From Rhizobium sp. Q54 (GTDB lineage: Bacteria > Pseudomonadota > Alphaproteobacteria > Rhizobiales > Xanthobacteraceae), in NCBI GenBank assembly GCA_945861895.1, contig CAMAWF010000016.1, positions 1 through 52,541 of the forward strand: a stretch of DNA of 52,541 nucleotides, in the 5' to 3' direction. This document shows positions 1 through 52,541 of the stretch, piece after piece. The translations under genes and the position numbers were made by a program. The number at the start of each line of letters is the position of its first letter. Positions within the stretch are counted from its first letter, which is position 1. The notes under the pieces are model-generated. The model was not told the DNA's origin, did no database searches, and saw nothing but the letters and a program-made list of their open reading frames with translations.

Positions 1-148
1 GCCGGACTTGACGTCAAGCAGGACGCATGACCCCATGAGGCCGTCGACGGGAGCCGCTGTCCGCCTTCACCGGATTGCTGTCCGCCATCGACCGGAATCA
101 CTGTCCGCCTTCAAATGGAATGCCTGTCCGTCATCACCGGAATCCGCA
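1..148. mobile_element. IS21-family element end (partial)
   Basis: The window opens in non-coding sequence that carries four direct repeats and ends in GGAATCCGCA at 148. Multiple short terminal repeats with a TGTCCGC core and a CA terminus are characteristic of IS21-family ends. Immediately to the right the sequence turns into permease-like coding sequence on the minus strand, so the junction is probably the insertion point. No istA/istB coding sequence lies inside the window, so the family call rests on the repeat array alone. Confidence 0.5.
57..143. repeat. four direct repeats of ~21 bp
   Basis: Copies start at 57, 78, 101 and 124, spaced 21-23 bp, each reading roughly CTGTCCGCCTTCACCGGAAT with a few differences. 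They are nearly contiguous, which fits transposase-binding sites at an insertion-sequence terminus rather than a CRISPR array, which would have unique spacers. Confidence 0.8.
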
Positions 149-466
149 AGAACCTGCAATTGAAGGGAAAACTTCGACGGCCATGCCAGCGATGACGGAC
201 AAAGAGATTATCAATGTTCGCCGCGCATCTAGCAGGCGCGAAGTCATAATCTGCAGACCGTTGATCATGATGAAGCTCACGGCAAACAGCAACGCGGCGA
301 CGATAACCGCCAGTAGTTTCTGCAGCGCCGGACGGTTCATGGTGCCGACCCGAACAATACGGTTCGTGCCATGCGCGGTTTCAGCTTTCTCAAACCGCAG
401 ATAGATACCGTTGAGCGGAAGGGCCCGCGCATCAACGGAGAAACTGAACACCGGCAGCGTATTGGT
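149..466 (-). pseudogene. NCS2 xanthine/uracil permease fragment
   Basis: The minus-strand reading frame encodes about 100 residues resembling the C-terminal half of a nucleobase:cation symporter-2 permease. It shows NGLQIMTSRLLDARRT, a membrane segment (LLAVIVAALLFAVSFI) and a second one (IISLSVIAGMAVEVF). A full protein would have roughly 450-550 residues and about twelve to fourteen helices. The frame is closed upstream by a stop at 467-469 and is cut downstream by the IS-like end near 148, so both ends are missing. It is a remnant with no expected function. The family call is by recognition of the motif only. Confidence 0.55.
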
Positions 467-522
467 TCATTGGTGCAAGTCTTCTTAGAGGTGTTGCTTG
501 CGCCAATAGGCCTTGCCAATTT

Positions 523-539
523 AAATACATCATGTATTT
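523..539. promoter_or_regulatory. operator site 1 of the island regulator (ATAC-N5-GTAT)
   Basis: AAATACATCATGTATTT is a perfect palindrome (8-bp arms around a single C). Its core, AATAC-N5-GTATT at 524-538, is shared with four other sites in this window, all in front of catabolic genes. It lies 32 bp before the acyl-CoA synthetase start at 571, and an imperfect TTGCCA (513-518) with TATTTT (535-540) suggests it covers the -10 region. Assignment to the GntR protein at 15492 is inference. Confidence 0.7.
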
Positions 540-570
540 TAATGGCGCGCATGCACGCCTGCGAGGTGCT

Positions 571-2463
571 ATGAACCTGACCGGCAATTCCTTTTCTGAA
601 TTACAAGCAGCCCTGCAGCAGCTTCGGGACCGCTCGATTCCGCAGCTTGTTGCGGAGCGCGTGGAGCAGGACCCGGACAGCATTGCGGTCCGATACAAGC
701 GCGGCGGGGTTTTTCGCGAACTGACATGGAGTGCCTATCGGCAGGAAATCCGACAAGTCGCCGCCGGGTTGCTTCAATGCGGGTTGGAGCCGGAGGCGCG
801 TATTGCGATCATGGGCGATGTCTGCATTGAGTATTTGCTGACTGATCTCGCGGCGACCTTTATCGGCGCCATCCCATGCGGCATTTATCCCACCAGTTCA
901 CCGGAAGAAGTCGCATATGTATTGCGACTTGCTGGCGCACGAACCTTTGTTGCCGAAGACCAGGAACATCTGGATAGGCTTCTAGACGCCGAGGCAAAAG
1001 AGAATTCGCCTCTCGTCGACAAGATCATCCTCTGCGACGAACGCGCCTTGTTTCTGTATGACGACCCGCGAATTGAACTGTTCAGTTCAATCGTGGAAAA
1101 AGGCCGCAAGAATCCCCAATCGCTGACTAAAGTTGTCGAATTGGAAGGCAAAGTCACTTCGGATTGTGTCAGTGCGATCATCTTCACGTCTGGCACGACC
1201 GGTTTTCCGAAGGCCGCATACCGAACGCAAAGCTCCGACATCATCGGGTTTGGGTACAGCTTCCTCGAAGTCATACCGGAAATGCGTGTGCGGTCGCACC
1301 GCGTTGTCTGTCAACTGCCGTTAGCCCACGGAATGGGGCGCGCGATTGCAATCTATGCGCCGCTGATCGCGAACATCATCCCGCATATTGGCGAGCCAAA
1401 TCAAAGCCTAGTTTCGCTGATGAACGAGATTCGCCCGACATACGCCATGGGGGTGCCTCGTACATGGGAAAAAATCGTCGCTCATGTGCAAGTCGCGGTC
1501 GATAGCGCAGGTTTTTTTTCACGGACCGCATTTGCGCTGGCGACTTCGGTTGGGCGCAAGCGCGTCCGCCATATTTGGGCCCATGGCGCCGCTCCCTGGT
1601 ATCTCGAAGCGGTCTATTGGCCATTATGGCTCACCGTCATATGGCCGGCACTGCACAAGCTCGGGATGACCTACGTCAACGGAGCCTGCTCCGGCGGCGC
1701 CCCTTTGGCTCCTGTCGTGCACGAGACGCTGGAGGCATGGGGCGTTCCAATGCGCGACATGTTCGGAATGACCGAAACCGGCGGCATCGGCGCGCAGGTT
1801 GGGAAATGGCCGGAGCCGGGTTCCGCGATAAAGCCGATGGCGGCCTCTCACGTGCGCCTCTCAGAGGACGGCGAATTGTGTTTGCGAAGTCCCGGCAATG
1901 TTATCGGCTATTGGAACGACGAAGCGGCAAGCGAAGCGTTGTTCGACTCCGAAGGCTATTTGCGTTCGGGCGATATCGCGATAGTCCTCGAAGATGGCGC
2001 ATTCCGGATTGTCGACCGTAAAAAAGATATTCTGATTACGAGTGGCGGGAAAAATATCGCCCCAGCCGCAGTTGAAAACGCGCTGCGCTGCAGCCCATAC
2101 ATCAGCGAAATCATCGTATTCGGCGATCAACGGAAATATGTGAGCGCATTGATTGAGATCGACTTCGAAAACGTCTCGCAATGGGCTCGCCAGCAACAGA
2201 TTCCCTACACGGGTTACATGAGCCTTTCGCAGAACGAACGGGTCATAGATCTCATCGCGAGGGAAGTTGCGGAACTCAACCAGCGTTTGGCGCGCGTTGA
2301 GCAGGTCAAGAAATTCCGGATTCTTCCAAAAGAGCTCGTTCCGGAGGACGGCGATACGACGCCGACCCGCAAGATTAAACGATCGCATGCCTACAAGCTT
2401 TTTGGCGAGCTGGTTGAGGGAATGTACGCCAAAGACAGTCTGCCGGAAGTCATCAATGTCTAG
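571..2463 (+). CDS. AMP-binding long-chain acyl-CoA synthetase-like ligase
   Basis: A 630-residue ANL-superfamily adenylate-forming enzyme that would activate a carboxylic acid with ATP and CoA. The ATP-binding loop FTSGTTGFPK lies near residue 207, the aromatic-glycine motif GMTETGG near 400, the SGD hinge region near 467 and the C-terminal lysine motif SGGKN near 490. The length fits the FadD15/long-chain acyl-CoA synthetase branch (about 600 residues) rather than short-chain forms. An in-frame ATG at 532 lies inside the operator palindrome, so the ATG at 571 with GAGG at 563-566 is preferred. It leads the operon with the livKHMFG importer, which suggests that the imported compound or an early product is a carboxylic acid. 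The acid is unknown. Confidence 0.9.
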   Translation: MNLTGNSFSELQAALQQLRDRSIPQLVAERVEQDPDSIAVRYKRGGVFRELTWSAYRQEIRQVAAGLLQCGLEPEARIAIMGDVCIEYLLTDLAATFIGAIPCGIYPTSSPEEVAYVLRLAGARTFVAEDQEHLDRLLDAEAKENSPLVDKIILCDERALFLYDDPRIELFSSIVEKGRKNPQSLTKVVELEGKVTSDCVSAIIFTSGTTGFPKAAYRTQSSDIIGFGYSFLEVIPEMRVRSHRVVCQLPLAHGMGRAIAIYAPLIANIIPHIGEPNQSLVSLMNEIRPTYAMGVPRTWEKIVAHVQVAVDSAGFFSRTAFALATSVGRKRVRHIWAHGAAPWYLEAVYWPLWLTVIWPALHKLGMTYVNGACSGGAPLAPVVHETLEAWGVPMRDMFGMTETGGIGAQVGKWPEPGSAIKPMAASHVRLSEDGELCLRSPGNVIGYWNDEAASEALFDSEGYLRSGDIAIVLEDGAFRIVDRKKDILITSGGKNIAPAAVENALRCSPYISEIIVFGDQRKYVSALIEIDFENVSQWARQQQIPYTGYMSLSQNERVIDLIAREVAELNQRLARVEQVKKFRILPKELVPEDGDTTPTRKIKRSHAYKLFGELVEGMYAKDSLPEVINV

Positions 2464-2487
2464 TCAGTGCAAAATCGGGAGTAAATC

Positions 2488-3690
2488 ATGACACGGAATT
2501 ACGGTTCAGCCGTGGCGTCAGCTGCGGTACTTGCTGCCTTCGTGCTTTCGCCTGCGGCGGCACAAGAGAAGGCACATAAGATTGGCTATATCGCCGACCT
2601 TTCGGGTCCCATGCAGGACAATTACGGTCCGATTGTCGAAGGCTTCGAATACTATGTGAAGGAACTCAACGCCCGCGGGGGAATCAACGGGGTTCAGGTT
2701 AAGCTTTCAGTTCGTGACGACGGCCTTGATGCGACGCGTGCGGCTTCCAATGCGGTCGAGCTGGCGACGTCCGAGGGCGTCAACAGCATCTGGGGCATGA
2801 GTGTCAGCCGTACGCATCTTGCGGTCTATCAGACGGCTGCGCGCAATAGCATTCCGGCAATCGCGATGTTCAGCGGCATCAAGGAAATATTGCCGCCAAA
2901 TCCGTTGCCGTTTGCATACTCTGCGGGTCATGTTTTCGAGATCGCCGGCGAGGTGTCCGGCAAGCTCGCGGCCAAGATGGCCAACGGCAAAGGCAAAATG
3001 ATCTGCAACAGCATTGAGGCGCCTGGCGGTGTCGCAGCATGCCAGTACACGGAAGGCGCTGCGGCCGCGGGAGGCCTGGAAACTGGAACGGTTCTCTTTC
3101 CACCGACGGTGACCGAGTTTGGCGCTATTGCTCAACGCATGATGTCAATGAACCCGACCATCGTCGTTGCGCATGCAGGCGCCGGCCAAAACGTTGGCCT
3201 TATCAAGGCTCTTCGCGGAGCCGGCTATAACGGCCCGATCCTTATGGGCGCGCACGGCCTGAATGAAACGCCGATGATCGATGCGCTCAGCGGCGTCGGC
3301 GATCTCGACAAGCTTCAGATTGTCAGCCGATTTTCTTCTCCCGACAGTTCTGGAAAAGAACTGGATGAGATTCGTGCCGTCGCCAAGAAGTACGGCAAGA
3401 AGACACCGGTATCGACAACCACCATTATGGGCTGGTCGCTGGGCAAAGTCATGGAAGCCTCGCTCACGAAGTGCGGTTATCCATGTTCCGGCGAAAAGCT
3501 CAATTCAGTGATCGAAAATATCAAGGTTGAAATGGGATCGCTCATGGGTGGTCCGATTCAATTCGCGTCGAAGGACCATTACGGAAAATCCTGGTGGCGC
3601 GTTTTCCAATACAATGCTGCCAAGAAAGGCTTCTTGCCCGTTTCGGATTGGCAGGAAGCGTCGTCTACTCCAACTTTGCGCAAGCAATAA
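2488..3690 (+). CDS. livK: ABC transporter substrate-binding protein, branched-chain amino acid type
   Basis: A 400-residue periplasmic binding protein of the Leu/Ile/Val (Peripla_BP_6) family. A signal peptide spans residues 1-25 with an AAA-Q cleavage site, and the mature protein starts with the family pattern KIGYIADLSGPM. Two Rossmann-like lobes follow to the end. GGGAG at 2477-2481 precedes the start by 6 bases, and the gene begins 24 bp after the synthetase. It delivers ligand to the LivHM permease encoded just downstream. In catabolic islands this family often binds amides, aromatic acids or N-heterocycles rather than amino acids, so the ligand is open. Confidence 0.92.
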   Translation: MTRNYGSAVASAAVLAAFVLSPAAAQEKAHKIGYIADLSGPMQDNYGPIVEGFEYYVKELNARGGINGVQVKLSVRDDGLDATRAASNAVELATSEGVNSIWGMSVSRTHLAVYQTAARNSIPAIAMFSGIKEILPPNPLPFAYSAGHVFEIAGEVSGKLAAKMANGKGKMICNSIEAPGGVAACQYTEGAAAAGGLETGTVLFPPTVTEFGAIAQRMMSMNPTIVVAHAGAGQNVGLIKALRGAGYNGPILMGAHGLNETPMIDALSGVGDLDKLQIVSRFSSPDSSGKELDEIRAVAKKYGKKTPVSTTTIMGWSLGKVMEASLTKCGYPCSGEKLNSVIENIKVEMGSLMGGPIQFASKDHYGKSWWRVFQYNAAKKGFLPVSDWQEASSTPTLRKQ

Positions 3691-3724
3691 AACTAAGGCC
3701 CCAGCCGCGCGATCGGAGGGATCA

Positions 3725-4585
3725 TTGGTAGCCTTAGTTTTGACCACCGTGGCGAGCTGGGGCATTTACGCCTTGCTCGGCATCGGGATTGTGCTCGTCT
3801 ATCGCACGAGCCGGGTTCTCAATATCGCCTCGGGTGAAATGGCCATCTTTATTGGCTATGTCGCTGCCACTTCGATCCAATACGGTCTGCCGTTTCCCGT
3901 TGCGGTCCTGTTCAGCATGGGCGCCGCAACGGTTCTCGGTTTTGTCATTTTCTGGTTCGCAATCCGGGGCGTCATGGGGGAGCCCCCGCATGTAGGGCTC
4001 ATGATCACCGTTGGCATCGCCGTCATCCTCAACGGTCTCATGATCGTCCTGTTCGGCGGCGGTATGATCGCAATCCCCGCCGGTCTTCCGGCATTCACGA
4101 CCATCGGACAAGTTCAGCTACCGACTCCGGATGTCGTGGCAACGATCGGCGCATGGTTTTCGATCGCCGTCATCGCGGTGATCTACCGGCTGACCAATCT
4201 CGGACTGCAAATGCGTGCCGTGGCCGAACGCGTCACGCTCAGCGCGCAACGCGGCCTCAATGTCGACCGAACCGTGGCGTTGAGTTGGATCGTCGGACTC
4301 TTGGCTGCCGGTCTCGCTGGAGTTCTCCACGGCGAACGTTCGTTTGTGGCGCTCTCGGCATCGGCAATTGGCATTAGTGCGCTTATTTCCTGTCTGATCG
4401 GCGGCATGGATAGCCTCAAGGGCGTGGTCATCGCCGCACTCATTGTCGCAGCAGCCGAAACCTTGACGGCGCGGTACATCGATCCGCGCTACGTATTGAT
4501 CGCGCCGGTGGCCATACTGCTGGTCATTCTCATTGTGCGGCCGTGGGGTCTGTTCGGCACCGTTGAGGAGATCAGGCGGGTATGA
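3725..4585 (+). CDS. livH: branched-chain-type ABC transporter permease LivH
   Basis: A 286-residue integral membrane permease with about eight hydrophobic segments and the family pattern SRVLNIASGEMA near the N-terminus. The frame is open further upstream, but that part overlaps livK and is not membrane-like. A TTG at 3725 preceded by GGAGGG at 3715-3720 gives a typical LivH N-terminus (VALVLTTVASWGIYALLGIG), so this rare start is chosen. It pairs with LivM to form the channel of the importer. Its stop overlaps the livM start (ATGA at 4582-4585), which indicates translational coupling. Confidence 0.88.
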   Translation: MVALVLTTVASWGIYALLGIGIVLVYRTSRVLNIASGEMAIFIGYVAATSIQYGLPFPVAVLFSMGAATVLGFVIFWFAIRGVMGEPPHVGLMITVGIAVILNGLMIVLFGGGMIAIPAGLPAFTTIGQVQLPTPDVVATIGAWFSIAVIAVIYRLTNLGLQMRAVAERVTLSAQRGLNVDRTVALSWIVGLLAAGLAGVLHGERSFVALSASAIGISALISCLIGGMDSLKGVVIAALIVAAAETLTARYIDPRYVLIAPVAILLVILIVRPWGLFGTVEEIRRV

Positions 4586-5667
4586 GTATCAACATGAATA
4601 CGCAGCGCATTCCATCGTCATTACCGACCAGCAGGGGTCGGACGATCGCTTTGCGTCGCGGTCGTGCGCAATGGCTGACCGTATTGCTCGGTGCCTTGGC
4701 ATTGCTGCTGCTGCCGGGTGTGGCTTCGGTGTTCTGGGTGCATCTTGCAAATGTCAGCCTGATCGCCGTTATCGCCGCGGTGGCGCTCAATATCCTGACG
4801 GGAAACGCGCGCCTGGTGTCCCTTGGACAAGCTGCATTCCTTGGCATTGGTGCTTTTACTGCGGGGATCCTGCAACGGGCCTATGACGTGCCGTTTCCCG
4901 TCGCGCTTGCGGCGGCTGCTGTCGCCGGCGGCATCGCTGGCTTTTTCATTGCTCTGCTATCGCTTCGGCTCCGCGTGCTCTACGTGGCGGTGACCACTTT
5001 GGTTCTACATTTCACGGTCACGACGATCTTTTCGTTTGTGCAGGCCGTTTTTCTCGATTCGTCGGGCATTATCCTGCCGCTTCCGAGTCTCGGCATCTTG
5101 ATATTGAAGACGCCAACGCAATGGTATTATTTCCTTGTTGTGGTCGCAGCGATCGTCGTTCTCGGCGCGCTAAATTTGTTGCGCAGCTTTATTGGACGCC
5201 GCTGGACCGCCGTTGGTGAACACGACCTGGCCGCCGAAGCACTCGGCGTTCCAGTTGCAAAGGCAAAGCTCTCCGTATTTGCGGTCACCTCCGCGGTGGT
5301 GGCGTTCGCCGGCGCGCTTTCCGCCTACTATGTCGGCACCTTTTCGTTCGAGACGTACAATTTGGGTCTTGCCATCGCTTATTTGGCAATGATCATCGTC
5401 GGAGGCGTCGGCTCGGTTCTTGGTTCCGTGCTTGGCGCTGTGTTCATCACTTTGTTGCCACACGTGCTCGATCAGATGTTCTTGCTTCTTGATCTAAAAA
5501 TACGCGCCAATGTACTGGCCGGCATACATCAGATCACGTTTGGCGCAATGATTGTCGGTTTCCTGCTGTTCGAGCCGCGTGGACTGGCCGAATTGTGGCG
5601 GCGCTTCAGCGCGGCCGCCGCCGATTGGCCTTTCCGCTATCGCAGCGTCGATCGAGGTAACCGATGA
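4582..5667 (+). CDS. livM: branched-chain-type ABC transporter permease LivM
   Basis: A 361-residue permease with a hydrophilic N-terminus of about 30 residues followed by some nine membrane segments. The LivM hallmarks ALNILTGNARLVSLGQAAF and AYLAMIIVGGVGS are visible. It overlaps livH by 4 bp and livF by 4 bp, so the importer subunits are translationally coupled. With LivH it forms the inner-membrane channel for whatever LivK binds. Confidence 0.92.
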   Translation: MSINMNTQRIPSSLPTSRGRTIALRRGRAQWLTVLLGALALLLLPGVASVFWVHLANVSLIAVIAAVALNILTGNARLVSLGQAAFLGIGAFTAGILQRAYDVPFPVALAAAAVAGGIAGFFIALLSLRLRVLYVAVTTLVLHFTVTTIFSFVQAVFLDSSGIILPLPSLGILILKTPTQWYYFLVVVAAIVVLGALNLLRSFIGRRWTAVGEHDLAAEALGVPVAKAKLSVFAVTSAVVAFAGALSAYYVGTFSFETYNLGLAIAYLAMIIVGGVGSVLGSVLGAVFITLLPHVLDQMFLLLDLKIRANVLAGIHQITFGAMIVGFLLFEPRGLAELWRRFSAAAADWPFRYRSVDRGNR

Positions 5668-6479
5668 CCGCACTTTTGGAGGTTGAGGGCCTGGAAGTTG
5701 TCTATGGGCATGTGATTCGGGCAATCCAGGGCATCTCGTTCTCGGTTGGTGAGGGCAAGATCGTCGGTCTTGTCGGCCTCAATGGCGCCGGAAAAACCAC
5801 GACGGTCCGGGCAATTTCCGGTTTTCTGCCGACGGAAAACGTTCGCATCACCGACGGCCGCATTCGTTTCGCGGGGCAATCGATTGCCAGATTACGCCCC
5901 TACCAAGCCGCACGGCTCGGCATCGCATTTGTTCCCGAACGAGACAAGGTATTTGACACGCTGACGGTGCGCGAAAATCTTGAGGTGGCCTTGACCGCCA
6001 CGACGTTGCGCGGCGATGAGCCCGGGCGGTGCCGAAGATATCGTTCAATCAAAGACATCCTCGACCTGTTTGAGGCGCTTGCGCGCCGCGCCGATCAGCT
6101 TTCAGTTTTTTTGTCGGGAGGCGAACGGCAAATGCTTGCCATCGGCGCCTGTCTACTGACCGCTCCACGGCTACTGATTGTCGATGAGGCTTCTCTCGGC
6201 CTTGCACCGATCATGCGCCGCCAGGTTCTCGATATGTTGGCGCAACTTAATCGCGAATTTGGACTAACTGTTCTGATCGTGGATCAGGACGTTGGCGGAG
6301 TGCTCTCGATCGCGGATCACGGCTATATCCTTGAAAACGGACGCGTGGTCTTCGCCGGTTCGCGCGAGCATCTCTTGCAGCACGGAGACGTCAAGGAATT
6401 CTATCTAGGCCAAAAGGAAGACCGCGAGCGCGGATATCGCGACGTCAAGCAATATCGCCGCGTCCGCCGGTGGCATTAG
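5664..6479 (+). CDS. livF: branched-chain-type ABC transporter ATPase LivF
   Basis: A 271-residue ATPase subunit. Walker A GLNGAGKTT lies at 38-46, the signature LSGGERQ near 151, and Walker B LLIVDEAS near 171, followed by the switch region at VDQDVGG, where the usual His after the D-loop is replaced by Asp-Val. The order within the operon is livF before livG, and livF overlaps livM by 4 bp. It energises import with LivG. The loss of the canonical switch histidine (usually EQN or EHD followed by a conserved residue) is common in LivF proteins and is not taken as inactivation. Confidence 0.9.
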   Translation: MTALLEVEGLEVVYGHVIRAIQGISFSVGEGKIVGLVGLNGAGKTTTVRAISGFLPTENVRITDGRIRFAGQSIARLRPYQAARLGIAFVPERDKVFDTLTVRENLEVALTATTLRGDEPGRCRRYRSIKDILDLFEALARRADQLSVFLSGGERQMLAIGACLLTAPRLLIVDEASLGLAPIMRRQVLDMLAQLNREFGLTVLIVDQDVGGVLSIADHGYILENGRVVFAGSREHLLQHGDVKEFYLGQKEDRERGYRDVKQYRRVRRWH

Positions 6480-6482
6480 GCA

Positions 6483-7289
6483 ATGGATTGTATTCTCGAA
6501 ATCGAAGATCTATCGTTGAGTTTCGGAGGGTTGCAGGTCCTGCGGAACGTGCGACTTGATGTTCTGCGCGGTAAGGTAACGGCGCTGATCGGGCCGAATG
6601 GGGCCGGAAAGACCGCGCTGCTCAATTGCGTGAGCGGAATCTATGCTCCACAGGCGGGCCAAATTTCTTTTGACGGCGATAATATAATCGGGTGGTCGCC
6701 CGAACGGGTAGCGCGCGCCGGCGTCGCGCGTAGCTTTCAAAACCTTGAGCTGTTTCCATCTCTGTCCGTTCTCGAAAATCTGCTGGTTGCGCGCGATCAG
6801 CATTTTCGTGGAACGGCCCTGGGCGCGGCAATCTTTTTCGGTCCCGCGCGTCGCCGCGAGTTGTTAGAGCGCGAGAAAGTGGAGCGTGTCATCGATTTTT
6901 TCGAGCTTTGGCCGCTACGCCATGTGCGCGCGCATGATCTACCCTATGGTCAGCAGAAGATTGTAGGTTTCGCGCGCGCGATGGCGGCCGATCCGAAACT
7001 GCTTCTCTTGGACGAGCCGGGCAGCGGCCTGACACGGGATGAAAAGGAAGACCTTGCCCGTTTCATTCTGCGTCTTCGATTTGACTGGGAGGTTTCGATT
7101 CTGTGGATCGAGCATGATTTACAGATGGTGAGCGATCTTGCCGATCGTGTGCATGTTCTGAATGCCGGTGAATGCATTGCCAGCGGAACACCGAACGAAG
7201 TTAAGCAAGTGCCGGCAGTTATCAGCGCGTATGTTGGCGATGAGGCGATCGCGGTCCCGCCGAAAAAGTCGCATGCCGCGGCAATTTGA
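6483..7289 (+). CDS. livG: branched-chain-type ABC transporter ATPase LivG
   Basis: A 268-residue ATPase with Walker A GPNGAGKT at 37-44, the degenerate LivG signature PYGQQK near 155, Walker B LLLLDEP near 173 and a canonical switch IEHDLQMV. The N-terminal pattern LSLSFGGLQVL, in which the second strand has FGG, is a LivG marker that separates it from LivF. It starts 3 bp after livF and is the last gene of the acyl-CoA synthetase/importer operon; the next gene is convergent, beginning on the opposite strand 16 bp away. Confidence 0.92.
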   Translation: MDCILEIEDLSLSFGGLQVLRNVRLDVLRGKVTALIGPNGAGKTALLNCVSGIYAPQAGQISFDGDNIIGWSPERVARAGVARSFQNLELFPSLSVLENLLVARDQHFRGTALGAAIFFGPARRRELLEREKVERVIDFFELWPLRHVRAHDLPYGQQKIVGFARAMAADPKLLLLDEPGSGLTRDEKEDLARFILRLRFDWEVSILWIEHDLQMVSDLADRVHVLNAGECIASGTPNEVKQVPAVISAYVGDEAIAVPPKKSHAAAI

Positions 7290-7305
7290 GCGGCCGATTA
7301 GAAAT

Positions 7306-10257
7306 CTAGTTGGCGCTCATTCGGGCAAAGAGTCGCCGCCACCAGGGCAGGCGGTCCGTGCCTTCCGCAACTGCAACCAATCTCCGGAAGAACAGGTTCA
7401 CCACTGCTTTGGCTCCGCTGTCGAGCATTCTGCCGGCGATCGAGGCGACCTTGCCTGAAATTGCGATCTCGTAATCGTACTCAGTACGCGTACCGTTGGG
7501 GACAGTGAACAGCCTGATATGCCCGATGCCGTTCGCCACACCGAGGGGACCAATAATTCGGCCCTCCAGTTTTGCCGACTCCGGTGGAGACAACTCACTC
7601 AAACGAACATCGGCGTCGAACCGGCCACGCACCGGGCCTGCGCCGAGCGACACATTGGCGCGATAAGCATTCGGTCCCGATACAGTCAACTCATGGCAGC
7701 CTGGGATAACCCGCGCCAGCAGTTCTGGATCCAGCAGCATCTGGAATACCTGCTCACGGGCCGCCGGGACGACGATCGAGCCTGTTCCGGTCAGCGAAAG
7801 TTGGCCGCGGCGGTTGGGCGCCTGCGGTTGTCGTGGCGGTTTTTCGGCGTCATGAATCCATTCGGCAACGCGAGATGGCCGCAATGGAAGCCGGATATCG
7901 TTTCGGCCAAGGGCATCAGCGACCGCATTGGCGATGCAGACCGGCGTGCTGGTCGTATTGCCCTCCGAGACGCCCTTTGTACCGAATGCGGTCCAGGGCG
8001 ATGGAGAGCCAACAGCCGGGTGCAAGCTCATGAAACGAGGGATTTCGTGTGCCGTGCCGACCAAATAGTCGGCATAAGTGCCCGATAGGAAGCTGCCGTC
8101 GTCACCGTAGACGAACTCCTCGTAGAGCGCCGTATTGAGGCCATATGCAAACGAGCCCCCTATCTGGCCTTCCGCAATTCCTGGATTGAGCAGCGGACCG
8201 CAGTCGTGGATGGTCACGTACTTGTCGATGCGAATCTCGGCCGTATCGGGGTCGATCTCGATGCCGCAAAAATCAAAACCAAAACCATAAACTGCCATTG
8301 AATTAATTTGATTGTCGTCCGTTGTCGGCGTGAGTTGAGGCGGAGACCATTGCACGGTCTCGCGCAGGCCCGGCGTAAGGTCGGCGGGCAGCGTGCCAGG
8401 CGACCAGTGCGCCTCGCCGGCCACGCGATGAAACGAAACACTATTACCGGGGTTCTCGCGCGCAAAGATTCGGCCCCCGCCGAATTCGATTTCGTCGGCG
8501 CGCACATTCAATCGTCCAGCGGCAATGCGGGCAAGCTTGTCCCGCACTTTGGTTGCGGCCATGTCGGCGACCGTGCTGCAAATCGGTCCGAACCGGCATG
8601 CATAGTTTCCGGTGCCAATCGACCACCCGTCTTTTTGAGTATCAAGTTCCAGATTAACCCCGATGTTCTCAGGCTTGAGCCCAAGCCGTTGCGCAACGAT
8701 TTGGGCAAGGACCGTCCGGTGGCCTTGGCCTTGCGGCAAGGAATCACCCGTCACCATCACGCCGCCGGATGGGTCGACAGCAACAGTCGCGGTTCCGATT
8801 GCGCCGTTCTTTGGGCCGATCGCGCGACGCTCTTCCGGGGTTTTGACCGTAGCGATATAGCCCATATTCGACTGGCCGGGATCGATAACAGCGGCATAGC
8901 CGATGCCATACAGTTTCCCGTTGGCTCGCGCGTGATCGCGACGCTGTTTGAGTTCGATCAACTCTCCGCTTTGCGTCGCTTCCTCTATGGCGGCGGCATA
9001 GTTTCCGGAATCGTAAAGCCCGCCACCGGCTGCCCGATATGGAAAGGCATCTGCCGGAATAAGATTACGGCGAATGATATCCAGAGGGTCGGTTCCGAGC
9101 TCGACCGCAATCTGATGCATCATGCGTTCGAGCGCAAAATGGATTTGCGGCGCGCCAAAACCACGCACGGCTCCCGTCGGCGTCTTGTTTGTCACTATCA
9201 CGTCGATTGTCTCTTGGGCGGCCAGAATAGCATAGGCCCCGGTACAAAAAGCATGTGAGCGAATGGTTGGCGCCGGCATCGGTGCACGCAAATAGGCGCC
9301 ATGGTCGTCCCAGTGATGATAGCGGATCGCCAACACCTCGCCGTCGTCGGCATATGCCGCTTCGACCTTGCAGGTCCGGTTCGCAATCGAGTTGGCGGCA
9401 GCCAGATGCTCGAGCCGGTCTTCGATCCATTTCACCGGACGCTTTGCGATCCGCGACGCGAGACACATCAAAACGATCGAAACATACAGCACGAGCTTTA
9501 CGCCAAAGGCGCCGCCAGAATTTGGCGCGGTGCGGATGCGCAACTTATTGCTTGGCACCCGCAGTGCCCGCGTCATGACGGTGTGCAGCGAAAAAGGACC
9601 CTGAAAATTAGATAGCGTATCGTAGCCATCCTCTTCGCAGAGATATTCTGCAATAACGGCAAAGCCCTCCATCGGCGGCAACGAATTACGCGGAAAATGC
9701 ACGGTCAATTCCGTTTTATGCGGCGCTCTCGCGAATGCGCCGGCCACGTCGCCGTGCACGAAATCGCGCGAGACGATGATGTTGGAGCCGACTTTCGGGT
9801 GCAAAATCGGGGCATCAGAGGCTGTCGCGGCGACCGGGTCGACAATCGCCGGCAAAGGCCGGTATTCGACTTTGATAAGGTCGAGCGCGTCCTCGGCCAG
9901 ATAGCGGTTGGATGCAAGCACGACCGCCACAGGTTCGCCGATAAACCGCACGCGATCCGTTGCCAGGCAATGATACTCAAGCGGCGTCGTCAGTCCGATA
10001 ATGAACGGATCGGTGTAAGCCAGCACATCATCGCGCGTGATGATGGCAGCGACGCCCGGAGCTTGCTGCGCTTTGCTGGTGTCGATCGCGAGGATCTCCG
10101 CATGCGGATGTGGAGAGCGCAGGATTGCCGCGTGGAGTGTCCCCGGTTTCACGGGTAGATCGTCAACAAAACGCGCGCGCCCACGCAACAAAGCGGGATC
10201 TTCGAGCCGCAAAATCGACTTCCCGACAATCTTGTCTGGTGTTGGTGCAGTGGTCAT
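7306..10257 (-). CDS. molybdenum hydroxylase large subunit fused to a CoxG domain (copy 1)
   Basis: A 983-residue xanthine dehydrogenase/CO dehydrogenase-family molybdopterin subunit. The N-terminal part has the a/b-hammerhead domain (KSILRLEDPALLRG), the middle has the cofactor domains with PTGAVRGFGAPQ in place of the active-site loop, and TKGVSEGN carries the expected catalytic glutamate. The loop is not the CO-dehydrogenase AYRCSFR type, so the substrate is probably an N-heterocycle or aldehyde. Residues about 818-983 form an SRPBCC/CoxG domain, normally a separate protein that anchors such enzymes to the membrane. The start at 10257 has AAGGAGA upstream and overlaps soxG as ATGA. No FAD or iron-sulfur subunit lies beside it; those at 24153 and 24968 are the nearest. 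Confidence 0.88.
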   Translation of the reverse strand: MTTAPTPDKIVGKSILRLEDPALLRGRARFVDDLPVKPGTLHAAILRSPHPHAEILAIDTSKAQQAPGVAAIITRDDVLAYTDPFIIGLTTPLEYHCLATDRVRFIGEPVAVVLASNRYLAEDALDLIKVEYRPLPAIVDPVAATASDAPILHPKVGSNIIVSRDFVHGDVAGAFARAPHKTELTVHFPRNSLPPMEGFAVIAEYLCEEDGYDTLSNFQGPFSLHTVMTRALRVPSNKLRIRTAPNSGGAFGVKLVLYVSIVLMCLASRIAKRPVKWIEDRLEHLAAANSIANRTCKVEAAYADDGEVLAIRYHHWDDHGAYLRAPMPAPTIRSHAFCTGAYAILAAQETIDVIVTNKTPTGAVRGFGAPQIHFALERMMHQIAVELGTDPLDIIRRNLIPADAFPYRAAGGGLYDSGNYAAAIEEATQSGELIELKQRRDHARANGKLYGIGYAAVIDPGQSNMGYIATVKTPEERRAIGPKNGAIGTATVAVDPSGGVMVTGDSLPQGQGHRTVLAQIVAQRLGLKPENIGVNLELDTQKDGWSIGTGNYACRFGPICSTVADMAATKVRDKLARIAAGRLNVRADEIEFGGGRIFARENPGNSVSFHRVAGEAHWSPGTLPADLTPGLRETVQWSPPQLTPTTDDNQINSMAVYGFGFDFCGIEIDPDTAEIRIDKYVTIHDCGPLLNPGIAEGQIGGSFAYGLNTALYEEFVYGDDGSFLSGTYADYLVGTAHEIPRFMSLHPAVGSPSPWTAFGTKGVSEGNTTSTPVCIANAVADALGRNDIRLPLRPSRVAEWIHDAEKPPRQPQAPNRRGQLSLTGTGSIVVPAAREQVFQMLLDPELLARVIPGCHELTVSGPNAYRANVSLGAGPVRGRFDADVRLSELSPPESAKLEGRIIGPLGVANGIGHIRLFTVPNGTRTEYDYEIAISGKVASIAGRMLDSGAKAVVNLFFRRLVAVAEGTDRLPWWRRLFARMSAN

Positions 10258-10955
10258 TCGCGATCTCCTTGCTTGACCGAATGCGGTATCCCGAGCGCAT
10301 CGATCCCGCATACGACCCCGGCGAATTCCGTGATCGCGTCCAAAAGGCAATCCCAAAGATACTCCGCGCTGGCGCTATCGGCCAGAATGGAGAAAGCCAG
10401 CGATCCATTTAAGTCGTGCCTGATCACTATGGCGGAAAGCCGGGCAACACTTGTTTGTGCGACGCGCCCATTCGAAAAGCGATCCTGCGATAGATCAACT
10501 GCGCAGAGCTTGGCGAACATGTCTGAAGTGCGCCGTCCGGTCACGGCGAACCAACAGTGACTGTCGCGACGAGGAGCCGGGTAGCAAGCGCCAGATCCAT
10601 CTGCAGGCAAGCTGTTGATTTTTTCGGCGAGTGCGCACTCGCCACGAAATGGGGCAAGAACAAGTGCTTCTCCCGGCGAAAGCCGTACCACGATTGAACC
10701 ATCTCGCTGGACGATTGCGAGGTTATCGGCAGCGGGCATCTGTGCCCCGAGTTGCTCAAGCCAGACCAACGACCCACGGCCCTTCAATCCCCAGCGTGGC
10801 AGCACTGAGAGATCGATAAGATTAAGATCCGTCCGCTCTGTGTAAAATTTTGACGTTTTCGCCACGGCCGCATCACCAATGCTCTCGTGTGCGAACTCGT
10901 TTTCCGGCAGGCGGCGATATACGAAGCTGCGGCGGGCGAAGGACTGTGGGTTCAT
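10254..10955 (-). CDS. soxG: sarcosine oxidase-like gamma subunit
   Basis: A 233-residue protein of the heterotetrameric sarcosine oxidase gamma family, which is a GcvT-fold scaffold packed against the alpha subunit. Supporting patterns are RWGLKGRGS near the N-terminus, LSPGEALVL in the middle and ARLSAIVIR followed by a WDCLLDAI segment at the end. It is preceded by soxA with a 4-bp ATGA overlap and overlaps the following molybdenum hydroxylase gene in the same way, so it is translated as part of a tightly coupled soxB-D-A-G operon. Confidence 0.85.
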   Translation of the reverse strand: MNPQSFARRSFVYRRLPENEFAHESIGDAAVAKTSKFYTERTDLNLIDLSVLPRWGLKGRGSLVWLEQLGAQMPAADNLAIVQRDGSIVVRLSPGEALVLAPFRGECALAEKINSLPADGSGACYPAPRRDSHCWFAVTGRRTSDMFAKLCAVDLSQDRFSNGRVAQTSVARLSAIVIRHDLNGSLAFSILADSASAEYLWDCLLDAITEFAGVVCGIDALGIPHSVKQGDRE

Positions 10956-13834
10956 AGTTTCTGCCGCTCGTTGGTGGGATCATAGAACGGAAGCGTGACA
11001 ACGCGAGCCGAGACGAGCCGGCCGCCGTCCACGCGAATGGTGAAATTCTCCCCGATCTCCGATTGATGCGGACGAACGTAAGCAAGCCCGATAATTCCGC
11101 CGACAGCCGCTGATCGCGCGCACGATGTGACGTGGCCAGAAATTTCGCCGCCTTCAATAACGAGATGGCATTCTTTTGGCATCAGGCTGCCATCTTCTAC
11201 TTTGAACCCAACGAGCTTGCGCCCGAGGCCTCGTTGGGCGTGAGCATTGAGTGCCGCACCACCGACGAAAAACGGCTTCGCCGCAGCAGTTGAACCCATT
11301 CCGATTTCCAGCGGATTGGTCAGCCCATCGGTGTCTTGGCCGACGATAACGTGTCCTTTTTCCAGGCGAAGGATGCGCTGGGCTTCGATGCCGAACGGAA
11401 TGAGGCCCCATTTGCGGCCCACATCCAGCAGTCGGTCCCAGATAAATTCGCCGCAGCCGGCCGGCACATGAATTTCATATCCAAGCTCGCCAACAAACCC
11501 AACGCGCATGACGCGGGCAAGAACATTCGCGACATGGCCGACGCGAACGCCCATATACGGGAAAGCATCCTTGTCCAGATCAATATCGTTACAGACCTCA
11601 GCGAGGATCTTTCGGCTCTGCGGACCCGCGACGTTGACCGCGGCATAGGCGGCGGTCACATTCGTAATGTCCACATCGAGCTGCCATTGCGCGTTGCACA
11701 GATACATCGAGCGGATTACTGCATCGACGCCGGATGTCGTGGCGGTTACAAAGAAGTGTCGGTGGGCGAGTCTGCATATAACGCCGTCATCGACGATGGT
11801 CCCTGTCTGATCGGTCATCAGTCCATATCGGGCGCGATCGACGGGCTGTTTGAGATGTCCGGTAACATAAAGGCGGTTAAGGAATTCGGGAGAATCCGGT
11901 CCGCGAATTTCAAGCTTGCCAAGGGTCGAGACATCGACGAGGCCCGCGCCCGAACGCACGCTCGTTACCTCTTTGACGATCGCATTATCGGCTTCCTGTG
12001 TCTTGCCATAATAGGCCGGCCGCAGCCATGAACCAGCGACCATCATTTGCGCACCGGCGTCGAGGTGACGGTGGTGCATTGGCGTGCGGCGTACCGGATC
12101 GAAGCTTCGGCCCGCGAGAACGCCAAAGCTTTCTCCAGAATAAGGCGGGCGCGGTGTGGTCGTGCCAATATCCGTTTCCGATTTACCGCGGGCGCGAGCC
12201 GTGAGCCGGATGGTGTTGACGGACGAATGACGCCCCTGCGAAGGCCCCATACCCGCGGTCGAATAACGCTTGAGCAACTCGATATCCTCGAAGCCCGAGG
12301 CGATCGTATCGAGGATATCTTTGACGGTCAGATCTTCGTCAAAATCGACGAACTCCTTGCCTTTCGAATGTGGGAACAACGGCCGCGGGTGCGTTACACC
12401 GTAGGCGCTGTGATCGCCTGCAAACTGTTCAGCGCCTTGAGGGCCACGTCCCGCGCGCGAACCATCGGCGATTGCCATATCGAGATCAAAATGCTGGTTG
12501 GCCGATCCAGCGACAGCCATTTCCGCCGGCAGATTCGTGGGCAGATGCATTGCGGTCTGCGCATCGTACACAAGTCGGCCGCCGGCATGACCTGCGAGCG
12601 CTAGGTTTGGTGCGAATCCGACCGACACACAGACAAGATCGCAGTTGATTGTTTCGAACGCCGCTCCTGCGCTGCCGTCAGGTTCGATCCGAACCACGCG
12701 CACGCCGCGCACCGTTCCTCGGCCGAGCGCTTCTGAAATGGCGGCTCCAGTGTCGATCCTGATTTTACGGGCGGCAGCGGCGGATTTCATAACGCCGCCG
12801 GGAGACCCATGCCTAAGATCAATAATCGCGACGACATCGACATTTGCGTCAGCGAGGTCCAGTGCAACGCCATAGCCGAAATCATTCGCGGTCAGCACCA
12901 CAGCACGTTTGCCCGGCCGTACACCGTAAAGGCGGATCAGGCGTTGCGCGGCGGAGCCAAACATGACGCCCGGCAGGTCGTTGTTGCGAAATACCGCCGG
13001 CTGCTCCAACGCGCCGGTCGCAAGGATTACGCGTCCGGCCCGCAATTTGTACAAGCGCTGCCTTTGCACGATGGAAAGCCAATTATCCGCAAAACAACCT
13101 TCACAACGGGCGCCGGCAAGAATGGTGATGTTGCTAAACGTCTTAATGCGAGCCAACAGCCGGTTCCGCTCATCGCCGGCGCGCATGCCGTCCGCATCGA
13201 CGCGGCCGTAGTTAAGCGCGCCTCCGAGCACCGGGTTCTCATCGACAATCACCACGCGGCGGCCTTTCTCCGCCGCGGCGATGGCCGCACTTAGTCCCGC
13301 GGCGCCGCCGCCAATGATGGCATCGTCGGCGAACAAATAGGCCTTATCGTAGTAGCCGTGATGGGCTGCAACATTAACCCGGCCGAGGCCGGCCATTCTG
13401 CGGATAACGGGTTCCCAGAATCGCCACGCGCCTTGAGGCCGGAAAAAGCTGCAGTAATAGAATCCGATCGGCAAAAATCGCCCAAAAGCGCCAATCCAAG
13501 CATTCCAATCAAAGGACAACGAACCAAGATAGTTCTGACCGCGAATGCAGTCACCTTCGGAGAGGATATGCCGTTCAGCAAATACATTTGGCACGCCATT
13601 GACTTCGACCAACGTATTCGCCTCGCTGGCGGCTAGACTGACGATTCCGCGGGGCCGGTGATATTTGAACGATCTCGATAGAACGCTGATGCCGTTTGCA
13701 GTTAGAGCGCTTGCAACGGTATCGCCGGTATAAGCGGCGTATCGGATGCCCTCGAACGAGAACATTAGGGGCGCTTGGCGTTCGATCAATGTGCCCATTG
13801 GGGGCGGCAGACGGTGTCCGGGCGGATGCGTCAT
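10952..13834 (-). CDS. soxA: sarcosine oxidase-like alpha subunit
   Basis: A 960-residue multidomain subunit. An N-terminal ferredoxin-like region (FEGIRYAAYTGDTVASAL) is followed by a dinucleotide-binding domain with AIIGGGAAGLSAA near 172 and a second NAD-type fold, then a C-terminal aminomethyltransferase (GcvT-like) domain ending around KGHVIVGQDTDGLTNP. In the family, this domain binds tetrahydrofolate and captures the methyl carbon as methylene-folate while the beta subunit oxidises an N-methyl amino acid. It overlaps soxD and soxG by 4 bp each. The true substrate may be another N-alkyl amino acid, because this island also encodes ring-opening enzymes. Confidence 0.92.
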   Translation of the reverse strand: MTHPPGHRLPPPMGTLIERQAPLMFSFEGIRYAAYTGDTVASALTANGISVLSRSFKYHRPRGIVSLAASEANTLVEVNGVPNVFAERHILSEGDCIRGQNYLGSLSFDWNAWIGAFGRFLPIGFYYCSFFRPQGAWRFWEPVIRRMAGLGRVNVAAHHGYYDKAYLFADDAIIGGGAAGLSAAIAAAEKGRRVVIVDENPVLGGALNYGRVDADGMRAGDERNRLLARIKTFSNITILAGARCEGCFADNWLSIVQRQRLYKLRAGRVILATGALEQPAVFRNNDLPGVMFGSAAQRLIRLYGVRPGKRAVVLTANDFGYGVALDLADANVDVVAIIDLRHGSPGGVMKSAAAARKIRIDTGAAISEALGRGTVRGVRVVRIEPDGSAGAAFETINCDLVCVSVGFAPNLALAGHAGGRLVYDAQTAMHLPTNLPAEMAVAGSANQHFDLDMAIADGSRAGRGPQGAEQFAGDHSAYGVTHPRPLFPHSKGKEFVDFDEDLTVKDILDTIASGFEDIELLKRYSTAGMGPSQGRHSSVNTIRLTARARGKSETDIGTTTPRPPYSGESFGVLAGRSFDPVRRTPMHHRHLDAGAQMMVAGSWLRPAYYGKTQEADNAIVKEVTSVRSGAGLVDVSTLGKLEIRGPDSPEFLNRLYVTGHLKQPVDRARYGLMTDQTGTIVDDGVICRLAHRHFFVTATTSGVDAVIRSMYLCNAQWQLDVDITNVTAAYAAVNVAGPQSRKILAEVCNDIDLDKDAFPYMGVRVGHVANVLARVMRVGFVGELGYEIHVPAGCGEFIWDRLLDVGRKWGLIPFGIEAQRILRLEKGHVIVGQDTDGLTNPLEIGMGSTAAAKPFFVGGAALNAHAQRGLGRKLVGFKVEDGSLMPKECHLVIEGGEISGHVTSCARSAAVGGIIGLAYVRPHQSEIGENFTIRVDGGRLVSARVVTLPFYDPTNERQKL

Positions 13835-14118
13835 TTCGTACCGCCCGGGCCTAACGATTGCGAAAGCAGCGGATCGTTGACGCGGTAGGTTCTAATGGTC
13901 TCCTCCGTCAGCGTGTCACGATCGACGATGAACACGTAATTTGTCGCGATGTGAATCCACCACTCGCGAACGAGGCCGGCCGCATTACGTTCGGTGAATA
14001 CGAAGTTCGCCCAATCGGCCGTTCCAGCATCTGGTGGCGGCACGGTCTTCACCTCACCTAGGCAGGCAAATTCTGAGATGTTGCGCGGCCCGTTCAGCGG
14101 GCAATTGAGTATTTTCAT
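13831..14118 (-). CDS. soxD: sarcosine oxidase-like delta subunit, atypical zinc site
   Basis: A 95-residue delta subunit. The N-terminus CPLNGPRNISEF replaces the canonical CPxCGxR pattern, and the later histidine-cysteine segment reads WWIHIATNYVF, without the cysteine. Of the four zinc ligands known from characterised enzymes (Cys, Cys, His, Cys), only the first Cys and the His appear to be present. Such a CPLNGPRN variant seems to be a recurring clade, so this is probably a functional variant and not decay. It lies 9 bp after soxB and overlaps soxA by 4 bp. Confidence 0.85.
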   Translation of the reverse strand: MKILNCPLNGPRNISEFACLGEVKTVPPPDAGTADWANFVFTERNAAGLVREWWIHIATNYVFIVDRDTLTEETIRTYRVNDPLLSQSLGPGGTK

Positions 14119-14127
14119 TCGCCTGTC

Positions 14128-15396
14128 TCAGTGGCCGACGGAAGCCGCGCCGCGTTCGCCGATCTGAACGAAGCGTTGGAATCGGTTGAGCGCGAACGGT
14201 TCGATGAGTTTCGGCGGCCTGCCATTTGCAATCATCTCGGCAAGCCGCTTGCCACATACCGGTGTTGCTTTGAATCCCCAGGTTCCCCAACCGGCGTCGA
14301 TGAAATAATTGTCTACAGGCGTGACACCCATGATTGGACTGAAGTCCGGAGTCATGTCGGCGATCCCTGCCCATTGACGCATGACTTTTATCTCCGCGAG
14401 GAAGGGGAACAGCTCAAGCATGTGGGCCATCAATCCTTCCTTGAACTCGAGCGTCGAGCGGGAGGCGTATAGCGGGTAGGGGTCGGTCGACCCGCCCATG
14501 ACAAGCTCGCCGCGCGAGCTTTGCGAAACGTAGACGTGCAAACTTCCTGAAACGATGATCGGATCGAGAAATGGCTTGAGCGGTTGCGACACGCAGGCTT
14601 GCAGAGGAATGGTGCGGATCGGCAATCGGAATCCAGCCATTTCAGCGACATGCGAGCTGGAACCGGCGACCGCCTGCAAAATTCTTTCAGCGTGCGCTGT
14701 GCCGCGGGAGGTTTTCACACCGATGGCTCGATTCCCGTCCTTGATGATTCCGGTAACTGCAGTATCGACGTGGATCTCGACACCGAGCCGTGCTGCGGCT
14801 GCCGCATAGCCCCACGCCACTGCATCGTGTCTAACGACCGCGCCGGGCGGATGATATAGCGCTCCCAAGATCGGATAACGCGCCTTGCTACTAAGATTAA
14901 GCTGTGGGCAGAGGCGCCGGATTTCGTCGGGACTAATCAACTCGGAATCGACGCCGAGGTGCTTGTTAACTTCGGCGCGCCAGCGCGATGTCCGTATTGC
15001 CGCGTCGGTGTGCGCGAGCGTGAGATGCCCGCGTTCCGAATACATGATGTTGAAATCGAGCTCGATACTCAGTGTCTTGAAAAGTGAAATGGATTCCGCG
15101 TAAAACGCCACGCCTTCGGGGGTCAGATAGTTTGAGCGTACAATCGCGGTATTGCGCGCCGTGTTGCCGCCGGCGAGGTAACCCCGTTCGAGGACGGCGA
15201 CCCGGCGAATTCCATGGTATTTCGCGAGATAATACGCTGTGGCCAGTCCGTGACCGCCGCCGCCGATGATGATGACGTCGTAGTTTCGAGCCAGCGGTTG
15301 CTGCACCGGCAAGATGCGGTCAAGCGCCTTGGTGCGCCGAAATCCTTGACGGAGCAGCTTAAATGGCATGGCTGAGAATCGGGCCTCCAGACCCAT
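14128..15396 (-). CDS. soxB: sarcosine oxidase-like beta subunit, FAD-dependent amine oxidase
   Basis: A 422-residue DAO-family flavoprotein with the FAD-binding motif DVIIIGGGGHGLATAYYLA near residue 40 and the C-terminal FAD segment GWGTWGFKATP. VRHDAVAWG near the middle holds the histidine expected to bind the covalent FMN of the heterotetramer. It would oxidise a secondary amine such as an N-methyl amino acid. Two starts are possible: 15396 directly beside operator site 2, and ATG 15369, which gives an N-terminus closer in length to known SoxB. Neither has a strong ribosome-binding site. It is the first gene of the soxBDAG-molybdenum hydroxylase operon. Confidence 0.9.
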   Translation of the reverse strand: MGLEARFSAMPFKLLRQGFRRTKALDRILPVQQPLARNYDVIIIGGGGHGLATAYYLAKYHGIRRVAVLERGYLAGGNTARNTAIVRSNYLTPEGVAFYAESISLFKTLSIELDFNIMYSERGHLTLAHTDAAIRTSRWRAEVNKHLGVDSELISPDEIRRLCPQLNLSSKARYPILGALYHPPGAVVRHDAVAWGYAAAAARLGVEIHVDTAVTGIIKDGNRAIGVKTSRGTAHAERILQAVAGSSSHVAEMAGFRLPIRTIPLQACVSQPLKPFLDPIIVSGSLHVYVSQSSRGELVMGGSTDPYPLYASRSTLEFKEGLMAHMLELFPFLAEIKVMRQWAGIADMTPDFSPIMGVTPVDNYFIDAGWGTWGFKATPVCGKRLAEMIANGRPPKLIEPFALNRFQRFVQIGERGAASVGH

Positions 15397-15405
15397 ATGC
15401 TATAT

Positions 15406-15420
15406 TATACACAGAGTATA
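15406..15420. promoter_or_regulatory. operator site 2 (soxB / gntR divergent promoter)
   Basis: TATACACAGAGTATA is an inverted repeat TATAC-N5-GTATA with the same arms and spacing as the other four sites. It sits in the 95-bp gap between divergent soxB and the GntR gene, so it could control both and make the regulator autoregulatory. Assignment to that regulator is inference. Confidence 0.72.
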
Positions 15421-15491
15421 TTATGAGGAACGCGTTTTCAAATGGCATCCATGGACTTGGATGCCTGACACGCGGGTGATAGGGAGCATCC

Positions 15492-16319
15492 ATGGCACGC
15501 AGCGGCAAAGGGCGCAGGGCCCGCAAGAACAGGGGCGGTCCGGCAAACTCGCCCGCCGCGGTTGCATCCGCAAACCTTACCGAGGGCCCGAACCAGACCC
15601 CGCAATGGCGTATCGGCCGTCCAAAAGGGACGGGAACCCAGCGTGTCTACACGCAGGTGCGCGACGATATCATCGGTCTTCGTATACCGCCTGGCACGGA
15701 CGTCGAAGAAGCGAGTCTTGAGGAGCGGTTTGGCGTGTCACGCACGCCGGTGCGAGAAGCTCTCATCCGCCTCGCATCCGAAGGATTGATCGTACTGTTG
15801 CCCAATCGCGGCGCACGGGTGACGCACATCGACATTGCAGACGTGCCGCAACTTTTTGAAGCTTTGGAGCTTTGCCAGAGAGCGACGATCCGTTGGGCGG
15901 CCATCCGGCGAACTTCGGAAGACGTCGCCCAGATGCGCGAGATAAATAGGGTATTTCTTGAGGCCGCCAAGAACGGCGATAGCGATCGCATGGGCGACGC
16001 CAACAAGGAGTTTCACATCACCATCGGACGCGCCTGCGGAAATCGTTATTTCGAAAGCTTGTATTCATCGCTCCTGGCCGTCAGCCTTCGTCTTGCGCGC
16101 ACCGCTTTTGCTTATGCACCACGGGCGGGAGAGGCGTATGAAGATTACTACATGGAGGTTGTCCGCCAGCACGATGCAATGATTACGGCAATCGAGAACA
16201 AAGAAGTCGATCAGGCAGACGTACTCGCGCGCGTTCATACCGATCTTTTCCGCGATCGTATCAATCGGTATTTGAATAGTAATCTAGCCAGCACCGTGTC
16301 GCTTGGCGCAAGCGCTTAG
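15492..16319 (+). CDS. GntR-family (FadR/FCD) transcriptional regulator
   Basis: A 275-residue regulator. After a basic, low-complexity N-terminal tail of about 45 residues, a winged helix-turn-helix runs from RVYTQVRDDIIG through LEERFGVSRTPVREAL to LPNRGARV. The C-terminal all-helical FCD ligand-binding domain has the candidate metal ligands of the family in DANKEFHIT, QHDAMI and RVHTDLF. AGGGAG at 15481-15486 precedes the ATG. It is in the middle of the island, divergent from soxB, with an operator between them. FCD regulators usually repress until a carboxylate or amine intermediate binds. Its stop codon overlaps that of the convergent hydrolase. Confidence 0.93.
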   Translation: MARSGKGRRARKNRGGPANSPAAVASANLTEGPNQTPQWRIGRPKGTGTQRVYTQVRDDIIGLRIPPGTDVEEASLEERFGVSRTPVREALIRLASEGLIVLLPNRGARVTHIDIADVPQLFEALELCQRATIRWAAIRRTSEDVAQMREINRVFLEAAKNGDSDRMGDANKEFHITIGRACGNRYFESLYSSLLAVSLRLARTAFAYAPRAGEAYEDYYMEVVRQHDAMITAIENKEVDQADVLARVHTDLFRDRINRYLNSNLASTVSLGASA

Positions 16320-17254
16320 TCGGATGCTGGTATGCCAAAACCGCGCGAACACAGGTGATCGCGCACAATCTTTTCTACCTCCTTAGGCCGCTCGATTTGC
16401 AACAGGTGTCCCGTATCTGGGACGGCTACGACGTCAATTCCGAAATCCATATGCAGCGCCTTGCTTACTAGGCCCGGAGGGTCAACGTCCGCGGCGTTAT
16501 AATCGCTGCTGACGACAAAGATTTCGCCGGCAACGCTGGGCAGGACGGACCATGCCGGCGCATTGGAATTCTGTACATAGATTTCAGCCTCAAGCTCCGG
16601 CGGACAGACCAACTCGACGCCGCCTTCACTCAACGGCCGCGTGATCGAGCGGGCCATCAATTCGAATGCGCCGGGGACCCAGCGCCGCATCCGGCGCGTC
16701 CCTTGAAAATACATTGCAAGTTCGTTCGCGTTTTGGAAGCAACGCTGACGCTGTCGTGCCCAGTCGTGGAGCGCTAATTCGAAATTGCGCGCTACGCTGT
16801 GCAGGTGATGACCTGGTGGCGGTGCGAGAGGCGGATCAAATAAAATCAACGCGTCCAAATGCATTCCGTATTTCTGAGCGTGCAGCAAACTGACGATCGT
16901 CGATAGTGAATGAAATGCGCCGGCAGTAGTCCGTTCGCCGAACTCCGCAGCTACAGTACGCAGAACCACCTCCATATCGTCAGCCATCTGTTGCTGCGTA
17001 TGTCCGCTCGGATGCCGCGGATTCCAGCCGTGGTTTCGCTGATCGTAAACGACGACATCGCAGTCGCGCAGCAACTGTTGCCAAAAAGGAAAATAAGCAT
17101 CAATCGCAAAACCGTTGCCGTGCGAAAGAATGACGCGCGGTCCGGCGCTGTTTCCGTGCCGGCGAACACGAATCGTCGCAGCATCGGACATCGTCAGGTC
17201 AAGCGTCGTGATCGGCTTCGGAATACGAAAATCCACGGATCTATTTTCTATCAA
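16316..17254 (-). CDS. alpha/beta hydrolase
   Basis: A 312-residue alpha/beta-hydrolase-fold protein. The oxyanion-hole region reads LSHGNGF, the strand before it PRVI, and the catalytic histidine lies in PDTGHLLQIERP near the C-terminus. The nucleophile elbow appears to be AFHSLST instead of the usual GxSxG. The start at 17254 is a TTG two bases after the hyuB stop, and an ATG at 17191 is an alternative; neither has a clear ribosome-binding site. As third gene of the hyuA-hyuB operon it may hydrolyse an ester, amide or C-C bond in the ring-opened product, but its substrate is unknown. Confidence 0.82.
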   Translation of the reverse strand: MIENRSVDFRIPKPITTLDLTMSDAATIRVRRHGNSAGPRVILSHGNGFAIDAYFPFWQQLLRDCDVVVYDQRNHGWNPRHPSGHTQQQMADDMEVVLRTVAAEFGERTTAGAFHSLSTIVSLLHAQKYGMHLDALILFDPPLAPPPGHHLHSVARNFELALHDWARQRQRCFQNANELAMYFQGTRRMRRWVPGAFELMARSITRPLSEGGVELVCPPELEAEIYVQNSNAPAWSVLPSVAGEIFVVSSDYNAADVDPPGLVSKALHMDFGIDVVAVPDTGHLLQIERPKEVEKIVRDHLCSRGFGIPASD

Positions 17255-17256
17255 GA

Positions 17257-18951
17257 TTATTCGGCGGCACGCGGAATAATGTAATGCCGATCGATGTAGG
17301 CTGCGGAAAATTTTCCACCCAAGCTGTCCGTCGCAATCGCATCGCGGTTACGTTCGCTAGGCGGACCATATCCACCTGCACCGGGCGATTCGACGATAAG
17401 AGCTTCGTCGCTTCGCACTCGCACGCTTGATGGTTTTGTCGGCAGCGTCGTCGCTTTTCCATCGCCGGCGATGTGCAGAAATCGTCCGGACGCTCCCCCC
17501 CCTCCGCCAAAAAGGCCCCATGGCTTGTGCGTCGATCGTTCGATGGCGCCGTTGAATGAACAATTGTGTCCGACGGGACGAATGGCCCGTCGTAATCCCA
17601 TTCCGCCGCGATAACGTCCGGGCCCGCCTGAATCTTCGATCAAGCCGTAACTCTCCACAATAAGCGGGTATTCCATTTCGATCGACTCGACAGGCAGGTT
17701 AGACGTGTTCGTGATATGGACCTGAACCCCGTCCGTGCCGTCCTTCGTCGCGCGACCGCCAAAACCTCCACCCAGCGTTTCCAGATAGACGTAATGCGAA
17801 TTTGTTCGTGGGTCGATGCCTGAGAACACCGCCGTTGTATTAGCACCATTGGCCGCCGCGACCGCCTGCTGCGGCAGCGCATTGGCCAGCGCGCCGATAA
17901 TGACGTCGATGATCCGCTGACAGGTATTGGCGCGGGCCGCAACTGGTGCCGGAAAAACCGCATTCAACAGGGAGCCGGGCTCGGCAACAATCTCGGGAAG
18001 ATTCAACATGCCCTGGTTGTTTGGCACGCCAGGATCGAGGAGTGCCTTCAGCGTGTAACAAACCGCGGCCTGCGTTGCGTTCAGCGTAACGTTGATATTG
18101 CCCGGGACTTGACGAGACGTGCCGGTAAAATCAAATCGAATGTGCCCCCCTTTAACCTCGATACGAACACGAATCGGAATGTCTCGCGTCCCTAAACCGT
18201 CATCGTCCATTACATCGGAAAACGAATACGAACCCTCCGGAATACTGGCAATCGCGGCCTTCATTCGTTTCGCCGTGCGCTCAATGATTTCGTTGAACGC
18301 TGCGATCATCGTCGGCGCGCCATAGGTGTCGAAGATTTCATGCATCCGCCGCTCGCCTAAACGGGAGGCGGCGATTTGGGCAAAATAATCGCCCCGCCGC
18401 TCGTTCGGAACGCGAACATTCAGCAAGATGAGATTAAGCAAGTCCTGCTGCAGCTTTCCCTTGCGAAATAGTTTGATCACAGGAAGGCGCAAGCCTTCCT
18501 GATAAATCTCCGACATGCCTCCGGCCATGCTGCCGGGCACCATTCCGCCAACGTCGGCATGGTGCGCGATGTTGCACATAAAGCCTACGAGAACGCCGCG
18601 ATGAAAAACCGGAGCGGCCATGTTGATATCGGGCAGATGCGTTCCGCCGGCCACATGCGGATCGTTTGAAATGAAGATGTCGCCTTCGTGGATATCGCCG
18701 GAAAACTCTGAAATTAGGTGCGTCATCAGTCCCGTCATTGACGCAATATGAATCGGCAATGATGCCTCGGCCTGAGTGATCAGGCGCCCGTCGCAGTCAC
18801 AGATTGCCGTCGAGTGATCGCGTCTTTCTTTAATATTCGTGGAATAGGCGCTCTTCATCAGCGCGATAAAGGTCTCATCGGCAATGGAACGCAATCCGTT
18901 GGCGACGATCTCGACGGTGATGGGATCGATTGCTGCCTTATGTTTCTTCAT
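17257..18951 (-). CDS. hyuB: hydantoinase B / oxoprolinase beta-type subunit
   Basis: A 564-residue HyuB-family protein beginning IDPITVEIVANGLRSIADE, with the family signature SNDPHVAGGTHLPD, then HHADVGGMVPGSMAGG, FDFTGTS and the C-terminal glycine-rich GGPGRYRGGMGLRR and SPGAGGYGPP. With HyuA it forms an ATP-dependent cyclic amide hydrolase, a family including N-methylhydantoinase, 5-oxoprolinase and acetone carboxylase-related enzymes. It overlaps hyuA by 4 bp. In this island it would open a lactam, imide or hydantoin ring to an amino acid that SoxBDAG could then oxidise; this link is inference. Confidence 0.92.
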   Translation of the reverse strand: MKKHKAAIDPITVEIVANGLRSIADETFIALMKSAYSTNIKERRDHSTAICDCDGRLITQAEASLPIHIASMTGLMTHLISEFSGDIHEGDIFISNDPHVAGGTHLPDINMAAPVFHRGVLVGFMCNIAHHADVGGMVPGSMAGGMSEIYQEGLRLPVIKLFRKGKLQQDLLNLILLNVRVPNERRGDYFAQIAASRLGERRMHEIFDTYGAPTMIAAFNEIIERTAKRMKAAIASIPEGSYSFSDVMDDDGLGTRDIPIRVRIEVKGGHIRFDFTGTSRQVPGNINVTLNATQAAVCYTLKALLDPGVPNNQGMLNLPEIVAEPGSLLNAVFPAPVAARANTCQRIIDVIIGALANALPQQAVAAANGANTTAVFSGIDPRTNSHYVYLETLGGGFGGRATKDGTDGVQVHITNTSNLPVESIEMEYPLIVESYGLIEDSGGPGRYRGGMGLRRAIRPVGHNCSFNGAIERSTHKPWGLFGGGGGASGRFLHIAGDGKATTLPTKPSSVRVRSDEALIVESPGAGGYGPPSERNRDAIATDSLGGKFSAAYIDRHYIIPRAAE

Positions 18952-21008
18952 GATTTGATCCGAACCAAAAGATTCATGACGTTATCCACCGTAAGGTGGT
19001 CTTTCGGGTAAAGAACAGTCGTTGAATCGAATTGATCGATGATGGCGGGCCCAGTGATCGTTTGACCTCGTTGAAGTTCCGCACGATCGTATATCGGGGT
19101 CTTTACCGGCCGAGTTTGGGCAAACCAAACGGGTCGATATCCGGCCGGCTTTGGCCGAGATGAGTTCCTTCTGCCCGGCTTGGTATGGCTGAGTGTTGTT
19201 ATCGCCGCGCTTGCAGTCAGACGGACATTGATTACCTCAACAGGATCGGACTCGTTGTGGAAACCATAATATTGATCGTGGACCGCGAAGAAGCTGGATC
19301 GCAGCTCTTCGATTTGGCCGATCTGCGGAAGTTTTCCGCCAGCAGAAACTCCGACTGGTACCGATAACTCGAAATTCTGCCCGACGTAGCGCATATCGAA
19401 TGAAACGGTCACCTTGCGATTGGCAGCGCTAATGGCTTCGCGTTCGAACCACGCGTTTGCATCCTTCTTGAGGCTTTCAAAAATCTGCCGAAGCGCCGGC
19501 AGCGCCTTTGCTTCCAGCTTGATTCGTGCGGAGCGAACGATGTCATCCTTCAAATCGGAAGCAATAAGGCCTTGTGCACAGAGAATGCCGGGTGCCACGG
19601 GAACAATGAACCGGGAGATGCCAAGCGCGCGAGCGACCTCGGCTGCGTGAAGCGGTCCGGCCCCGCCGAAGGGCAGAAGGCAGTATTTGCGCGGATCGTG
19701 ACCGCGTTCCACGGAGACGGTGCGGATCGCCCGGACCATATTGGCGACGACGATTTCTAAGATGCCTTGCGCCGTCCGCTCGATCGAAAAGCCCAAACGC
19801 TCGGCAATCGGCGCCATGACTGCGCGAGAGGCTTTCGTATCCAATGGCATCCGGCCGCCAATCAAACCTTTGTCAGACAACCGGCCAAGGACGAGATTGG
19901 CATCGGTAACGGTTGCATCCGTTCCGCCCCTGCCATAGCAAGCCGGCCCCGGATCTGCTCCTGCGCTTAACGGGCCAACCTTGAGCAATCCGTCAAGGTC
20001 GAACCAGGCAATCGATCCACCGCCCGCGCCGACAGTATGGATATCCAGCATCGGCAGGCGAATGGGAAAACCAGCAACCGTGCGGTCGAAGCCCAGCCCC
20101 GCCTCATAATCCCGTATCAGGGCGACGTCAGCGCTGGTTCCGCCCATATCAAGCGTGATGATGTCCGGTTCTTTCGACGATCGGGCGCTGTGAATTCCAC
20201 CCACGGCGCCGGCGGCCGGGCCGGATAGCGCTGTGCGGACCGGATAGCGGCGCGCTGTATCGATCGACATAAGGCCGCCGCTGCTTTGGTAGATACCGAC
20301 CTTGGCACCTGCGGCTTCCGTGGCCAGTCTATCCTCCAGGTACGAAAGGTAGCGGTCCATGACAGGTTGGAGGTAAGCGTTCAATACCGCAGTCGAGAAG
20401 CGTTCGTATTCACGGAATTCCGGCTGCACTCCGGAGGACAACGAGATCATCAACCCGTTATTTTTTTGTTTGAGCGCCTCACCGACACGACGTTCATGTG
20501 AATCGTCGAGGAACGAGAACAACAAACATACGGCGCAGGATTCCGCACCGGAGGCTTTTACCGCCGCCACGGCCTTCTGCAGCGACACCTCATCGAGCGG
20601 GGTGAGTACGATTGGTCCGGCCGTTATCCGCTCGTCGATTTCAAAGACGCGGTGGCGGGGGACCACCGGCTGCGGATGATCAAGCTGAAGCGAGTATAGA
20701 TGGGGTCGCGTTTGGCGGCCGATCTCCAATAAATCCCGAAACCCGCGCGTAGTGATAACGGCGACGCTTGCGCCCTTACGCTGAATAAGCGTGTTGGTCG
20801 CGACAGTTGTGCCGTGGCAAAGTCTTTCGATGGACTTAGCGTCGATCCCGCACGAATTGCACATTTCGAGCAAACCATCGACGATCGCAGCCGCCGGATT
20901 GTGGGGAGTCGATGGGGTTTTGAACAAACGAACGACTTGCGTTCGTGCGTCATACGCAAAGAAGTCAGTAAATGTACCGCCGACATCGACGCCTACCAGC
21001 CAAGGCAT
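18948..21008 (-). CDS. hyuA: hydantoinase A / oxoprolinase alpha-type subunit
   Basis: A 686-residue ATP-binding subunit of the ASKHA fold. The N-terminal phosphate loop VGVDVGGTFTDFFAYD, the motif CHGTTVATNTLIQRKG near 66, DMGGTSADVALI in the second nucleotide-binding half and the FGGAGPLHA segment are all canonical. It couples ATP hydrolysis to cyclic amide cleavage with HyuB. Operator site 3 lies 24 bp upstream of the ATG, and the operon continues to hyuB and an alpha/beta hydrolase. Characterised relatives act on hydantoins, oxoproline, N-methylpyrrolidone and oxindole-acetate, so the family does not define the ring. Confidence 0.93.
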   Translation of the reverse strand: MPWLVGVDVGGTFTDFFAYDARTQVVRLFKTPSTPHNPAAAIVDGLLEMCNSCGIDAKSIERLCHGTTVATNTLIQRKGASVAVITTRGFRDLLEIGRQTRPHLYSLQLDHPQPVVPRHRVFEIDERITAGPIVLTPLDEVSLQKAVAAVKASGAESCAVCLLFSFLDDSHERRVGEALKQKNNGLMISLSSGVQPEFREYERFSTAVLNAYLQPVMDRYLSYLEDRLATEAAGAKVGIYQSSGGLMSIDTARRYPVRTALSGPAAGAVGGIHSARSSKEPDIITLDMGGTSADVALIRDYEAGLGFDRTVAGFPIRLPMLDIHTVGAGGGSIAWFDLDGLLKVGPLSAGADPGPACYGRGGTDATVTDANLVLGRLSDKGLIGGRMPLDTKASRAVMAPIAERLGFSIERTAQGILEIVVANMVRAIRTVSVERGHDPRKYCLLPFGGAGPLHAAEVARALGISRFIVPVAPGILCAQGLIASDLKDDIVRSARIKLEAKALPALRQIFESLKKDANAWFEREAISAANRKVTVSFDMRYVGQNFELSVPVGVSAGGKLPQIGQIEELRSSFFAVHDQYYGFHNESDPVEVINVRLTASAAITTLSHTKPGRRNSSRPKPAGYRPVWFAQTRPVKTPIYDRAELQRGQTITGPAIIDQFDSTTVLYPKDHLTVDNVMNLLVRIKS

Positions 21009-21031
21009 GGTTGATATTCCGGATTGCAGTT

Positions 21032-21048
21032 TTATACATCGCGTATAA
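21032..21048. promoter_or_regulatory. operator site 3 (hyuA promoter)
   Basis: TTATACATCGCGTATAA is a 17-bp inverted repeat with 6-bp perfect arms and a 5-bp centre, matching the other island sites. It lies 24 bp upstream of hyuA, in a divergent region that also holds site 4, about 113 bp away. Confidence 0.72.
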
Positions 21049-21145
21049 TAATAGATTGCCGGAAGCGCTGTGATGGGTCAAGAGTGTGTTCTAGCTGCAT
21101 TTGCAGCCTCTTGAGACGGTCGTTAGGACCGGCTAAAGGCCTTTT

Positions 21146-21160
21146 GATACATGCTGTATA
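21146..21160. promoter_or_regulatory. operator site 4 (second CoxL-CoxG promoter)
   Basis: GATACATGCTGTATA has the ATAC-N5-GTAT core with T/A-rich flanks (TTT before, AAA after). Its centre contains an in-frame ATG at 21151, which argues against that ATG as the real start of the downstream gene and for a start at 21166 or later. Confidence 0.68.
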
Positions 21161-21165
21161 AAAAC

Positions 21166-24156
21166 ATGCAATCCACCGATTCCGAAGCCGGAGTGGCACA
21201 GCGGCCGCGGCAAAATTACGTGGGTCAGCGGGTGCTCCGGGTGGAAAACCCGCCGCTCCTTAGAGGGCACGGCCTTTTCATCGACGATATGCCGGTCAAG
21301 GCCGGAACCTTGCATGCGGCAATCCTCCGCTCGCCACATGCGCACGCCGAAATTCTCTCTATCGATGTCACGGACGCAATTTCGCTACCCGGTGTACGCG
21401 CTGTCGTGACTGGCCAAGACGTTGCGGCGATGACCGATCCGCTCATCGTTGGGTTTGCGACCCCGATGCGGTACCACGGAATCGCAGTGGACCGGGTTCG
21501 CTACGTCGGTGAGCCGGTGGCGATCGTCTGCGCCAGCGACCGTTATTTGGCCGAAGACGCTCTCGATCACATCCGTGTCGAATATCGGCCGCTACCTGCA
21601 GTGGTCGATCCCATTGCAGCGGCGGCGTCCGATGCTCCCATTCTTCATCCCGCAGTTGGCTCTAACGTCGTCTCTTATCGGGAGTTCCGGCACGGAGAAA
21701 CCGACAAAGCCTTCGCCGAAGCAAAACGGCGCAGCGAGATCGTAATAACATACCCCCGCAATTCAATTACTCCGATCGAAGGATACGCAGTTGTTGCGGA
21801 GCATCTGCTCGATAGTGGCGGCTATGATGTGATCTCGAATTTCCAGGGACCGTTCTCGCTGCATCCGGTGATGGCGCGAGCGCTCCGAATTCCTGGGAAC
21901 CGCTTGCGTCACCGCAGTCCGCCGAATTCCGGCGGCAGTTTTGGATCAAAACTGGCGCTATTCCCTTACATCGTCATTCTGTGCATAGCATCGCGGCTTG
22001 CCGGGCGGCCAGTCAAATGGATCGAGGATCGTCTTGAGCATCTCGCCGCCGCAAGTGCCGCACCCAACCGAGTGACGCGGATCGAGGCCGCCTATGATGA
22101 TGACGGTATCGTCAGCGCATTGCGACTGAAACACTGGGATGACCATGGTGCCTATCTGCGCGCGCCGATGCCCGCTCCGATCTATCGGATGCATGGGCTC
22201 TCAACCAACGCCTATGGCATCAAGCACGTTGATGTCTTCAACCACATCCTGGTAACAAATAAATGTCCGACCGGTGCGGTGCGTGGCTTTGGCGGACCTC
22301 AACTCTATTTTGCCGTCGAACGGATGATGCATACAATTGCGGGCGAGCTGAAGCTTGATCCGCTCGAACTTATTCGCCGCAACCTCATTCCGGCGGGATC
22401 ATTCCCTTACCGTGCGCCGGCCGGCGCATTGATCGATTCTGGCGACTATCAACGTTTGATCGACGAAACCGTCAGCGGCGGCGGGCTTGATGAATTGCGC
22501 CAGCGCCGCGATACCGCGCGGCGACAGGGCAAGTTGTATGGAATTGGGTTCGCCGTGGTTGTCGAACCGAGCCAGTCCAACATGGGCTATATCTCGACGT
22601 TGAAAACCGGGATTGAGCGGGAACGGTCGGGACAAAAGGATGGGGCGGTGGCCGCCGCGACCGTTTCAATGGATCCCCTCGGCACAGTCAGCGTGGTTGC
22701 GGATTCCGTGCCGCAGGGCCAGGGCCATCAAACCGCACTCGCCCAAATCGTTGCCGACCAGCTCGGCGTTAAAATCGAGGACGTGGTCGTCAATCTGGAG
22801 ATCGACACGCAAAAGGATGGATGGTCGATTGCAGCCGGCAACTATTCTTGCCGTTTCGCCCCAGCCGTCGCCAGCGCGACGCATCTTGCCGCCGTACGTT
22901 TGCGCGAAAAGCTTGCACGTATCGCTGCGTCATCGCTCAACGTGCCGCCGGACAACGTCGAGTTTGCGGATCGCAAGGTTTTTGCGCGCGATAACGCCGA
23001 AAATTGGCTCAGTCTTCATCGCGTGGCGGGGCAAGCGCATTGGTCGCCCGCAAGCTTACCCGATGGAATGGCGCCCGCATTGCGCGAAAGCGTCACGTGG
23101 AGCGCTCCAGAACTTACCCCGACGTCCGCGCGTGACGAGATCAATACCTCTCTGGCTTATGGCTTCGGCTTCGACTTCTGCGGCATCGAAATCGCCCGCG
23201 AAACGGGCGAGATTCGTATCGATAAATACGTTACCAGTCACGACTGCGGCACGATCCTCAATCCGGGCCTCGCTGACGGTCAAATCCACGGCTCGTTCGC
23301 TGCGGCGATAGGCGCGTCGCTTTACGAAGAATTTTCCTATGGCGAAGACGGGAGCTTTTTGTCCGGCACCTTCGCCGATTATCTGGTCGCCACGGCGGCA
23401 GAAATGCCGAAGCTCGACATTCTGCATCCGGTGCAGTCGCCTTCGCCATTTACCAGGCTTGGAGCAAAAGGGATCGCCGAAGGAAATCAGTACAGCACGC
23501 CGGTTTGTCTCGCCAATGCGGTCGCTGACGCGCTCGGGCGCGGGGATATCACTGTGCCGCTAAAGCCCGCGAAGATTCTGGAATGGATTTCTGGCGACGA
23601 AGCTAAAAGCCGCTCCGTCGCTGCGAAGGCCTCGCCGAAAGGCTCCAGTATCAACGGAGAGGGCCTCGCTTATGTCGCGGGCGATCCGCAGACAGTCTGG
23701 TCCGCCCTGTTGAATGAAAACGGTTTACGTGCAGCCATTCCGGGATGCGAGCGCCTTGAACGCGTCGGCGAAAATGCCTTCAAGGCGACGGTTACTTTGG
23801 GCGTCGGGCCGGTCAAGGGAAGCTTCAAGGCCGATATCGGTCTCTCTGATCTCGATGAACCGCGGTCCGCCGTCCTCAAAGGAGTGCTATCCGGATTGCT
23901 CGGCACTGCATCCGGGACGGGTCTATTGACGCTTGTCCCGCAGAATGGCGGTTGCCGCATCGACTATCGATACGAAATCCATCTTTCAGGCCAGGCGGCG
24001 ATGGTCGGAGGCCGCATGGTCAATGCCGCCGCGCGTCGTCTGATCAACGAATTCTTCCTCCGCTTTGCTGCCTCTCTTGGCGAAGTGAATAGAGCCGGGA
24101 CCTCACTTCCATCCTGGCGCGCCCGAATCAAGAGCTTGTTTGGAGCACAGCAATGA
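21166..24156 (+). CDS. molybdenum hydroxylase large subunit fused to a CoxG domain (copy 2)
   Basis: A 996-residue paralogue of the protein at 7306-10257, easily aligned along its length. It has the hammerhead domain (QRVLRVENPPLLRGHG), the active-site loop PTGAVRGFGGPQ and GAKGIAEGN with the expected catalytic glutamate. Residues about 826-996 form the SRPBCC/CoxG domain. The start is uncertain: ATG 21151 is inside an operator, ATG 21166 is preferred, and GTG 21193 would match the length of the paralogue. No strong ribosome-binding site is seen. Its FAD and [2Fe-2S] partners follow at once, so this copy has a complete enzyme. The loop is unlike CO dehydrogenase; a heterocycle hydroxylase is more likely. 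Confidence 0.88.
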   Translation: MQSTDSEAGVAQRPRQNYVGQRVLRVENPPLLRGHGLFIDDMPVKAGTLHAAILRSPHAHAEILSIDVTDAISLPGVRAVVTGQDVAAMTDPLIVGFATPMRYHGIAVDRVRYVGEPVAIVCASDRYLAEDALDHIRVEYRPLPAVVDPIAAAASDAPILHPAVGSNVVSYREFRHGETDKAFAEAKRRSEIVITYPRNSITPIEGYAVVAEHLLDSGGYDVISNFQGPFSLHPVMARALRIPGNRLRHRSPPNSGGSFGSKLALFPYIVILCIASRLAGRPVKWIEDRLEHLAAASAAPNRVTRIEAAYDDDGIVSALRLKHWDDHGAYLRAPMPAPIYRMHGLSTNAYGIKHVDVFNHILVTNKCPTGAVRGFGGPQLYFAVERMMHTIAGELKLDPLELIRRNLIPAGSFPYRAPAGALIDSGDYQRLIDETVSGGGLDELRQRRDTARRQGKLYGIGFAVVVEPSQSNMGYISTLKTGIERERSGQKDGAVAAATVSMDPLGTVSVVADSVPQGQGHQTALAQIVADQLGVKIEDVVVNLEIDTQKDGWSIAAGNYSCRFAPAVASATHLAAVRLREKLARIAASSLNVPPDNVEFADRKVFARDNAENWLSLHRVAGQAHWSPASLPDGMAPALRESVTWSAPELTPTSARDEINTSLAYGFGFDFCGIEIARETGEIRIDKYVTSHDCGTILNPGLADGQIHGSFAAAIGASLYEEFSYGEDGSFLSGTFADYLVATAAEMPKLDILHPVQSPSPFTRLGAKGIAEGNQYSTPVCLANAVADALGRGDITVPLKPAKILEWISGDEAKSRSVAAKASPKGSSINGEGLAYVAGDPQTVWSALLNENGLRAAIPGCERLERVGENAFKATVTLGVGPVKGSFKADIGLSDLDEPRSAVLKGVLSGLLGTASGTGLLTLVPQNGGCRIDYRYEIHLSGQAAMVGGRMVNAAARRLINEFFLRFAASLGEVNRAGTSLPSWRARIKSLFGAQQ

Positions 24157-24980
24157 AGCCCGCAAATTTCGACTATGCCCGCTGTGAAAGGGTCGAGAGC
24201 GCTCTTGATCTACTCGCTGAGCACGGCGATGACGCACGCATCATCGCGGGCGGACAGTCGCTTATGGCGATGCTGAACATGCGGCTCGTGCGACCGTCGA
24301 TCGTCGTCGATATCGCCTCACTAGACGAGCTTGCGTATGTGAAAGAAGCCGCAGGCTACGTCGAGTTTGGCGCCACAGTCACGCAGGCTGCTGCCGAAGC
24401 ATGGCCGGCTCTGCGCAAGCGCGTTCCGCTTGTGGCGGCAGCGCTTCCTCACATCGGCCATTTTCAAACGCGCAACCGCGGAACAATCTGCGGTTCGCTC
24501 TGTCATGCCGATCCCAGTTCCGAATTGCCGCTCTGCCTTGCCACCTTAGGTGGAGACGTGGTCCTTCGATCTCGCCGAAAAAAACGTGTTGTTGGTGCTC
24601 TGGATTTTCAAATCGGCCTGTTGTCGACGGCCAAGCAGCCCGACGAGATGATGGTGGCAGCTCGCTACCCGGCGGCTCGCTCCGGCTGGGGCTATGCGTT
24701 TCGAGAAATATCCCGCCGCCATGGTGACTTTGCCATCGTCGCGCTAGCCGCTGTGGTCGGTGACGGAAAAATCCGACTTGGCGTTGGTGGGGTTGATGAC
24801 AAGCCGGCGGTCCATGAATGGGACGATATGGATGACGATAGCCTGGCTGATGCGCTCAACGACTTTGCTTGGGATCTCGGTGGCGGCGACGACATCCACG
24901 CGACGGCGCGGTATCGGCGCGAGATGGTTCGGCGATTGGGAAAGAAAGTAATCGGGGAGGCGCGGCAATGCAGGTCCTGA
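24153..24980 (+). CDS. molybdenum hydroxylase FAD-binding (CoxM-like) subunit
   Basis: A 275-residue medium subunit of the xanthine dehydrogenase family. The FAD pyrophosphate-binding motifs ARIIAGGQSLMAMLN near residue 30 and TRNRGTICGSLCHADPSSELP near 107 are typical, in slightly altered form. It overlaps the large-subunit gene by 4 bp and the iron-sulfur gene by 13 bp. It passes electrons from the [2Fe-2S] subunit to an acceptor, perhaps a quinone. It may also serve the large subunit at 7306, which lacks partners of its own. Confidence 0.9.
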   Translation: MKPANFDYARCERVESALDLLAEHGDDARIIAGGQSLMAMLNMRLVRPSIVVDIASLDELAYVKEAAGYVEFGATVTQAAAEAWPALRKRVPLVAAALPHIGHFQTRNRGTICGSLCHADPSSELPLCLATLGGDVVLRSRRKKRVVGALDFQIGLLSTAKQPDEMMVAARYPAARSGWGYAFREISRRHGDFAIVALAAVVGDGKIRLGVGGVDDKPAVHEWDDMDDDSLADALNDFAWDLGGGDDIHATARYRREMVRRLGKKVIGEARQCRS

Positions 24981-25477
24981 AGCAAAGCGAGCGGCATCGC
25001 GTTCGCTTCACGCTCAATGGCGAACGGGTTGAAGGGTTGGCCGAACCGCGCATGCTTTTGACCGATTTTATCCGGCACGAGATCGGGGCAACTGGCACTC
25101 ACGTCGGCTGCGAGCACGGCATTTGCGGCGCATGCACCATTCGCGTCAATGGAAAGGCGGTGCGTGCCTGTTTGATGCTCGCGGTGCAGGCCGAAGGCAA
25201 AGAGATCGAGACGGTGGAAGGGTTGGCTGCAAAGGACGGTACCTTGTCGGCGCTACAAGCCGCTTTTCATCGCAACTTCGCCCTGCAGTGCGGCTATTGC
25301 ACACCCGGATTCCTCATGAGCCTCGTAGACTACCTGGAGAAAAATCCAAATCCGACAGAAGCCGATATTCGTATCGCCCTGAGCGGCAACCTTTGCCGCT
25401 GTACGGGCTATGCCGAAATCGTCAATGCCGCTCTGGAGGCGGCCCGCGAAATACAGGCGTTATCAGCGTCGAAATAG
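24968..25477 (+). CDS. molybdenum hydroxylase [2Fe-2S] (CoxS-like) subunit
   Basis: A 169-residue small subunit. The plant-type cluster site reads CEHGICGAC with a further Cys downstream (VRAC), and the second cluster site has CGYCTPG and LCRCTGY. These eight cysteines are the complete set for two [2Fe-2S] clusters. The ATG at 24968 follows GGGGAGG at 24954-24960 and lies inside the end of the FAD-subunit gene. The frame is open further upstream, but that part is antisense-like and out of family. It relays electrons from the molybdenum site to FAD. Confidence 0.93.
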   Translation: MQVLKQSERHRVRFTLNGERVEGLAEPRMLLTDFIRHEIGATGTHVGCEHGICGACTIRVNGKAVRACLMLAVQAEGKEIETVEGLAAKDGTLSALQAAFHRNFALQCGYCTPGFLMSLVDYLEKNPNPTEADIRIALSGNLCRCTGYAEIVNAALEAAREIQALSASK

Positions 25478-25488
25478 GAGGCGAGAAG

Positions 25489-26481
25489 ATGCGTGCCCTT
25501 GTTGTCCACGAATTCGGACCGATCAATTCACATCAAATTGAAGACGCTCCGGATCCCAAAATCGGTGACCGCGACGTTCTCATCGATGTAAAGGCGATCG
25601 GACTCAACTATCCCGATACACTCATGTTGCAGGGCAAGTATCAAACGCGTCCCGATCGGCCATTTATTCCCGGCCGTGATGCCGCAGGCATCGTTCTTGC
25701 GATTGGCTCGAACGTCAAGCGAGTGAAGGTAGGTGACCGCGTTAACGCACAGGTTGCGGCCGGCGCTTTCGCTGAAAAACTTGCCGCGCCGGAAGGGCGT
25801 TGTTTTCGCATGCCTGACCGGATGGATTTTCCGACCGGCGCGGGGATGGTTACGATTTATAATACAGCCTACGTAGCAGTTGTAATTCGGGGTCAAATAA
25901 AGCGTGGCGAAACAGTTCTCGTGACCGGAGCTTCCGGCGGCGTCGGTCTTGCAGCCGTCCAGATAGCGAAGGCCAAAGGCGCTCGCGTCCTGGCCGGCGT
26001 AACATCGAAGGATAAAGGCGCAGTCGCTCTTGCCAGCGGCGCGGAGGCCTTGATCGATCTGACTGCGGCGGATCTTAAGGAAAGCCTTCGCGAGCAGGTA
26101 TTTGCGTTGACCAATAATCGCGGCGTCGATGCCGTAATCGATCCGGTCGGGGGCGATGTATTTGACGCGGCCCTGCGGGCGGTCGGATATGCCGGCCGCA
26201 TGATCATCGTCGGATTTGCGTCCGGTCGTATCCCGGAAGTGAAGGGCCACTACATTCTATTGAAGAATATCTCCATCATCGGCGCCCCGCTTGATATTCA
26301 CTTCAAGATGCAGCCGGACGTCATGGATGCGGCGGTAGCGGATTTGTTCAAAATGTTCGAGAACGGACAGATCAAACCGGAAATCATGGCGACCTACCCG
26401 CTGGAACAGATTCACAAAGCAATGGATGTTATCCTCAGCCGCCAGGTAAAGGGTAAGATCGTGCTGTTGACGGGTACATAA
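25489..26481 (+). CDS. NADPH:quinone oxidoreductase, zinc-free MDR family
   Basis: A 330-residue medium-chain dehydrogenase/reductase. It has the N-terminal GroES-like fold with FIPGRDAAGIV, the nucleotide-binding segment VTGASGGVGLAAVQIAKAKG, and NRGVDAVIDPVGG. No structural or catalytic zinc cysteine sets are visible, which places it with quinone oxidoreductases or enoyl reductases. AGGAGG at 25476-25481 sets the start at 25489. It follows the molybdenum hydroxylase subunits by 11 bp, so it may reduce an unsaturated CoA or quinone intermediate, or recycle the electron acceptor. The convergent next gene ends 12 bp downstream. Confidence 0.88.
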   Translation: MRALVVHEFGPINSHQIEDAPDPKIGDRDVLIDVKAIGLNYPDTLMLQGKYQTRPDRPFIPGRDAAGIVLAIGSNVKRVKVGDRVNAQVAAGAFAEKLAAPEGRCFRMPDRMDFPTGAGMVTIYNTAYVAVVIRGQIKRGETVLVTGASGGVGLAAVQIAKAKGARVLAGVTSKDKGAVALASGAEALIDLTAADLKESLREQVFALTNNRGVDAVIDPVGGDVFDAALRAVGYAGRMIIVGFASGRIPEVKGHYILLKNISIIGAPLDIHFKMQPDVMDAAVADLFKMFENGQIKPEIMATYPLEQIHKAMDVILSRQVKGKIVLLTGT

Positions 26482-26492
26482 CTGCCGGACGG

Positions 26493-27299
26493 CTACATCA
26501 GATCGATCATCAAAGGATTATTGCGCTTGCCGCGTTTGAAGGCGCCGAGGCGCTCGGCTGCATACGGATTATCGAGCGATTTGAGAATATTCTGACATTC
26601 ATATTCGGTGCATTCCTCCAGCGAGCGGCGCCAGCCTTCATGGAATGTCTCTTTAACGTAAGCCTGCAAGTGCGTGGGCCCATCGGCGAGCTGGCGCGCA
26701 ATTTTAGAGACATTGGCCGCAAAATCTTCGTTCTTGTACATCCGGTTACAAATTTGCCATTCGACAGCCTCGGCCGCTGTGAGCGTGCGGTTGGTCAGCA
26801 TCAGTTCCATCGCGCGCCGGAAGCCAACGATCTTAGTCAGCGAGTAGCTTGAGCCGCCGTCGTTGGCCACGCCATTCGCCATCCACGAGGCGAAGAAGCT
26901 GGCTTTTTCGTTGCAAACTGCAATGTCGCTCGCGAGTACCAACCCAAGCCCACCGCCGACCGCGATTCCGTTGACCGCGCACAAAACCGGCTTTTGAATT
27001 CGAACCATGCGATGCAGCATTTGATGCCACCACATCGCAACTTCACGGAAACCGGCTCGCAGTTCCTCCCGATTGTCGAGGCTGTAGCCTTTCAGATTAA
27101 CACCGGCGCAAAATGCGTCACCGGCACCGGTGAGAACGACGACGCCGACATCGTTACGATCCTCACACGTCCCGAACGCGGTAAAGAGTTCGGACAGGGC
27201 CTCGACGTCGAGCGAATTTTTGACTTCCGGCCGGTTGAACGTGATCGTCGCTATGCCATCGGTTATATCGAGGATGATGGGCTTGGTGTCACTCATCAC
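26493..27299 (-). CDS. enoyl-CoA hydratase/isomerase family protein (PaaG-like)
   Basis: A 268-residue crotonase-fold protein. The oxyanion-hole motif GAGDAFCAGVNLKGYS and the second segment GIAVGGGLGLVLASD are clear. The position of the second hydratase glutamate reads VANDGGSSYSLTKIVG, resembling PaaG-type isomerases, which lack that residue and use an aspartate. It may therefore isomerise a double bond, or act on an unusual CoA thioester, and not simply add water. AAAGGA lies 7 bases before the ATG. It is divergent from the glutathione transferase gene, sharing operator site 5. Confidence 0.85.
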   Translation of the reverse strand: MMSDTKPIILDITDGIATITFNRPEVKNSLDVEALSELFTAFGTCEDRNDVGVVVLTGAGDAFCAGVNLKGYSLDNREELRAGFREVAMWWHQMLHRMVRIQKPVLCAVNGIAVGGGLGLVLASDIAVCNEKASFFASWMANGVANDGGSSYSLTKIVGFRRAMELMLTNRTLTAAEAVEWQICNRMYKNEDFAANVSKIARQLADGPTHLQAYVKETFHEGWRRSLEECTEYECQNILKSLDNPYAAERLGAFKRGKRNNPLMIDLM

Positions 27300-27341
27300 A
27301 CTGCATCCTTTGTTGTTGCGCCCGAGCAGCGGGTGTTATTT

Positions 27342-27356
27342 AATACTCTGTGTATT
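27342..27356. promoter_or_regulatory. operator site 5 (enoyl-CoA hydratase / GST divergent promoter)
   Basis: AATACTCTGTGTATT is an inverted repeat with the same arms and 5-bp spacing as the other sites. It lies in the 112-bp gap between the two divergent genes and is the right-most copy seen. Confidence 0.7.
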
Positions 27357-27411
27357 TTATTCGCGCTGGCCGGATGATGCAAGCGGGATGATGCAAGCGG
27401 AGTGACGGACC

Positions 27412-28167
27412 ATGGCCGAGATTGAGCTGTATCATTTTTGGGATTCGTTTTGTTCGTTCAAAGTCAGAATTTGTCTCGAAGAGAAAGGCCTGTCATGGAA
27501 AGGCCACTACATCGATCTGATGGCCTTCGAGAACCTCAAACCCAGCTACCTTTCGATCAACAAAAAAGCTGTCGTGCCAACGCTTCGGCATGATGGTCAT
27601 CTCATTCCCGAGTCCTCAATCATCAACGAGTTTCTGGACGATCGTTATCCGGAGCCACCGCTCAAGCCGAGCGACGCCCTGGAACGCGCCCAAATGCGCT
27701 ATTGGGTGAAAGTCGAGGAGGATGAGCTATTTACCGCCATTCGTCCTGCTTCGCTCAATCTGATGATGAAAAAGGTATTCGAAAAATATTCGGAGGCCGA
27801 TCTCGATAAGCTTTTGGCCAATCATCCGCGACCGCAGTTGATACCTCAGTTAAAAAAAATGTTTCTCGATCCACCGGATCAAAAGGCCGTGGAACAATCA
27901 CGTAATCTTCTCCGGGCAACGCTGAGCAGAATGAACAAAAAACTAGCGGACTCGGGCCCCTGGCTGGCGGGTTCATCGTATTCGCTCGCAGATATTGCAG
28001 CAGCTCCAGTGATCGATCGAATTCAGCGCCTTGGGATGACTGATGTATGGAATGGGTTGCCGCGAATCGAAGCTTGGCTGGAGCGCGTGACAAGCCGGCC
28101 TGCCTACAAGAAGGCTGCGCCACTGGACGAATTCCGGATGCCGGCGCCAATCAGAGCAGTGGCATGA
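27412..28167 (+). CDS. glutathione S-transferase family protein
   Basis: A 251-residue GST. The thioredoxin-like domain starts IELYHFWDSFCSFKVRI, in which the serine of FCSFKVR is the likely catalytic residue, followed by KKAVVPTL and the glutathione-anchoring ESSIINEFLDD. The all-helical C-terminal domain ends PWLAGSSYSLADIAAAPVIDR, a standard pattern. The general layout is like beta-etherase (LigE/LigF) or maleylpyruvate/maleylacetoacetate isomerase types, so in this island it may do a glutathione-dependent isomerisation or cleavage. The gene is translationally coupled to the following small gene by ATGA. Confidence 0.9.
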   Translation: MAEIELYHFWDSFCSFKVRICLEEKGLSWKGHYIDLMAFENLKPSYLSINKKAVVPTLRHDGHLIPESSIINEFLDDRYPEPPLKPSDALERAQMRYWVKVEEDELFTAIRPASLNLMMKKVFEKYSEADLDKLLANHPRPQLIPQLKKMFLDPPDQKAVEQSRNLLRATLSRMNKKLADSGPWLAGSSYSLADIAAAPVIDRIQRLGMTDVWNGLPRIEAWLERVTSRPAYKKAAPLDEFRMPAPIRAVA

Positions 28168-28484
28168 GCGTTGGGTCTAGAACGACAGAAAATTGTCTTT
28201 TGGGCGTGACGTTGCTTGAGCTTCAACTGGCGGTTCATCAGACCCTCGACTGCATTGCCGGGGCACTGATCGAGATCGTGGGAGTCAAAGTTCGACGCGT
28301 CAACGGGACCGTTTGGGAGGGCAACGTCCATGTCCTTGAAATCAGCGATTATCCCGATGCAGAGCGTTGTTACGCATGGCTGGAGATTATCGACGAAAGG
28401 AGGTTGACCATTCGCGTGATCCCACACTCGGCGGAGGCAGACACCGCGACAAAAGCAGTGCAAGTGGCACATCGGGAAAGTTGA
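28164..28484 (+). CDS. hypothetical protein coupled to the GST gene
   Basis: A 106-residue protein whose ATG overlaps the GST stop as ATGA, a sign of translational coupling. The frame is open further back but that part lies inside the GST gene. The sequence is mixed alpha/beta and hydrophilic, with EGNVHVLEISDYPDAERCYAWLE and LTIRVIPHSAEADTATKAV suggesting a small single-domain protein. No family is recognised. It is the last gene of the island. The opposite strand also has an open frame (28104-28586), but that one is longer only because of the GC bias and has no start context. Confidence 0.6.
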   Translation: MSVGSRTTENCLLGVTLLELQLAVHQTLDCIAGALIEIVGVKVRRVNGTVWEGNVHVLEISDYPDAERCYAWLEIIDERRLTIRVIPHSAEADTATKAVQVAHRES

Positions 28485-28563
28485 TTGTGCTTGATCGAAC
28501 AGGACAAAGTTCTGGCGATCGTCAGCGGCTCGCTCAGCCTTACCAGCATCGCGGCCGCGCGGA

Positions 28564-28962
28564 TCAGGCCTTTCGCTTGGCCGCAAGCCGCTCGCTCAGG
28601 CGGCGCATATCGACCACCATGCGTTCGTGGGTGCCGCTGCCGATCTCTTCGGTCTCGTCGCGCGCACTCACGTTGAACGCAATGCGGCGTCCTTCGACCG
28701 CGGTGACTTCGGCTTTCGCCGTCACTTGATGTCCCACCGGCGTCGCCGCGAGATGGCGGACATCGACTTTCGTGCCGACGGCGCTTTCGCCCGGATCGAG
28801 ATAGGCGCGAACGGCATTGAGCGCGGCGTTTTCCATGGCCAGGATCATCATCGGGGTGGCGAACACTTGCGGCAGCATTGCGTCCTTGAACTGGTTGGCG
28901 AGATGCGCCGGCGTTACATGCAGGGTGAAGGTTCCTTTCGCTCCCAGCGGAATCGGGCGCAT
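28564..28962 (-). CDS. hotdog-fold thioesterase (FlK-like)
   Basis: A 132-residue hotdog thioesterase. Candidate catalytic residues by analogy with fluoroacetyl-CoA thioesterase are the Thr in VFATPMM, the Glu in AMENAAL and the His in RHLAATPVG. The family's ending (IGSGTHERMVVD) is present. GGAGG lies 7 bases before the ATG at 28962. It follows the MFS transporter on the same strand with a 36-bp gap, so the two probably share a transcript. It would hydrolyse an acyl-CoA, not identified. Confidence 0.85.
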   Translation of the reverse strand: MRPIPLGAKGTFTLHVTPAHLANQFKDAMLPQVFATPMMILAMENAALNAVRAYLDPGESAVGTKVDVRHLAATPVGHQVTAKAEVTAVEGRRIAFNVSARDETEEIGSGTHERMVVDMRRLSERLAAKRKA

Positions 28963-28998
28963 GCTAATCCTCCACGGCCGGTGAAACGGAAATTCTAC

Positions 28999-30207
28999 TC
29001 ACGCGCGGCCGGCGCCGCCAACCTTGCCGGCGCGGTCGATGCCGGGCGCCAGCGCCATGAGACCAAGCCCGCAAATCCCAATCGGCAGAAAAGCGATTGC
29101 CGGAATGCCGGTATGGTCCCACAGTAAGCCGCTGACGACCGGCACGATCACGGCGCAAGTATAGCTGATGGTGAACATGGCGGCGGTGGTGCGGTGTACG
29201 TCGTCCGGCGCGCTCAACAATGGCGGCAAAGCAAGTGCCAGGATTAGCGTCCAGGCCGCGGAGAATCCGAGCAATGCAGCCGAGGCGATGATCCACAATC
29301 CGGTTCCGAATACGATTCCAACAACGCCAAGCAAGCCGACAAAGCCCGAAAACACGTAGGGCCAGGCGACGCGTTCGAGTCTGCCGGCAACCGCCAGCAG
29401 CAGGAATGACGCCGGGAGCTGTCCGACATTGAGTGAGGTGAGAGCGCCGCTGATCAGCTCGGGCCGGCCGGTGTAGTTGAGATAGTTCGGCAGGAACGCG
29501 TTGGTGGCGAAATACATCGCATTGGCGGTGCCAAACATCAGTCCGATCCGCCACACCATCCCGTCGCGCCAATCCGGCCACCACTTGCGCCGCGCCAGCA
29601 CTGCCGTTACTTCGGCGCTGCTTGAGCGCGGCGCCAGCGCGACAACGAGCACGGCGATGAGCGCCACCGGCACGCTCCACACCACAAAACTCCATTGCCA
29701 GCTGCCGCCGGCCAGCGGCAGTACCAGCGGCAGCATCAGCGCGACGGGGAGAATTTCTCCGACCAGCAGACCGTTGGTGTAAACGGCGGTGGCGAAACCG
29801 ATGCGGGTGGGGAGCCACGCGCGTACCATCGGCGGCATCGTCACCTGCATGACCGCGACGCCGATACCCATCAGAATCGTAGTCGTATAGAGCCAGGTGA
29901 CATTCGGCAGCGCGCCCCGCAAGGCCGACCCGATGGCGGTAAGCAGCAGTCCGGTGACCAGCGCGGTCAACGCGCCGAGCCGCGCGATCAGCAGCGAGCC
30001 GGGCACCGCGGCGAGCGCAAACAGCAACGGCGGCAGACCGTTGAGGATGCCGACCTCGGTCTGGCTGAGTTGCAGTTCGTCATGAATATTGGGAATGACC
30101 GGCGGCACCGCCAAAATGGTGAGCCGCAGCGCAACGCCCGCGAGCCATAGCAACAGCAGCGAGACGAGGACGCGCGCGTAGGCCGTTTCGCCGCTGCGGT
30201 CGTTCAT
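28999..30207 (-). CDS. MFS transporter, CynX/NimT type
   Basis: A 402-residue transporter with about twelve membrane segments. The N-terminal GVALRLTILAVPPVIPNIH and TEVGILNGLPPLLFALAAVPG segments are characteristic of the CynX/NimT group, related to cyanate and nitroimidazole transporters. The frame extends a further 79 codons upstream, but that part is basic and shares the DNA of the region before the phosphatase; the ATG at 30207 gives the normal N-terminus. The physiological substrate is unknown. Confidence 0.88.
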   Translation of the reverse strand: MNDRSGETAYARVLVSLLLLWLAGVALRLTILAVPPVIPNIHDELQLSQTEVGILNGLPPLLFALAAVPGSLLIARLGALTALVTGLLLTAIGSALRGALPNVTWLYTTTILMGIGVAVMQVTMPPMVRAWLPTRIGFATAVYTNGLLVGEILPVALMLPLVLPLAGGSWQWSFVVWSVPVALIAVLVVALAPRSSSAEVTAVLARRKWWPDWRDGMVWRIGLMFGTANAMYFATNAFLPNYLNYTGRPELISGALTSLNVGQLPASFLLLAVAGRLERVAWPYVFSGFVGLLGVVGIVFGTGLWIIASAALLGFSAAWTLILALALPPLLSAPDDVHRTTAAMFTISYTCAVIVPVVSGLLWDHTGIPAIAFLPIGICGLGLMALAPGIDRAGKVGGAGRA

Positions 30208-30391
30208 GCAAGCTGCTGCCGTTGATCCGCCGCGGGAGCGACGCCTGGGAGGGGCGAACCTAGCCGCAGCGCAGCGGTCTTGTCGATACGGCCTATGGTC
30301 TTCGCCTAATAATCGGTCGCGCCGCTGCCTGAAACGGTGCGACAATAGCTTGCGATAATGCATAGTTGGCCGGGCGCGGATCGTTTTACCG

Positions 30392-31108
30392 ATGACAGAG
30401 AAAATCGATATCGGCGCGGCGAGATTGTACGTCATCGGCGACATTCACGGCCGGTCCGATCTGCTCGACCGGATGATCGGCGAAATTCGCCGCGACGTGG
30501 AAAGGCACGGCGACGATTGCCTCACCGTCACGCTCGGCGATTACGTGGATCGCGGTCCGGATTCCCGCGGCGTGCTCGATCTCCTGGTGAAAAACCCGTT
30601 TCCGGCGCGCTATATCGCACTCAAGGGAAACCACGAAGATCTGCTCGAAATGTTTCTTCGCGATCCTGCGCGCGGCACTCACTGGCGGCGCGTCGGCGGG
30701 TTGGAGACGCTGCAATCTTACGGTGTGCGGGTCGCGCCGCTGATGCTGGCAAAAAGCTACCGGCAGGCCGCGGAGCAATTGCGCGCCGCGATGCCGCCGG
30801 AGCACCTGCAATTCCTGGCGTCGCTGAAGCTATCGCTGGATGCCGGCGAATATTTTTTGTGCCACGCGGGCATCCGCCCCGGTGTTGCGTTCGAGCGCCA
30901 GAGCAAGGAGGACCTGTTGTGGATACGCGACGAATTCCTCGGCAGCGCAATGGACTTCGGCAAGGTCGTCGTGCACGGGCACACGCCGGCCGAAGCGCCG
31001 GAAATCCTGCCGAACCGGATCAATATCGACACCGGAGCGTTCGCGACCGGCCGGTTGACGTGCCTTGTCATCGAGCGAGGCGGCCGCCGTTTCCTGCAAA
31101 CCGGATGA
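30392..31108 (+). CDS. PPP-family metallophosphoesterase (serine/threonine phosphatase-like)
   Basis: A 238-residue calcineurin-like phosphoesterase. The metal-binding motifs GDIHG near residue 16, GDYVDRG near 49 and GNHED near 76 are all intact, as are HAGIRPG and VVHGHTPAE. The size fits lambda-type/Ser-Thr phosphatases or diadenosine tetraphosphatases. It ends 10 bp from the convergent glycosyltransferase gene. Whether it dephosphorylates proteins or small molecules cannot be told from sequence. Confidence 0.88.
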   Translation: MTEKIDIGAARLYVIGDIHGRSDLLDRMIGEIRRDVERHGDDCLTVTLGDYVDRGPDSRGVLDLLVKNPFPARYIALKGNHEDLLEMFLRDPARGTHWRRVGGLETLQSYGVRVAPLMLAKSYRQAAEQLRAAMPPEHLQFLASLKLSLDAGEYFLCHAGIRPGVAFERQSKEDLLWIRDEFLGSAMDFGKVVVHGHTPAEAPEILPNRINIDTGAFATGRLTCLVIERGGRRFLQTG

Positions 31109-31117
31109 TGGGCGGTG

Positions 31118-32398
31118 TCAGGCTGTCGTTGCGCCGGCTTCCTCCGGGGTTGCGACATTCTCAAGCATCCGCAGCCAATGCGCGAAGCCATGCCGGCGCG
31201 TGAAATTTACGTCGAGCATCGCCCGGGCGCTCGCGCCCATCGCCGCGCGGCGCTTGGCATCCGCCGATAACAGCAACAACGCTTCGGCGAGCGCCTCCGC
31301 GTTCCCGGGTTCAATGACAATGCCGCAGTCGTGCCTCAGCACGAGCCGTGCGATTTCGCTGTCCTTCGCGGCGATGGCGATGACCGGCCGGCCGGCCGCC
31401 GCAATTCCATAAAACTTGCTTGGGAAGATCAGGCCTTCCATCTCGGGCCGCAGCGAAACCCAATGCAGGTCGGCAGCCGACAGCGAATATTTCAGGGCCG
31501 CATGATCCTGATAGGGAAAGAACCGAACTGTGCGATCGAGATCGCGCTTGGCTACACGGCGTGCGAGTTCGTCGAACTGGTGTCCGCCGCCGATGAAAAC
31601 AAAGACCACATGGGCATGCTCTCTCAAGCGCTCTGCCGCGCCAAGAACCGTATCGAATTCGTGCGCGCGGCCGAGATTTCCCGAATAGCCAATCACGAAT
31701 TTGCCTTCGAGCCCCCAGTCGCGACGCAATGGATTTTCCGCGTGCGGTACGGGAACAATACTTTCATCGTCGGCCCAATTGGGAATGATATGGACGCGTT
31801 CTGGTGCGGCGCCGCGCGATAGCACGCGCGCGGCCATGCTTTCTCCCGGCACCACATTGGCGTCGGCGGCAGTCAGCGAGCGGTCCCGCAAATAGGTAAC
31901 ACCCCGGCCGACGGGGCCTCGCAGCATCGGCACTCCCAATTGGATCGCGACCTCCGGGTAAAGATCCTGCAGCCAGTTGACCAGGCGCGCGCCGCGGCGC
32001 CTGGCGGCCTGCATCGCGAGCACACAGAGCAATGGCGGATCTGTCTTGGCAACAACTATGTCGCCTGGTCCGGCGAGCGCGAGCACGCAACGCCGCATCG
32101 AAACATAGAACGAGAGATAATCCAGGCCGCGGCCGGCCAATGCCGAGCGGCCGAAACGGGTGGTGGCGACACGATGGATGTGCACGCCGCGAACCGTCTC
32201 TTCGGCCGGCAGCCGCGCTTCCGGGTCGCCGTAGCGTTGTTGCGATGTTACGACATGAACATGATGTCCCGACGCACTCAGATGAAACGCAAGGTCGGAA
32301 AGAATTTGGCTGGTGGCGGAATGATCGGGAAAAAAGAAACGATTCAGGAAAATGATACGCTGCATGGAGCGGAAGCTGGATTCGAAGTTCGCGTGCAC
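31118..32398 (-). CDS. glycosyltransferase family 4 (WcaI-like)
   Basis: A 426-residue GT-B retaining glycosyltransferase. The N-terminal Rossmann half starts IIFLNRFFFPDHSATSQIL, and the donor-binding half has VIGYSGNLGRAHEFDTV followed by PSKFYGIAAAGRPVIAI. The start is a GTG at 32398 with AGGAGG and GGAG upstream, only 15 bp from the previous stop; an ATG at 32365 has no such site. It would transfer a sugar to a polyprenyl-linked precursor made by the upstream sugar-1-phosphate transferase. Confidence 0.88.
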   Translation of the reverse strand: MHANFESSFRSMQRIIFLNRFFFPDHSATSQILSDLAFHLSASGHHVHVVTSQQRYGDPEARLPAEETVRGVHIHRVATTRFGRSALAGRGLDYLSFYVSMRRCVLALAGPGDIVVAKTDPPLLCVLAMQAARRRGARLVNWLQDLYPEVAIQLGVPMLRGPVGRGVTYLRDRSLTAADANVVPGESMAARVLSRGAAPERVHIIPNWADDESIVPVPHAENPLRRDWGLEGKFVIGYSGNLGRAHEFDTVLGAAERLREHAHVVFVFIGGGHQFDELARRVAKRDLDRTVRFFPYQDHAALKYSLSAADLHWVSLRPEMEGLIFPSKFYGIAAAGRPVIAIAAKDSEIARLVLRHDCGIVIEPGNAEALAEALLLLSADAKRRAAMGASARAMLDVNFTRRHGFAHWLRMLENVATPEEAGATTA

Positions 32399-32412
32399 GC
32401 TTGCTCCGCCTC

Positions 32413-33867
32413 CTAATGTCTGGGCTTAAGTTTGGCTGCGGACAAGGCGGGATTATCGGGGCGTGGCTCGTTTTGCCGCCCGCCGCCGAGCGCCACCCGG
32501 ACGGTCATGAGAATGATGAGAAAATCGAGCCGCGCGGACGCGTTGCGTATGTACCATTCATCCAGCGCGTTCTTTTCGTCCGGTGTGAGCATATTGCCGC
32601 CGTTCACCTGTGCCCAGCCGGTAATGCCGGGACGGACCGAGAGCCGCACGGCCGGGCTCGCCGGCTGGTCCATCGGAAGCAGCGGGCGCGGTCCGATCAG
32701 GGACATGTCGCCGACGAGTACGTGTGCCAATTGCGGCAGTTCGTCGAGCCGCGATCGGCGCAGCAGGCGGCCGAACCACGACAACCTCTCCGTATTTTGT
32801 ACCCGCTGGTCATGCTCATCTGATGACCATTTCAAACTGCGAAATTTTTGCAGTTCGAATTCGCGTCCGTTCATGCCGACGCGCCGTTGCCAGAACAGCA
32901 CCGGCGAACCGACATCGAGCAGTACCATCGCCGCAAGCAACAGCATCAATGGAAGCACGAGCGGCAGCAGGATCACGGCGGCGCAAAAGTCGATATAGCG
33001 CTTGGTCTGGAAATATTGCGGTGGTGAAAAGCCCAGCGCGCGTTCGTTTCGGAAATATGGCGAAATCTTCGGCGCTGCCGGCGGGGTGCTGAAACCCAGC
33101 AGTTGGGGTACGCTATCCAGTACGATGCTGCGTTGCGTGCAAACACGGGTGATTTCGTTCGTCGCATCACGGGCTAAAATATTCGGCTCGCCGCCGATGC
33201 TTACGCGGCCGATTTGAGTGCCGTGTACGACGAATTCCTCGATCAAGGATTCCAGATCACGCGGCGGGCCCATGACCAGCACGCCGGCGATAGCGCGGCC
33301 GTGCATCGCCGGATCATCATCGAGCACTGCAACAACTTTGCGTCTGTCCGGGTAACAGATATGGAGTAATTCTATGTATCGATCGGACAGTCGCGTGGCG
33401 CCGATGATGATGACATTTTCGGTCGGGGTTTGCGGCTGCAGCCGAATGCGTTGGCGCTCGGATTGACACAGCCGAATTATCGTTCTGGCGGCGATGAGGC
33501 CGGCGGCCAGCAACAGCGCGTGGATCACCGGCGTCGAGCGCGGGACGCCGTCAAGCCGCGTAACGGTGAAGAGTACAATGGTGGTCAGCAGTTCGGATAA
33601 AAGAACGGCCTTTGCCACGTTGAGCGCATCGTGAACCGAAAAATAGCCCGACATGCCGTCGCGAATGCGAAATATCAGGAACGCGATGAGCGAAAATACC
33701 AGTGAAACGACGCAATAGAAAATTACGATCTGCGCGCCTTCATATGACAAAATCAGCGCATCGCGGATATACAGCGCCAGCAGCGGTGTTGCGGCGGCCC
33801 ATAGGGTGTCGAAAACCGAAAATCGAATTCGAAACGACCCGCGCGATGTGGGTGAACGCATACGCAT
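32413..33867 (-). CDS. undecaprenyl-phosphate sugar-1-phosphate transferase (WcaJ/ExoY-like)
   Basis: A 484-residue priming glycosyltransferase. Four N-terminal membrane segments are followed by a CoA-binding-like domain (VIIIGATRLSDRYIEL), a further membrane segment around residue 290, and the bacterial sugar transferase domain with VGMNGREFELQKFRSL, RRSRLDELPQLAHVL, SLIGPRPLLP and RPGITGWAQVNG. It starts an exopolysaccharide repeat unit by loading a sugar phosphate on undecaprenyl phosphate. It runs divergently from the Wza-like gene across a 280-bp gap. Confidence 0.9.
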   Translation of the reverse strand: MRMRSPTSRGSFRIRFSVFDTLWAAATPLLALYIRDALILSYEGAQIVIFYCVVSLVFSLIAFLIFRIRDGMSGYFSVHDALNVAKAVLLSELLTTIVLFTVTRLDGVPRSTPVIHALLLAAGLIAARTIIRLCQSERQRIRLQPQTPTENVIIIGATRLSDRYIELLHICYPDRRKVVAVLDDDPAMHGRAIAGVLVMGPPRDLESLIEEFVVHGTQIGRVSIGGEPNILARDATNEITRVCTQRSIVLDSVPQLLGFSTPPAAPKISPYFRNERALGFSPPQYFQTKRYIDFCAAVILLPLVLPLMLLLAAMVLLDVGSPVLFWQRRVGMNGREFELQKFRSLKWSSDEHDQRVQNTERLSWFGRLLRRSRLDELPQLAHVLVGDMSLIGPRPLLPMDQPASPAVRLSVRPGITGWAQVNGGNMLTPDEKNALDEWYIRNASARLDFLIILMTVRVALGGGRQNEPRPDNPALSAAKLKPRH

Positions 33868-34148
33868 CTACACTGCTCGTCCCCTCGCTTGCCTGTGATG
33901 CGCAACTCCGCCTGCGGTCGCGACACCCCGATGCTGCAAAACAAGCCTTCGCTATCCTCAATCCATTCGCGAACAGAATAGGTTATACTGGATTACCGGT
34001 GCCCTTGGTATCAGCGACACAGCACCGGCCCGCAATTTTATTTCGCGGTTACTCGCAAACCGATTGATCTAAAAGAAGAAAAGACGACCTTGCCGGGATG
34101 AGAACCAGCGGGCATCTTAGTTGCGCTTTGGGCGCTGGGCGGGATCGG
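33868..34148. other. divergent promoter interval of the exopolysaccharide locus
   Basis: This 281-bp gap separates the priming transferase (minus) and the Wza-like gene (plus). A TATACT at 33984-33989 could be a -10 element for the plus strand, but no good -35 partner is seen. Open frames across it are antisense to each other and lack ribosome-binding sites. No terminator or repeat stands out. Confidence 0.4.
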
Positions 34149-34733
34149 ATGACGAAATTTCTGTTTCACGGCTTGGCGCTTGCGGCCGCGATTGCGCTAT
34201 CTGCTTGCGGCAGCGGGTCAAATCTCGGTCCGGCCAGTGAAGCAGACCGCGAAGCTGTGCGGGTGGCCGCGAGCACGGCACCGCGCCTGCAAGGCGGCGA
34301 AAAAATCCGCATCAACGTGTTCAACGAGCCGGGGCTGAGCGGTGACTATGATGTCGATCAGAGCGGGTTCATTTCGCTGCCGCTGGCAGGGACGATCCGG
34401 GCGGTCGGGCTGACGCAGTCCCAGCTTGAACTGGATCTGGCACTGAAATTTCGCAGCCAATACCTGAGAAATCCGAAGGTCACCGTCACAATTCTCCAGT
34501 TTCGGCCGATCTATGTCGTCGGCGAAGTGGAGAAGCCCGGCGAGTATCCCTACAAGAGCGGCCTCAATGTTCTCACCGCGCTGGCGCTCGCCGGCGGCGC
34601 CAGCTACCGCGGCAGCCGCGACACCGTTCTCATTCAACATGTGGGCGATCTGGGCATGAAGGAATACCCGATGTCGTCGGGCACCCTCATTTTGCCGGGG
34701 GATTTGATCAGGAGTCCCGAACGGTACTTTTGA
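34149..34733 (+). CDS. polysaccharide export lipoprotein (Wza/ExoF-like)
   Basis: A 194-residue outer-membrane export protein. The N-terminus MTKFLFHGLALAAAI continues to a lipobox LSAC, so it is probably a lipoprotein. A Poly_export domain follows (GEKIRINVFNEPGLSGDYDV, with SLPLAGTIRAVGLT) and one SLBB-like repeat (RPIYVVGEVEKPGEYPYKSG). An in-frame ATG at 34098 gives an extra 17 non-signal residues, so 34149 is preferred. It is short: no C-terminal amphipathic helix as in full Wza is evident. It would form part of the exit route for the polysaccharide made here. Confidence 0.88.
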   Translation: MTKFLFHGLALAAAIALSACGSGSNLGPASEADREAVRVAASTAPRLQGGEKIRINVFNEPGLSGDYDVDQSGFISLPLAGTIRAVGLTQSQLELDLALKFRSQYLRNPKVTVTILQFRPIYVVGEVEKPGEYPYKSGLNVLTALALAGGASYRGSRDTVLIQHVGDLGMKEYPMSSGTLILPGDLIRSPERYF

Positions 34734-34977
34734 GGCGGAGCGCCGGCCTGACTGCGGCCTGGCGGCGTCATTTCGCCCAGAGCCGCCGTTTTCGCATTGG
34801 ACGATCGAGTACAAACTGGCATTATCATACCGGTTCGATCCGGTCTTTGTCCGCGCGACGCCTGGCTCTGGGGGGCTTGCGCAAACTTCGCTGACGAGAA
34901 TCCGGGTGTGCCGGTCCCGCTTCGGATCGTGCACGCCGGAGCGTGTGAGTTGCGTAACAGTGGGGGCGGGTACAGGC

Positions 34978-36261
34978 ATGAGTAGGCGCCTGCTATCGGG
35001 CGTGTGTGCGGCCGCAATGTTGGCCTGCAGTTTCGTCGCCGATGCATTTGCACAAGGCGCTCCTTCCGGATTTGCGCTCGCCTCTGCCAACAAAAAACCG
35101 GCGCGCGAAATCAGCGGCGTTCCGGTCGGCTCATGGATATTCTCCCCAAGCCTTTTCATGGGGTTCGTTTACAACGCCAACGCCAATCAGACGCAAAACA
35201 GCCGCGCATCGAGCTGGGGCGAGCGCGTGGTGCCGAGCTTTACCGCCAAGCTGGACAAGGGAATTCACCGCACTGAACTCTACGGCCTGTTCGATCTTCA
35301 AAATTATGCCTCGTCGGCGGTCGATAAAAGGACGACGGTTGACGCCAAAGCCGGCTTCATCCAATCCTATGCAGCGCGGCGGGATGTGACGTTCCGCTTT
35401 AGCGGCGACTACACGCGGCAGCTCGACGTCTTCGGCGGCTTGGGATTTGCGTCTCCCAACAGTGCGCTCTCGCTCACCTCGCCGCAATCCTCGCCGACGA
35501 CGGTTTCGCCGCAGGTCAGTCCCGATCGCTATAACCAGTTTTCCGGTTCGGCATCGGTGCAAAAAACTTTCAATCGTGCGTTCGTCGTCGTGGGCACCGG
35601 CGTCCAGCACACATCCTTCGACAGCAATCCGCTCGTCACCGCGAGCCGCGACGGCACGGTTTATACGCTGACCGAACGAACTGGATTTTATGTGACGCCG
35701 CAAATATACGCCTTCCTCGATCCGTCGGTGGACTGGCGCCGATACGAGGCCGCCGGACGTGATTCCAGCGGCTATCGCGTGACCGCCGGCGTCGGAACCG
35801 ACCGCCCCGGCATGTGGCAGGGTGAGGTTTTCGCCGGATATCAGCGGCAGAAAAACGACACCATCGGCTCCTACAGCGGCGATGTGTTCGGTGTCCGGCT
35901 GCTCTACACGCCGACACGATTCTTGACGCTGCGCGGAACCATCGATCAAACCCTGGGCTCGACGACTATTTCGAACGCTGTGGGGACCGCCAGCCGGTCC
36001 ACCAGCGCGATCCTGAATGTAGGATACAACGGAATGCCATCCGGCTGGTCGGGTGGCGCGCGCTTCGGCTTCGTCCACACCGCCATCGTCAACAGCAGCA
36101 GAATCGACAATGGCTGGCTCGTCGGCGCCAATGTCGGCTACTCGATCTGGCGCAATGTCGGGATTACACTCGACTATCAATACAAGAATGCCGATTCCAA
36201 TGTGACCGGCCAAAGTTTCTATCAGCACATCGTCAGTTTAGGGCTGACCTATAAATATTGA
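34978..36261 (+). CDS. outer-membrane beta-barrel protein of exopolysaccharide locus
   Basis: A 427-residue protein with a signal peptide (MSRRLLSGVCAAAMLAC to ADAFAQ) and many alternating strands with aromatic belts, ending in a classic C-terminal aromatic residue (GLTYKY). It resembles the putative porin/BBP2-type barrels (VpsM-like) found next to polysaccharide export genes. A run GVPVGSWIFSPSLFMGFVY starts the barrel. The preferred start has a GGGCGGG stretch upstream. It may form the outer-membrane conduit or support export along with the Wza-like protein. Confidence 0.8.
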   Translation: MSRRLLSGVCAAAMLACSFVADAFAQGAPSGFALASANKKPAREISGVPVGSWIFSPSLFMGFVYNANANQTQNSRASSWGERVVPSFTAKLDKGIHRTELYGLFDLQNYASSAVDKRTTVDAKAGFIQSYAARRDVTFRFSGDYTRQLDVFGGLGFASPNSALSLTSPQSSPTTVSPQVSPDRYNQFSGSASVQKTFNRAFVVVGTGVQHTSFDSNPLVTASRDGTVYTLTERTGFYVTPQIYAFLDPSVDWRRYEAAGRDSSGYRVTAGVGTDRPGMWQGEVFAGYQRQKNDTIGSYSGDVFGVRLLYTPTRFLTLRGTIDQTLGSTTISNAVGTASRSTSAILNVGYNGMPSGWSGGARFGFVHTAIVNSSRIDNGWLVGANVGYSIWRNVGITLDYQYKNADSNVTGQSFYQHIVSLGLTYKY

Positions 36262-36286
36262 TCGTTGCAGGGGAAGGGGACGCGGC

Positions 36287-36811
36287 ATGCGAAAAATGTT
36301 TTTGATGGTCTGCGCCGCTGCATTCGTCTTGCTCGGAATTGTCGGCGCCTCGCTGCCTGCAATGGCCGGACGCTACTTGAGCAACGGCACATATACCGGC
36401 ACGCCGCGGCCGGCCGTCGCCGCCTTGTTCGCGCGCTTTCCGAACGGCGGGCAGGGGCTGACCGATGCGATTACGCAATTGCTGATCGGCAACGCATCGC
36501 TCGCAGCAGACGTCGTCTTCGTTGCATCGAAGGGAAACACCGCACAGCAATTGGCGGCCGGAACCGGCATGGGTCAGGCGCAGGCGGCTTTGTCGGCCAC
36601 CGGCAATCCCGGCGCAGCCGCGTTGATCGGGCAAGCCGGCCTGTTCGGCGGCAATTCGACGATTCAATCGGCGGCCAACGCGGCGTCCGGCATCGGTTCC
36701 GGCTCGGCCGGGTTTTCGTTCAGCTCGACGGAACCCTCGTCGAATCCTTTGACCGGCGCCGGGCAAAACTGCGCGACCGTGAGCCCGAGCCGGCCAGGCA
36801 TTACCTGTTGA
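36287..36811 (+). CDS. secreted hypothetical protein, Ala/Gly-rich
   Basis: A 174-residue protein with a signal peptide ending at AMAG around residue 28. The mature part is rich in Ala, Gly, Ser and Asn, with QAGLFGGNSTIQSAANAAS and a SGSAGFSFSSTE stretch, and two late cysteines (NCATVS and ITC at the end). GGGGAAGGGG precedes the ATG, 25 bp after the barrel gene, so it is probably co-transcribed. No family is recognised. Its place in the locus suggests a periplasmic or extracellular accessory of the polysaccharide. Confidence 0.75.
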   Translation: MRKMFLMVCAAAFVLLGIVGASLPAMAGRYLSNGTYTGTPRPAVAALFARFPNGGQGLTDAITQLLIGNASLAADVVFVASKGNTAQQLAAGTGMGQAQAALSATGNPGAAALIGQAGLFGGNSTIQSAANAASGIGSGSAGFSFSSTEPSSNPLTGAGQNCATVSPSRPGITC

Positions 36812-36862
36812 GGTGGACGCGGGATTTCATTCGCTTATCGACGCGCAGGCCGGGCGCGATGC

Positions 36863-37453
36863 TTACAAAATGATGCTGGGATTGCGCAGGCTCTGATCGC
36901 ACTCGATCAGGTTGACCTGCTTGGCCACGATCTTCCATACGCCGTCCATCTCGACGATGCGATGCCCGGCCCAGCCGGTGAGCGTGCGCGTCTCGCCCCA
37001 GAATTCGCTGATGAAAAAATTCGAACGCACCATCATCATCGTCGGCTTGGCGGTCTTGAACACCTCGACATTGCCGATGAGCCGCACGGTGCGCGACGGC
37101 GGCGCCTGCGACCAGGCATAGCCGGTGCGGAAACGGAACACGCGGTCCTCGACGCGGCGGCGGTCGTCGAAGGTCACGGCGACCTCGCGACGCGGATCGC
37201 CGCCGTTCGGCGTCGACGGCACCCAATAGACGAATTCCGGCGCGTACAGCGTCAGCCATTCCTCGTATTTGAGCTGATCCAGCAGCCGCGCCTCGCGGTC
37301 GAGCAGCCGGTGGAAGCGGGCGCATACGCGCGGGTCTTCGACAATCAACTCGTCGCGCTGCCAGTCGGCGTAGCCCTCCACCAGCTCCTGATAAAGCGCA
37401 TCGCTGACATAATACGACGTGCGCGCAGGATCGTGCTTGGTTTGCGGCGCCAT
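36863..37453 (-). CDS. ring-hydroxylating dioxygenase beta subunit
   Basis: A 196-residue small subunit of the SnoaL-like fold. YEEWLTLYAPEFVYWVPS, RVEDRVFRFRTGYAWSQ and PPSRTVRLIGNV are typical of benzoate/toluate-type beta subunits. The start at 37453 has GGGAG upstream inside the alpha-subunit gene and lies 2 bp after its stop; the upstream extension of the frame is ignored. It supports the alpha subunit hexamer and has no catalytic metal. Confidence 0.88.
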   Translation of the reverse strand: MAPQTKHDPARTSYYVSDALYQELVEGYADWQRDELIVEDPRVCARFHRLLDREARLLDQLKYEEWLTLYAPEFVYWVPSTPNGGDPRREVAVTFDDRRRVEDRVFRFRTGYAWSQAPPSRTVRLIGNVEVFKTAKPTMMMVRSNFFISEFWGETRTLTGWAGHRIVEMDGVWKIVAKQVNLIECDQSLRNPSIIL

Positions 37454-37455
37454 GC

Positions 37456-38832
37456 TTACGGCTCCCGCTGCACGACAAGATTGGGTTCGACCATCATCAG
37501 CCGTTTCCATTCCTTGATATATTCGCGCATGAACACTTCGTCGGTCGCAGGGCCGTAGATCACGCCCTGTTCATCGGTGCGGAAGCGCTCCGGCATACCA
37601 AGGCCGCGGTTCATGTAGATCCACTCGTCTTCCAGGCAGGCAAGCCCGCGCTGGATCTGCTCGAAATTGGTGATGTCGTCGACTTCGCCCAAATTGGGAA
37701 AGCCCTCCTGCGTGCGCATGCGCAGCGCATTGATGTCGGCGACGACGTCTGCTCCCAGAGTGCCGTCCACGTCTTCGATTTTTGTGCCGTACCACACCGC
37801 ATTGGTCTCTTCGAACGACACCGGTTCGATCACCTGGATGTGGTTGCCGAGCAGCGACAGGTTCGGAAACACATTGATGTTGACCGGCTCGGAGCCGGCG
37901 AGATCGAGTGCTGCTTCCGCCTTGTCGCCGAGCTTGGCGCGCAATTTCTCAGCGTAATGCTCCATGCCCGGATGCAGCGATTCGATCGCCCACAACCCGC
38001 CGGCGCGCTTTTCGATGTTCGGTCGCTTGTCCTTGTAGTGGTGGCCGTTGCCGGTGTAGGCGACATACATCGCCGCCTTGTCGGGGGAATTTTGATAAAA
38101 CGACATGCCCTTTTCGTAGCCCGTGTTGAAGCGGTTTTCCGTCTCGATCAGCGAGCGATGCGAGTAGATGACATGATAGCCGTCGGCGGAATTGTCGTAG
38201 GCGAGCTTCCAGTTACCTTTGAATTTCAGCCGATTGGCTTCGCACACCACCACCTTGCCGCCGGGATTGCGATCCAGCCATTCGTCGATCGGCTTCTTGA
38301 TGGGGCCGAGATAATCGGTGAGCGAGGGCGCTTGCGAGTTGAGCGTGCCGAAGATGAAGCCGCGATAGCTCTCGACGCGCGGCACCTGCGCGAGATTGAA
38401 CTTCGGATCGCGGAAATCCACCGCATAGCCGTCCGGCCACGGCACCCCGCGCAAGCGGCCGGTGTTGAGGTAGCTCCAGCCGTGATACGGGCACTGGAAC
38501 GATTTGCTGTTGCCCTTTTCCCAGCGGCAGAGCGTCGTGCCGCGGTGGGTGCAGCGATTGTACAGCGCACGGATTTTTCCTTCCGAATCGCGCACGATGA
38601 TGAGCGGGCGCAGGCCGAGCTTGCCGGTCAGAAAATCGTTGTCGTTTGGAATCTGACTTTCATGCGCGAGATAGACCCACACCGCGCCGAAGATGTGCGT
38701 CATCTCCTGCGCGAAGATCGCCGGATCGGCATAAATCAGACGGTGGACGCGGTCCTCCTGCACCAGTTCGTCCCAATCGTAGTGAGCGGCCGTGCCGATG
38801 GGGACCGGCGATCCGGAGATTTTTTCCAACAT
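37456..38832 (-). CDS. Rieske ring-hydroxylating dioxygenase alpha subunit
   Basis: A 458-residue Rieske non-heme iron oxygenase. Cluster ligands are C94 and H96 (CTHRG) and C114 and H117 (CPYHGW), and the mononuclear iron site is D217, H220 and H225 in NSADGYHVIYSH. It belongs to the benzoate/anthranilate/aniline-type large subunits by length and pattern. A ferredoxin or reductase gene is not in the window, so electrons must come from elsewhere. It sits between a glutamine-synthetase-like gene and the beta subunit. Confidence 0.92.
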   Translation of the reverse strand: MLEKISGSPVPIGTAAHYDWDELVQEDRVHRLIYADPAIFAQEMTHIFGAVWVYLAHESQIPNDNDFLTGKLGLRPLIIVRDSEGKIRALYNRCTHRGTTLCRWEKGNSKSFQCPYHGWSYLNTGRLRGVPWPDGYAVDFRDPKFNLAQVPRVESYRGFIFGTLNSQAPSLTDYLGPIKKPIDEWLDRNPGGKVVVCEANRLKFKGNWKLAYDNSADGYHVIYSHRSLIETENRFNTGYEKGMSFYQNSPDKAAMYVAYTGNGHHYKDKRPNIEKRAGGLWAIESLHPGMEHYAEKLRAKLGDKAEAALDLAGSEPVNINVFPNLSLLGNHIQVIEPVSFEETNAVWYGTKIEDVDGTLGADVVADINALRMRTQEGFPNLGEVDDITNFEQIQRGLACLEDEWIYMNRGLGMPERFRTDEQGVIYGPATDEVFMREYIKEWKRLMMVEPNLVVQREP

Positions 38833-38868
38833 CAGCAGGCTCCACTCCTGTTCACGGCGGCGGCAGGC

Positions 38869-40377
38869 TTAAAAAAAATCGAAATACTCGTTCTGCTCCC
38901 ATGCCGTGGCGTCTTCGCCCGGCGTGAGGCGGTTGTCCTCAAGATAGCGCATAAATCGCCCCAGCTCATTGCGCTTGAGCTTGAGGAAATAGTCGATGAA
39001 CACATCCCCAATCTGGGCGCGGAACAGGGCTTCCTTCTCCAGCGCATCCAGCGCTTCCGACAGGCTCTTCGGCAACAGCGTCCGGCCGGCGGTGTAGGGC
39101 TCGTCGTCCGGCGGCCCCGGATCGCGTTTGTTGTCTGCGCCGTCGAGCCCGGACACGATCTGCGACAGCATAAAGAGATAAGGATTGGCGGCCGGCTCGC
39201 CCATGCGGTTCTCCAGCCGGGTGGCGGGGTCGTCGCGCCCGCCCAGCACGCGCAGCATCGCGCCGCGATTGTCGTGGCCCCAGGTGATGCGGTCGGGCGC
39301 CAGCGAATTGGCGCGGTAGCGGCGATAGCCGTTGACGGTCGGGGTCGCGAATGGCGTCGCCGGCACCGCGTATTGCAGCAGGCCGCCGAGGAAGTTTTTC
39401 CCGAGCGGCGACAGTAATTCGCCCTTCGCGTTGGGCATGAACAGGTTGCGCCCGCTTTTGGCGTCGACGAGCGACTGATGCAGGTGCCAGCCGCTGGCGT
39501 AATAGCCCTTGAGCGCGGGGCGCGCCATGAAGGTGGCGAACAGTCCCATACGGCGGCAGAGCTGCCGCGTGGCGGTGCGGAACAGCACCATATTGTCGGC
39601 GGCTTGCAGCGCCTCGCATGGCGCGAAGGTGCATTCCAACTGGCCCGGGCCCCATTCGTTTTCCAGCGAGCGCAACGGCAGCCCGAGTTTTTCGTAGGCC
39701 TCGGCCAGCGCGCTCAAGGCCGGCTGCATCAGGTCCATATTGGTTTCGGAGTGATAGGAGTAGCCGGGCTCGATCGCGGAAGTCTCGACCGGCTTGCCGC
39801 GCGTGCCGGGCACGCCGATATTCTCCGCCGTCAGCCGATCCTGCGCGGCGCGCAGCAGGTACCACTCGACCTCGAGCCCGACGACGAGTTTCATGCCGCG
39901 TTCGCGCAAGCGCGCCAATTGCTTGCGCAATAATTGCCGCGGCGAGAAATGAAACGGCACGCCGCTGACGAAATATTCGTCGCCCAGCATCCAGCCGATG
40001 TCGGGAGCCCACGGCAAGACGCGGAAAGTGGCGGGATCGGGTACCAGGATGAGATTGGGCGAGCCGGTCATTTCGGCCAGCCCCATGCCGCCGCCGCGGG
40101 TAAACGACGAGAACATGCGCGCGCCGGCGGAATCCAGCGTCGTGGTGGCGACATTGATGTTGTGGCCGCCGTTCAGCGCGGCGAGAAAAGCCGGCACGGT
40201 GAGTGTCTTGGCGCGCGCGGCGCCGTGCGGGTCCGCCCAGGCGAGCCGGATCAGCTTGAGCTTGTCGCGCTCGACGCGGCGCGCGATCTCCCGCGCTTGC
40301 CGCCGCTGCTCCGCGTTCCACAAGCCGTGCGTTTCGATAAAGCCGCGGGCGCGGCCGTTCATGTGTTTTTTGGACAT
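38869..40377 (-). CDS. glutamine synthetase-like ligase
   Basis: A 502-residue GS-fold enzyme. Metal and ATP-site motifs are recognisable: GLEVEWYLL, NEWGPGQLECTF, SGWHLHQSL and RLENRMGEPAANPYL. The N-terminal beta-grasp region is present but diverged. It is close to gamma-glutamyl-amine ligases rather than housekeeping GlnA, given the extra length and no adenylylation loop. In aniline dioxygenase systems a GS-like protein precedes the dioxygenase and makes gamma-glutamylanilide, so a link to the adjacent Rieske genes is proposed. The start at 40377 or 40362 is not decided by a ribosome-binding site. Confidence 0.85.
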   Translation of the reverse strand: MSKKHMNGRARGFIETHGLWNAEQRRQAREIARRVERDKLKLIRLAWADPHGAARAKTLTVPAFLAALNGGHNINVATTTLDSAGARMFSSFTRGGGMGLAEMTGSPNLILVPDPATFRVLPWAPDIGWMLGDEYFVSGVPFHFSPRQLLRKQLARLRERGMKLVVGLEVEWYLLRAAQDRLTAENIGVPGTRGKPVETSAIEPGYSYHSETNMDLMQPALSALAEAYEKLGLPLRSLENEWGPGQLECTFAPCEALQAADNMVLFRTATRQLCRRMGLFATFMARPALKGYYASGWHLHQSLVDAKSGRNLFMPNAKGELLSPLGKNFLGGLLQYAVPATPFATPTVNGYRRYRANSLAPDRITWGHDNRGAMLRVLGGRDDPATRLENRMGEPAANPYLFMLSQIVSGLDGADNKRDPGPPDDEPYTAGRTLLPKSLSEALDALEKEALFRAQIGDVFIDYFLKLKRNELGRFMRYLEDNRLTPGEDATAWEQNEYFDFF

Positions 40378-40419
40378 GCCAAGTTCATGCCAAGTCCCAG
40401 GTCATCGCCCGATCATAGC

Positions 40420-40456
40420 AAAACAAAAGCCGGCCGCGCGGGTTTGCGCGACCGGC
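40420..40456 (-). terminator. rho-independent terminator after the polysaccharide deacetylase
   Basis: An 11-bp stem with one mismatch pairs 40429-40439 with 40446-40456 around a 6-base loop. On the minus strand it is followed by TTTTGTTTT (40428-40420), which suits termination of the minus-strand deacetylase gene that ends at 40475. Confidence 0.7.
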
Positions 40457-40474
40457 CTGATTTCGCAGCGCGGC

Positions 40475-41365
40475 TTATTCGCTGATGGTTTTCACCACGC
40501 TGGAGATCGGACGGGCATTTTCCATGCCCCCGCCGATCTCCTTCAACACGATGGCGTCATATTGCGGCAACGACTTGACCGGCGTTTTGCCTTTGACCTG
40601 CACGATCTTGTAGCCGCCGGCCGTGAGCGCTTCGAGCAACTGCCCCGCTCCGTGCGCCGTCGCCTGCTGGAAGTCGTGCATCAACACGATGCCATTGCCG
40701 CGCTTCTCCAGCCGCTTCAGCACCGAGGCGATCACCTGTTCGGGCTTGCGCATCTTGAAGTCGAAGGAGTCCATGTCGGTGGAAAAAATACCGATGTTGC
40801 GGCTGCCGAGATATGTCACCAGCTCGGGCGGGTGGCGCAGCGCGGGGAAGCGGAAAAACGGCCCGACCGGACCGCCGATGGCGATCGACGCCGAGCTGAT
40901 GCCCTTCTCGATATCTTCCTTCGCGGCATCGATCGGCTTGTTCGACAGATCGACATGAAACCAAGTGTGGGTGCCGATGGTGTGGCCGGCCGCCGCCACC
41001 TGCTTGAGGATTTCAGGGTGCCAGCTGGCATGCTTGCCGATGACGAAGAACATCGCCTTGGTGCAGTGGTGGGCGAGCGCCTTGAGCACCAACGCGGTGT
41101 TGCCCGGCCACGGGCCGTCGTCGAAGGTCAGCACCACTTCCTTGTCGCGCAGGAAGTCGTAGGCCTTGAAATGCTCGAAACCGAATCCGGGCCCGCCGGA
41201 GGTGTCGATTTCCACCACGCGCGAGACGCCGAGCGCATTGGGGTTGCCGGGGCAGGCGGCGGTTGCCGCCGGTGCGGGAGCATTCTGGGTTTGATTCTGG
41301 GCTTGCGCGGCGCTGGCCGCCAAGCAAACTGATAACGCAATCGCAAACGCCACCACCGTACGCAT
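40475..41365 (-). CDS. secreted polysaccharide deacetylase (NodB domain)
   Basis: A 296-residue protein with a signal peptide (MRTVVAFAIALSVCLAASA). The NodB domain includes VVLTFDDGPWPGN with the catalytic Asp pair, GTHTWFHVD with the metal-binding histidines, FFRFPALR and IVLMHDF. The upstream ATG at 41377 adds four residues, but GGAGA at 5 bases favours 41365. It would remove N- or O-acetyl groups from a cell-wall or extracellular glycan in the periplasm. A terminator follows. Confidence 0.9.
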   Translation of the reverse strand: MRTVVAFAIALSVCLAASAAQAQNQTQNAPAPAATAACPGNPNALGVSRVVEIDTSGGPGFGFEHFKAYDFLRDKEVVLTFDDGPWPGNTALVLKALAHHCTKAMFFVIGKHASWHPEILKQVAAAGHTIGTHTWFHVDLSNKPIDAAKEDIEKGISSASIAIGGPVGPFFRFPALRHPPELVTYLGSRNIGIFSTDMDSFDFKMRKPEQVIASVLKRLEKRGNGIVLMHDFQQATAHGAGQLLEALTAGGYKIVQVKGKTPVKSLPQYDAIVLKEIGGGMENARPISSVVKTISE

Positions 41366-41598
41366 ATAATTCTCCATTCCAACCGCGAATGCGGACTAAA
41401 TTCTCAATGATGCACCTATTCAACGCGGCTTTAACCATACAAGTCAACGCAAGGCTGTTTCATGCGAGAAATGCCCAATTGGTATCGGCCTTTATGGTTA
41501 ACGCCGCTGGCGCAACCGGCGGCTGATGCCGGGCGCGCGGACATGTTGCCCCGCGAAGCGATCGGCCTTATCTGAAAGACAGGACAGGCAAAATATCC

Positions 41599-41754
41599 AT
41601 GAATCTTGCTGCCGCCACGCGTATGTCGCTGCCGCTGATGCTGCTCGCCGCGGCCGGCGCGGCCGTGATCGCAGGCACGCTGACGCTGTGGGGGTATTAC
41701 GGCACCGCGATCTTTTTCGAGATGGTGCGCGCGGGATGGATCGCGTGCTTCTGA
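41599..41754 (+). CDS. 51-residue membrane protein upstream of SCO1
   Basis: A short gene with ATG at 41599 and TGA at 41752-41754. It encodes a single hydrophobic helix (RMSLPLMLLAAAGAAVIAG, then TLTLWGYYGTAIFFEMV) with an amphipathic end. It lies 10 bp before the SCO1-like gene on the same strand. An AGGACAGG stretch is upstream. It may be a small partner in copper delivery to cytochrome oxidase, but no family is recognised. Confidence 0.62.
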   Translation: MNLAAATRMSLPLMLLAAAGAAVIAGTLTLWGYYGTAIFFEMVRAGWIACF

Positions 41755-41764
41755 TGCGTGAAAG

Positions 41765-42373
41765 ATGTCCGCGATGACGTCGCAGACTTCCCGCATCCTG
41801 CTCGTGCTGGCCGCGTTTCTTGCCGGCCTCGTGCTCTTCCTCGGTGTCATCCTGCTGGTCAGCGGGCGCGGGACGGTTCCCGGCATTCGATCGGCTGCGG
41901 CGATCGGCGGACCGTTTGAACTCGTCGACCAGAATGGCCGCGCGCTGACCGACCGGGACATGAAGGGGCGTCCGTTTCTGGTGTTCTTCGGCTTCACAAA
42001 TTGTCCCGATGTCTGCCCGACCACGTTGTTCGAAGTCTCTGAAATCATGCGTGCGCTCGGCCGCGATGCCGACCGCATCGGCGCGCTGTTCATCACCGTG
42101 GATCCCGAACGTGATACGCCGGAGAAACTCAAGGATTATCTGGCGAGCTTCGACCCGCATCTGCGCGCGCTGTCCGGCAAACCCGCCGCGATCGCCGCGA
42201 CCGAAAAAGCCTATCGGGTCTATTCGAAGAAAATCCCGACCGATGGCGGCGGCTACACCATGGACCACACGGCCATTGTCTACCTGATGGACAAGGACGG
42301 CCGCTTCGTCGCGCCGTTCAATATCAAGCGGCGGCCGGAGGATGCGGCCACCGACTTGCGGCGCTATCTCTAG
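41765..42373 (+). CDS. SCO1/SenC family copper chaperone
   Basis: A 202-residue thioredoxin-fold protein anchored by an N-terminal membrane segment (residues 11-32). The copper ligands are C80 and C84 in CPDVCP and H168 in MDHTA. It is in the size range of the family and acts in assembly of the CuA site of cytochrome c oxidase. An alternative ATG lies at 41774. The start is 10 bp after the 51-residue membrane protein. Confidence 0.93.
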   Translation: MSAMTSQTSRILLVLAAFLAGLVLFLGVILLVSGRGTVPGIRSAAAIGGPFELVDQNGRALTDRDMKGRPFLVFFGFTNCPDVCPTTLFEVSEIMRALGRDADRIGALFITVDPERDTPEKLKDYLASFDPHLRALSGKPAAIAATEKAYRVYSKKIPTDGGGYTMDHTAIVYLMDKDGRFVAPFNIKRRPEDAATDLRRYL

Positions 42374-42388
42374 TCGCCAGCCTTTGGC

Positions 42389-43297
42389 ATGACGGACTTC
42401 CTCCAACAACTGCTGCTGCTGATCACTACGCCGCTTTATGTGGTCATCATCGGCGCGCATTGGGGTTTGAGCGCGTGGCACCGCCGCGACATTTATTCGC
42501 TGCCCGACACCGCGACAAATATCTACCTCACTTGTCTCAACAGCGCGCTGGAACTGCTGATGAGCGGCGTCGTGCTCGTCTTCCTCACCTGGGTCTGGCT
42601 GCAGCGCGAATTTCATTTTGAAGCTTCGGGATTTCTCTATTGGTTCGTGTTGTTCGTTCTCGAAGACTTCTTCTATTACATCCTGCATTACGTCGATCAT
42701 CACTGCCGCTTCTTCTGGGCCGTGCACGTGACGCATCATTCGTCGAGCCGCTTCAATTTCAGCACCGGCTTTCGTTCTTCCGTGTTGCAGCCGCTGTACC
42801 GGATGTTTTACTTCGCGCCTATCGCCTGGCTCGGATTCCAGCCGGTGGACATTCTGGTGATGTATGCCGCCACCCAGATATTCGGCACCTTCGTGCATCA
42901 CGACAGCTGCGGAAAACTGGGGCCGCTGGAGTGGATATTCATCACGCCGTCGCACCATCGCGTGCATCACGGCTCGAATCCGAAATATATCGACAAGAAC
43001 ATCGGCATGGCGCTCGTGATCTGGGATCGCCTGTTCGGCACCTTCGTCGAGGAAGACCCGAACGAGCCGGTGCGTTATGGCCTGACCAAGCCGGTCGAGG
43101 CTCCCGGGCCGGTCAACATCGTCATCCACGAATGGAGGGATATCTGGCGCGACCTGCGCACGAACGCGCGCGACTGGCGCGAATCCCTGGGCTTTCTCCT
43201 CGCCAGACCGGGCTGGAAACCGGCGCGCAAGCAGGAGCCGCACGCCATTGCGCCTGCGCTGACGTCCGCAGGCCGTGCTATCTCCGGCGATATCTGA
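42389..43297 (+). CDS. sterol desaturase/fatty acid hydroxylase family protein
   Basis: A 302-residue membrane di-iron enzyme. The histidine clusters HYVDHH, HVTHHSS and HRVHHG are intact, among several membrane segments. It hydroxylates or desaturates a lipid, possibly a hopanoid or fatty acid. The end overlaps the convergent glycosyltransferase by 20 bp. Its start follows SCO1 by 15 bp. Confidence 0.92.
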   Translation: MTDFLQQLLLLITTPLYVVIIGAHWGLSAWHRRDIYSLPDTATNIYLTCLNSALELLMSGVVLVFLTWVWLQREFHFEASGFLYWFVLFVLEDFFYYILHYVDHHCRFFWAVHVTHHSSSRFNFSTGFRSSVLQPLYRMFYFAPIAWLGFQPVDILVMYAATQIFGTFVHHDSCGKLGPLEWIFITPSHHRVHHGSNPKYIDKNIGMALVIWDRLFGTFVEEDPNEPVRYGLTKPVEAPGPVNIVIHEWRDIWRDLRTNARDWRESLGFLLARPGWKPARKQEPHAIAPALTSAGRAISGDI

Positions 43298-45248
43298 GAT
43301 CGATATTCGAATGCGCGGCTACCGCGCGCCGCGATGTCCGCGCCAACCCGTGGTCGGTTTTCTCCCAACCGTAGGGGTCCCGGATCAGCTGATAGAGTGC
43401 CCGCCAGGCCGCGAGCGAGAGCAACACCCAGTAAATCGGTGTCAGCAGCAGCACCCAGCCGTGCGATAACAGCCCGCGGCGCAGCAGGCCAACGCAGCCG
43501 AGAAATGCCGATGTTAGATAGCCGATGATCACGGTCGTGCCGTAGAGCGCAGTGAGCAGCGAGACCGCGATGCCCTCCCTCCACAACGGCGCATCGGTGG
43601 CGATCGCGTAAATGAACCCGGCGATGAACAGCGGATGGATCAGTGCGGCGAGCACATTGCCTCCGACCATGAGCTGGAAAGTGAGGAACGCCGGCAAACC
43701 CAGTTCGCGCAAAAGCGTGCGCGGCTCCCGCATGTGGACGATCCAGGTTTGCATCCAGCCTTTGAACCAGCGCGTGCGCTGGCGCAGCCACGGCTTAAAT
43801 CGCGCCGGGGCCTCCTCATAGGTCGCCGAATCGATCACGCTCGAGCGGTATCCGAAACGCGCGAGCCGAATGCCGAGATCGGCGTCCTCGGTGACGTTGT
43901 AGGAATCCCAGCCGCGAATTTTGCGCAGGATCGCCGTGCGGAAATGGTTGGATGAGCCGCCGAGCGGGAGCGGCATCCGCAATGCCGCAAGCCCCGGGAG
44001 GAAGACGTCAAATTGCCCGGCATATTCCGCCGTGTACAGCCGGGCGAGCCAGCTGTCGGCGGTGTTGTCGATGGTGAGGCAGGCCTGCACGCAGGCGAGG
44101 TCGTCATCGGTCGAGAAAAAAATATCGAGCGCGCGCCGAAGCTGATCGGGTTCCGGGTAGTCCTCGGCGTCGTAGACGACGACGAAAGTGCCGCGCGCGA
44201 AAGGCAATGCGACGTTGAGCGCCTTTGGTTTTGTGCGCGGTCCGATATCGGGCGCAGTGATGACCTCGAATTGCGGGCCGCGCTGCAGCCGCGCGATTGC
44301 CGCGCGGGTTTCCACATCGTCGGCCTCGATCACCAATTTGATGTCGAGCTTTTCCGGCGGATATTCGAGTTGCTCAAGCGAGCCGATCAGCCGTTCAACC
44401 GAGGCCGCCTCGCGATAGAGCGCGACGATGATGGTATAGACCGGAAGTTCATCTTCGCGCAGGCGCAGCGGCCAAATCGAGTCCGGTGGCACGATGAAAA
44501 TTCCGGCGAGCCGGAGCGCCATCCAGGCCAGAAAGACGACGGCAAGCATGACTTCAAACGCCAGCATCGCTTGCCCCGGCGCGGCTATGAGTAGGGCAAG
44601 GAGAATGATTGCCGTCGTGGCGGCGGGGGCGATGGATGTCCGCAATCGCTGCGGCGCGGCCGACAATATCGGCCATTTGACGACAAGCCCGTGCGCCGCG
44701 CGCTGCCCAAGCGTTTTCGCGCCATGCCGGAACACGAATTGCCGCAGCCGTTCGCTGGAGGTCAATCGGAATCGCTGCGCCAGATGCGGCCTCGACGCCA
44801 TCAGTCCCAAGAGCTGGCGGACATCGCGTGGCGCCGCGATAAGCACAAACTCGCCGCCGATCTCAAGCGGCAGCAATCCGGCGGCGACCGCTTCGATCAG
44901 CCGCTCGTTGGGGATCGGGCAATTTTCACGGCGGATGTTCTGGAAACTTTCGAACACCATGCCGAGCGAGCCTGCGAGCGCGCGCAAGTAGCCTTCTTCG
45001 GTCAGCAGGCCGGCGCAGATCAGGACACGGTCCGCTCCAACCCCGACCCCTGCGGCGCGGCGCTCGGCGGCGGCGATGACATCGCGCGGCAGCAAATGGC
45101 GCACGCAATCGATTTCCGGACAGAGCGAAAATTCGGCGTCGGCGTCGGGCGTTCCGAGCGTAAAAGGGACGATGGAGGGGACAGCGCTGGCGCGCAGGTC
45201 CGCCTCGATACGATCGAGCATCGCCCCAAACTGTACGCCAAGCGCCAT
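43278..45248 (-). CDS. membrane glycosyltransferase family 2 with extra N-terminal domain
   Basis: A 656-residue protein. Residues about 60-190 form a soluble domain with RVLICAGLLTEEGYLRALA, similar in pattern to the N-terminal domain of type II secretion ATPases (MshEN/T2SSE_N-like). Two membrane segments lie near 215-260, then a GT2 domain with TIIVALYREAASVERLI, VYDAEDYPEP, TEDADLGIRL and RQRTRWFKGW, then more membrane segments. The catalytic motifs indicate a processive or polymerising beta-glycosyltransferase. The ATG at 45248 follows a GGGGGG stretch. The product is unknown. Confidence 0.85.
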   Translation of the reverse strand: MALGVQFGAMLDRIEADLRASAVPSIVPFTLGTPDADAEFSLCPEIDCVRHLLPRDVIAAAERRAAGVGVGADRVLICAGLLTEEGYLRALAGSLGMVFESFQNIRRENCPIPNERLIEAVAAGLLPLEIGGEFVLIAAPRDVRQLLGLMASRPHLAQRFRLTSSERLRQFVFRHGAKTLGQRAAHGLVVKWPILSAAPQRLRTSIAPAATTAIILLALLIAAPGQAMLAFEVMLAVVFLAWMALRLAGIFIVPPDSIWPLRLREDELPVYTIIVALYREAASVERLIGSLEQLEYPPEKLDIKLVIEADDVETRAAIARLQRGPQFEVITAPDIGPRTKPKALNVALPFARGTFVVVYDAEDYPEPDQLRRALDIFFSTDDDLACVQACLTIDNTADSWLARLYTAEYAGQFDVFLPGLAALRMPLPLGGSSNHFRTAILRKIRGWDSYNVTEDADLGIRLARFGYRSSVIDSATYEEAPARFKPWLRQRTRWFKGWMQTWIVHMREPRTLLRELGLPAFLTFQLMVGGNVLAALIHPLFIAGFIYAIATDAPLWREGIAVSLLTALYGTTVIIGYLTSAFLGCVGLLRRGLLSHGWVLLLTPIYWVLLSLAAWRALYQLIRDPYGWEKTDHGLARTSRRAVAAHSNIDLRYRRR

Positions 45249-45411
45249 ACGCCCCCCACGGACGCGCTACCGGCGAAAGACTAATTCAGGCGCAGGGCGC
45301 ATGCGAGCGGGAATTGCGCGCTGGCGCGGATCGCCGCCGCATGATCCGTTGTTCTGCCATGAAGCGGCGCGGTGGCAGCGCGCCGCCGCCGGTGTTAGAT
45401 AAAGGGCGATG

Positions 45412-45600
45412 ATGGACTTTTTCTACTATCTGGTGCCGATCGCCGTGGGCGCAGTTGCGGTCGTGCTGGTGCTCGGCCTTATCAATATGATGCGCGGCGG
45501 CTCACCCAACCGCTCGCAAAAACTCATGCGGCTGCGCGTACTGCTGCAATTCGTCGCCATCATCGTCATCATGGCGGCGATCTGGGCGATGGGGCGCTGA
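45412..45600 (+). CDS. twin-transmembrane protein (HIG1-like)
   Basis: A 62-residue protein with two membrane helices (LVPIAVGAVAVVLVLGLINM and VLLQFVAIIVIMAAIWAM) joined by a basic loop SQKLMRLRVL. This is the pattern of the HIG1 domain, which in mitochondria and alphaproteobacteria associates with respiratory complexes. AAAGGG at 45401-45406 fits the ATG at 45412 better than the ATG at 45409. It runs on the same strand as the adenosyltransferase 338 bp further on. Confidence 0.85.
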   Translation: MDFFYYLVPIAVGAVAVVLVLGLINMMRGGSPNRSQKLMRLRVLLQFVAIIVIMAAIWAMGR

Positions 45601-45642
45601 TGCGGCCGCCGCTTAACCGATCTATGAGCGGGCCTGGCGAGC

Positions 45643-45849
45643 CTATTTGCTCGGGTTGGCGCGCATATATTGCACTTTTTCCTTCTTCTTCTTGGCGACC
45701 TTCTTCGCCGTCATTTTCTTTTTAGCGCTGGAAAGGTCGGCCGATACATAATGCGAAGACGCCACATGGGGCGCGCTGCAAGGCGCCGAACGGGCGGCTG
45801 ACGGGATCAGCAACAACACGGCGGCGGAAACGGCTACGATGAAACGCAC
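45643..45849 (-). CDS. small secreted lysine-rich protein
   Basis: A 68-residue protein with a signal peptide (MRFIVAVSAAVLLLIPSAARS). The mature part is basic, with KKKMTAKKVAKKKKEK. The start is a GTG at 45849 preceded by GGGAGGA at 5 bases on the minus strand, which supports a real gene. No family is recognised. It is divergent from the adenosyltransferase gene. Confidence 0.68.
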   Translation of the reverse strand: MRFIVAVSAAVLLLIPSAARSAPCSAPHVASSHYVSADLSSAKKKMTAKKVAKKKKEKVQYMRANPSK

Positions 45850-45938
45850 GAAATTCCTCCCTCATTGGTTCCACGGCACAATCGTATAGAATAGGCTTTA
45901 TTACGCAATCGGGAAGCGGCGCATTCCGCAAAAAAGCG

Positions 45939-46511
45939 ATGGTCGTCCTCAACCGCATCTACACCCGCACCGGCGACGACGGCACCACCTCGCTCGGCAG
46001 TGGCGCACGGCGCAAGAAATATGACCTTCGCGTTGCCGCCTATGGCACATTGGACGAGGTCAATGCGGTGATCGGGCTGGTGCGGCTGCACACCGCCGCC
46101 GACAAAGGGTTCGATGCCGTGCTCGGGCGCATCCAGAACGACCTGTTCGATGTCGAGGCCGATCTCTGCCTGGCGGAAAAAGGCCCGGGCGGCGCGCGTT
46201 TGACTGTGACAGATACCCAGGTCAATTGGCTTGAAGCCGAAATCGACCGCCTCAACGCCGATCTGGCGCCGCTCAAATCCTTCATTCTGCCCGGCGGCAG
46301 TCCGGCCGCGGCCTATCTGCACCTCGCGCGCACGGTTTGCCGGCGCGCCGAGCGCATCATGGTCGAGCTCAAAGACAAGCCGGGCGAAAGCGTCGATGCT
46401 CCCGCGCTCAAATACGTCAATCGGCTTTCGGATTTTCTGTTTGTTGCCGGCCGCTATGCCAACGACAAGGGCGCGCGCGACGTGCTGTGGGCGCCTGGGC
46501 AGAACCGGTGA
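45939..46511 (+). CDS. cobO/pduO: cob(I)yrinic acid a,c-diamide adenosyltransferase (PduO type)
   Basis: A 190-residue PduO-type ATP:corrinoid adenosyltransferase. The ATP-binding N-terminus has YTRTGDDGTTSLG, and later motifs are AYGTLDEVNA, FILPGGSPAAAYLH, AR followed by RRAER and LNRLSDF-like NRLSDFLFV. It makes the coenzyme form of B12. The ATG at 45939 lacks a clear ribosome-binding site, and a weak TTGGTT-16-TAGAAT promoter lies at 45865-45892. It stands just upstream of the ETF genes, an arrangement usual in this order. Confidence 0.93.
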   Translation: MVVLNRIYTRTGDDGTTSLGSGARRKKYDLRVAAYGTLDEVNAVIGLVRLHTAADKGFDAVLGRIQNDLFDVEADLCLAEKGPGGARLTVTDTQVNWLEAEIDRLNADLAPLKSFILPGGSPAAAYLHLARTVCRRAERIMVELKDKPGESVDAPALKYVNRLSDFLFVAGRYANDKGARDVLWAPGQNR

Positions 46512-46528
46512 GTGCGGCAAAGCCTACG

Positions 46529-46557
46529 TTGACACGCCAATGGCGCCGCCATTAGGT
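46529..46557 (+). promoter_or_regulatory. putative promoter of etfBA
   Basis: TTGACA at 46529-46534, a 17-bp spacer and TTAGGT at 46552-46557 lie 42 bp before etfB. The -35 is consensus, the -10 poor; this is tentative. Confidence 0.4.
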
Positions 46558-46598
46558 TGCGCGCGCTTGCAGGCCGTCCCCCCAGGGGATAGGGAAAA

Positions 46599-47345
46599 AT
46601 GAAAATTCTGGTGCCCGTCAAACGGGTCGTCGATTTCAATGTGAAAATTCGCGTCAAGGCGGACGGCTCGGGCGTCGAGCTTGCCAACGTCAAGATGTCG
46701 ATGAATCCGTTCGACGAAATCGCCGTCGAAGAGGCAATCCGTCTCAAAGAGGCGGGCAAGGCGACCGAAATCATCGCGGTATCGATCGGCCCGGCGCAGG
46801 CCTCGGAGACGATACGCACCGCACTCGCGATGGGCGCCGACCGCGGCATTCTGGTCAAGGCTGACGGCATCGTGGAGCCGCTTGCCGTCGCCAAAATCCT
46901 CAAAGCCATCGTCGAACAGGAAAAGCCCGGCCTGGTCATCATGGGCAAGCAGGCGATCGACGACGACTGCAATCAGACCGGGCAGATGCTCGCCGCGCTG
47001 CTCGGCTGGCCGCAGGGTACTTTCGCCTCGAAGATTGCGATCGAGGGCGAGGCCCTGTCGGTCACCCGCGAGGTCGATGGCGGGCTACAGACGGTCAAGC
47101 TCAAAAGCCCGGCCATTGTCACCACCGATCTGCGCCTGAATGAGCCGCGCTATGCGAGTTTGCCCAACATCATGAAGGCGAAAAAGAAGCCGATCGATGA
47201 GAAGACGCCCGCTGCCTACGGTGTCGATATCAAGCCGCGGCTCGACGTGCTGAAAACCGCCGAGCCGCCGGGCCGCAAGTCGGGCGTCAAGGTCGCCTCC
47301 GCCGCGGAGCTTGTCGGCAAGCTGAAAGAAGCGGGAGTGATCTGA
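46599..47345 (+). CDS. etfB: electron transfer flavoprotein beta subunit
   Basis: A 248-residue ETF beta subunit starting [19 protein letters not shown], with [45 protein letters not shown] and [20 protein letters not shown]. It binds AMP and passes electrons from acyl-CoA dehydrogenases. A GGG-rich ribosome-binding site lies before the ATG. Its stop overlaps the etfA start by one base (TGATG at 47343-47347). Confidence 0.95.
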
Positions 47346-48289
47346 TGCCGACACTTCTCGTCGCCGAGCACGACAACAAGACGCTCAAGGATGCAACCCA
47401 CAAGGCGCTCACCGCCGCGAAGGCGCTCGGCGCCGACGTGCATGTGCTGGTGGCGGGAAAAGGTTGCAAACCGGTGGCCGACGCAGCGGCCAAGCTTGAC
47501 GGCGTGAAGAAGGTGCTGCTGGCGGAAGCGCCGGCCTATGAGCACATGCTGGCCGAACCGATCACCGCGCTCGTCGTCTCGCTCGCCGGCAGCTATGACG
47601 CCATCGTCGCACCGGCGACCACCAGCGGAAAGAATTTCATGCCGCGCGTCGCCGCGCTGCTCGACGTCATGCAGGTGTCGGAAATCATCAAGGTGGTGGC
47701 GCCGGACACCTTCGAGCGGCCGATCTATGCCGGCAACGCGATCCAGACGGTCAAATCGAAAGATGCCAAAAAGGTCATCACCGTGCGCACGTCCACCTTT
47801 GCCGCAACGGGAGAGGGCGGCTCGGCGCCGGTCGAGAACGTTGCTGCTGCGCCCGACCCCGGCCTTTCGTCTTTCGTCGGCGAGGAATTGTCGAAGTCGG
47901 ACCGCCCCGAATTGACTTCGGCAAAGATCATCATCTCCGGCGGCCGCGCCATGCAGTCGCGCGAAAATTTCACCAAATACATCGAGCCGGTGGCCGACAA
48001 GCTTGGCGCGGGCGTCGGCGCCTCGCGCGCGGCGGTCGATGCCGGCTATGCGCCGAACGACTGGCAGGTCGGCCAAACCGGCAAAGTGGTGGCGCCTGAG
48101 CTTTATATTGCCGTTGGCATATCGGGAGCGATCCAGCATCTTGCCGGCATGAAGGATTCCAAGGTCATCGTGGCCATCAACAAGGATGAAGAGGCGCCGA
48201 TATTCCAGGTTGCCGATTATGGTCTGGTCGCCGACCTCTATCAGGCGCTGCCCGAACTGGCCGCGGAACTCGGCAAGCTTGGGCGTTGA
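47345..48289 (+). CDS. etfA: electron transfer flavoprotein alpha subunit
   Basis: A 314-residue ETF alpha subunit. The C-terminal FAD-binding region is canonical: [54 protein letters not shown] and VIVAINKD. It forms the heterodimer that feeds ETF:ubiquinone oxidoreductase. Translation is coupled to etfB. Confidence 0.95.
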
Positions 48290-48412
48290 GCTTTCGCTTA
48301 AATTGGTCCCCGTGCCGGTGGTGTCGGTGCGCGGATCGTCGTAAAACGACAAGGAACGGACGAACCGAGACCGAAGCTGAGAGCCGGGTCTTTGCATCGA
48401 TCGGATGGGAAC

Positions 48413-49309
48413 ATGGCGTCCACTATTCAAGCGTCCACTATTCAAAATGTAGGCGTGATTGGCGCCGGCCAAATGGGCAGCGGCATCGCGCATGTCTGCG
48501 CGCTCGCGGGCTATTCGGTGATGCTCAACGACGTATCGGCCGATCGCATCAAGGCCGGTTTGGCGACGATCAATGGCAACATGGCGCGCCAGGTCGGCAA
48601 GCTGGCGATCACCGAGGACACGCGCAAGGCCGCGCTTGGCCGCATCAAGCCGGCGGAAAAATACGACGCACTCGGCCAATGCGACCTGGTGATCGAGACC
48701 GCGACCGAGAAGGAAGACGTCAAGCGCAAGATTTTTTCCGAACTATGCGCATCGCTTAAACCCGGCGCGATCGTCGCCACCAACACGTCGTCGATTTCGA
48801 TTACGCGGCTTGCGTCCTCGACCGACCGGCCGGAACGCTTCATCGGAATTCATTTCATGAATCCGGTGCCGCTGATGGAACTGGTCGAGCTGATCCGCGG
48901 CATCGCCACCGACGATGCCACCTTCGAGACCAGCAAGGCGTTTGTCACCAAGCTCGGCAAGACCATCGCGGTGGCGGAGGATTTCCCCGCTTTCATCGTC
49001 AACCGCGTGCTGCTGCCGATGATCAACGAGGCGATCTACACGCTGTATGAGGGCGTGGGCAATGTCGAGGGCATCGACACCGCCATGCGGCTCGGCGCGC
49101 ACCATCCGATGGGCCCGCTGGAGCTTGCCGACTTCATCGGTCTGGATACCTGCCTCTCCGTGATGCAGGTGCTGCACGAGGGTCTGGCGGACACGAAATA
49201 CCGCCCGTGTCCGCTGCTGGTGAAATACGTCGAGGCCGGCTGGCTCGGCCGCAAGACGCAGCGCGGCTTCTACGATTATCGCGGCGCCAAGCCGGTGCCG
49301 ACGCGATAG
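48413..49309 (+). CDS. 3-hydroxybutyryl-CoA dehydrogenase
   Basis: A 298-residue 3-hydroxyacyl-CoA dehydrogenase of the single-domain HbdA/FadB2 type. The NAD-binding motif VGVIGAGQMGSGIAHV begins near residue 13, and the catalytic His-Glu region reads FIGIHFMNPVPLMELVE with FPAFIVNRVLLP and DTAMRLGAHHPMGPLELADFIGLD. An in-frame ATG at 48392 exists, but the ATG at 48413 has GGATGGGA close before it. Its first residues contain a short duplication, ASTIQ twice. It fits with the ETF genes in beta-oxidation or butyrate/PHB metabolism. Confidence 0.93.
   Translation: MASTIQASTIQNVGVIGAGQMGSGIAHVCALAGYSVMLNDVSADRIKAGLATINGNMARQVGKLAITEDTRKAALGRIKPAEKYDALGQCDLVIETATEKEDVKRKIFSELCASLKPGAIVATNTSSISITRLASSTDRPERFIGIHFMNPVPLMELVELIRGIATDDATFETSKAFVTKLGKTIAVAEDFPAFIVNRVLLPMINEAIYTLYEGVGNVEGIDTAMRLGAHHPMGPLELADFIGLDTCLSVMQVLHEGLADTKYRPCPLLVKYVEAGWLGRKTQRGFYDYRGAKPVPTR
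48416..48445 (+). repeat. 15-bp tandem duplication
   Basis: GCGTCCACTATTCAA is repeated exactly twice in tandem at 48416-48430 and 48431-48445, in frame, giving the two ASTIQ peptides before the NAD-binding fold. Confidence 0.9.
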
Positions 49310-49310
49310 C

Positions 49311-49394
49311 GCATGATCCCGAAAAGTGGGAACCGGTTTCCCGCCTTCGCGAAGCCCGCTTCGGCGGGCGAAGGAAGGTCGGAAAAGATCATGC
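49311..49394. repeat. nested palindromic intergenic repeat
   Basis: GCATGATC at 49311-49318 is matched by GATCATGC at 49387-49394. Inside lie CCTTCG...CGAAGG and a GCCCGC-TTCG-GCGGGC hairpin. This 84-bp mosaic resembles the GATC-rich palindromic repeats found in many copies in Hyphomicrobiales genomes, and may also fold as a terminator between the dehydrogenase and the convergent MAPEG gene. Confidence 0.75.
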
Positions 49395-49406
49395 GCCAGG
49401 CAATCG

Positions 49407-49793
49407 TCAGACGACTTTCACGATGTTGAGAGCGGCGAGCGCCGCGATCGTGAGCCATGTCAGGCCTTGACCGCTGACTCGGCCAAAGTTCGGGTTTGCA
49501 GTCTTCCACATTCCCAACACGTGAAGCAGCCGGCTGACCACCAGTACGAGGCCGCTGACGTGCAAGGCGGTGTGCGAGCCGCCGTTGATCTCATAGACAA
49601 GCATCAGCACAAGGGCGAGCGGGACATATTCGGCGGCGTTGCCGTGCAAACGGACCATTCGCAGCATATGCGGATTGTTGCCGTCGCCAACGTGGATGCC
49701 CAGCTTGGCCCGGTGCACGGTGACGTTGATGGCAAGCGCCGTCACCATGATGGCCAAGATGGCGGCATAGAGGGCGGTGAGTGATACCAGCAT
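49407..49793 (-). CDS. MAPEG family membrane protein
   Basis: A 128-residue protein with four membrane segments and the family patterns NNPHMLRMVRLHGNAAEYVP and LLHVLGM. The frame extends to a TTG at 49808, but GGAGA lies 8 bases before the ATG at 49793, which is chosen. MAPEG proteins are glutathione-related membrane enzymes or leukotriene synthase relatives; bacterial roles are mostly unknown. Confidence 0.87.
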   Translation of the reverse strand: MLVSLTALYAAILAIMVTALAINVTVHRAKLGIHVGDGNNPHMLRMVRLHGNAAEYVPLALVLMLVYEINGGSHTALHVSGLVLVVSRLLHVLGMWKTANPNFGRVSGQGLTWLTIAALAALNIVKVV

Positions 49794-49850
49794 GGGTTTG
49801 GTCTCCAATTGCAGGAATGCCGCGGATTGTGGCCTCGATCGTCCGATCAG

Positions 49851-50603
49851 TCAGCCTGAAGTCCGGTTTCCGCCCGCGCCGCCGCAGCAAGATTGCCCGG
49901 CACCTTCATATCTGTCGTGGTGCCGCACCCAGGCCATGGTCCAGGGTAGCGCGGCTTCGTCGCGGCCTTTCGGCGCAAGGTCGAGGACATTGTAGGTTCC
50001 GACCAGCATGTCCAAGCCGCGCGCGTAAGCCGAGTAGGTGTGAAAGATTCCGCCGGCACCGCTGCTGGTGAAAACGCTGATGCCGGGGGCTTCCTCGCTC
50101 GGGAATTCGCCCATCGTGTAATTGTAATAAACGTTTTTGCTCGCGAGTTCGTCCGGCGTGAGCGACACGTGAAAATCGCGATTGAAGTCAGTGCCAAACG
50201 ACGACACCCATTTGAAACGCCAGCCCATTCGCTGCTTGAACGCCTCGATCTGTGACAGCGGCGCGCGTGAGACCGCCAGCATCGTTACGTCGCGATGCGC
50301 AAGGTGGACGGTCGCGCCGTCGAAATGATCGGCGAGGAACGAGCAGCTTGGACAACCTTGCTCCCACCCCGGCCCGAACATGAAGTGATAGACGATGAGC
50401 TGGCTGCGGCCGTCGAACAGTTCGGCAAGCGTTTGCTTGCCGTTCGGCCCGTCGAACAGATAGGTTTTATCGACTTTCACCCACGGTAGCTCGCGGCGCT
50501 GGCGGTTTAATTCATCGCGCTGCTTGGTGAATTGCTTTTCCTTGGCAAGCAGCGCTTTGCGCGCGGCCAGCCATTGGTCTTGCGAAACGACAGTGTGTTG
50601 CAT
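49851..50603 (-). CDS. DUF899 thioredoxin-like protein
   Basis: A 250-residue DUF899 protein. The segment YHFMFGPGWEQGCPSCSF contains a CxxC pair in thioredoxin-like context, followed by VSRAPLSQIEAFKQRMGW and the family ending with LDLAPKGRDE. It ends in a CC-GGAGG tail that is unusual in composition. GGAG lies 8 bases before the ATG. It is 16 bp downstream of the SRPBCC gene and on the same strand, possibly a three-gene unit with arsR. Confidence 0.9.
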   Translation of the reverse strand: MQHTVVSQDQWLAARKALLAKEKQFTKQRDELNRQRRELPWVKVDKTYLFDGPNGKQTLAELFDGRSQLIVYHFMFGPGWEQGCPSCSFLADHFDGATVHLAHRDVTMLAVSRAPLSQIEAFKQRMGWRFKWVSSFGTDFNRDFHVSLTPDELASKNVYYNYTMGEFPSEEAPGISVFTSSGAGGIFHTYSAYARGLDMLVGTYNVLDLAPKGRDEAALPWTMAWVRHHDRYEGAGQSCCGGAGGNRTSG

Positions 50604-50619
50604 GTTACAAACTCCGTCT

Positions 50620-51048
50620 TCAGGCGACGAATTTTTCCAGCTTCTCGAGAGAGCCGTTCCAACCCTGCTGGTGACGATCGCGCGCGGCTTCGTCGAAGAA
50701 CTGCTCGTGCGTCAGCGTCAGCAGCGTGCCGGCGCCGTCGCTCTTGAATGAAATCGTCACCAGCGATTCCCGCTCCGGTGTGCTTTTCCACGCCCAGGTG
50801 AACACCAGCTTCTCGTTGGGGATCACCTCGCGATAGACGCCGCTGATGTCGTGGTCCTCGCCGTCCGGCGAGCGCATGACGATGCGGTAGCGGCCGCCGC
50901 TGCGCGGATCGCTTTCCGCGATCAACGTCTTGACTTCGCCCGGTCCCATCCAGCGTTTCAGCTTTTCCGGGTCCGTCCAGGCGCTGAAGACTTTCGCCGG
51001 TGGCGCGTTGAAGCGGCGCTTGAGGGTGAGGCTCGGTTTGGTGGACAT
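50620..51048 (-). CDS. SRPBCC (AHSA1-type) protein
   Basis: A 142-residue Bet v1-like protein. FNAPPAKVFSAWTDPEKLKRW at the N-terminus and the C-terminal GWNGSLEKLEKFV are standard. The frame continues upstream to 51159, but the ATG at 51048 with an AGAGGAAGAA upstream is preferred. Pairs of an ArsR regulator with an AHSA1 protein are common, and it probably binds a hydrophobic ligand. It overlaps the arsR gene by 91 bp. Confidence 0.9.
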   Translation of the reverse strand: MSTKPSLTLKRRFNAPPAKVFSAWTDPEKLKRWMGPGEVKTLIAESDPRSGGRYRIVMRSPDGEDHDISGVYREVIPNEKLVFTWAWKSTPERESLVTISFKSDGAGTLLTLTHEQFFDEAARDRHQQGWNGSLEKLEKFVA

Positions 51049-51377
51049 GATTCTTCCTCTAAAAAAGCAGCGAGGCGATCGAGCCGCTCGGACCAGAAAC
51101 GCTCGTACTTGTTCAGCCATTGCGTTGCGTCTTGCATCGGCGCCGCCGTCAGGCGGCACGCCACGGTGCGGCCGGTTTTCTTGCGCGCGATCAGGCCGGC
51201 GCCGGACAACACGTCGAGGTGTTTCATGACCGCCGGCAGCGACATCGCGAACGGTTGCGCGAGGTCGCTGACCGACAGGTACTTGTCCGTGCCCAGCCGG
51301 GCGAGCAATGCCCGCCGGGTCGGATCGGCCAGCGCGGCGAAAGTGCGGTTGAGCGTGGCGTCTTGATAGTAAACCAT
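50958..51377 (-). CDS. ArsR-family regulator
   Basis: A 139-residue winged-helix protein with ALADPTRRALLARLG, LSVSDLAQPFAMSLPAVMKHLDVLSGAGL and the wing RKKTGRTVACRL. No CxC metal site is visible. The last 25 or so residues are low-complexity and come from the DNA shared with the SRPBCC gene; typical relatives end near EEES. It starts directly at a strong promoter with no leader. It likely represses its own operon with the SRPBCC and DUF899 genes. Confidence 0.9.
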   Translation of the reverse strand: MVYYQDATLNRTFAALADPTRRALLARLGTDKYLSVSDLAQPFAMSLPAVMKHLDVLSGAGLIARKKTGRTVACRLTAAPMQDATQWLNKYERFWSERLDRLAAFLEEESCPPNRASPSSAASTRHRRKSSAPGRTRKS

Positions 51378-51384
51378 CTAGTTA

Positions 51385-51413
51385 AGTATAAGAAAACGAC
51401 CGGATGCTGTCAA
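51385..51413 (-). promoter_or_regulatory. near-consensus sigma70 promoter of arsR, leaderless
   Basis: On the minus strand TTGACA (51413-51408), a spacer of exactly 17 bp and TATACT (51390-51385) form a near-perfect housekeeping promoter. The -10 ends 7 bp before the ATG at 51377, so the expected transcript starts at or next to the A of the start codon. Confidence 0.8.
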
Positions 51414-51457
51414 TCGCCGCTTCGGTCAGGTTTCGTTAAGGATTGCAGCTGGCGCGC

Positions 51458-51829
51458 ATGAATCAATTAACCACGCCGTCTTATCATTGGCCCGCGCGGT
51501 ATCTGGGTGAAGCAATGGCGAGTATCGGCATCAAGCGCTTCAATTGGCTGCCAAACCGGTCGGCTTGGCAGGAGACGGAGTATCGCCGCATCAAGCGCGC
51601 GGCCGCGATGAAGGAAGACCAGGCCACCATGGACACGATCAATTCGGCTATGTCGACCGCCCTGCAAAATAAAATTAGCGGCAGTTCGAACATTGCAGCC
51701 AACGTGGCGTTGAAACGCGTCCAAGCCGCGGCGAAAGCTAAAAGCGCCGAAACGACCAAGCAAATCGATGAGGCTCAAAAGCTGATCAACAAAACCAAAT
51801 TGGGTATCGATTCGGCGTCAACGACATAG
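51458..51829 (+). CDS. hypothetical protein
   Basis: A 123-residue protein. The central and C-terminal parts are polar and helical (Ala/Lys/Gln-rich, such as ANVALKRVQAAAKAK and ETTKQIDEAQKLINK), perhaps a coiled coil, and no signal peptide or membrane segment is seen. Start choice is uncertain: ATG 51458, a TTG at 51443 preceded by AAGGA, and ATG 51515 are all possible. No family is recognised. It is convergent with tlpA. Confidence 0.6.
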   Translation: MNQLTTPSYHWPARYLGEAMASIGIKRFNWLPNRSAWQETEYRRIKRAAAMKEDQATMDTINSAMSTALQNKISGSSNIAANVALKRVQAAAKAKSAETTKQIDEAQKLINKTKLGIDSASTT

Positions 51830-51897
51830 ACGACCGGCACGACCTTGGTTCTCGACTTGAGCGCGTAAAACCGCCCTCGCCACGTTTGAATTAGATT

Positions 51898-52541
51898 CTA
51901 ACGGCCAGCCTTTGAACCCGCCATCGCAGCTTCGATCAGCTTCACCGCATCTTCGCTCGCCCATTCCGCCGGCCCGGAGATGGTGGCAAGTTCGCACCCC
52001 GAGGGATCGATCAGCACGGTCGTCGGCATGCCGAAGGCGCGGCCAACCGCCTTGAGATCCTGGAACACCTTGGCGCTTGGGTCGGCGTAATAGCCGAGCT
52101 TGGCGATACCGACCTCCTTGAGCCAGTCCTTCGGCTTGTCGAGGTTGCGGGTGTCGATATTGACGGCGACGACCTCGAAATTTTGGCCGCCAAGCCGTTG
52201 CTGTAACGCATCGAGCGCCGGCATTTCCTTGCGGCATGGCACGCACCATGTGGCCCACAGGTTGAACAGCACCGTGCGCCCCTGCCAGTCGGCGAGCGTG
52301 CGCGCTTGGCCTGTACTGTCGAGGAAGGCGAGATTGGGAATCTTCAGCGGTTTGCCCGCGACATTGACCGCGGCCACTTCCCCGCGCGCGAACGGCGCGA
52401 TTTTCTTCGCCACGTCCACCGCCGGGCGGCAGGCGGCATCGGCATTGCGCGGCGACCCGCCGATCCCGTATACCCCCGCGAGGCCGGCCAGCACTGCGAT
52501 GGTTAACGCCGCCGCAATCAGCGCGAAACGGCGATGTGACG
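51898..52541 (-). CDS. tlpA: TlpA-like thiol:disulfide interchange protein (5' end outside window)
   Basis: A membrane-anchored thioredoxin-like protein. The visible part starts SHRRFALIAAALTIAVLAGL, the single anchor segment, with the start codon beyond the window end. The periplasmic domain has NLWATWCVPCRKEMPAL with the CVPC active site and MPTTVLIDPSGCELA with the conserved cis-proline. TlpA of Bradyrhizobium reduces copper-centre cysteines for cytochrome oxidase assembly, which fits with the SCO1 gene nearby. A further single Cys in the linker (AACRPAV) and one near the end (SGCELA) are as in relatives. Confidence 0.92.
   Translation of the reverse strand, partial: SHRRFALIAAALTIAVLAGLAGVYGIGGSPRNADAACRPAVDVAKKIAPFARGEVAAVNVAGKPLKIPNLAFLDSTGQARTLADWQGRTVLFNLWATWCVPCRKEMPALDALQQRLGGQNFEVVAVNIDTRNLDKPKDWLKEVGIAKLGYYADPSAKVFQDLKAVGRAFGMPTTVLIDPSGCELATISGPAEWASEDAVKLIEAAMAGSKAGR

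Follow-up and report, generated by a model that had tools for sequence, protein, structure and literature searches.

Regulators of the FadR/FCD group of the GntR family have a published binding consensus of GT-N2/3-AC (according to the part of PMC4494728 available to us), and canonical operators are found for the FCD regulators Atu1419 (ATGTATACAT) and AlkR (ATTGTCAGACAAT) and for those of the LldR/PdhR type. Atu1419 (PMC7797058) and AlkR (PMC12042122) are repressors whose sites lie over the -10 element. The consensus is typical of the FCD family but not required: the FCD proteins NanR and BioR depart from it, and FarR and NagQ (HutC) are GntR-family exceptions with unusual sites (same part of PMC4494728). 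The sites of these four are direct repeats or other palindromes, and those named in that part are never ATAC-N5-GTAT. An inverted repeat of this last spacing is bound by a member of an unrelated protein family, the TetR repressor DitR of Stenotrophomonas maltophilia, which recognizes CATAC-N5-GTATG (PMC9342713) and whose target, mfsBC efflux, has no relation to the genes described here.

Exact copies of ATAC-N5-GTAT occur five times in the window, the whole stretch of 52,541 bases that was analyzed: at 525-537 (TAAATACATCATGTATTTT, operator 1), 15407-15419 (ATTATACACAGAGTATATT, operator 2), 21034-21046 (TTTATACATCGCGTATAAT, operator 3), 21147-21159 (TTGATACATGCTGTATAAA, operator 4), and 27343-27355 (TTAATACTCTGTGTATTTT, operator 5), and nowhere else in it. 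The same five had been listed by an earlier sequence-only reading, and they stand far above shuffle expectation (mean, 0.18; largest value in 100 shuffles, 2; none of the 100 reached five). The host genome (3.77 Mb in 194 contigs) has 16 copies, five in a 28-kb gene island of the window and 11 outside; at the outside density, 0.08 copies would be expected per 28.2 kb (Poisson P = 3e-8). With A/T flanks required (WWNATACN5GTATNWW, no mismatches), six copies remain in the genome, five of them within the island. From sequence comparisons, we put at about 0.85 the probability that the GntR/FCD protein encoded in the island, likely an autoregulated local repressor, uses these palindromes as its operators.

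Operator 1, an A/T-flanked match, lies upstream of the forward-strand acs-liv operon, which encodes an acyl-CoA synthetase (acs; AMP-binding domain PF00501; 571-2463, in an ORF from 532) and a branched-chain-amino-acid-type ABC transporter (liv; binding protein, two permeases, and two ATPases; 2488-7289). Operator 2 separates the forward gntR gene (15492-16319, 275 amino acids) from a reverse-strand sox operon with soxB-like (14128-15396, family match, probable start near 15372), soxD-like (13831-14127, family match below cut-off), soxA-like (10952-13834, family match), and soxG-like (10254-10955, TIGR01375, below cut-off) subunit genes. The last gene of this operon encodes CoxL-CoxG fusion 1 (coxLG1; molybdopterin hydroxylase large subunit plus CoxG; 7306-10356), and its true start is probably downstream of the first codon of the ORF. 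Operators 3 and 4 lie in the hyuA/coxLG2 divergon. On its reverse-strand side are genes for HyuA-type (18948-21008) and HyuB-type (17257-18951) hydantoinase/oxoprolinase subunits and an alpha/beta hydrolase (abh, 16316-17254), the last two assigned by domain matches. On the forward side are CoxL-CoxG fusion 2 (coxLG2; 21151-24156, probable start 21166), a CoxM-type FAD subunit (24153-24980, domain match), a CoxS-type 2Fe-2S subunit ORF (24869-25477, with a start probably downstream of the ORF start), and a zinc-type alcohol dehydrogenase/quinone oxidoreductase (mdr; 25123-26481, domains beginning at ORF residue 148). The CoxS ORF is conserved behind coxM in relatives, where its counterparts are annotated as (2Fe-2S)-binding protein. 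Operator 5 separates genes for an enoyl-CoA hydratase/isomerase family protein (ech; 26493-27299, reverse strand) and a glutathione S-transferase (gst; 27412-28167, forward strand), both identified by domain matches.

All seven transcription units are covered, as had been proposed, six through three divergent promoter regions and acs-liv through operator 1. The further proposal that every site is intergenic holds with revised starts and fails with the first ATGs, since operator 1 overlaps the first ATG (532) of the acyl-CoA synthetase ORF and operator 4 that of the coxLG2 ORF (21151; next in-frame ATG, 21166). For acs, the in-frame ATG at 571, 33 bp past operator 1, is the likelier start. With gene bounds of our own (inner ATGs taken as the starts of acs, soxB, and coxLG2; estimated starts for livH, coxLG1, coxS, and mdr), noncoding DNA in 1-28,200 totals 1,084 bases and holds all five sites. 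With these bounds, the sites lie 25-56 bp upstream of the acs, soxB, hyuA, ech, and gst starts and 72 bp upstream of gntR; coxLG2 has operators 119 bp and 6 bp before its start. The palindromes were also considered as terminators, a reading dropped because the stem is A/T-rich.

A strict pattern, WWWATACN5GTATWWW, was searched in 12 genomes, nine with an orthologue of the GntR protein and three without. There were 17 copies, compared with one for the reversed pattern, and all 17 were in orthologue genomes, 16 of them in regulon start regions. The island contributes four of these 16; operator 4 does not match the strict pattern. Strict copies in the hyuA/coxLG2 region were found in G079, G303, G361, G360, G038, G144, and G114, and G061 has one before coxLG2 and two at mdr/hyuA. 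The gntR/CoA-ligase region carries strict copies in G038 and G144 and A/T-flanked sites with one mismatch in G079, G114, and G303. Six of the 17 copies fell in previously unexamined places, and five of these six were regulon starts; a copy on C226 of G038 is the single A/T-flanked strict match without a known regulon link. One of the nine orthologues is only 42% identical to the island protein.

Loci chosen by gene content, independently of the site, gave a similar picture: 12 such loci (167 kb) held 10 A/T-flanked sites with zero or one mismatch, all at regulon starts, compared with one in 25 comparison loci (440 kb). Exact cores with G/C flanks do occur away from regulon starts (L018:3314 and L032:15490). 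In the relatives' hyuA/coxLG2 divergons, the position of operator 3 is conserved, and no second site corresponding to operator 4 was seen. Alignments place the relatives' sites roughly 50 to 160 bp upstream of CoxLG. No site lies directly before gntR in G361, and G360 has only a weak one there. Salipiger abyssi pPABY1 and Ponticoccus alexandrii p-SCP3 also carry sites, in each case between gntR and hyuA.

The regulon shared by relatives comprises the CoA ligase and gntR, hyuAB(-abh), and coxLG-M-S(-mdr), with sites conserved at gntR, the CoA ligase, hyuA, and coxLG2. Sites at sox, liv, ech, and gst were found in this genome only, so the link of these units to the pathway rests on one genome. 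The earlier suggestion of one pathway is thus only partly supported.

Among 26 genomes of the class sample with a CoxLG relative, a site at the cluster was present in all four with the GntR orthologue and in none of the 22 without it. Three of the latter, G480, G573, and G650, are congeners of the site-bearing G361; all three keep coxLG-M-S-mdr, G573 and G650 also keep hyuAB, and G650 keeps the ligase. In the GntR tree, all 14 site-linked regulators fall within one branch of 17 rows (support, 100/99), and none of the other 26 rows is site-linked. L073, L078, L083, and L088 fall in the outer part of this branch. Three of its members, L010, L073, and L064, had no exact site; L064 had one with a single mismatch. 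The gntR gene of L010 is divergent to hyuA. This tracking of the motif with the orthologue, across genomes and in the tree, favors the earlier proposal of one likely regulon with predicted GntR binding. A phylum-wide profile search of 398 genomes gave no further core orthologue. It had matches in 19 genomes, one being the source of the window; the homologues in the remaining 18 are more distant, and four of them are L073, L078, L083, and L088 of the outer branch. The GntR protein matched just two remote loci in the named genomes scanned, and plasmids searched at a near-DNA level with window positions 1-25000 gave no match.

The GntR/FCD protein was the sole regulator among the island ORFs scanned (all but the FeS-subunit ORF), as the sequence-only reading had stated. 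It shares with canonical FCD systems a GntR winged helix (PF00392, E = 8.8e-18, residues 50-110), an FCD effector domain (PF07729, E = 5.7e-20, residues 120-250) with putative metal ligands, palindromes at promoters including that of its own gene, and divergons in which one site serves both directions. The winged helix carries R84-T85-P86-R88, of which R84, T85, and R88 match Arg45-Thr46-Arg49 of Atu1419 in spacing in our mapping. FCD regulators have the metal ligand pattern D/N-x3-H, H, H; the putative ligands N171, H175, H227, and H249 are present in the island sequence, and the first three are invariant across nine regulators. Unlike canonical FCD operators, with half-sites TGT-N2/3-ACA, the 20-site consensus is ATACA-N3-TGTAT, with everted half-sites, an unconserved center, and conserved A/T flanks, the reverse of the usual pattern. 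A further difference lies at the N terminus, where the core group has an AT-hook-like arm: GRPKG stands at residues 42-46, N-terminal to the winged helix, and GRP[K/R]G was present in nine of nine core regulators and in none of 35 other homologues examined. The L066 and L083 regulators lack GRP[K/R]G and their sites are still fully A/T-flanked, which means that such flanks do not require the arm.

We propose that a GntR dimer would sit on TTWATACA-N3-TGTATWAA at or just upstream of operon starts and block RNA polymerase, and that a pathway intermediate bound in the FCD domain would release it, so that the seven units and gntR would be induced together. We infer that GntR binds the sites, that it represses and does not activate, that it has such an effector, and that the genes belong to one pathway. 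Activation by GntR, or repression at some units and activation at others, appears unlikely. The variable site-to-start distance (6 to 119 bp in the island and about 50 to 160 bp for the relatives' CoxLG) would suit it, but most sites precede their start codon by 25-56 bp, and the FCD relatives Atu1419 (PMC7797058) and AlkR (PMC12042122), whose sites cover the -10 element, repress. The top promoter-like candidate, although identified from weak consensus matches, overlaps the site in five of the seven units and abuts it in one; the same search found no promoter candidate for the gst unit.

A regulator encoded elsewhere, for instance a TetR-family repressor with gntR merely among its targets, is a little less probable still. 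The DitR site (PMC9342713) and the departure of the island motif from GT-N2/3-AC (PMC4494728, part available) speak for it. Against this, the sites follow the GntR tree branch and the GntR orthologue rather than the cluster, which G480, G573, and G650 keep as coxLG-M-S without gntR and without a site. On the Roseobacteraceae plasmids, a site is found in the gntR/hyuA gap although the remaining cluster differs, and a partial scan of neighboring ORFs in L017, L026, L032, and L059 showed no recurrent other regulator. That the sites arose by chance, or represent some general A/T-rich element of promoters, is very improbable. Promoters are A/T-rich and the genome has 11 more core copies, but A/T-flanked copies are nearly absent elsewhere and in genomes without the regulator, the reversed-pattern control is near zero, and both the strict search in relatives and the absence of sites from genomes lacking the orthologue contradict it. 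G399 was an exception among the genomes without the regulator, its copies equaling the control. The sequence-only reading had named equal frequency at unrelated promoters as a result that would refute its proposal, and neither the genome counts, the relatives, nor the genomes without the orthologue showed it.

The island probably breaks down a nitrogen-ring compound. In the likely pathway, an N-heteroaromatic carboxylate would be activated with CoA and hydroxylated beside the nitrogen by CoxLG-M-S. HyuAB would open the lactam in an ATP-dependent step, and in this organism the SoxBDAG-like enzyme would carry out N-demethylation. The core of CoA ligase, CoxLG-M-S, and HyuAB looks like 2-furoate catabolism adapted to an N-heteroaromatic acid. 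As in hmfABCDE, the island combines a CoA ligase and a transporter with a CoxL-CoxG fusion that has FAD and FeS subunits. The Cox subunits are 51-55% identical to those of plasmid clusters with hmf-looking gene order (over the 25 records listed). Unlike hmf, the island has HyuAB, different CoA ligases, and GntR instead of AraC/LysR regulators. Neither an HmfE-like protein nor UbiD/UbiX was found among the island ORFs scanned. A test for an HmfD-type ligase failed, acs having no tblastn match in L044-L047 at 1e-12; the relatives' CoA ligase is 25-27% identical to the ligases of L044 and L046. The test for HmfE also failed, ech being only 24% identical to the L047 ECH and unmatched at 1e-12 in L044-L046.

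A tentative wider reading, to which we give somewhat less than even odds, is that a HyuAB-tied clade of FCD GntR regulators reads everted ATACA-N3-TGTAT with canonical recognition-helix residues. On such an operator, the winged helix would meet the half-site from the side opposite to that in FadR, Atu1419, and AlkR, and the A/T-only flanks would be held by the AT-hook-like GRP[K/R]G arm of the core-group regulators. The regulon would encode a so far undescribed nitrogen equivalent of the 2-furoate pathway, perhaps with an N-methylated N-heteroaromatic carboxylate as substrate. Our literature search (motif, HyuAB-GntR/FCD, pyrrole-2-carboxylate, and AT-hook FCD; few subscription papers) found no report of the regulon. 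It is compact and testable, links poorly characterized CoxL-CoxG fusions, HyuAB, and CoA ligases, and has a sharp sequence signature usable to seek further members in other genomes. Because its half-sites reverse the FCD consensus, one regulator-DNA structure would tell whether the FCD dimer docks in two ways.

Several enzyme comparisons bear on the substrate. Aerobic CO dehydrogenase has the active-site loop AYxCSFR, which a sequence check found absent from both CoxLG proteins. The Sox-like subunits are related to their families but below all curated cut-offs (SoxB, 498.8 against 529.45 bits; SoxD, 52.6 against 116.5; SoxA, 876.8 against 1164; SoxG, 36.6 against 143.95), so sarcosine cannot safely be taken as the substrate. 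The NCBIfam test for the caprolactamase subunits CapA and CapB failed, at 563.6 and 295.2 against a cut-off of 1000. Among solved chains, the best match to HyuA bears the name N-methylhydantoinase (E = 3e-158). Mgd-type demethylases serve homarine (as cited in the part of PMC13390433 available to us), which may for that reason be taken as a lead to the substrate.

The palindromic core ATAC-N5-GTAT occurred five times when the whole window was scanned (525-537, 15407-15419, 21034-21046, 21147-21159, and 27343-27355) and nowhere else, as the sequence-only reading had reported; shuffled window sequence held a mean of 0.18 copies and a maximum of 2. Pfam and NCBIfam scans assigned the genes of the island (positions 1-28,200) to these units: an acyl-CoA synthetase gene (acs) with five transporter genes (+ strand); soxB-D-A-G with the first CoxL-CoxG fusion, coxLG1 (-); gntR (+); hyuA-hyuB-hydrolase (-); the second fusion, coxLG2, with an FAD subunit, an FeS subunit, and mdr, a zinc-type alcohol dehydrogenase/quinone oxidoreductase gene (+); ech, for an enoyl-CoA hydratase/isomerase (-); and gst, for a glutathione S-transferase (+). 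Because all other junctions are convergent or lie inside operons, four intergenic regions contain all seven unit starts, and a site was present in each of the four. Sites lie 25-56 bp upstream of acs, soxB, hyuA, ech, and gst, 72 bp upstream of gntR, and 119 and 6 bp upstream of coxLG2. All five fall within the 1,084 non-coding bases of the island, a figure based on gene bounds that we set ourselves, some of them estimated. The third and fourth sites are 113 bp apart, a spacing at which, conjecturally, a tetrameric FCD repressor might form a loop, with Atu1419 as precedent (PMC7797058).

The genome (3,767,078 bases) contains 16 copies of the core, five of which fall within 28 kb of the start of the window contig. 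Demanding A/T at the two outer flank positions left six copies, five in the island and one on contig C3, and eliminated the 10 remaining copies outside the island. Mechanically called ORFs of at least 100 aa overlap 10 of the 11 outside copies, which tells little because the genome is 61% GC; the flanks separate island sites from other copies better than ORF overlap does. The C3 copy (8302-8314; L048:1803) lies about 100 bp upstream of an ORF that, judged by eye, resembles hfq.

Orthologues of the island's GntR/FCD regulator (15492-16319, +), the candidate reader of these sites, were found among 297 genomes of the order in G038, G079, G144, and G114 (51-57% identical) and G061 (42%). A class sample of 385 genomes contained 25 others that encode a CoxLG relative, and searching these added G303, G361, and G360 (51-53%); G499, with only a partial 42% match, was counted as lacking an orthologue. 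In the core layout that the relatives share, gntR and a CoA ligase gene are transcribed divergently, as are hyuA(-hyuB-hydrolase) and coxLG2-M-S(-mdr); several clusters are split across contigs, and that of G061 is rearranged. The hyuA/coxLG2 region carries an A/T-flanked palindrome in G079, G303, G361, G360, G038, G144, and G114, and G061 has one upstream of coxLG2. In the gntR/ligase region the palindrome is exact in G038 and G144 and has one mismatch in G079, G114, and G303; there, G361 has no site and G360 only a weak one.

The strict pattern WWWATACN5GTATWWW was searched in 12 genomes, nine with a GntR orthologue and three without (G480, G573, and G650, of the same genus as G361). All 17 copies were in the nine orthologue genomes, and the reversed pattern gave one copy. 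Regulon start regions hold 16 of the 17, 11 of which were already known from the window and fetched loci. Five of the six new copies turned out to be at regulon starts, two of them before an mdr/hyuAB pair in G061; for the sixth (G038:C226:9320), close to a contig end, no explanation was found, and a Pfam scan of the adjacent ORF (L059:8673-9197) gave no match. The pattern was absent from G480, G573, and G650, which keep coxLG-M-S-mdr, with hyuAB in G573 and G650 and the ligase in G650. A second run covered 25 genomes (a CoxLG relative in 19, GntR homologues of 38-42% in the other six) and found copies in G399 alone, four versus four for the reversed control and none near its CoxLG genes. In the class sample, a site was present at the cluster in 4/4 genomes with an orthologue versus 0/22 without, the match in seven of these 22 spanning the CoxL part only, without CoxG. 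These distributions support the proposal in the sequence-only reading that the sites define one regulon.

In twelve core loci (167 kb), fetched for their genes, every one of the 10 A/T-flanked sites with at most one mismatch is at a regulon start, and two exact cores with G/C flanks lie away from starts (L018:3314 and L032:15490). Four more loci, fetched because of a site, contribute five sites; L059, outside that count, contributes the unexplained G038 copy. Twenty-five comparison loci (440 kb) contain one A/T-flanked site with 0-1 mismatch, within the coxS region of G664. In the G061 pair (L063:1896-6671), the gap between mdr and a hyuAB-like gene, fused into a single 1203-aa frame, holds two exact palindromes with A/T flanks, spaced by 87 bp; the pair is a second regulon member that has diverged.

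In a tree of 43 GntR homologues, a single branch of 17 rows (support 100/99) contains all 14 site-linked proteins. Nine are core regulators, which received the label because their cluster has a site, and five are outer members (L066, L083, L099, L078, and L088, with mixed flanks in the last two), which received it for an exact core before their own gene; these standards differ, and by the 400 bp before gntR alone, seven of the nine core rows qualify. The branch also includes L010, L073, and L064, without an exact site. For the other 26 rows, the 400 bp before the gene held neither an exact site nor an A/T-flanked site with one mismatch. hyuA adjoins gntR in the outer members L066 (Salipiger abyssi), L099 (Ponticoccus alexandrii), L083, and L078, and also in site-less L010. 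No exact copy was found in HyuAB loci L100, L102, L103, and L104 (no GntR annotated within 3 kb), L101 (unannotated), and L067 (GntR 2.3 kb away), or in the hmf-like clusters L044-L047, which have other regulators.

A matrix of 20 sites treated as palindromes, five from the window and 15 from relatives (three of the latter with one mismatch), gave the consensus TTWATAC-A-NNN-T-GTATWAA. The ATA/TAT positions carry full information, C/G carries 1.6 bits, the inner A/T 0.8, the center about 0, and each nearest A/T flank position about 1; the flank values are partly circular because eight of the relatives' 15 sites were chosen by A/T flanks. All seven exact cluster sites found without a flank filter have A/T at 6/6 flank positions, as do four of the five window sites. 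PMC4494728 gives the FadR/FCD consensus as NyGTM-N0-1-KACNy, with GT and AC 2 or 3 nt apart, a usually conserved center, and a variable periphery; Atu1419 is described as binding ATGTATACAT (PMC7797058) and AlkR as binding ATTGTCAGACAAT (PMC12042122). In contrast, the half-sites of the island type point the opposite way, and it is the periphery that is conserved. GntR retains the usual contact residues R84, T85, P86, and R88 (matched to Atu1419 by spacing), which are invariant in the nine regulators. As read from sequence, the main oddity is this combination of reversed half-sites and conserved periphery despite usual contact residues, and the operator form appears new relative to known FCD operators. 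A literature search for the motif gave no match besides a TetR repressor described as using the same inverted repeat (PMC9342713). We infer that GntR acts at the sites as an autoregulated repressor.

A role of CoxLG as CO dehydrogenase was ruled out, AYxCSFR being absent. Clusters of plasmid CoxLG relatives encode CoxLG, FAD and FeS subunits, a CoA ligase, an enoyl-CoA hydratase-like protein, and a transporter, with UbiD/UbiX in two of the four viewed, a layout that corresponds to 2-furoate catabolism as outlined in PMC6678421. The best match of HyuAB among solved chains was N-methylhydantoinase, and HyuAB would take the place of HmfE in the GntR regulon. A reasonable reading is a putative pathway in which an N-heteroaromatic acid would be activated, hydroxylated beside the nitrogen, and opened as a lactam in an ATP-driven step. 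The SoxBDAG-like operon, for which a SoxB search of the genome at E 1e-30 gave no second example, would remove an N-methyl group; its proteins score under all four sarcosine oxidase cut-offs. On Pseudosulfitobacter pseudonitzschiae pSMR1-3 (L100:1-6709), sarcosine-oxidase-type genes adjoin hyuAB and a LysR regulator, and the exact palindrome is absent; the HyuAB-Sox pairing recurs there under a different regulator. coxLG1 (7306-10356), 58% identical to coxLG2, is the last gene of the sox operon and has no dedicated FAD or FeS subunits; it may share those of the coxLG2 operon.

Window positions 1-149 recur elsewhere in the draft genome: six copies are 99-100% identical, of which one is on C175 and the other five each lie at a contig's first base, and nine more are 75% identical. 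The stretch probably represents one terminus of a multicopy insertion element at which the assembly breaks, forming the left border of the island. To the right of the island lie MFS and polysaccharide synthesis genes. The G+C content of the island is 57.3%, versus 61.6% for 28201-52541 and an average of 61.1% for 11 other genome stretches, which is consistent with acquisition by transfer.
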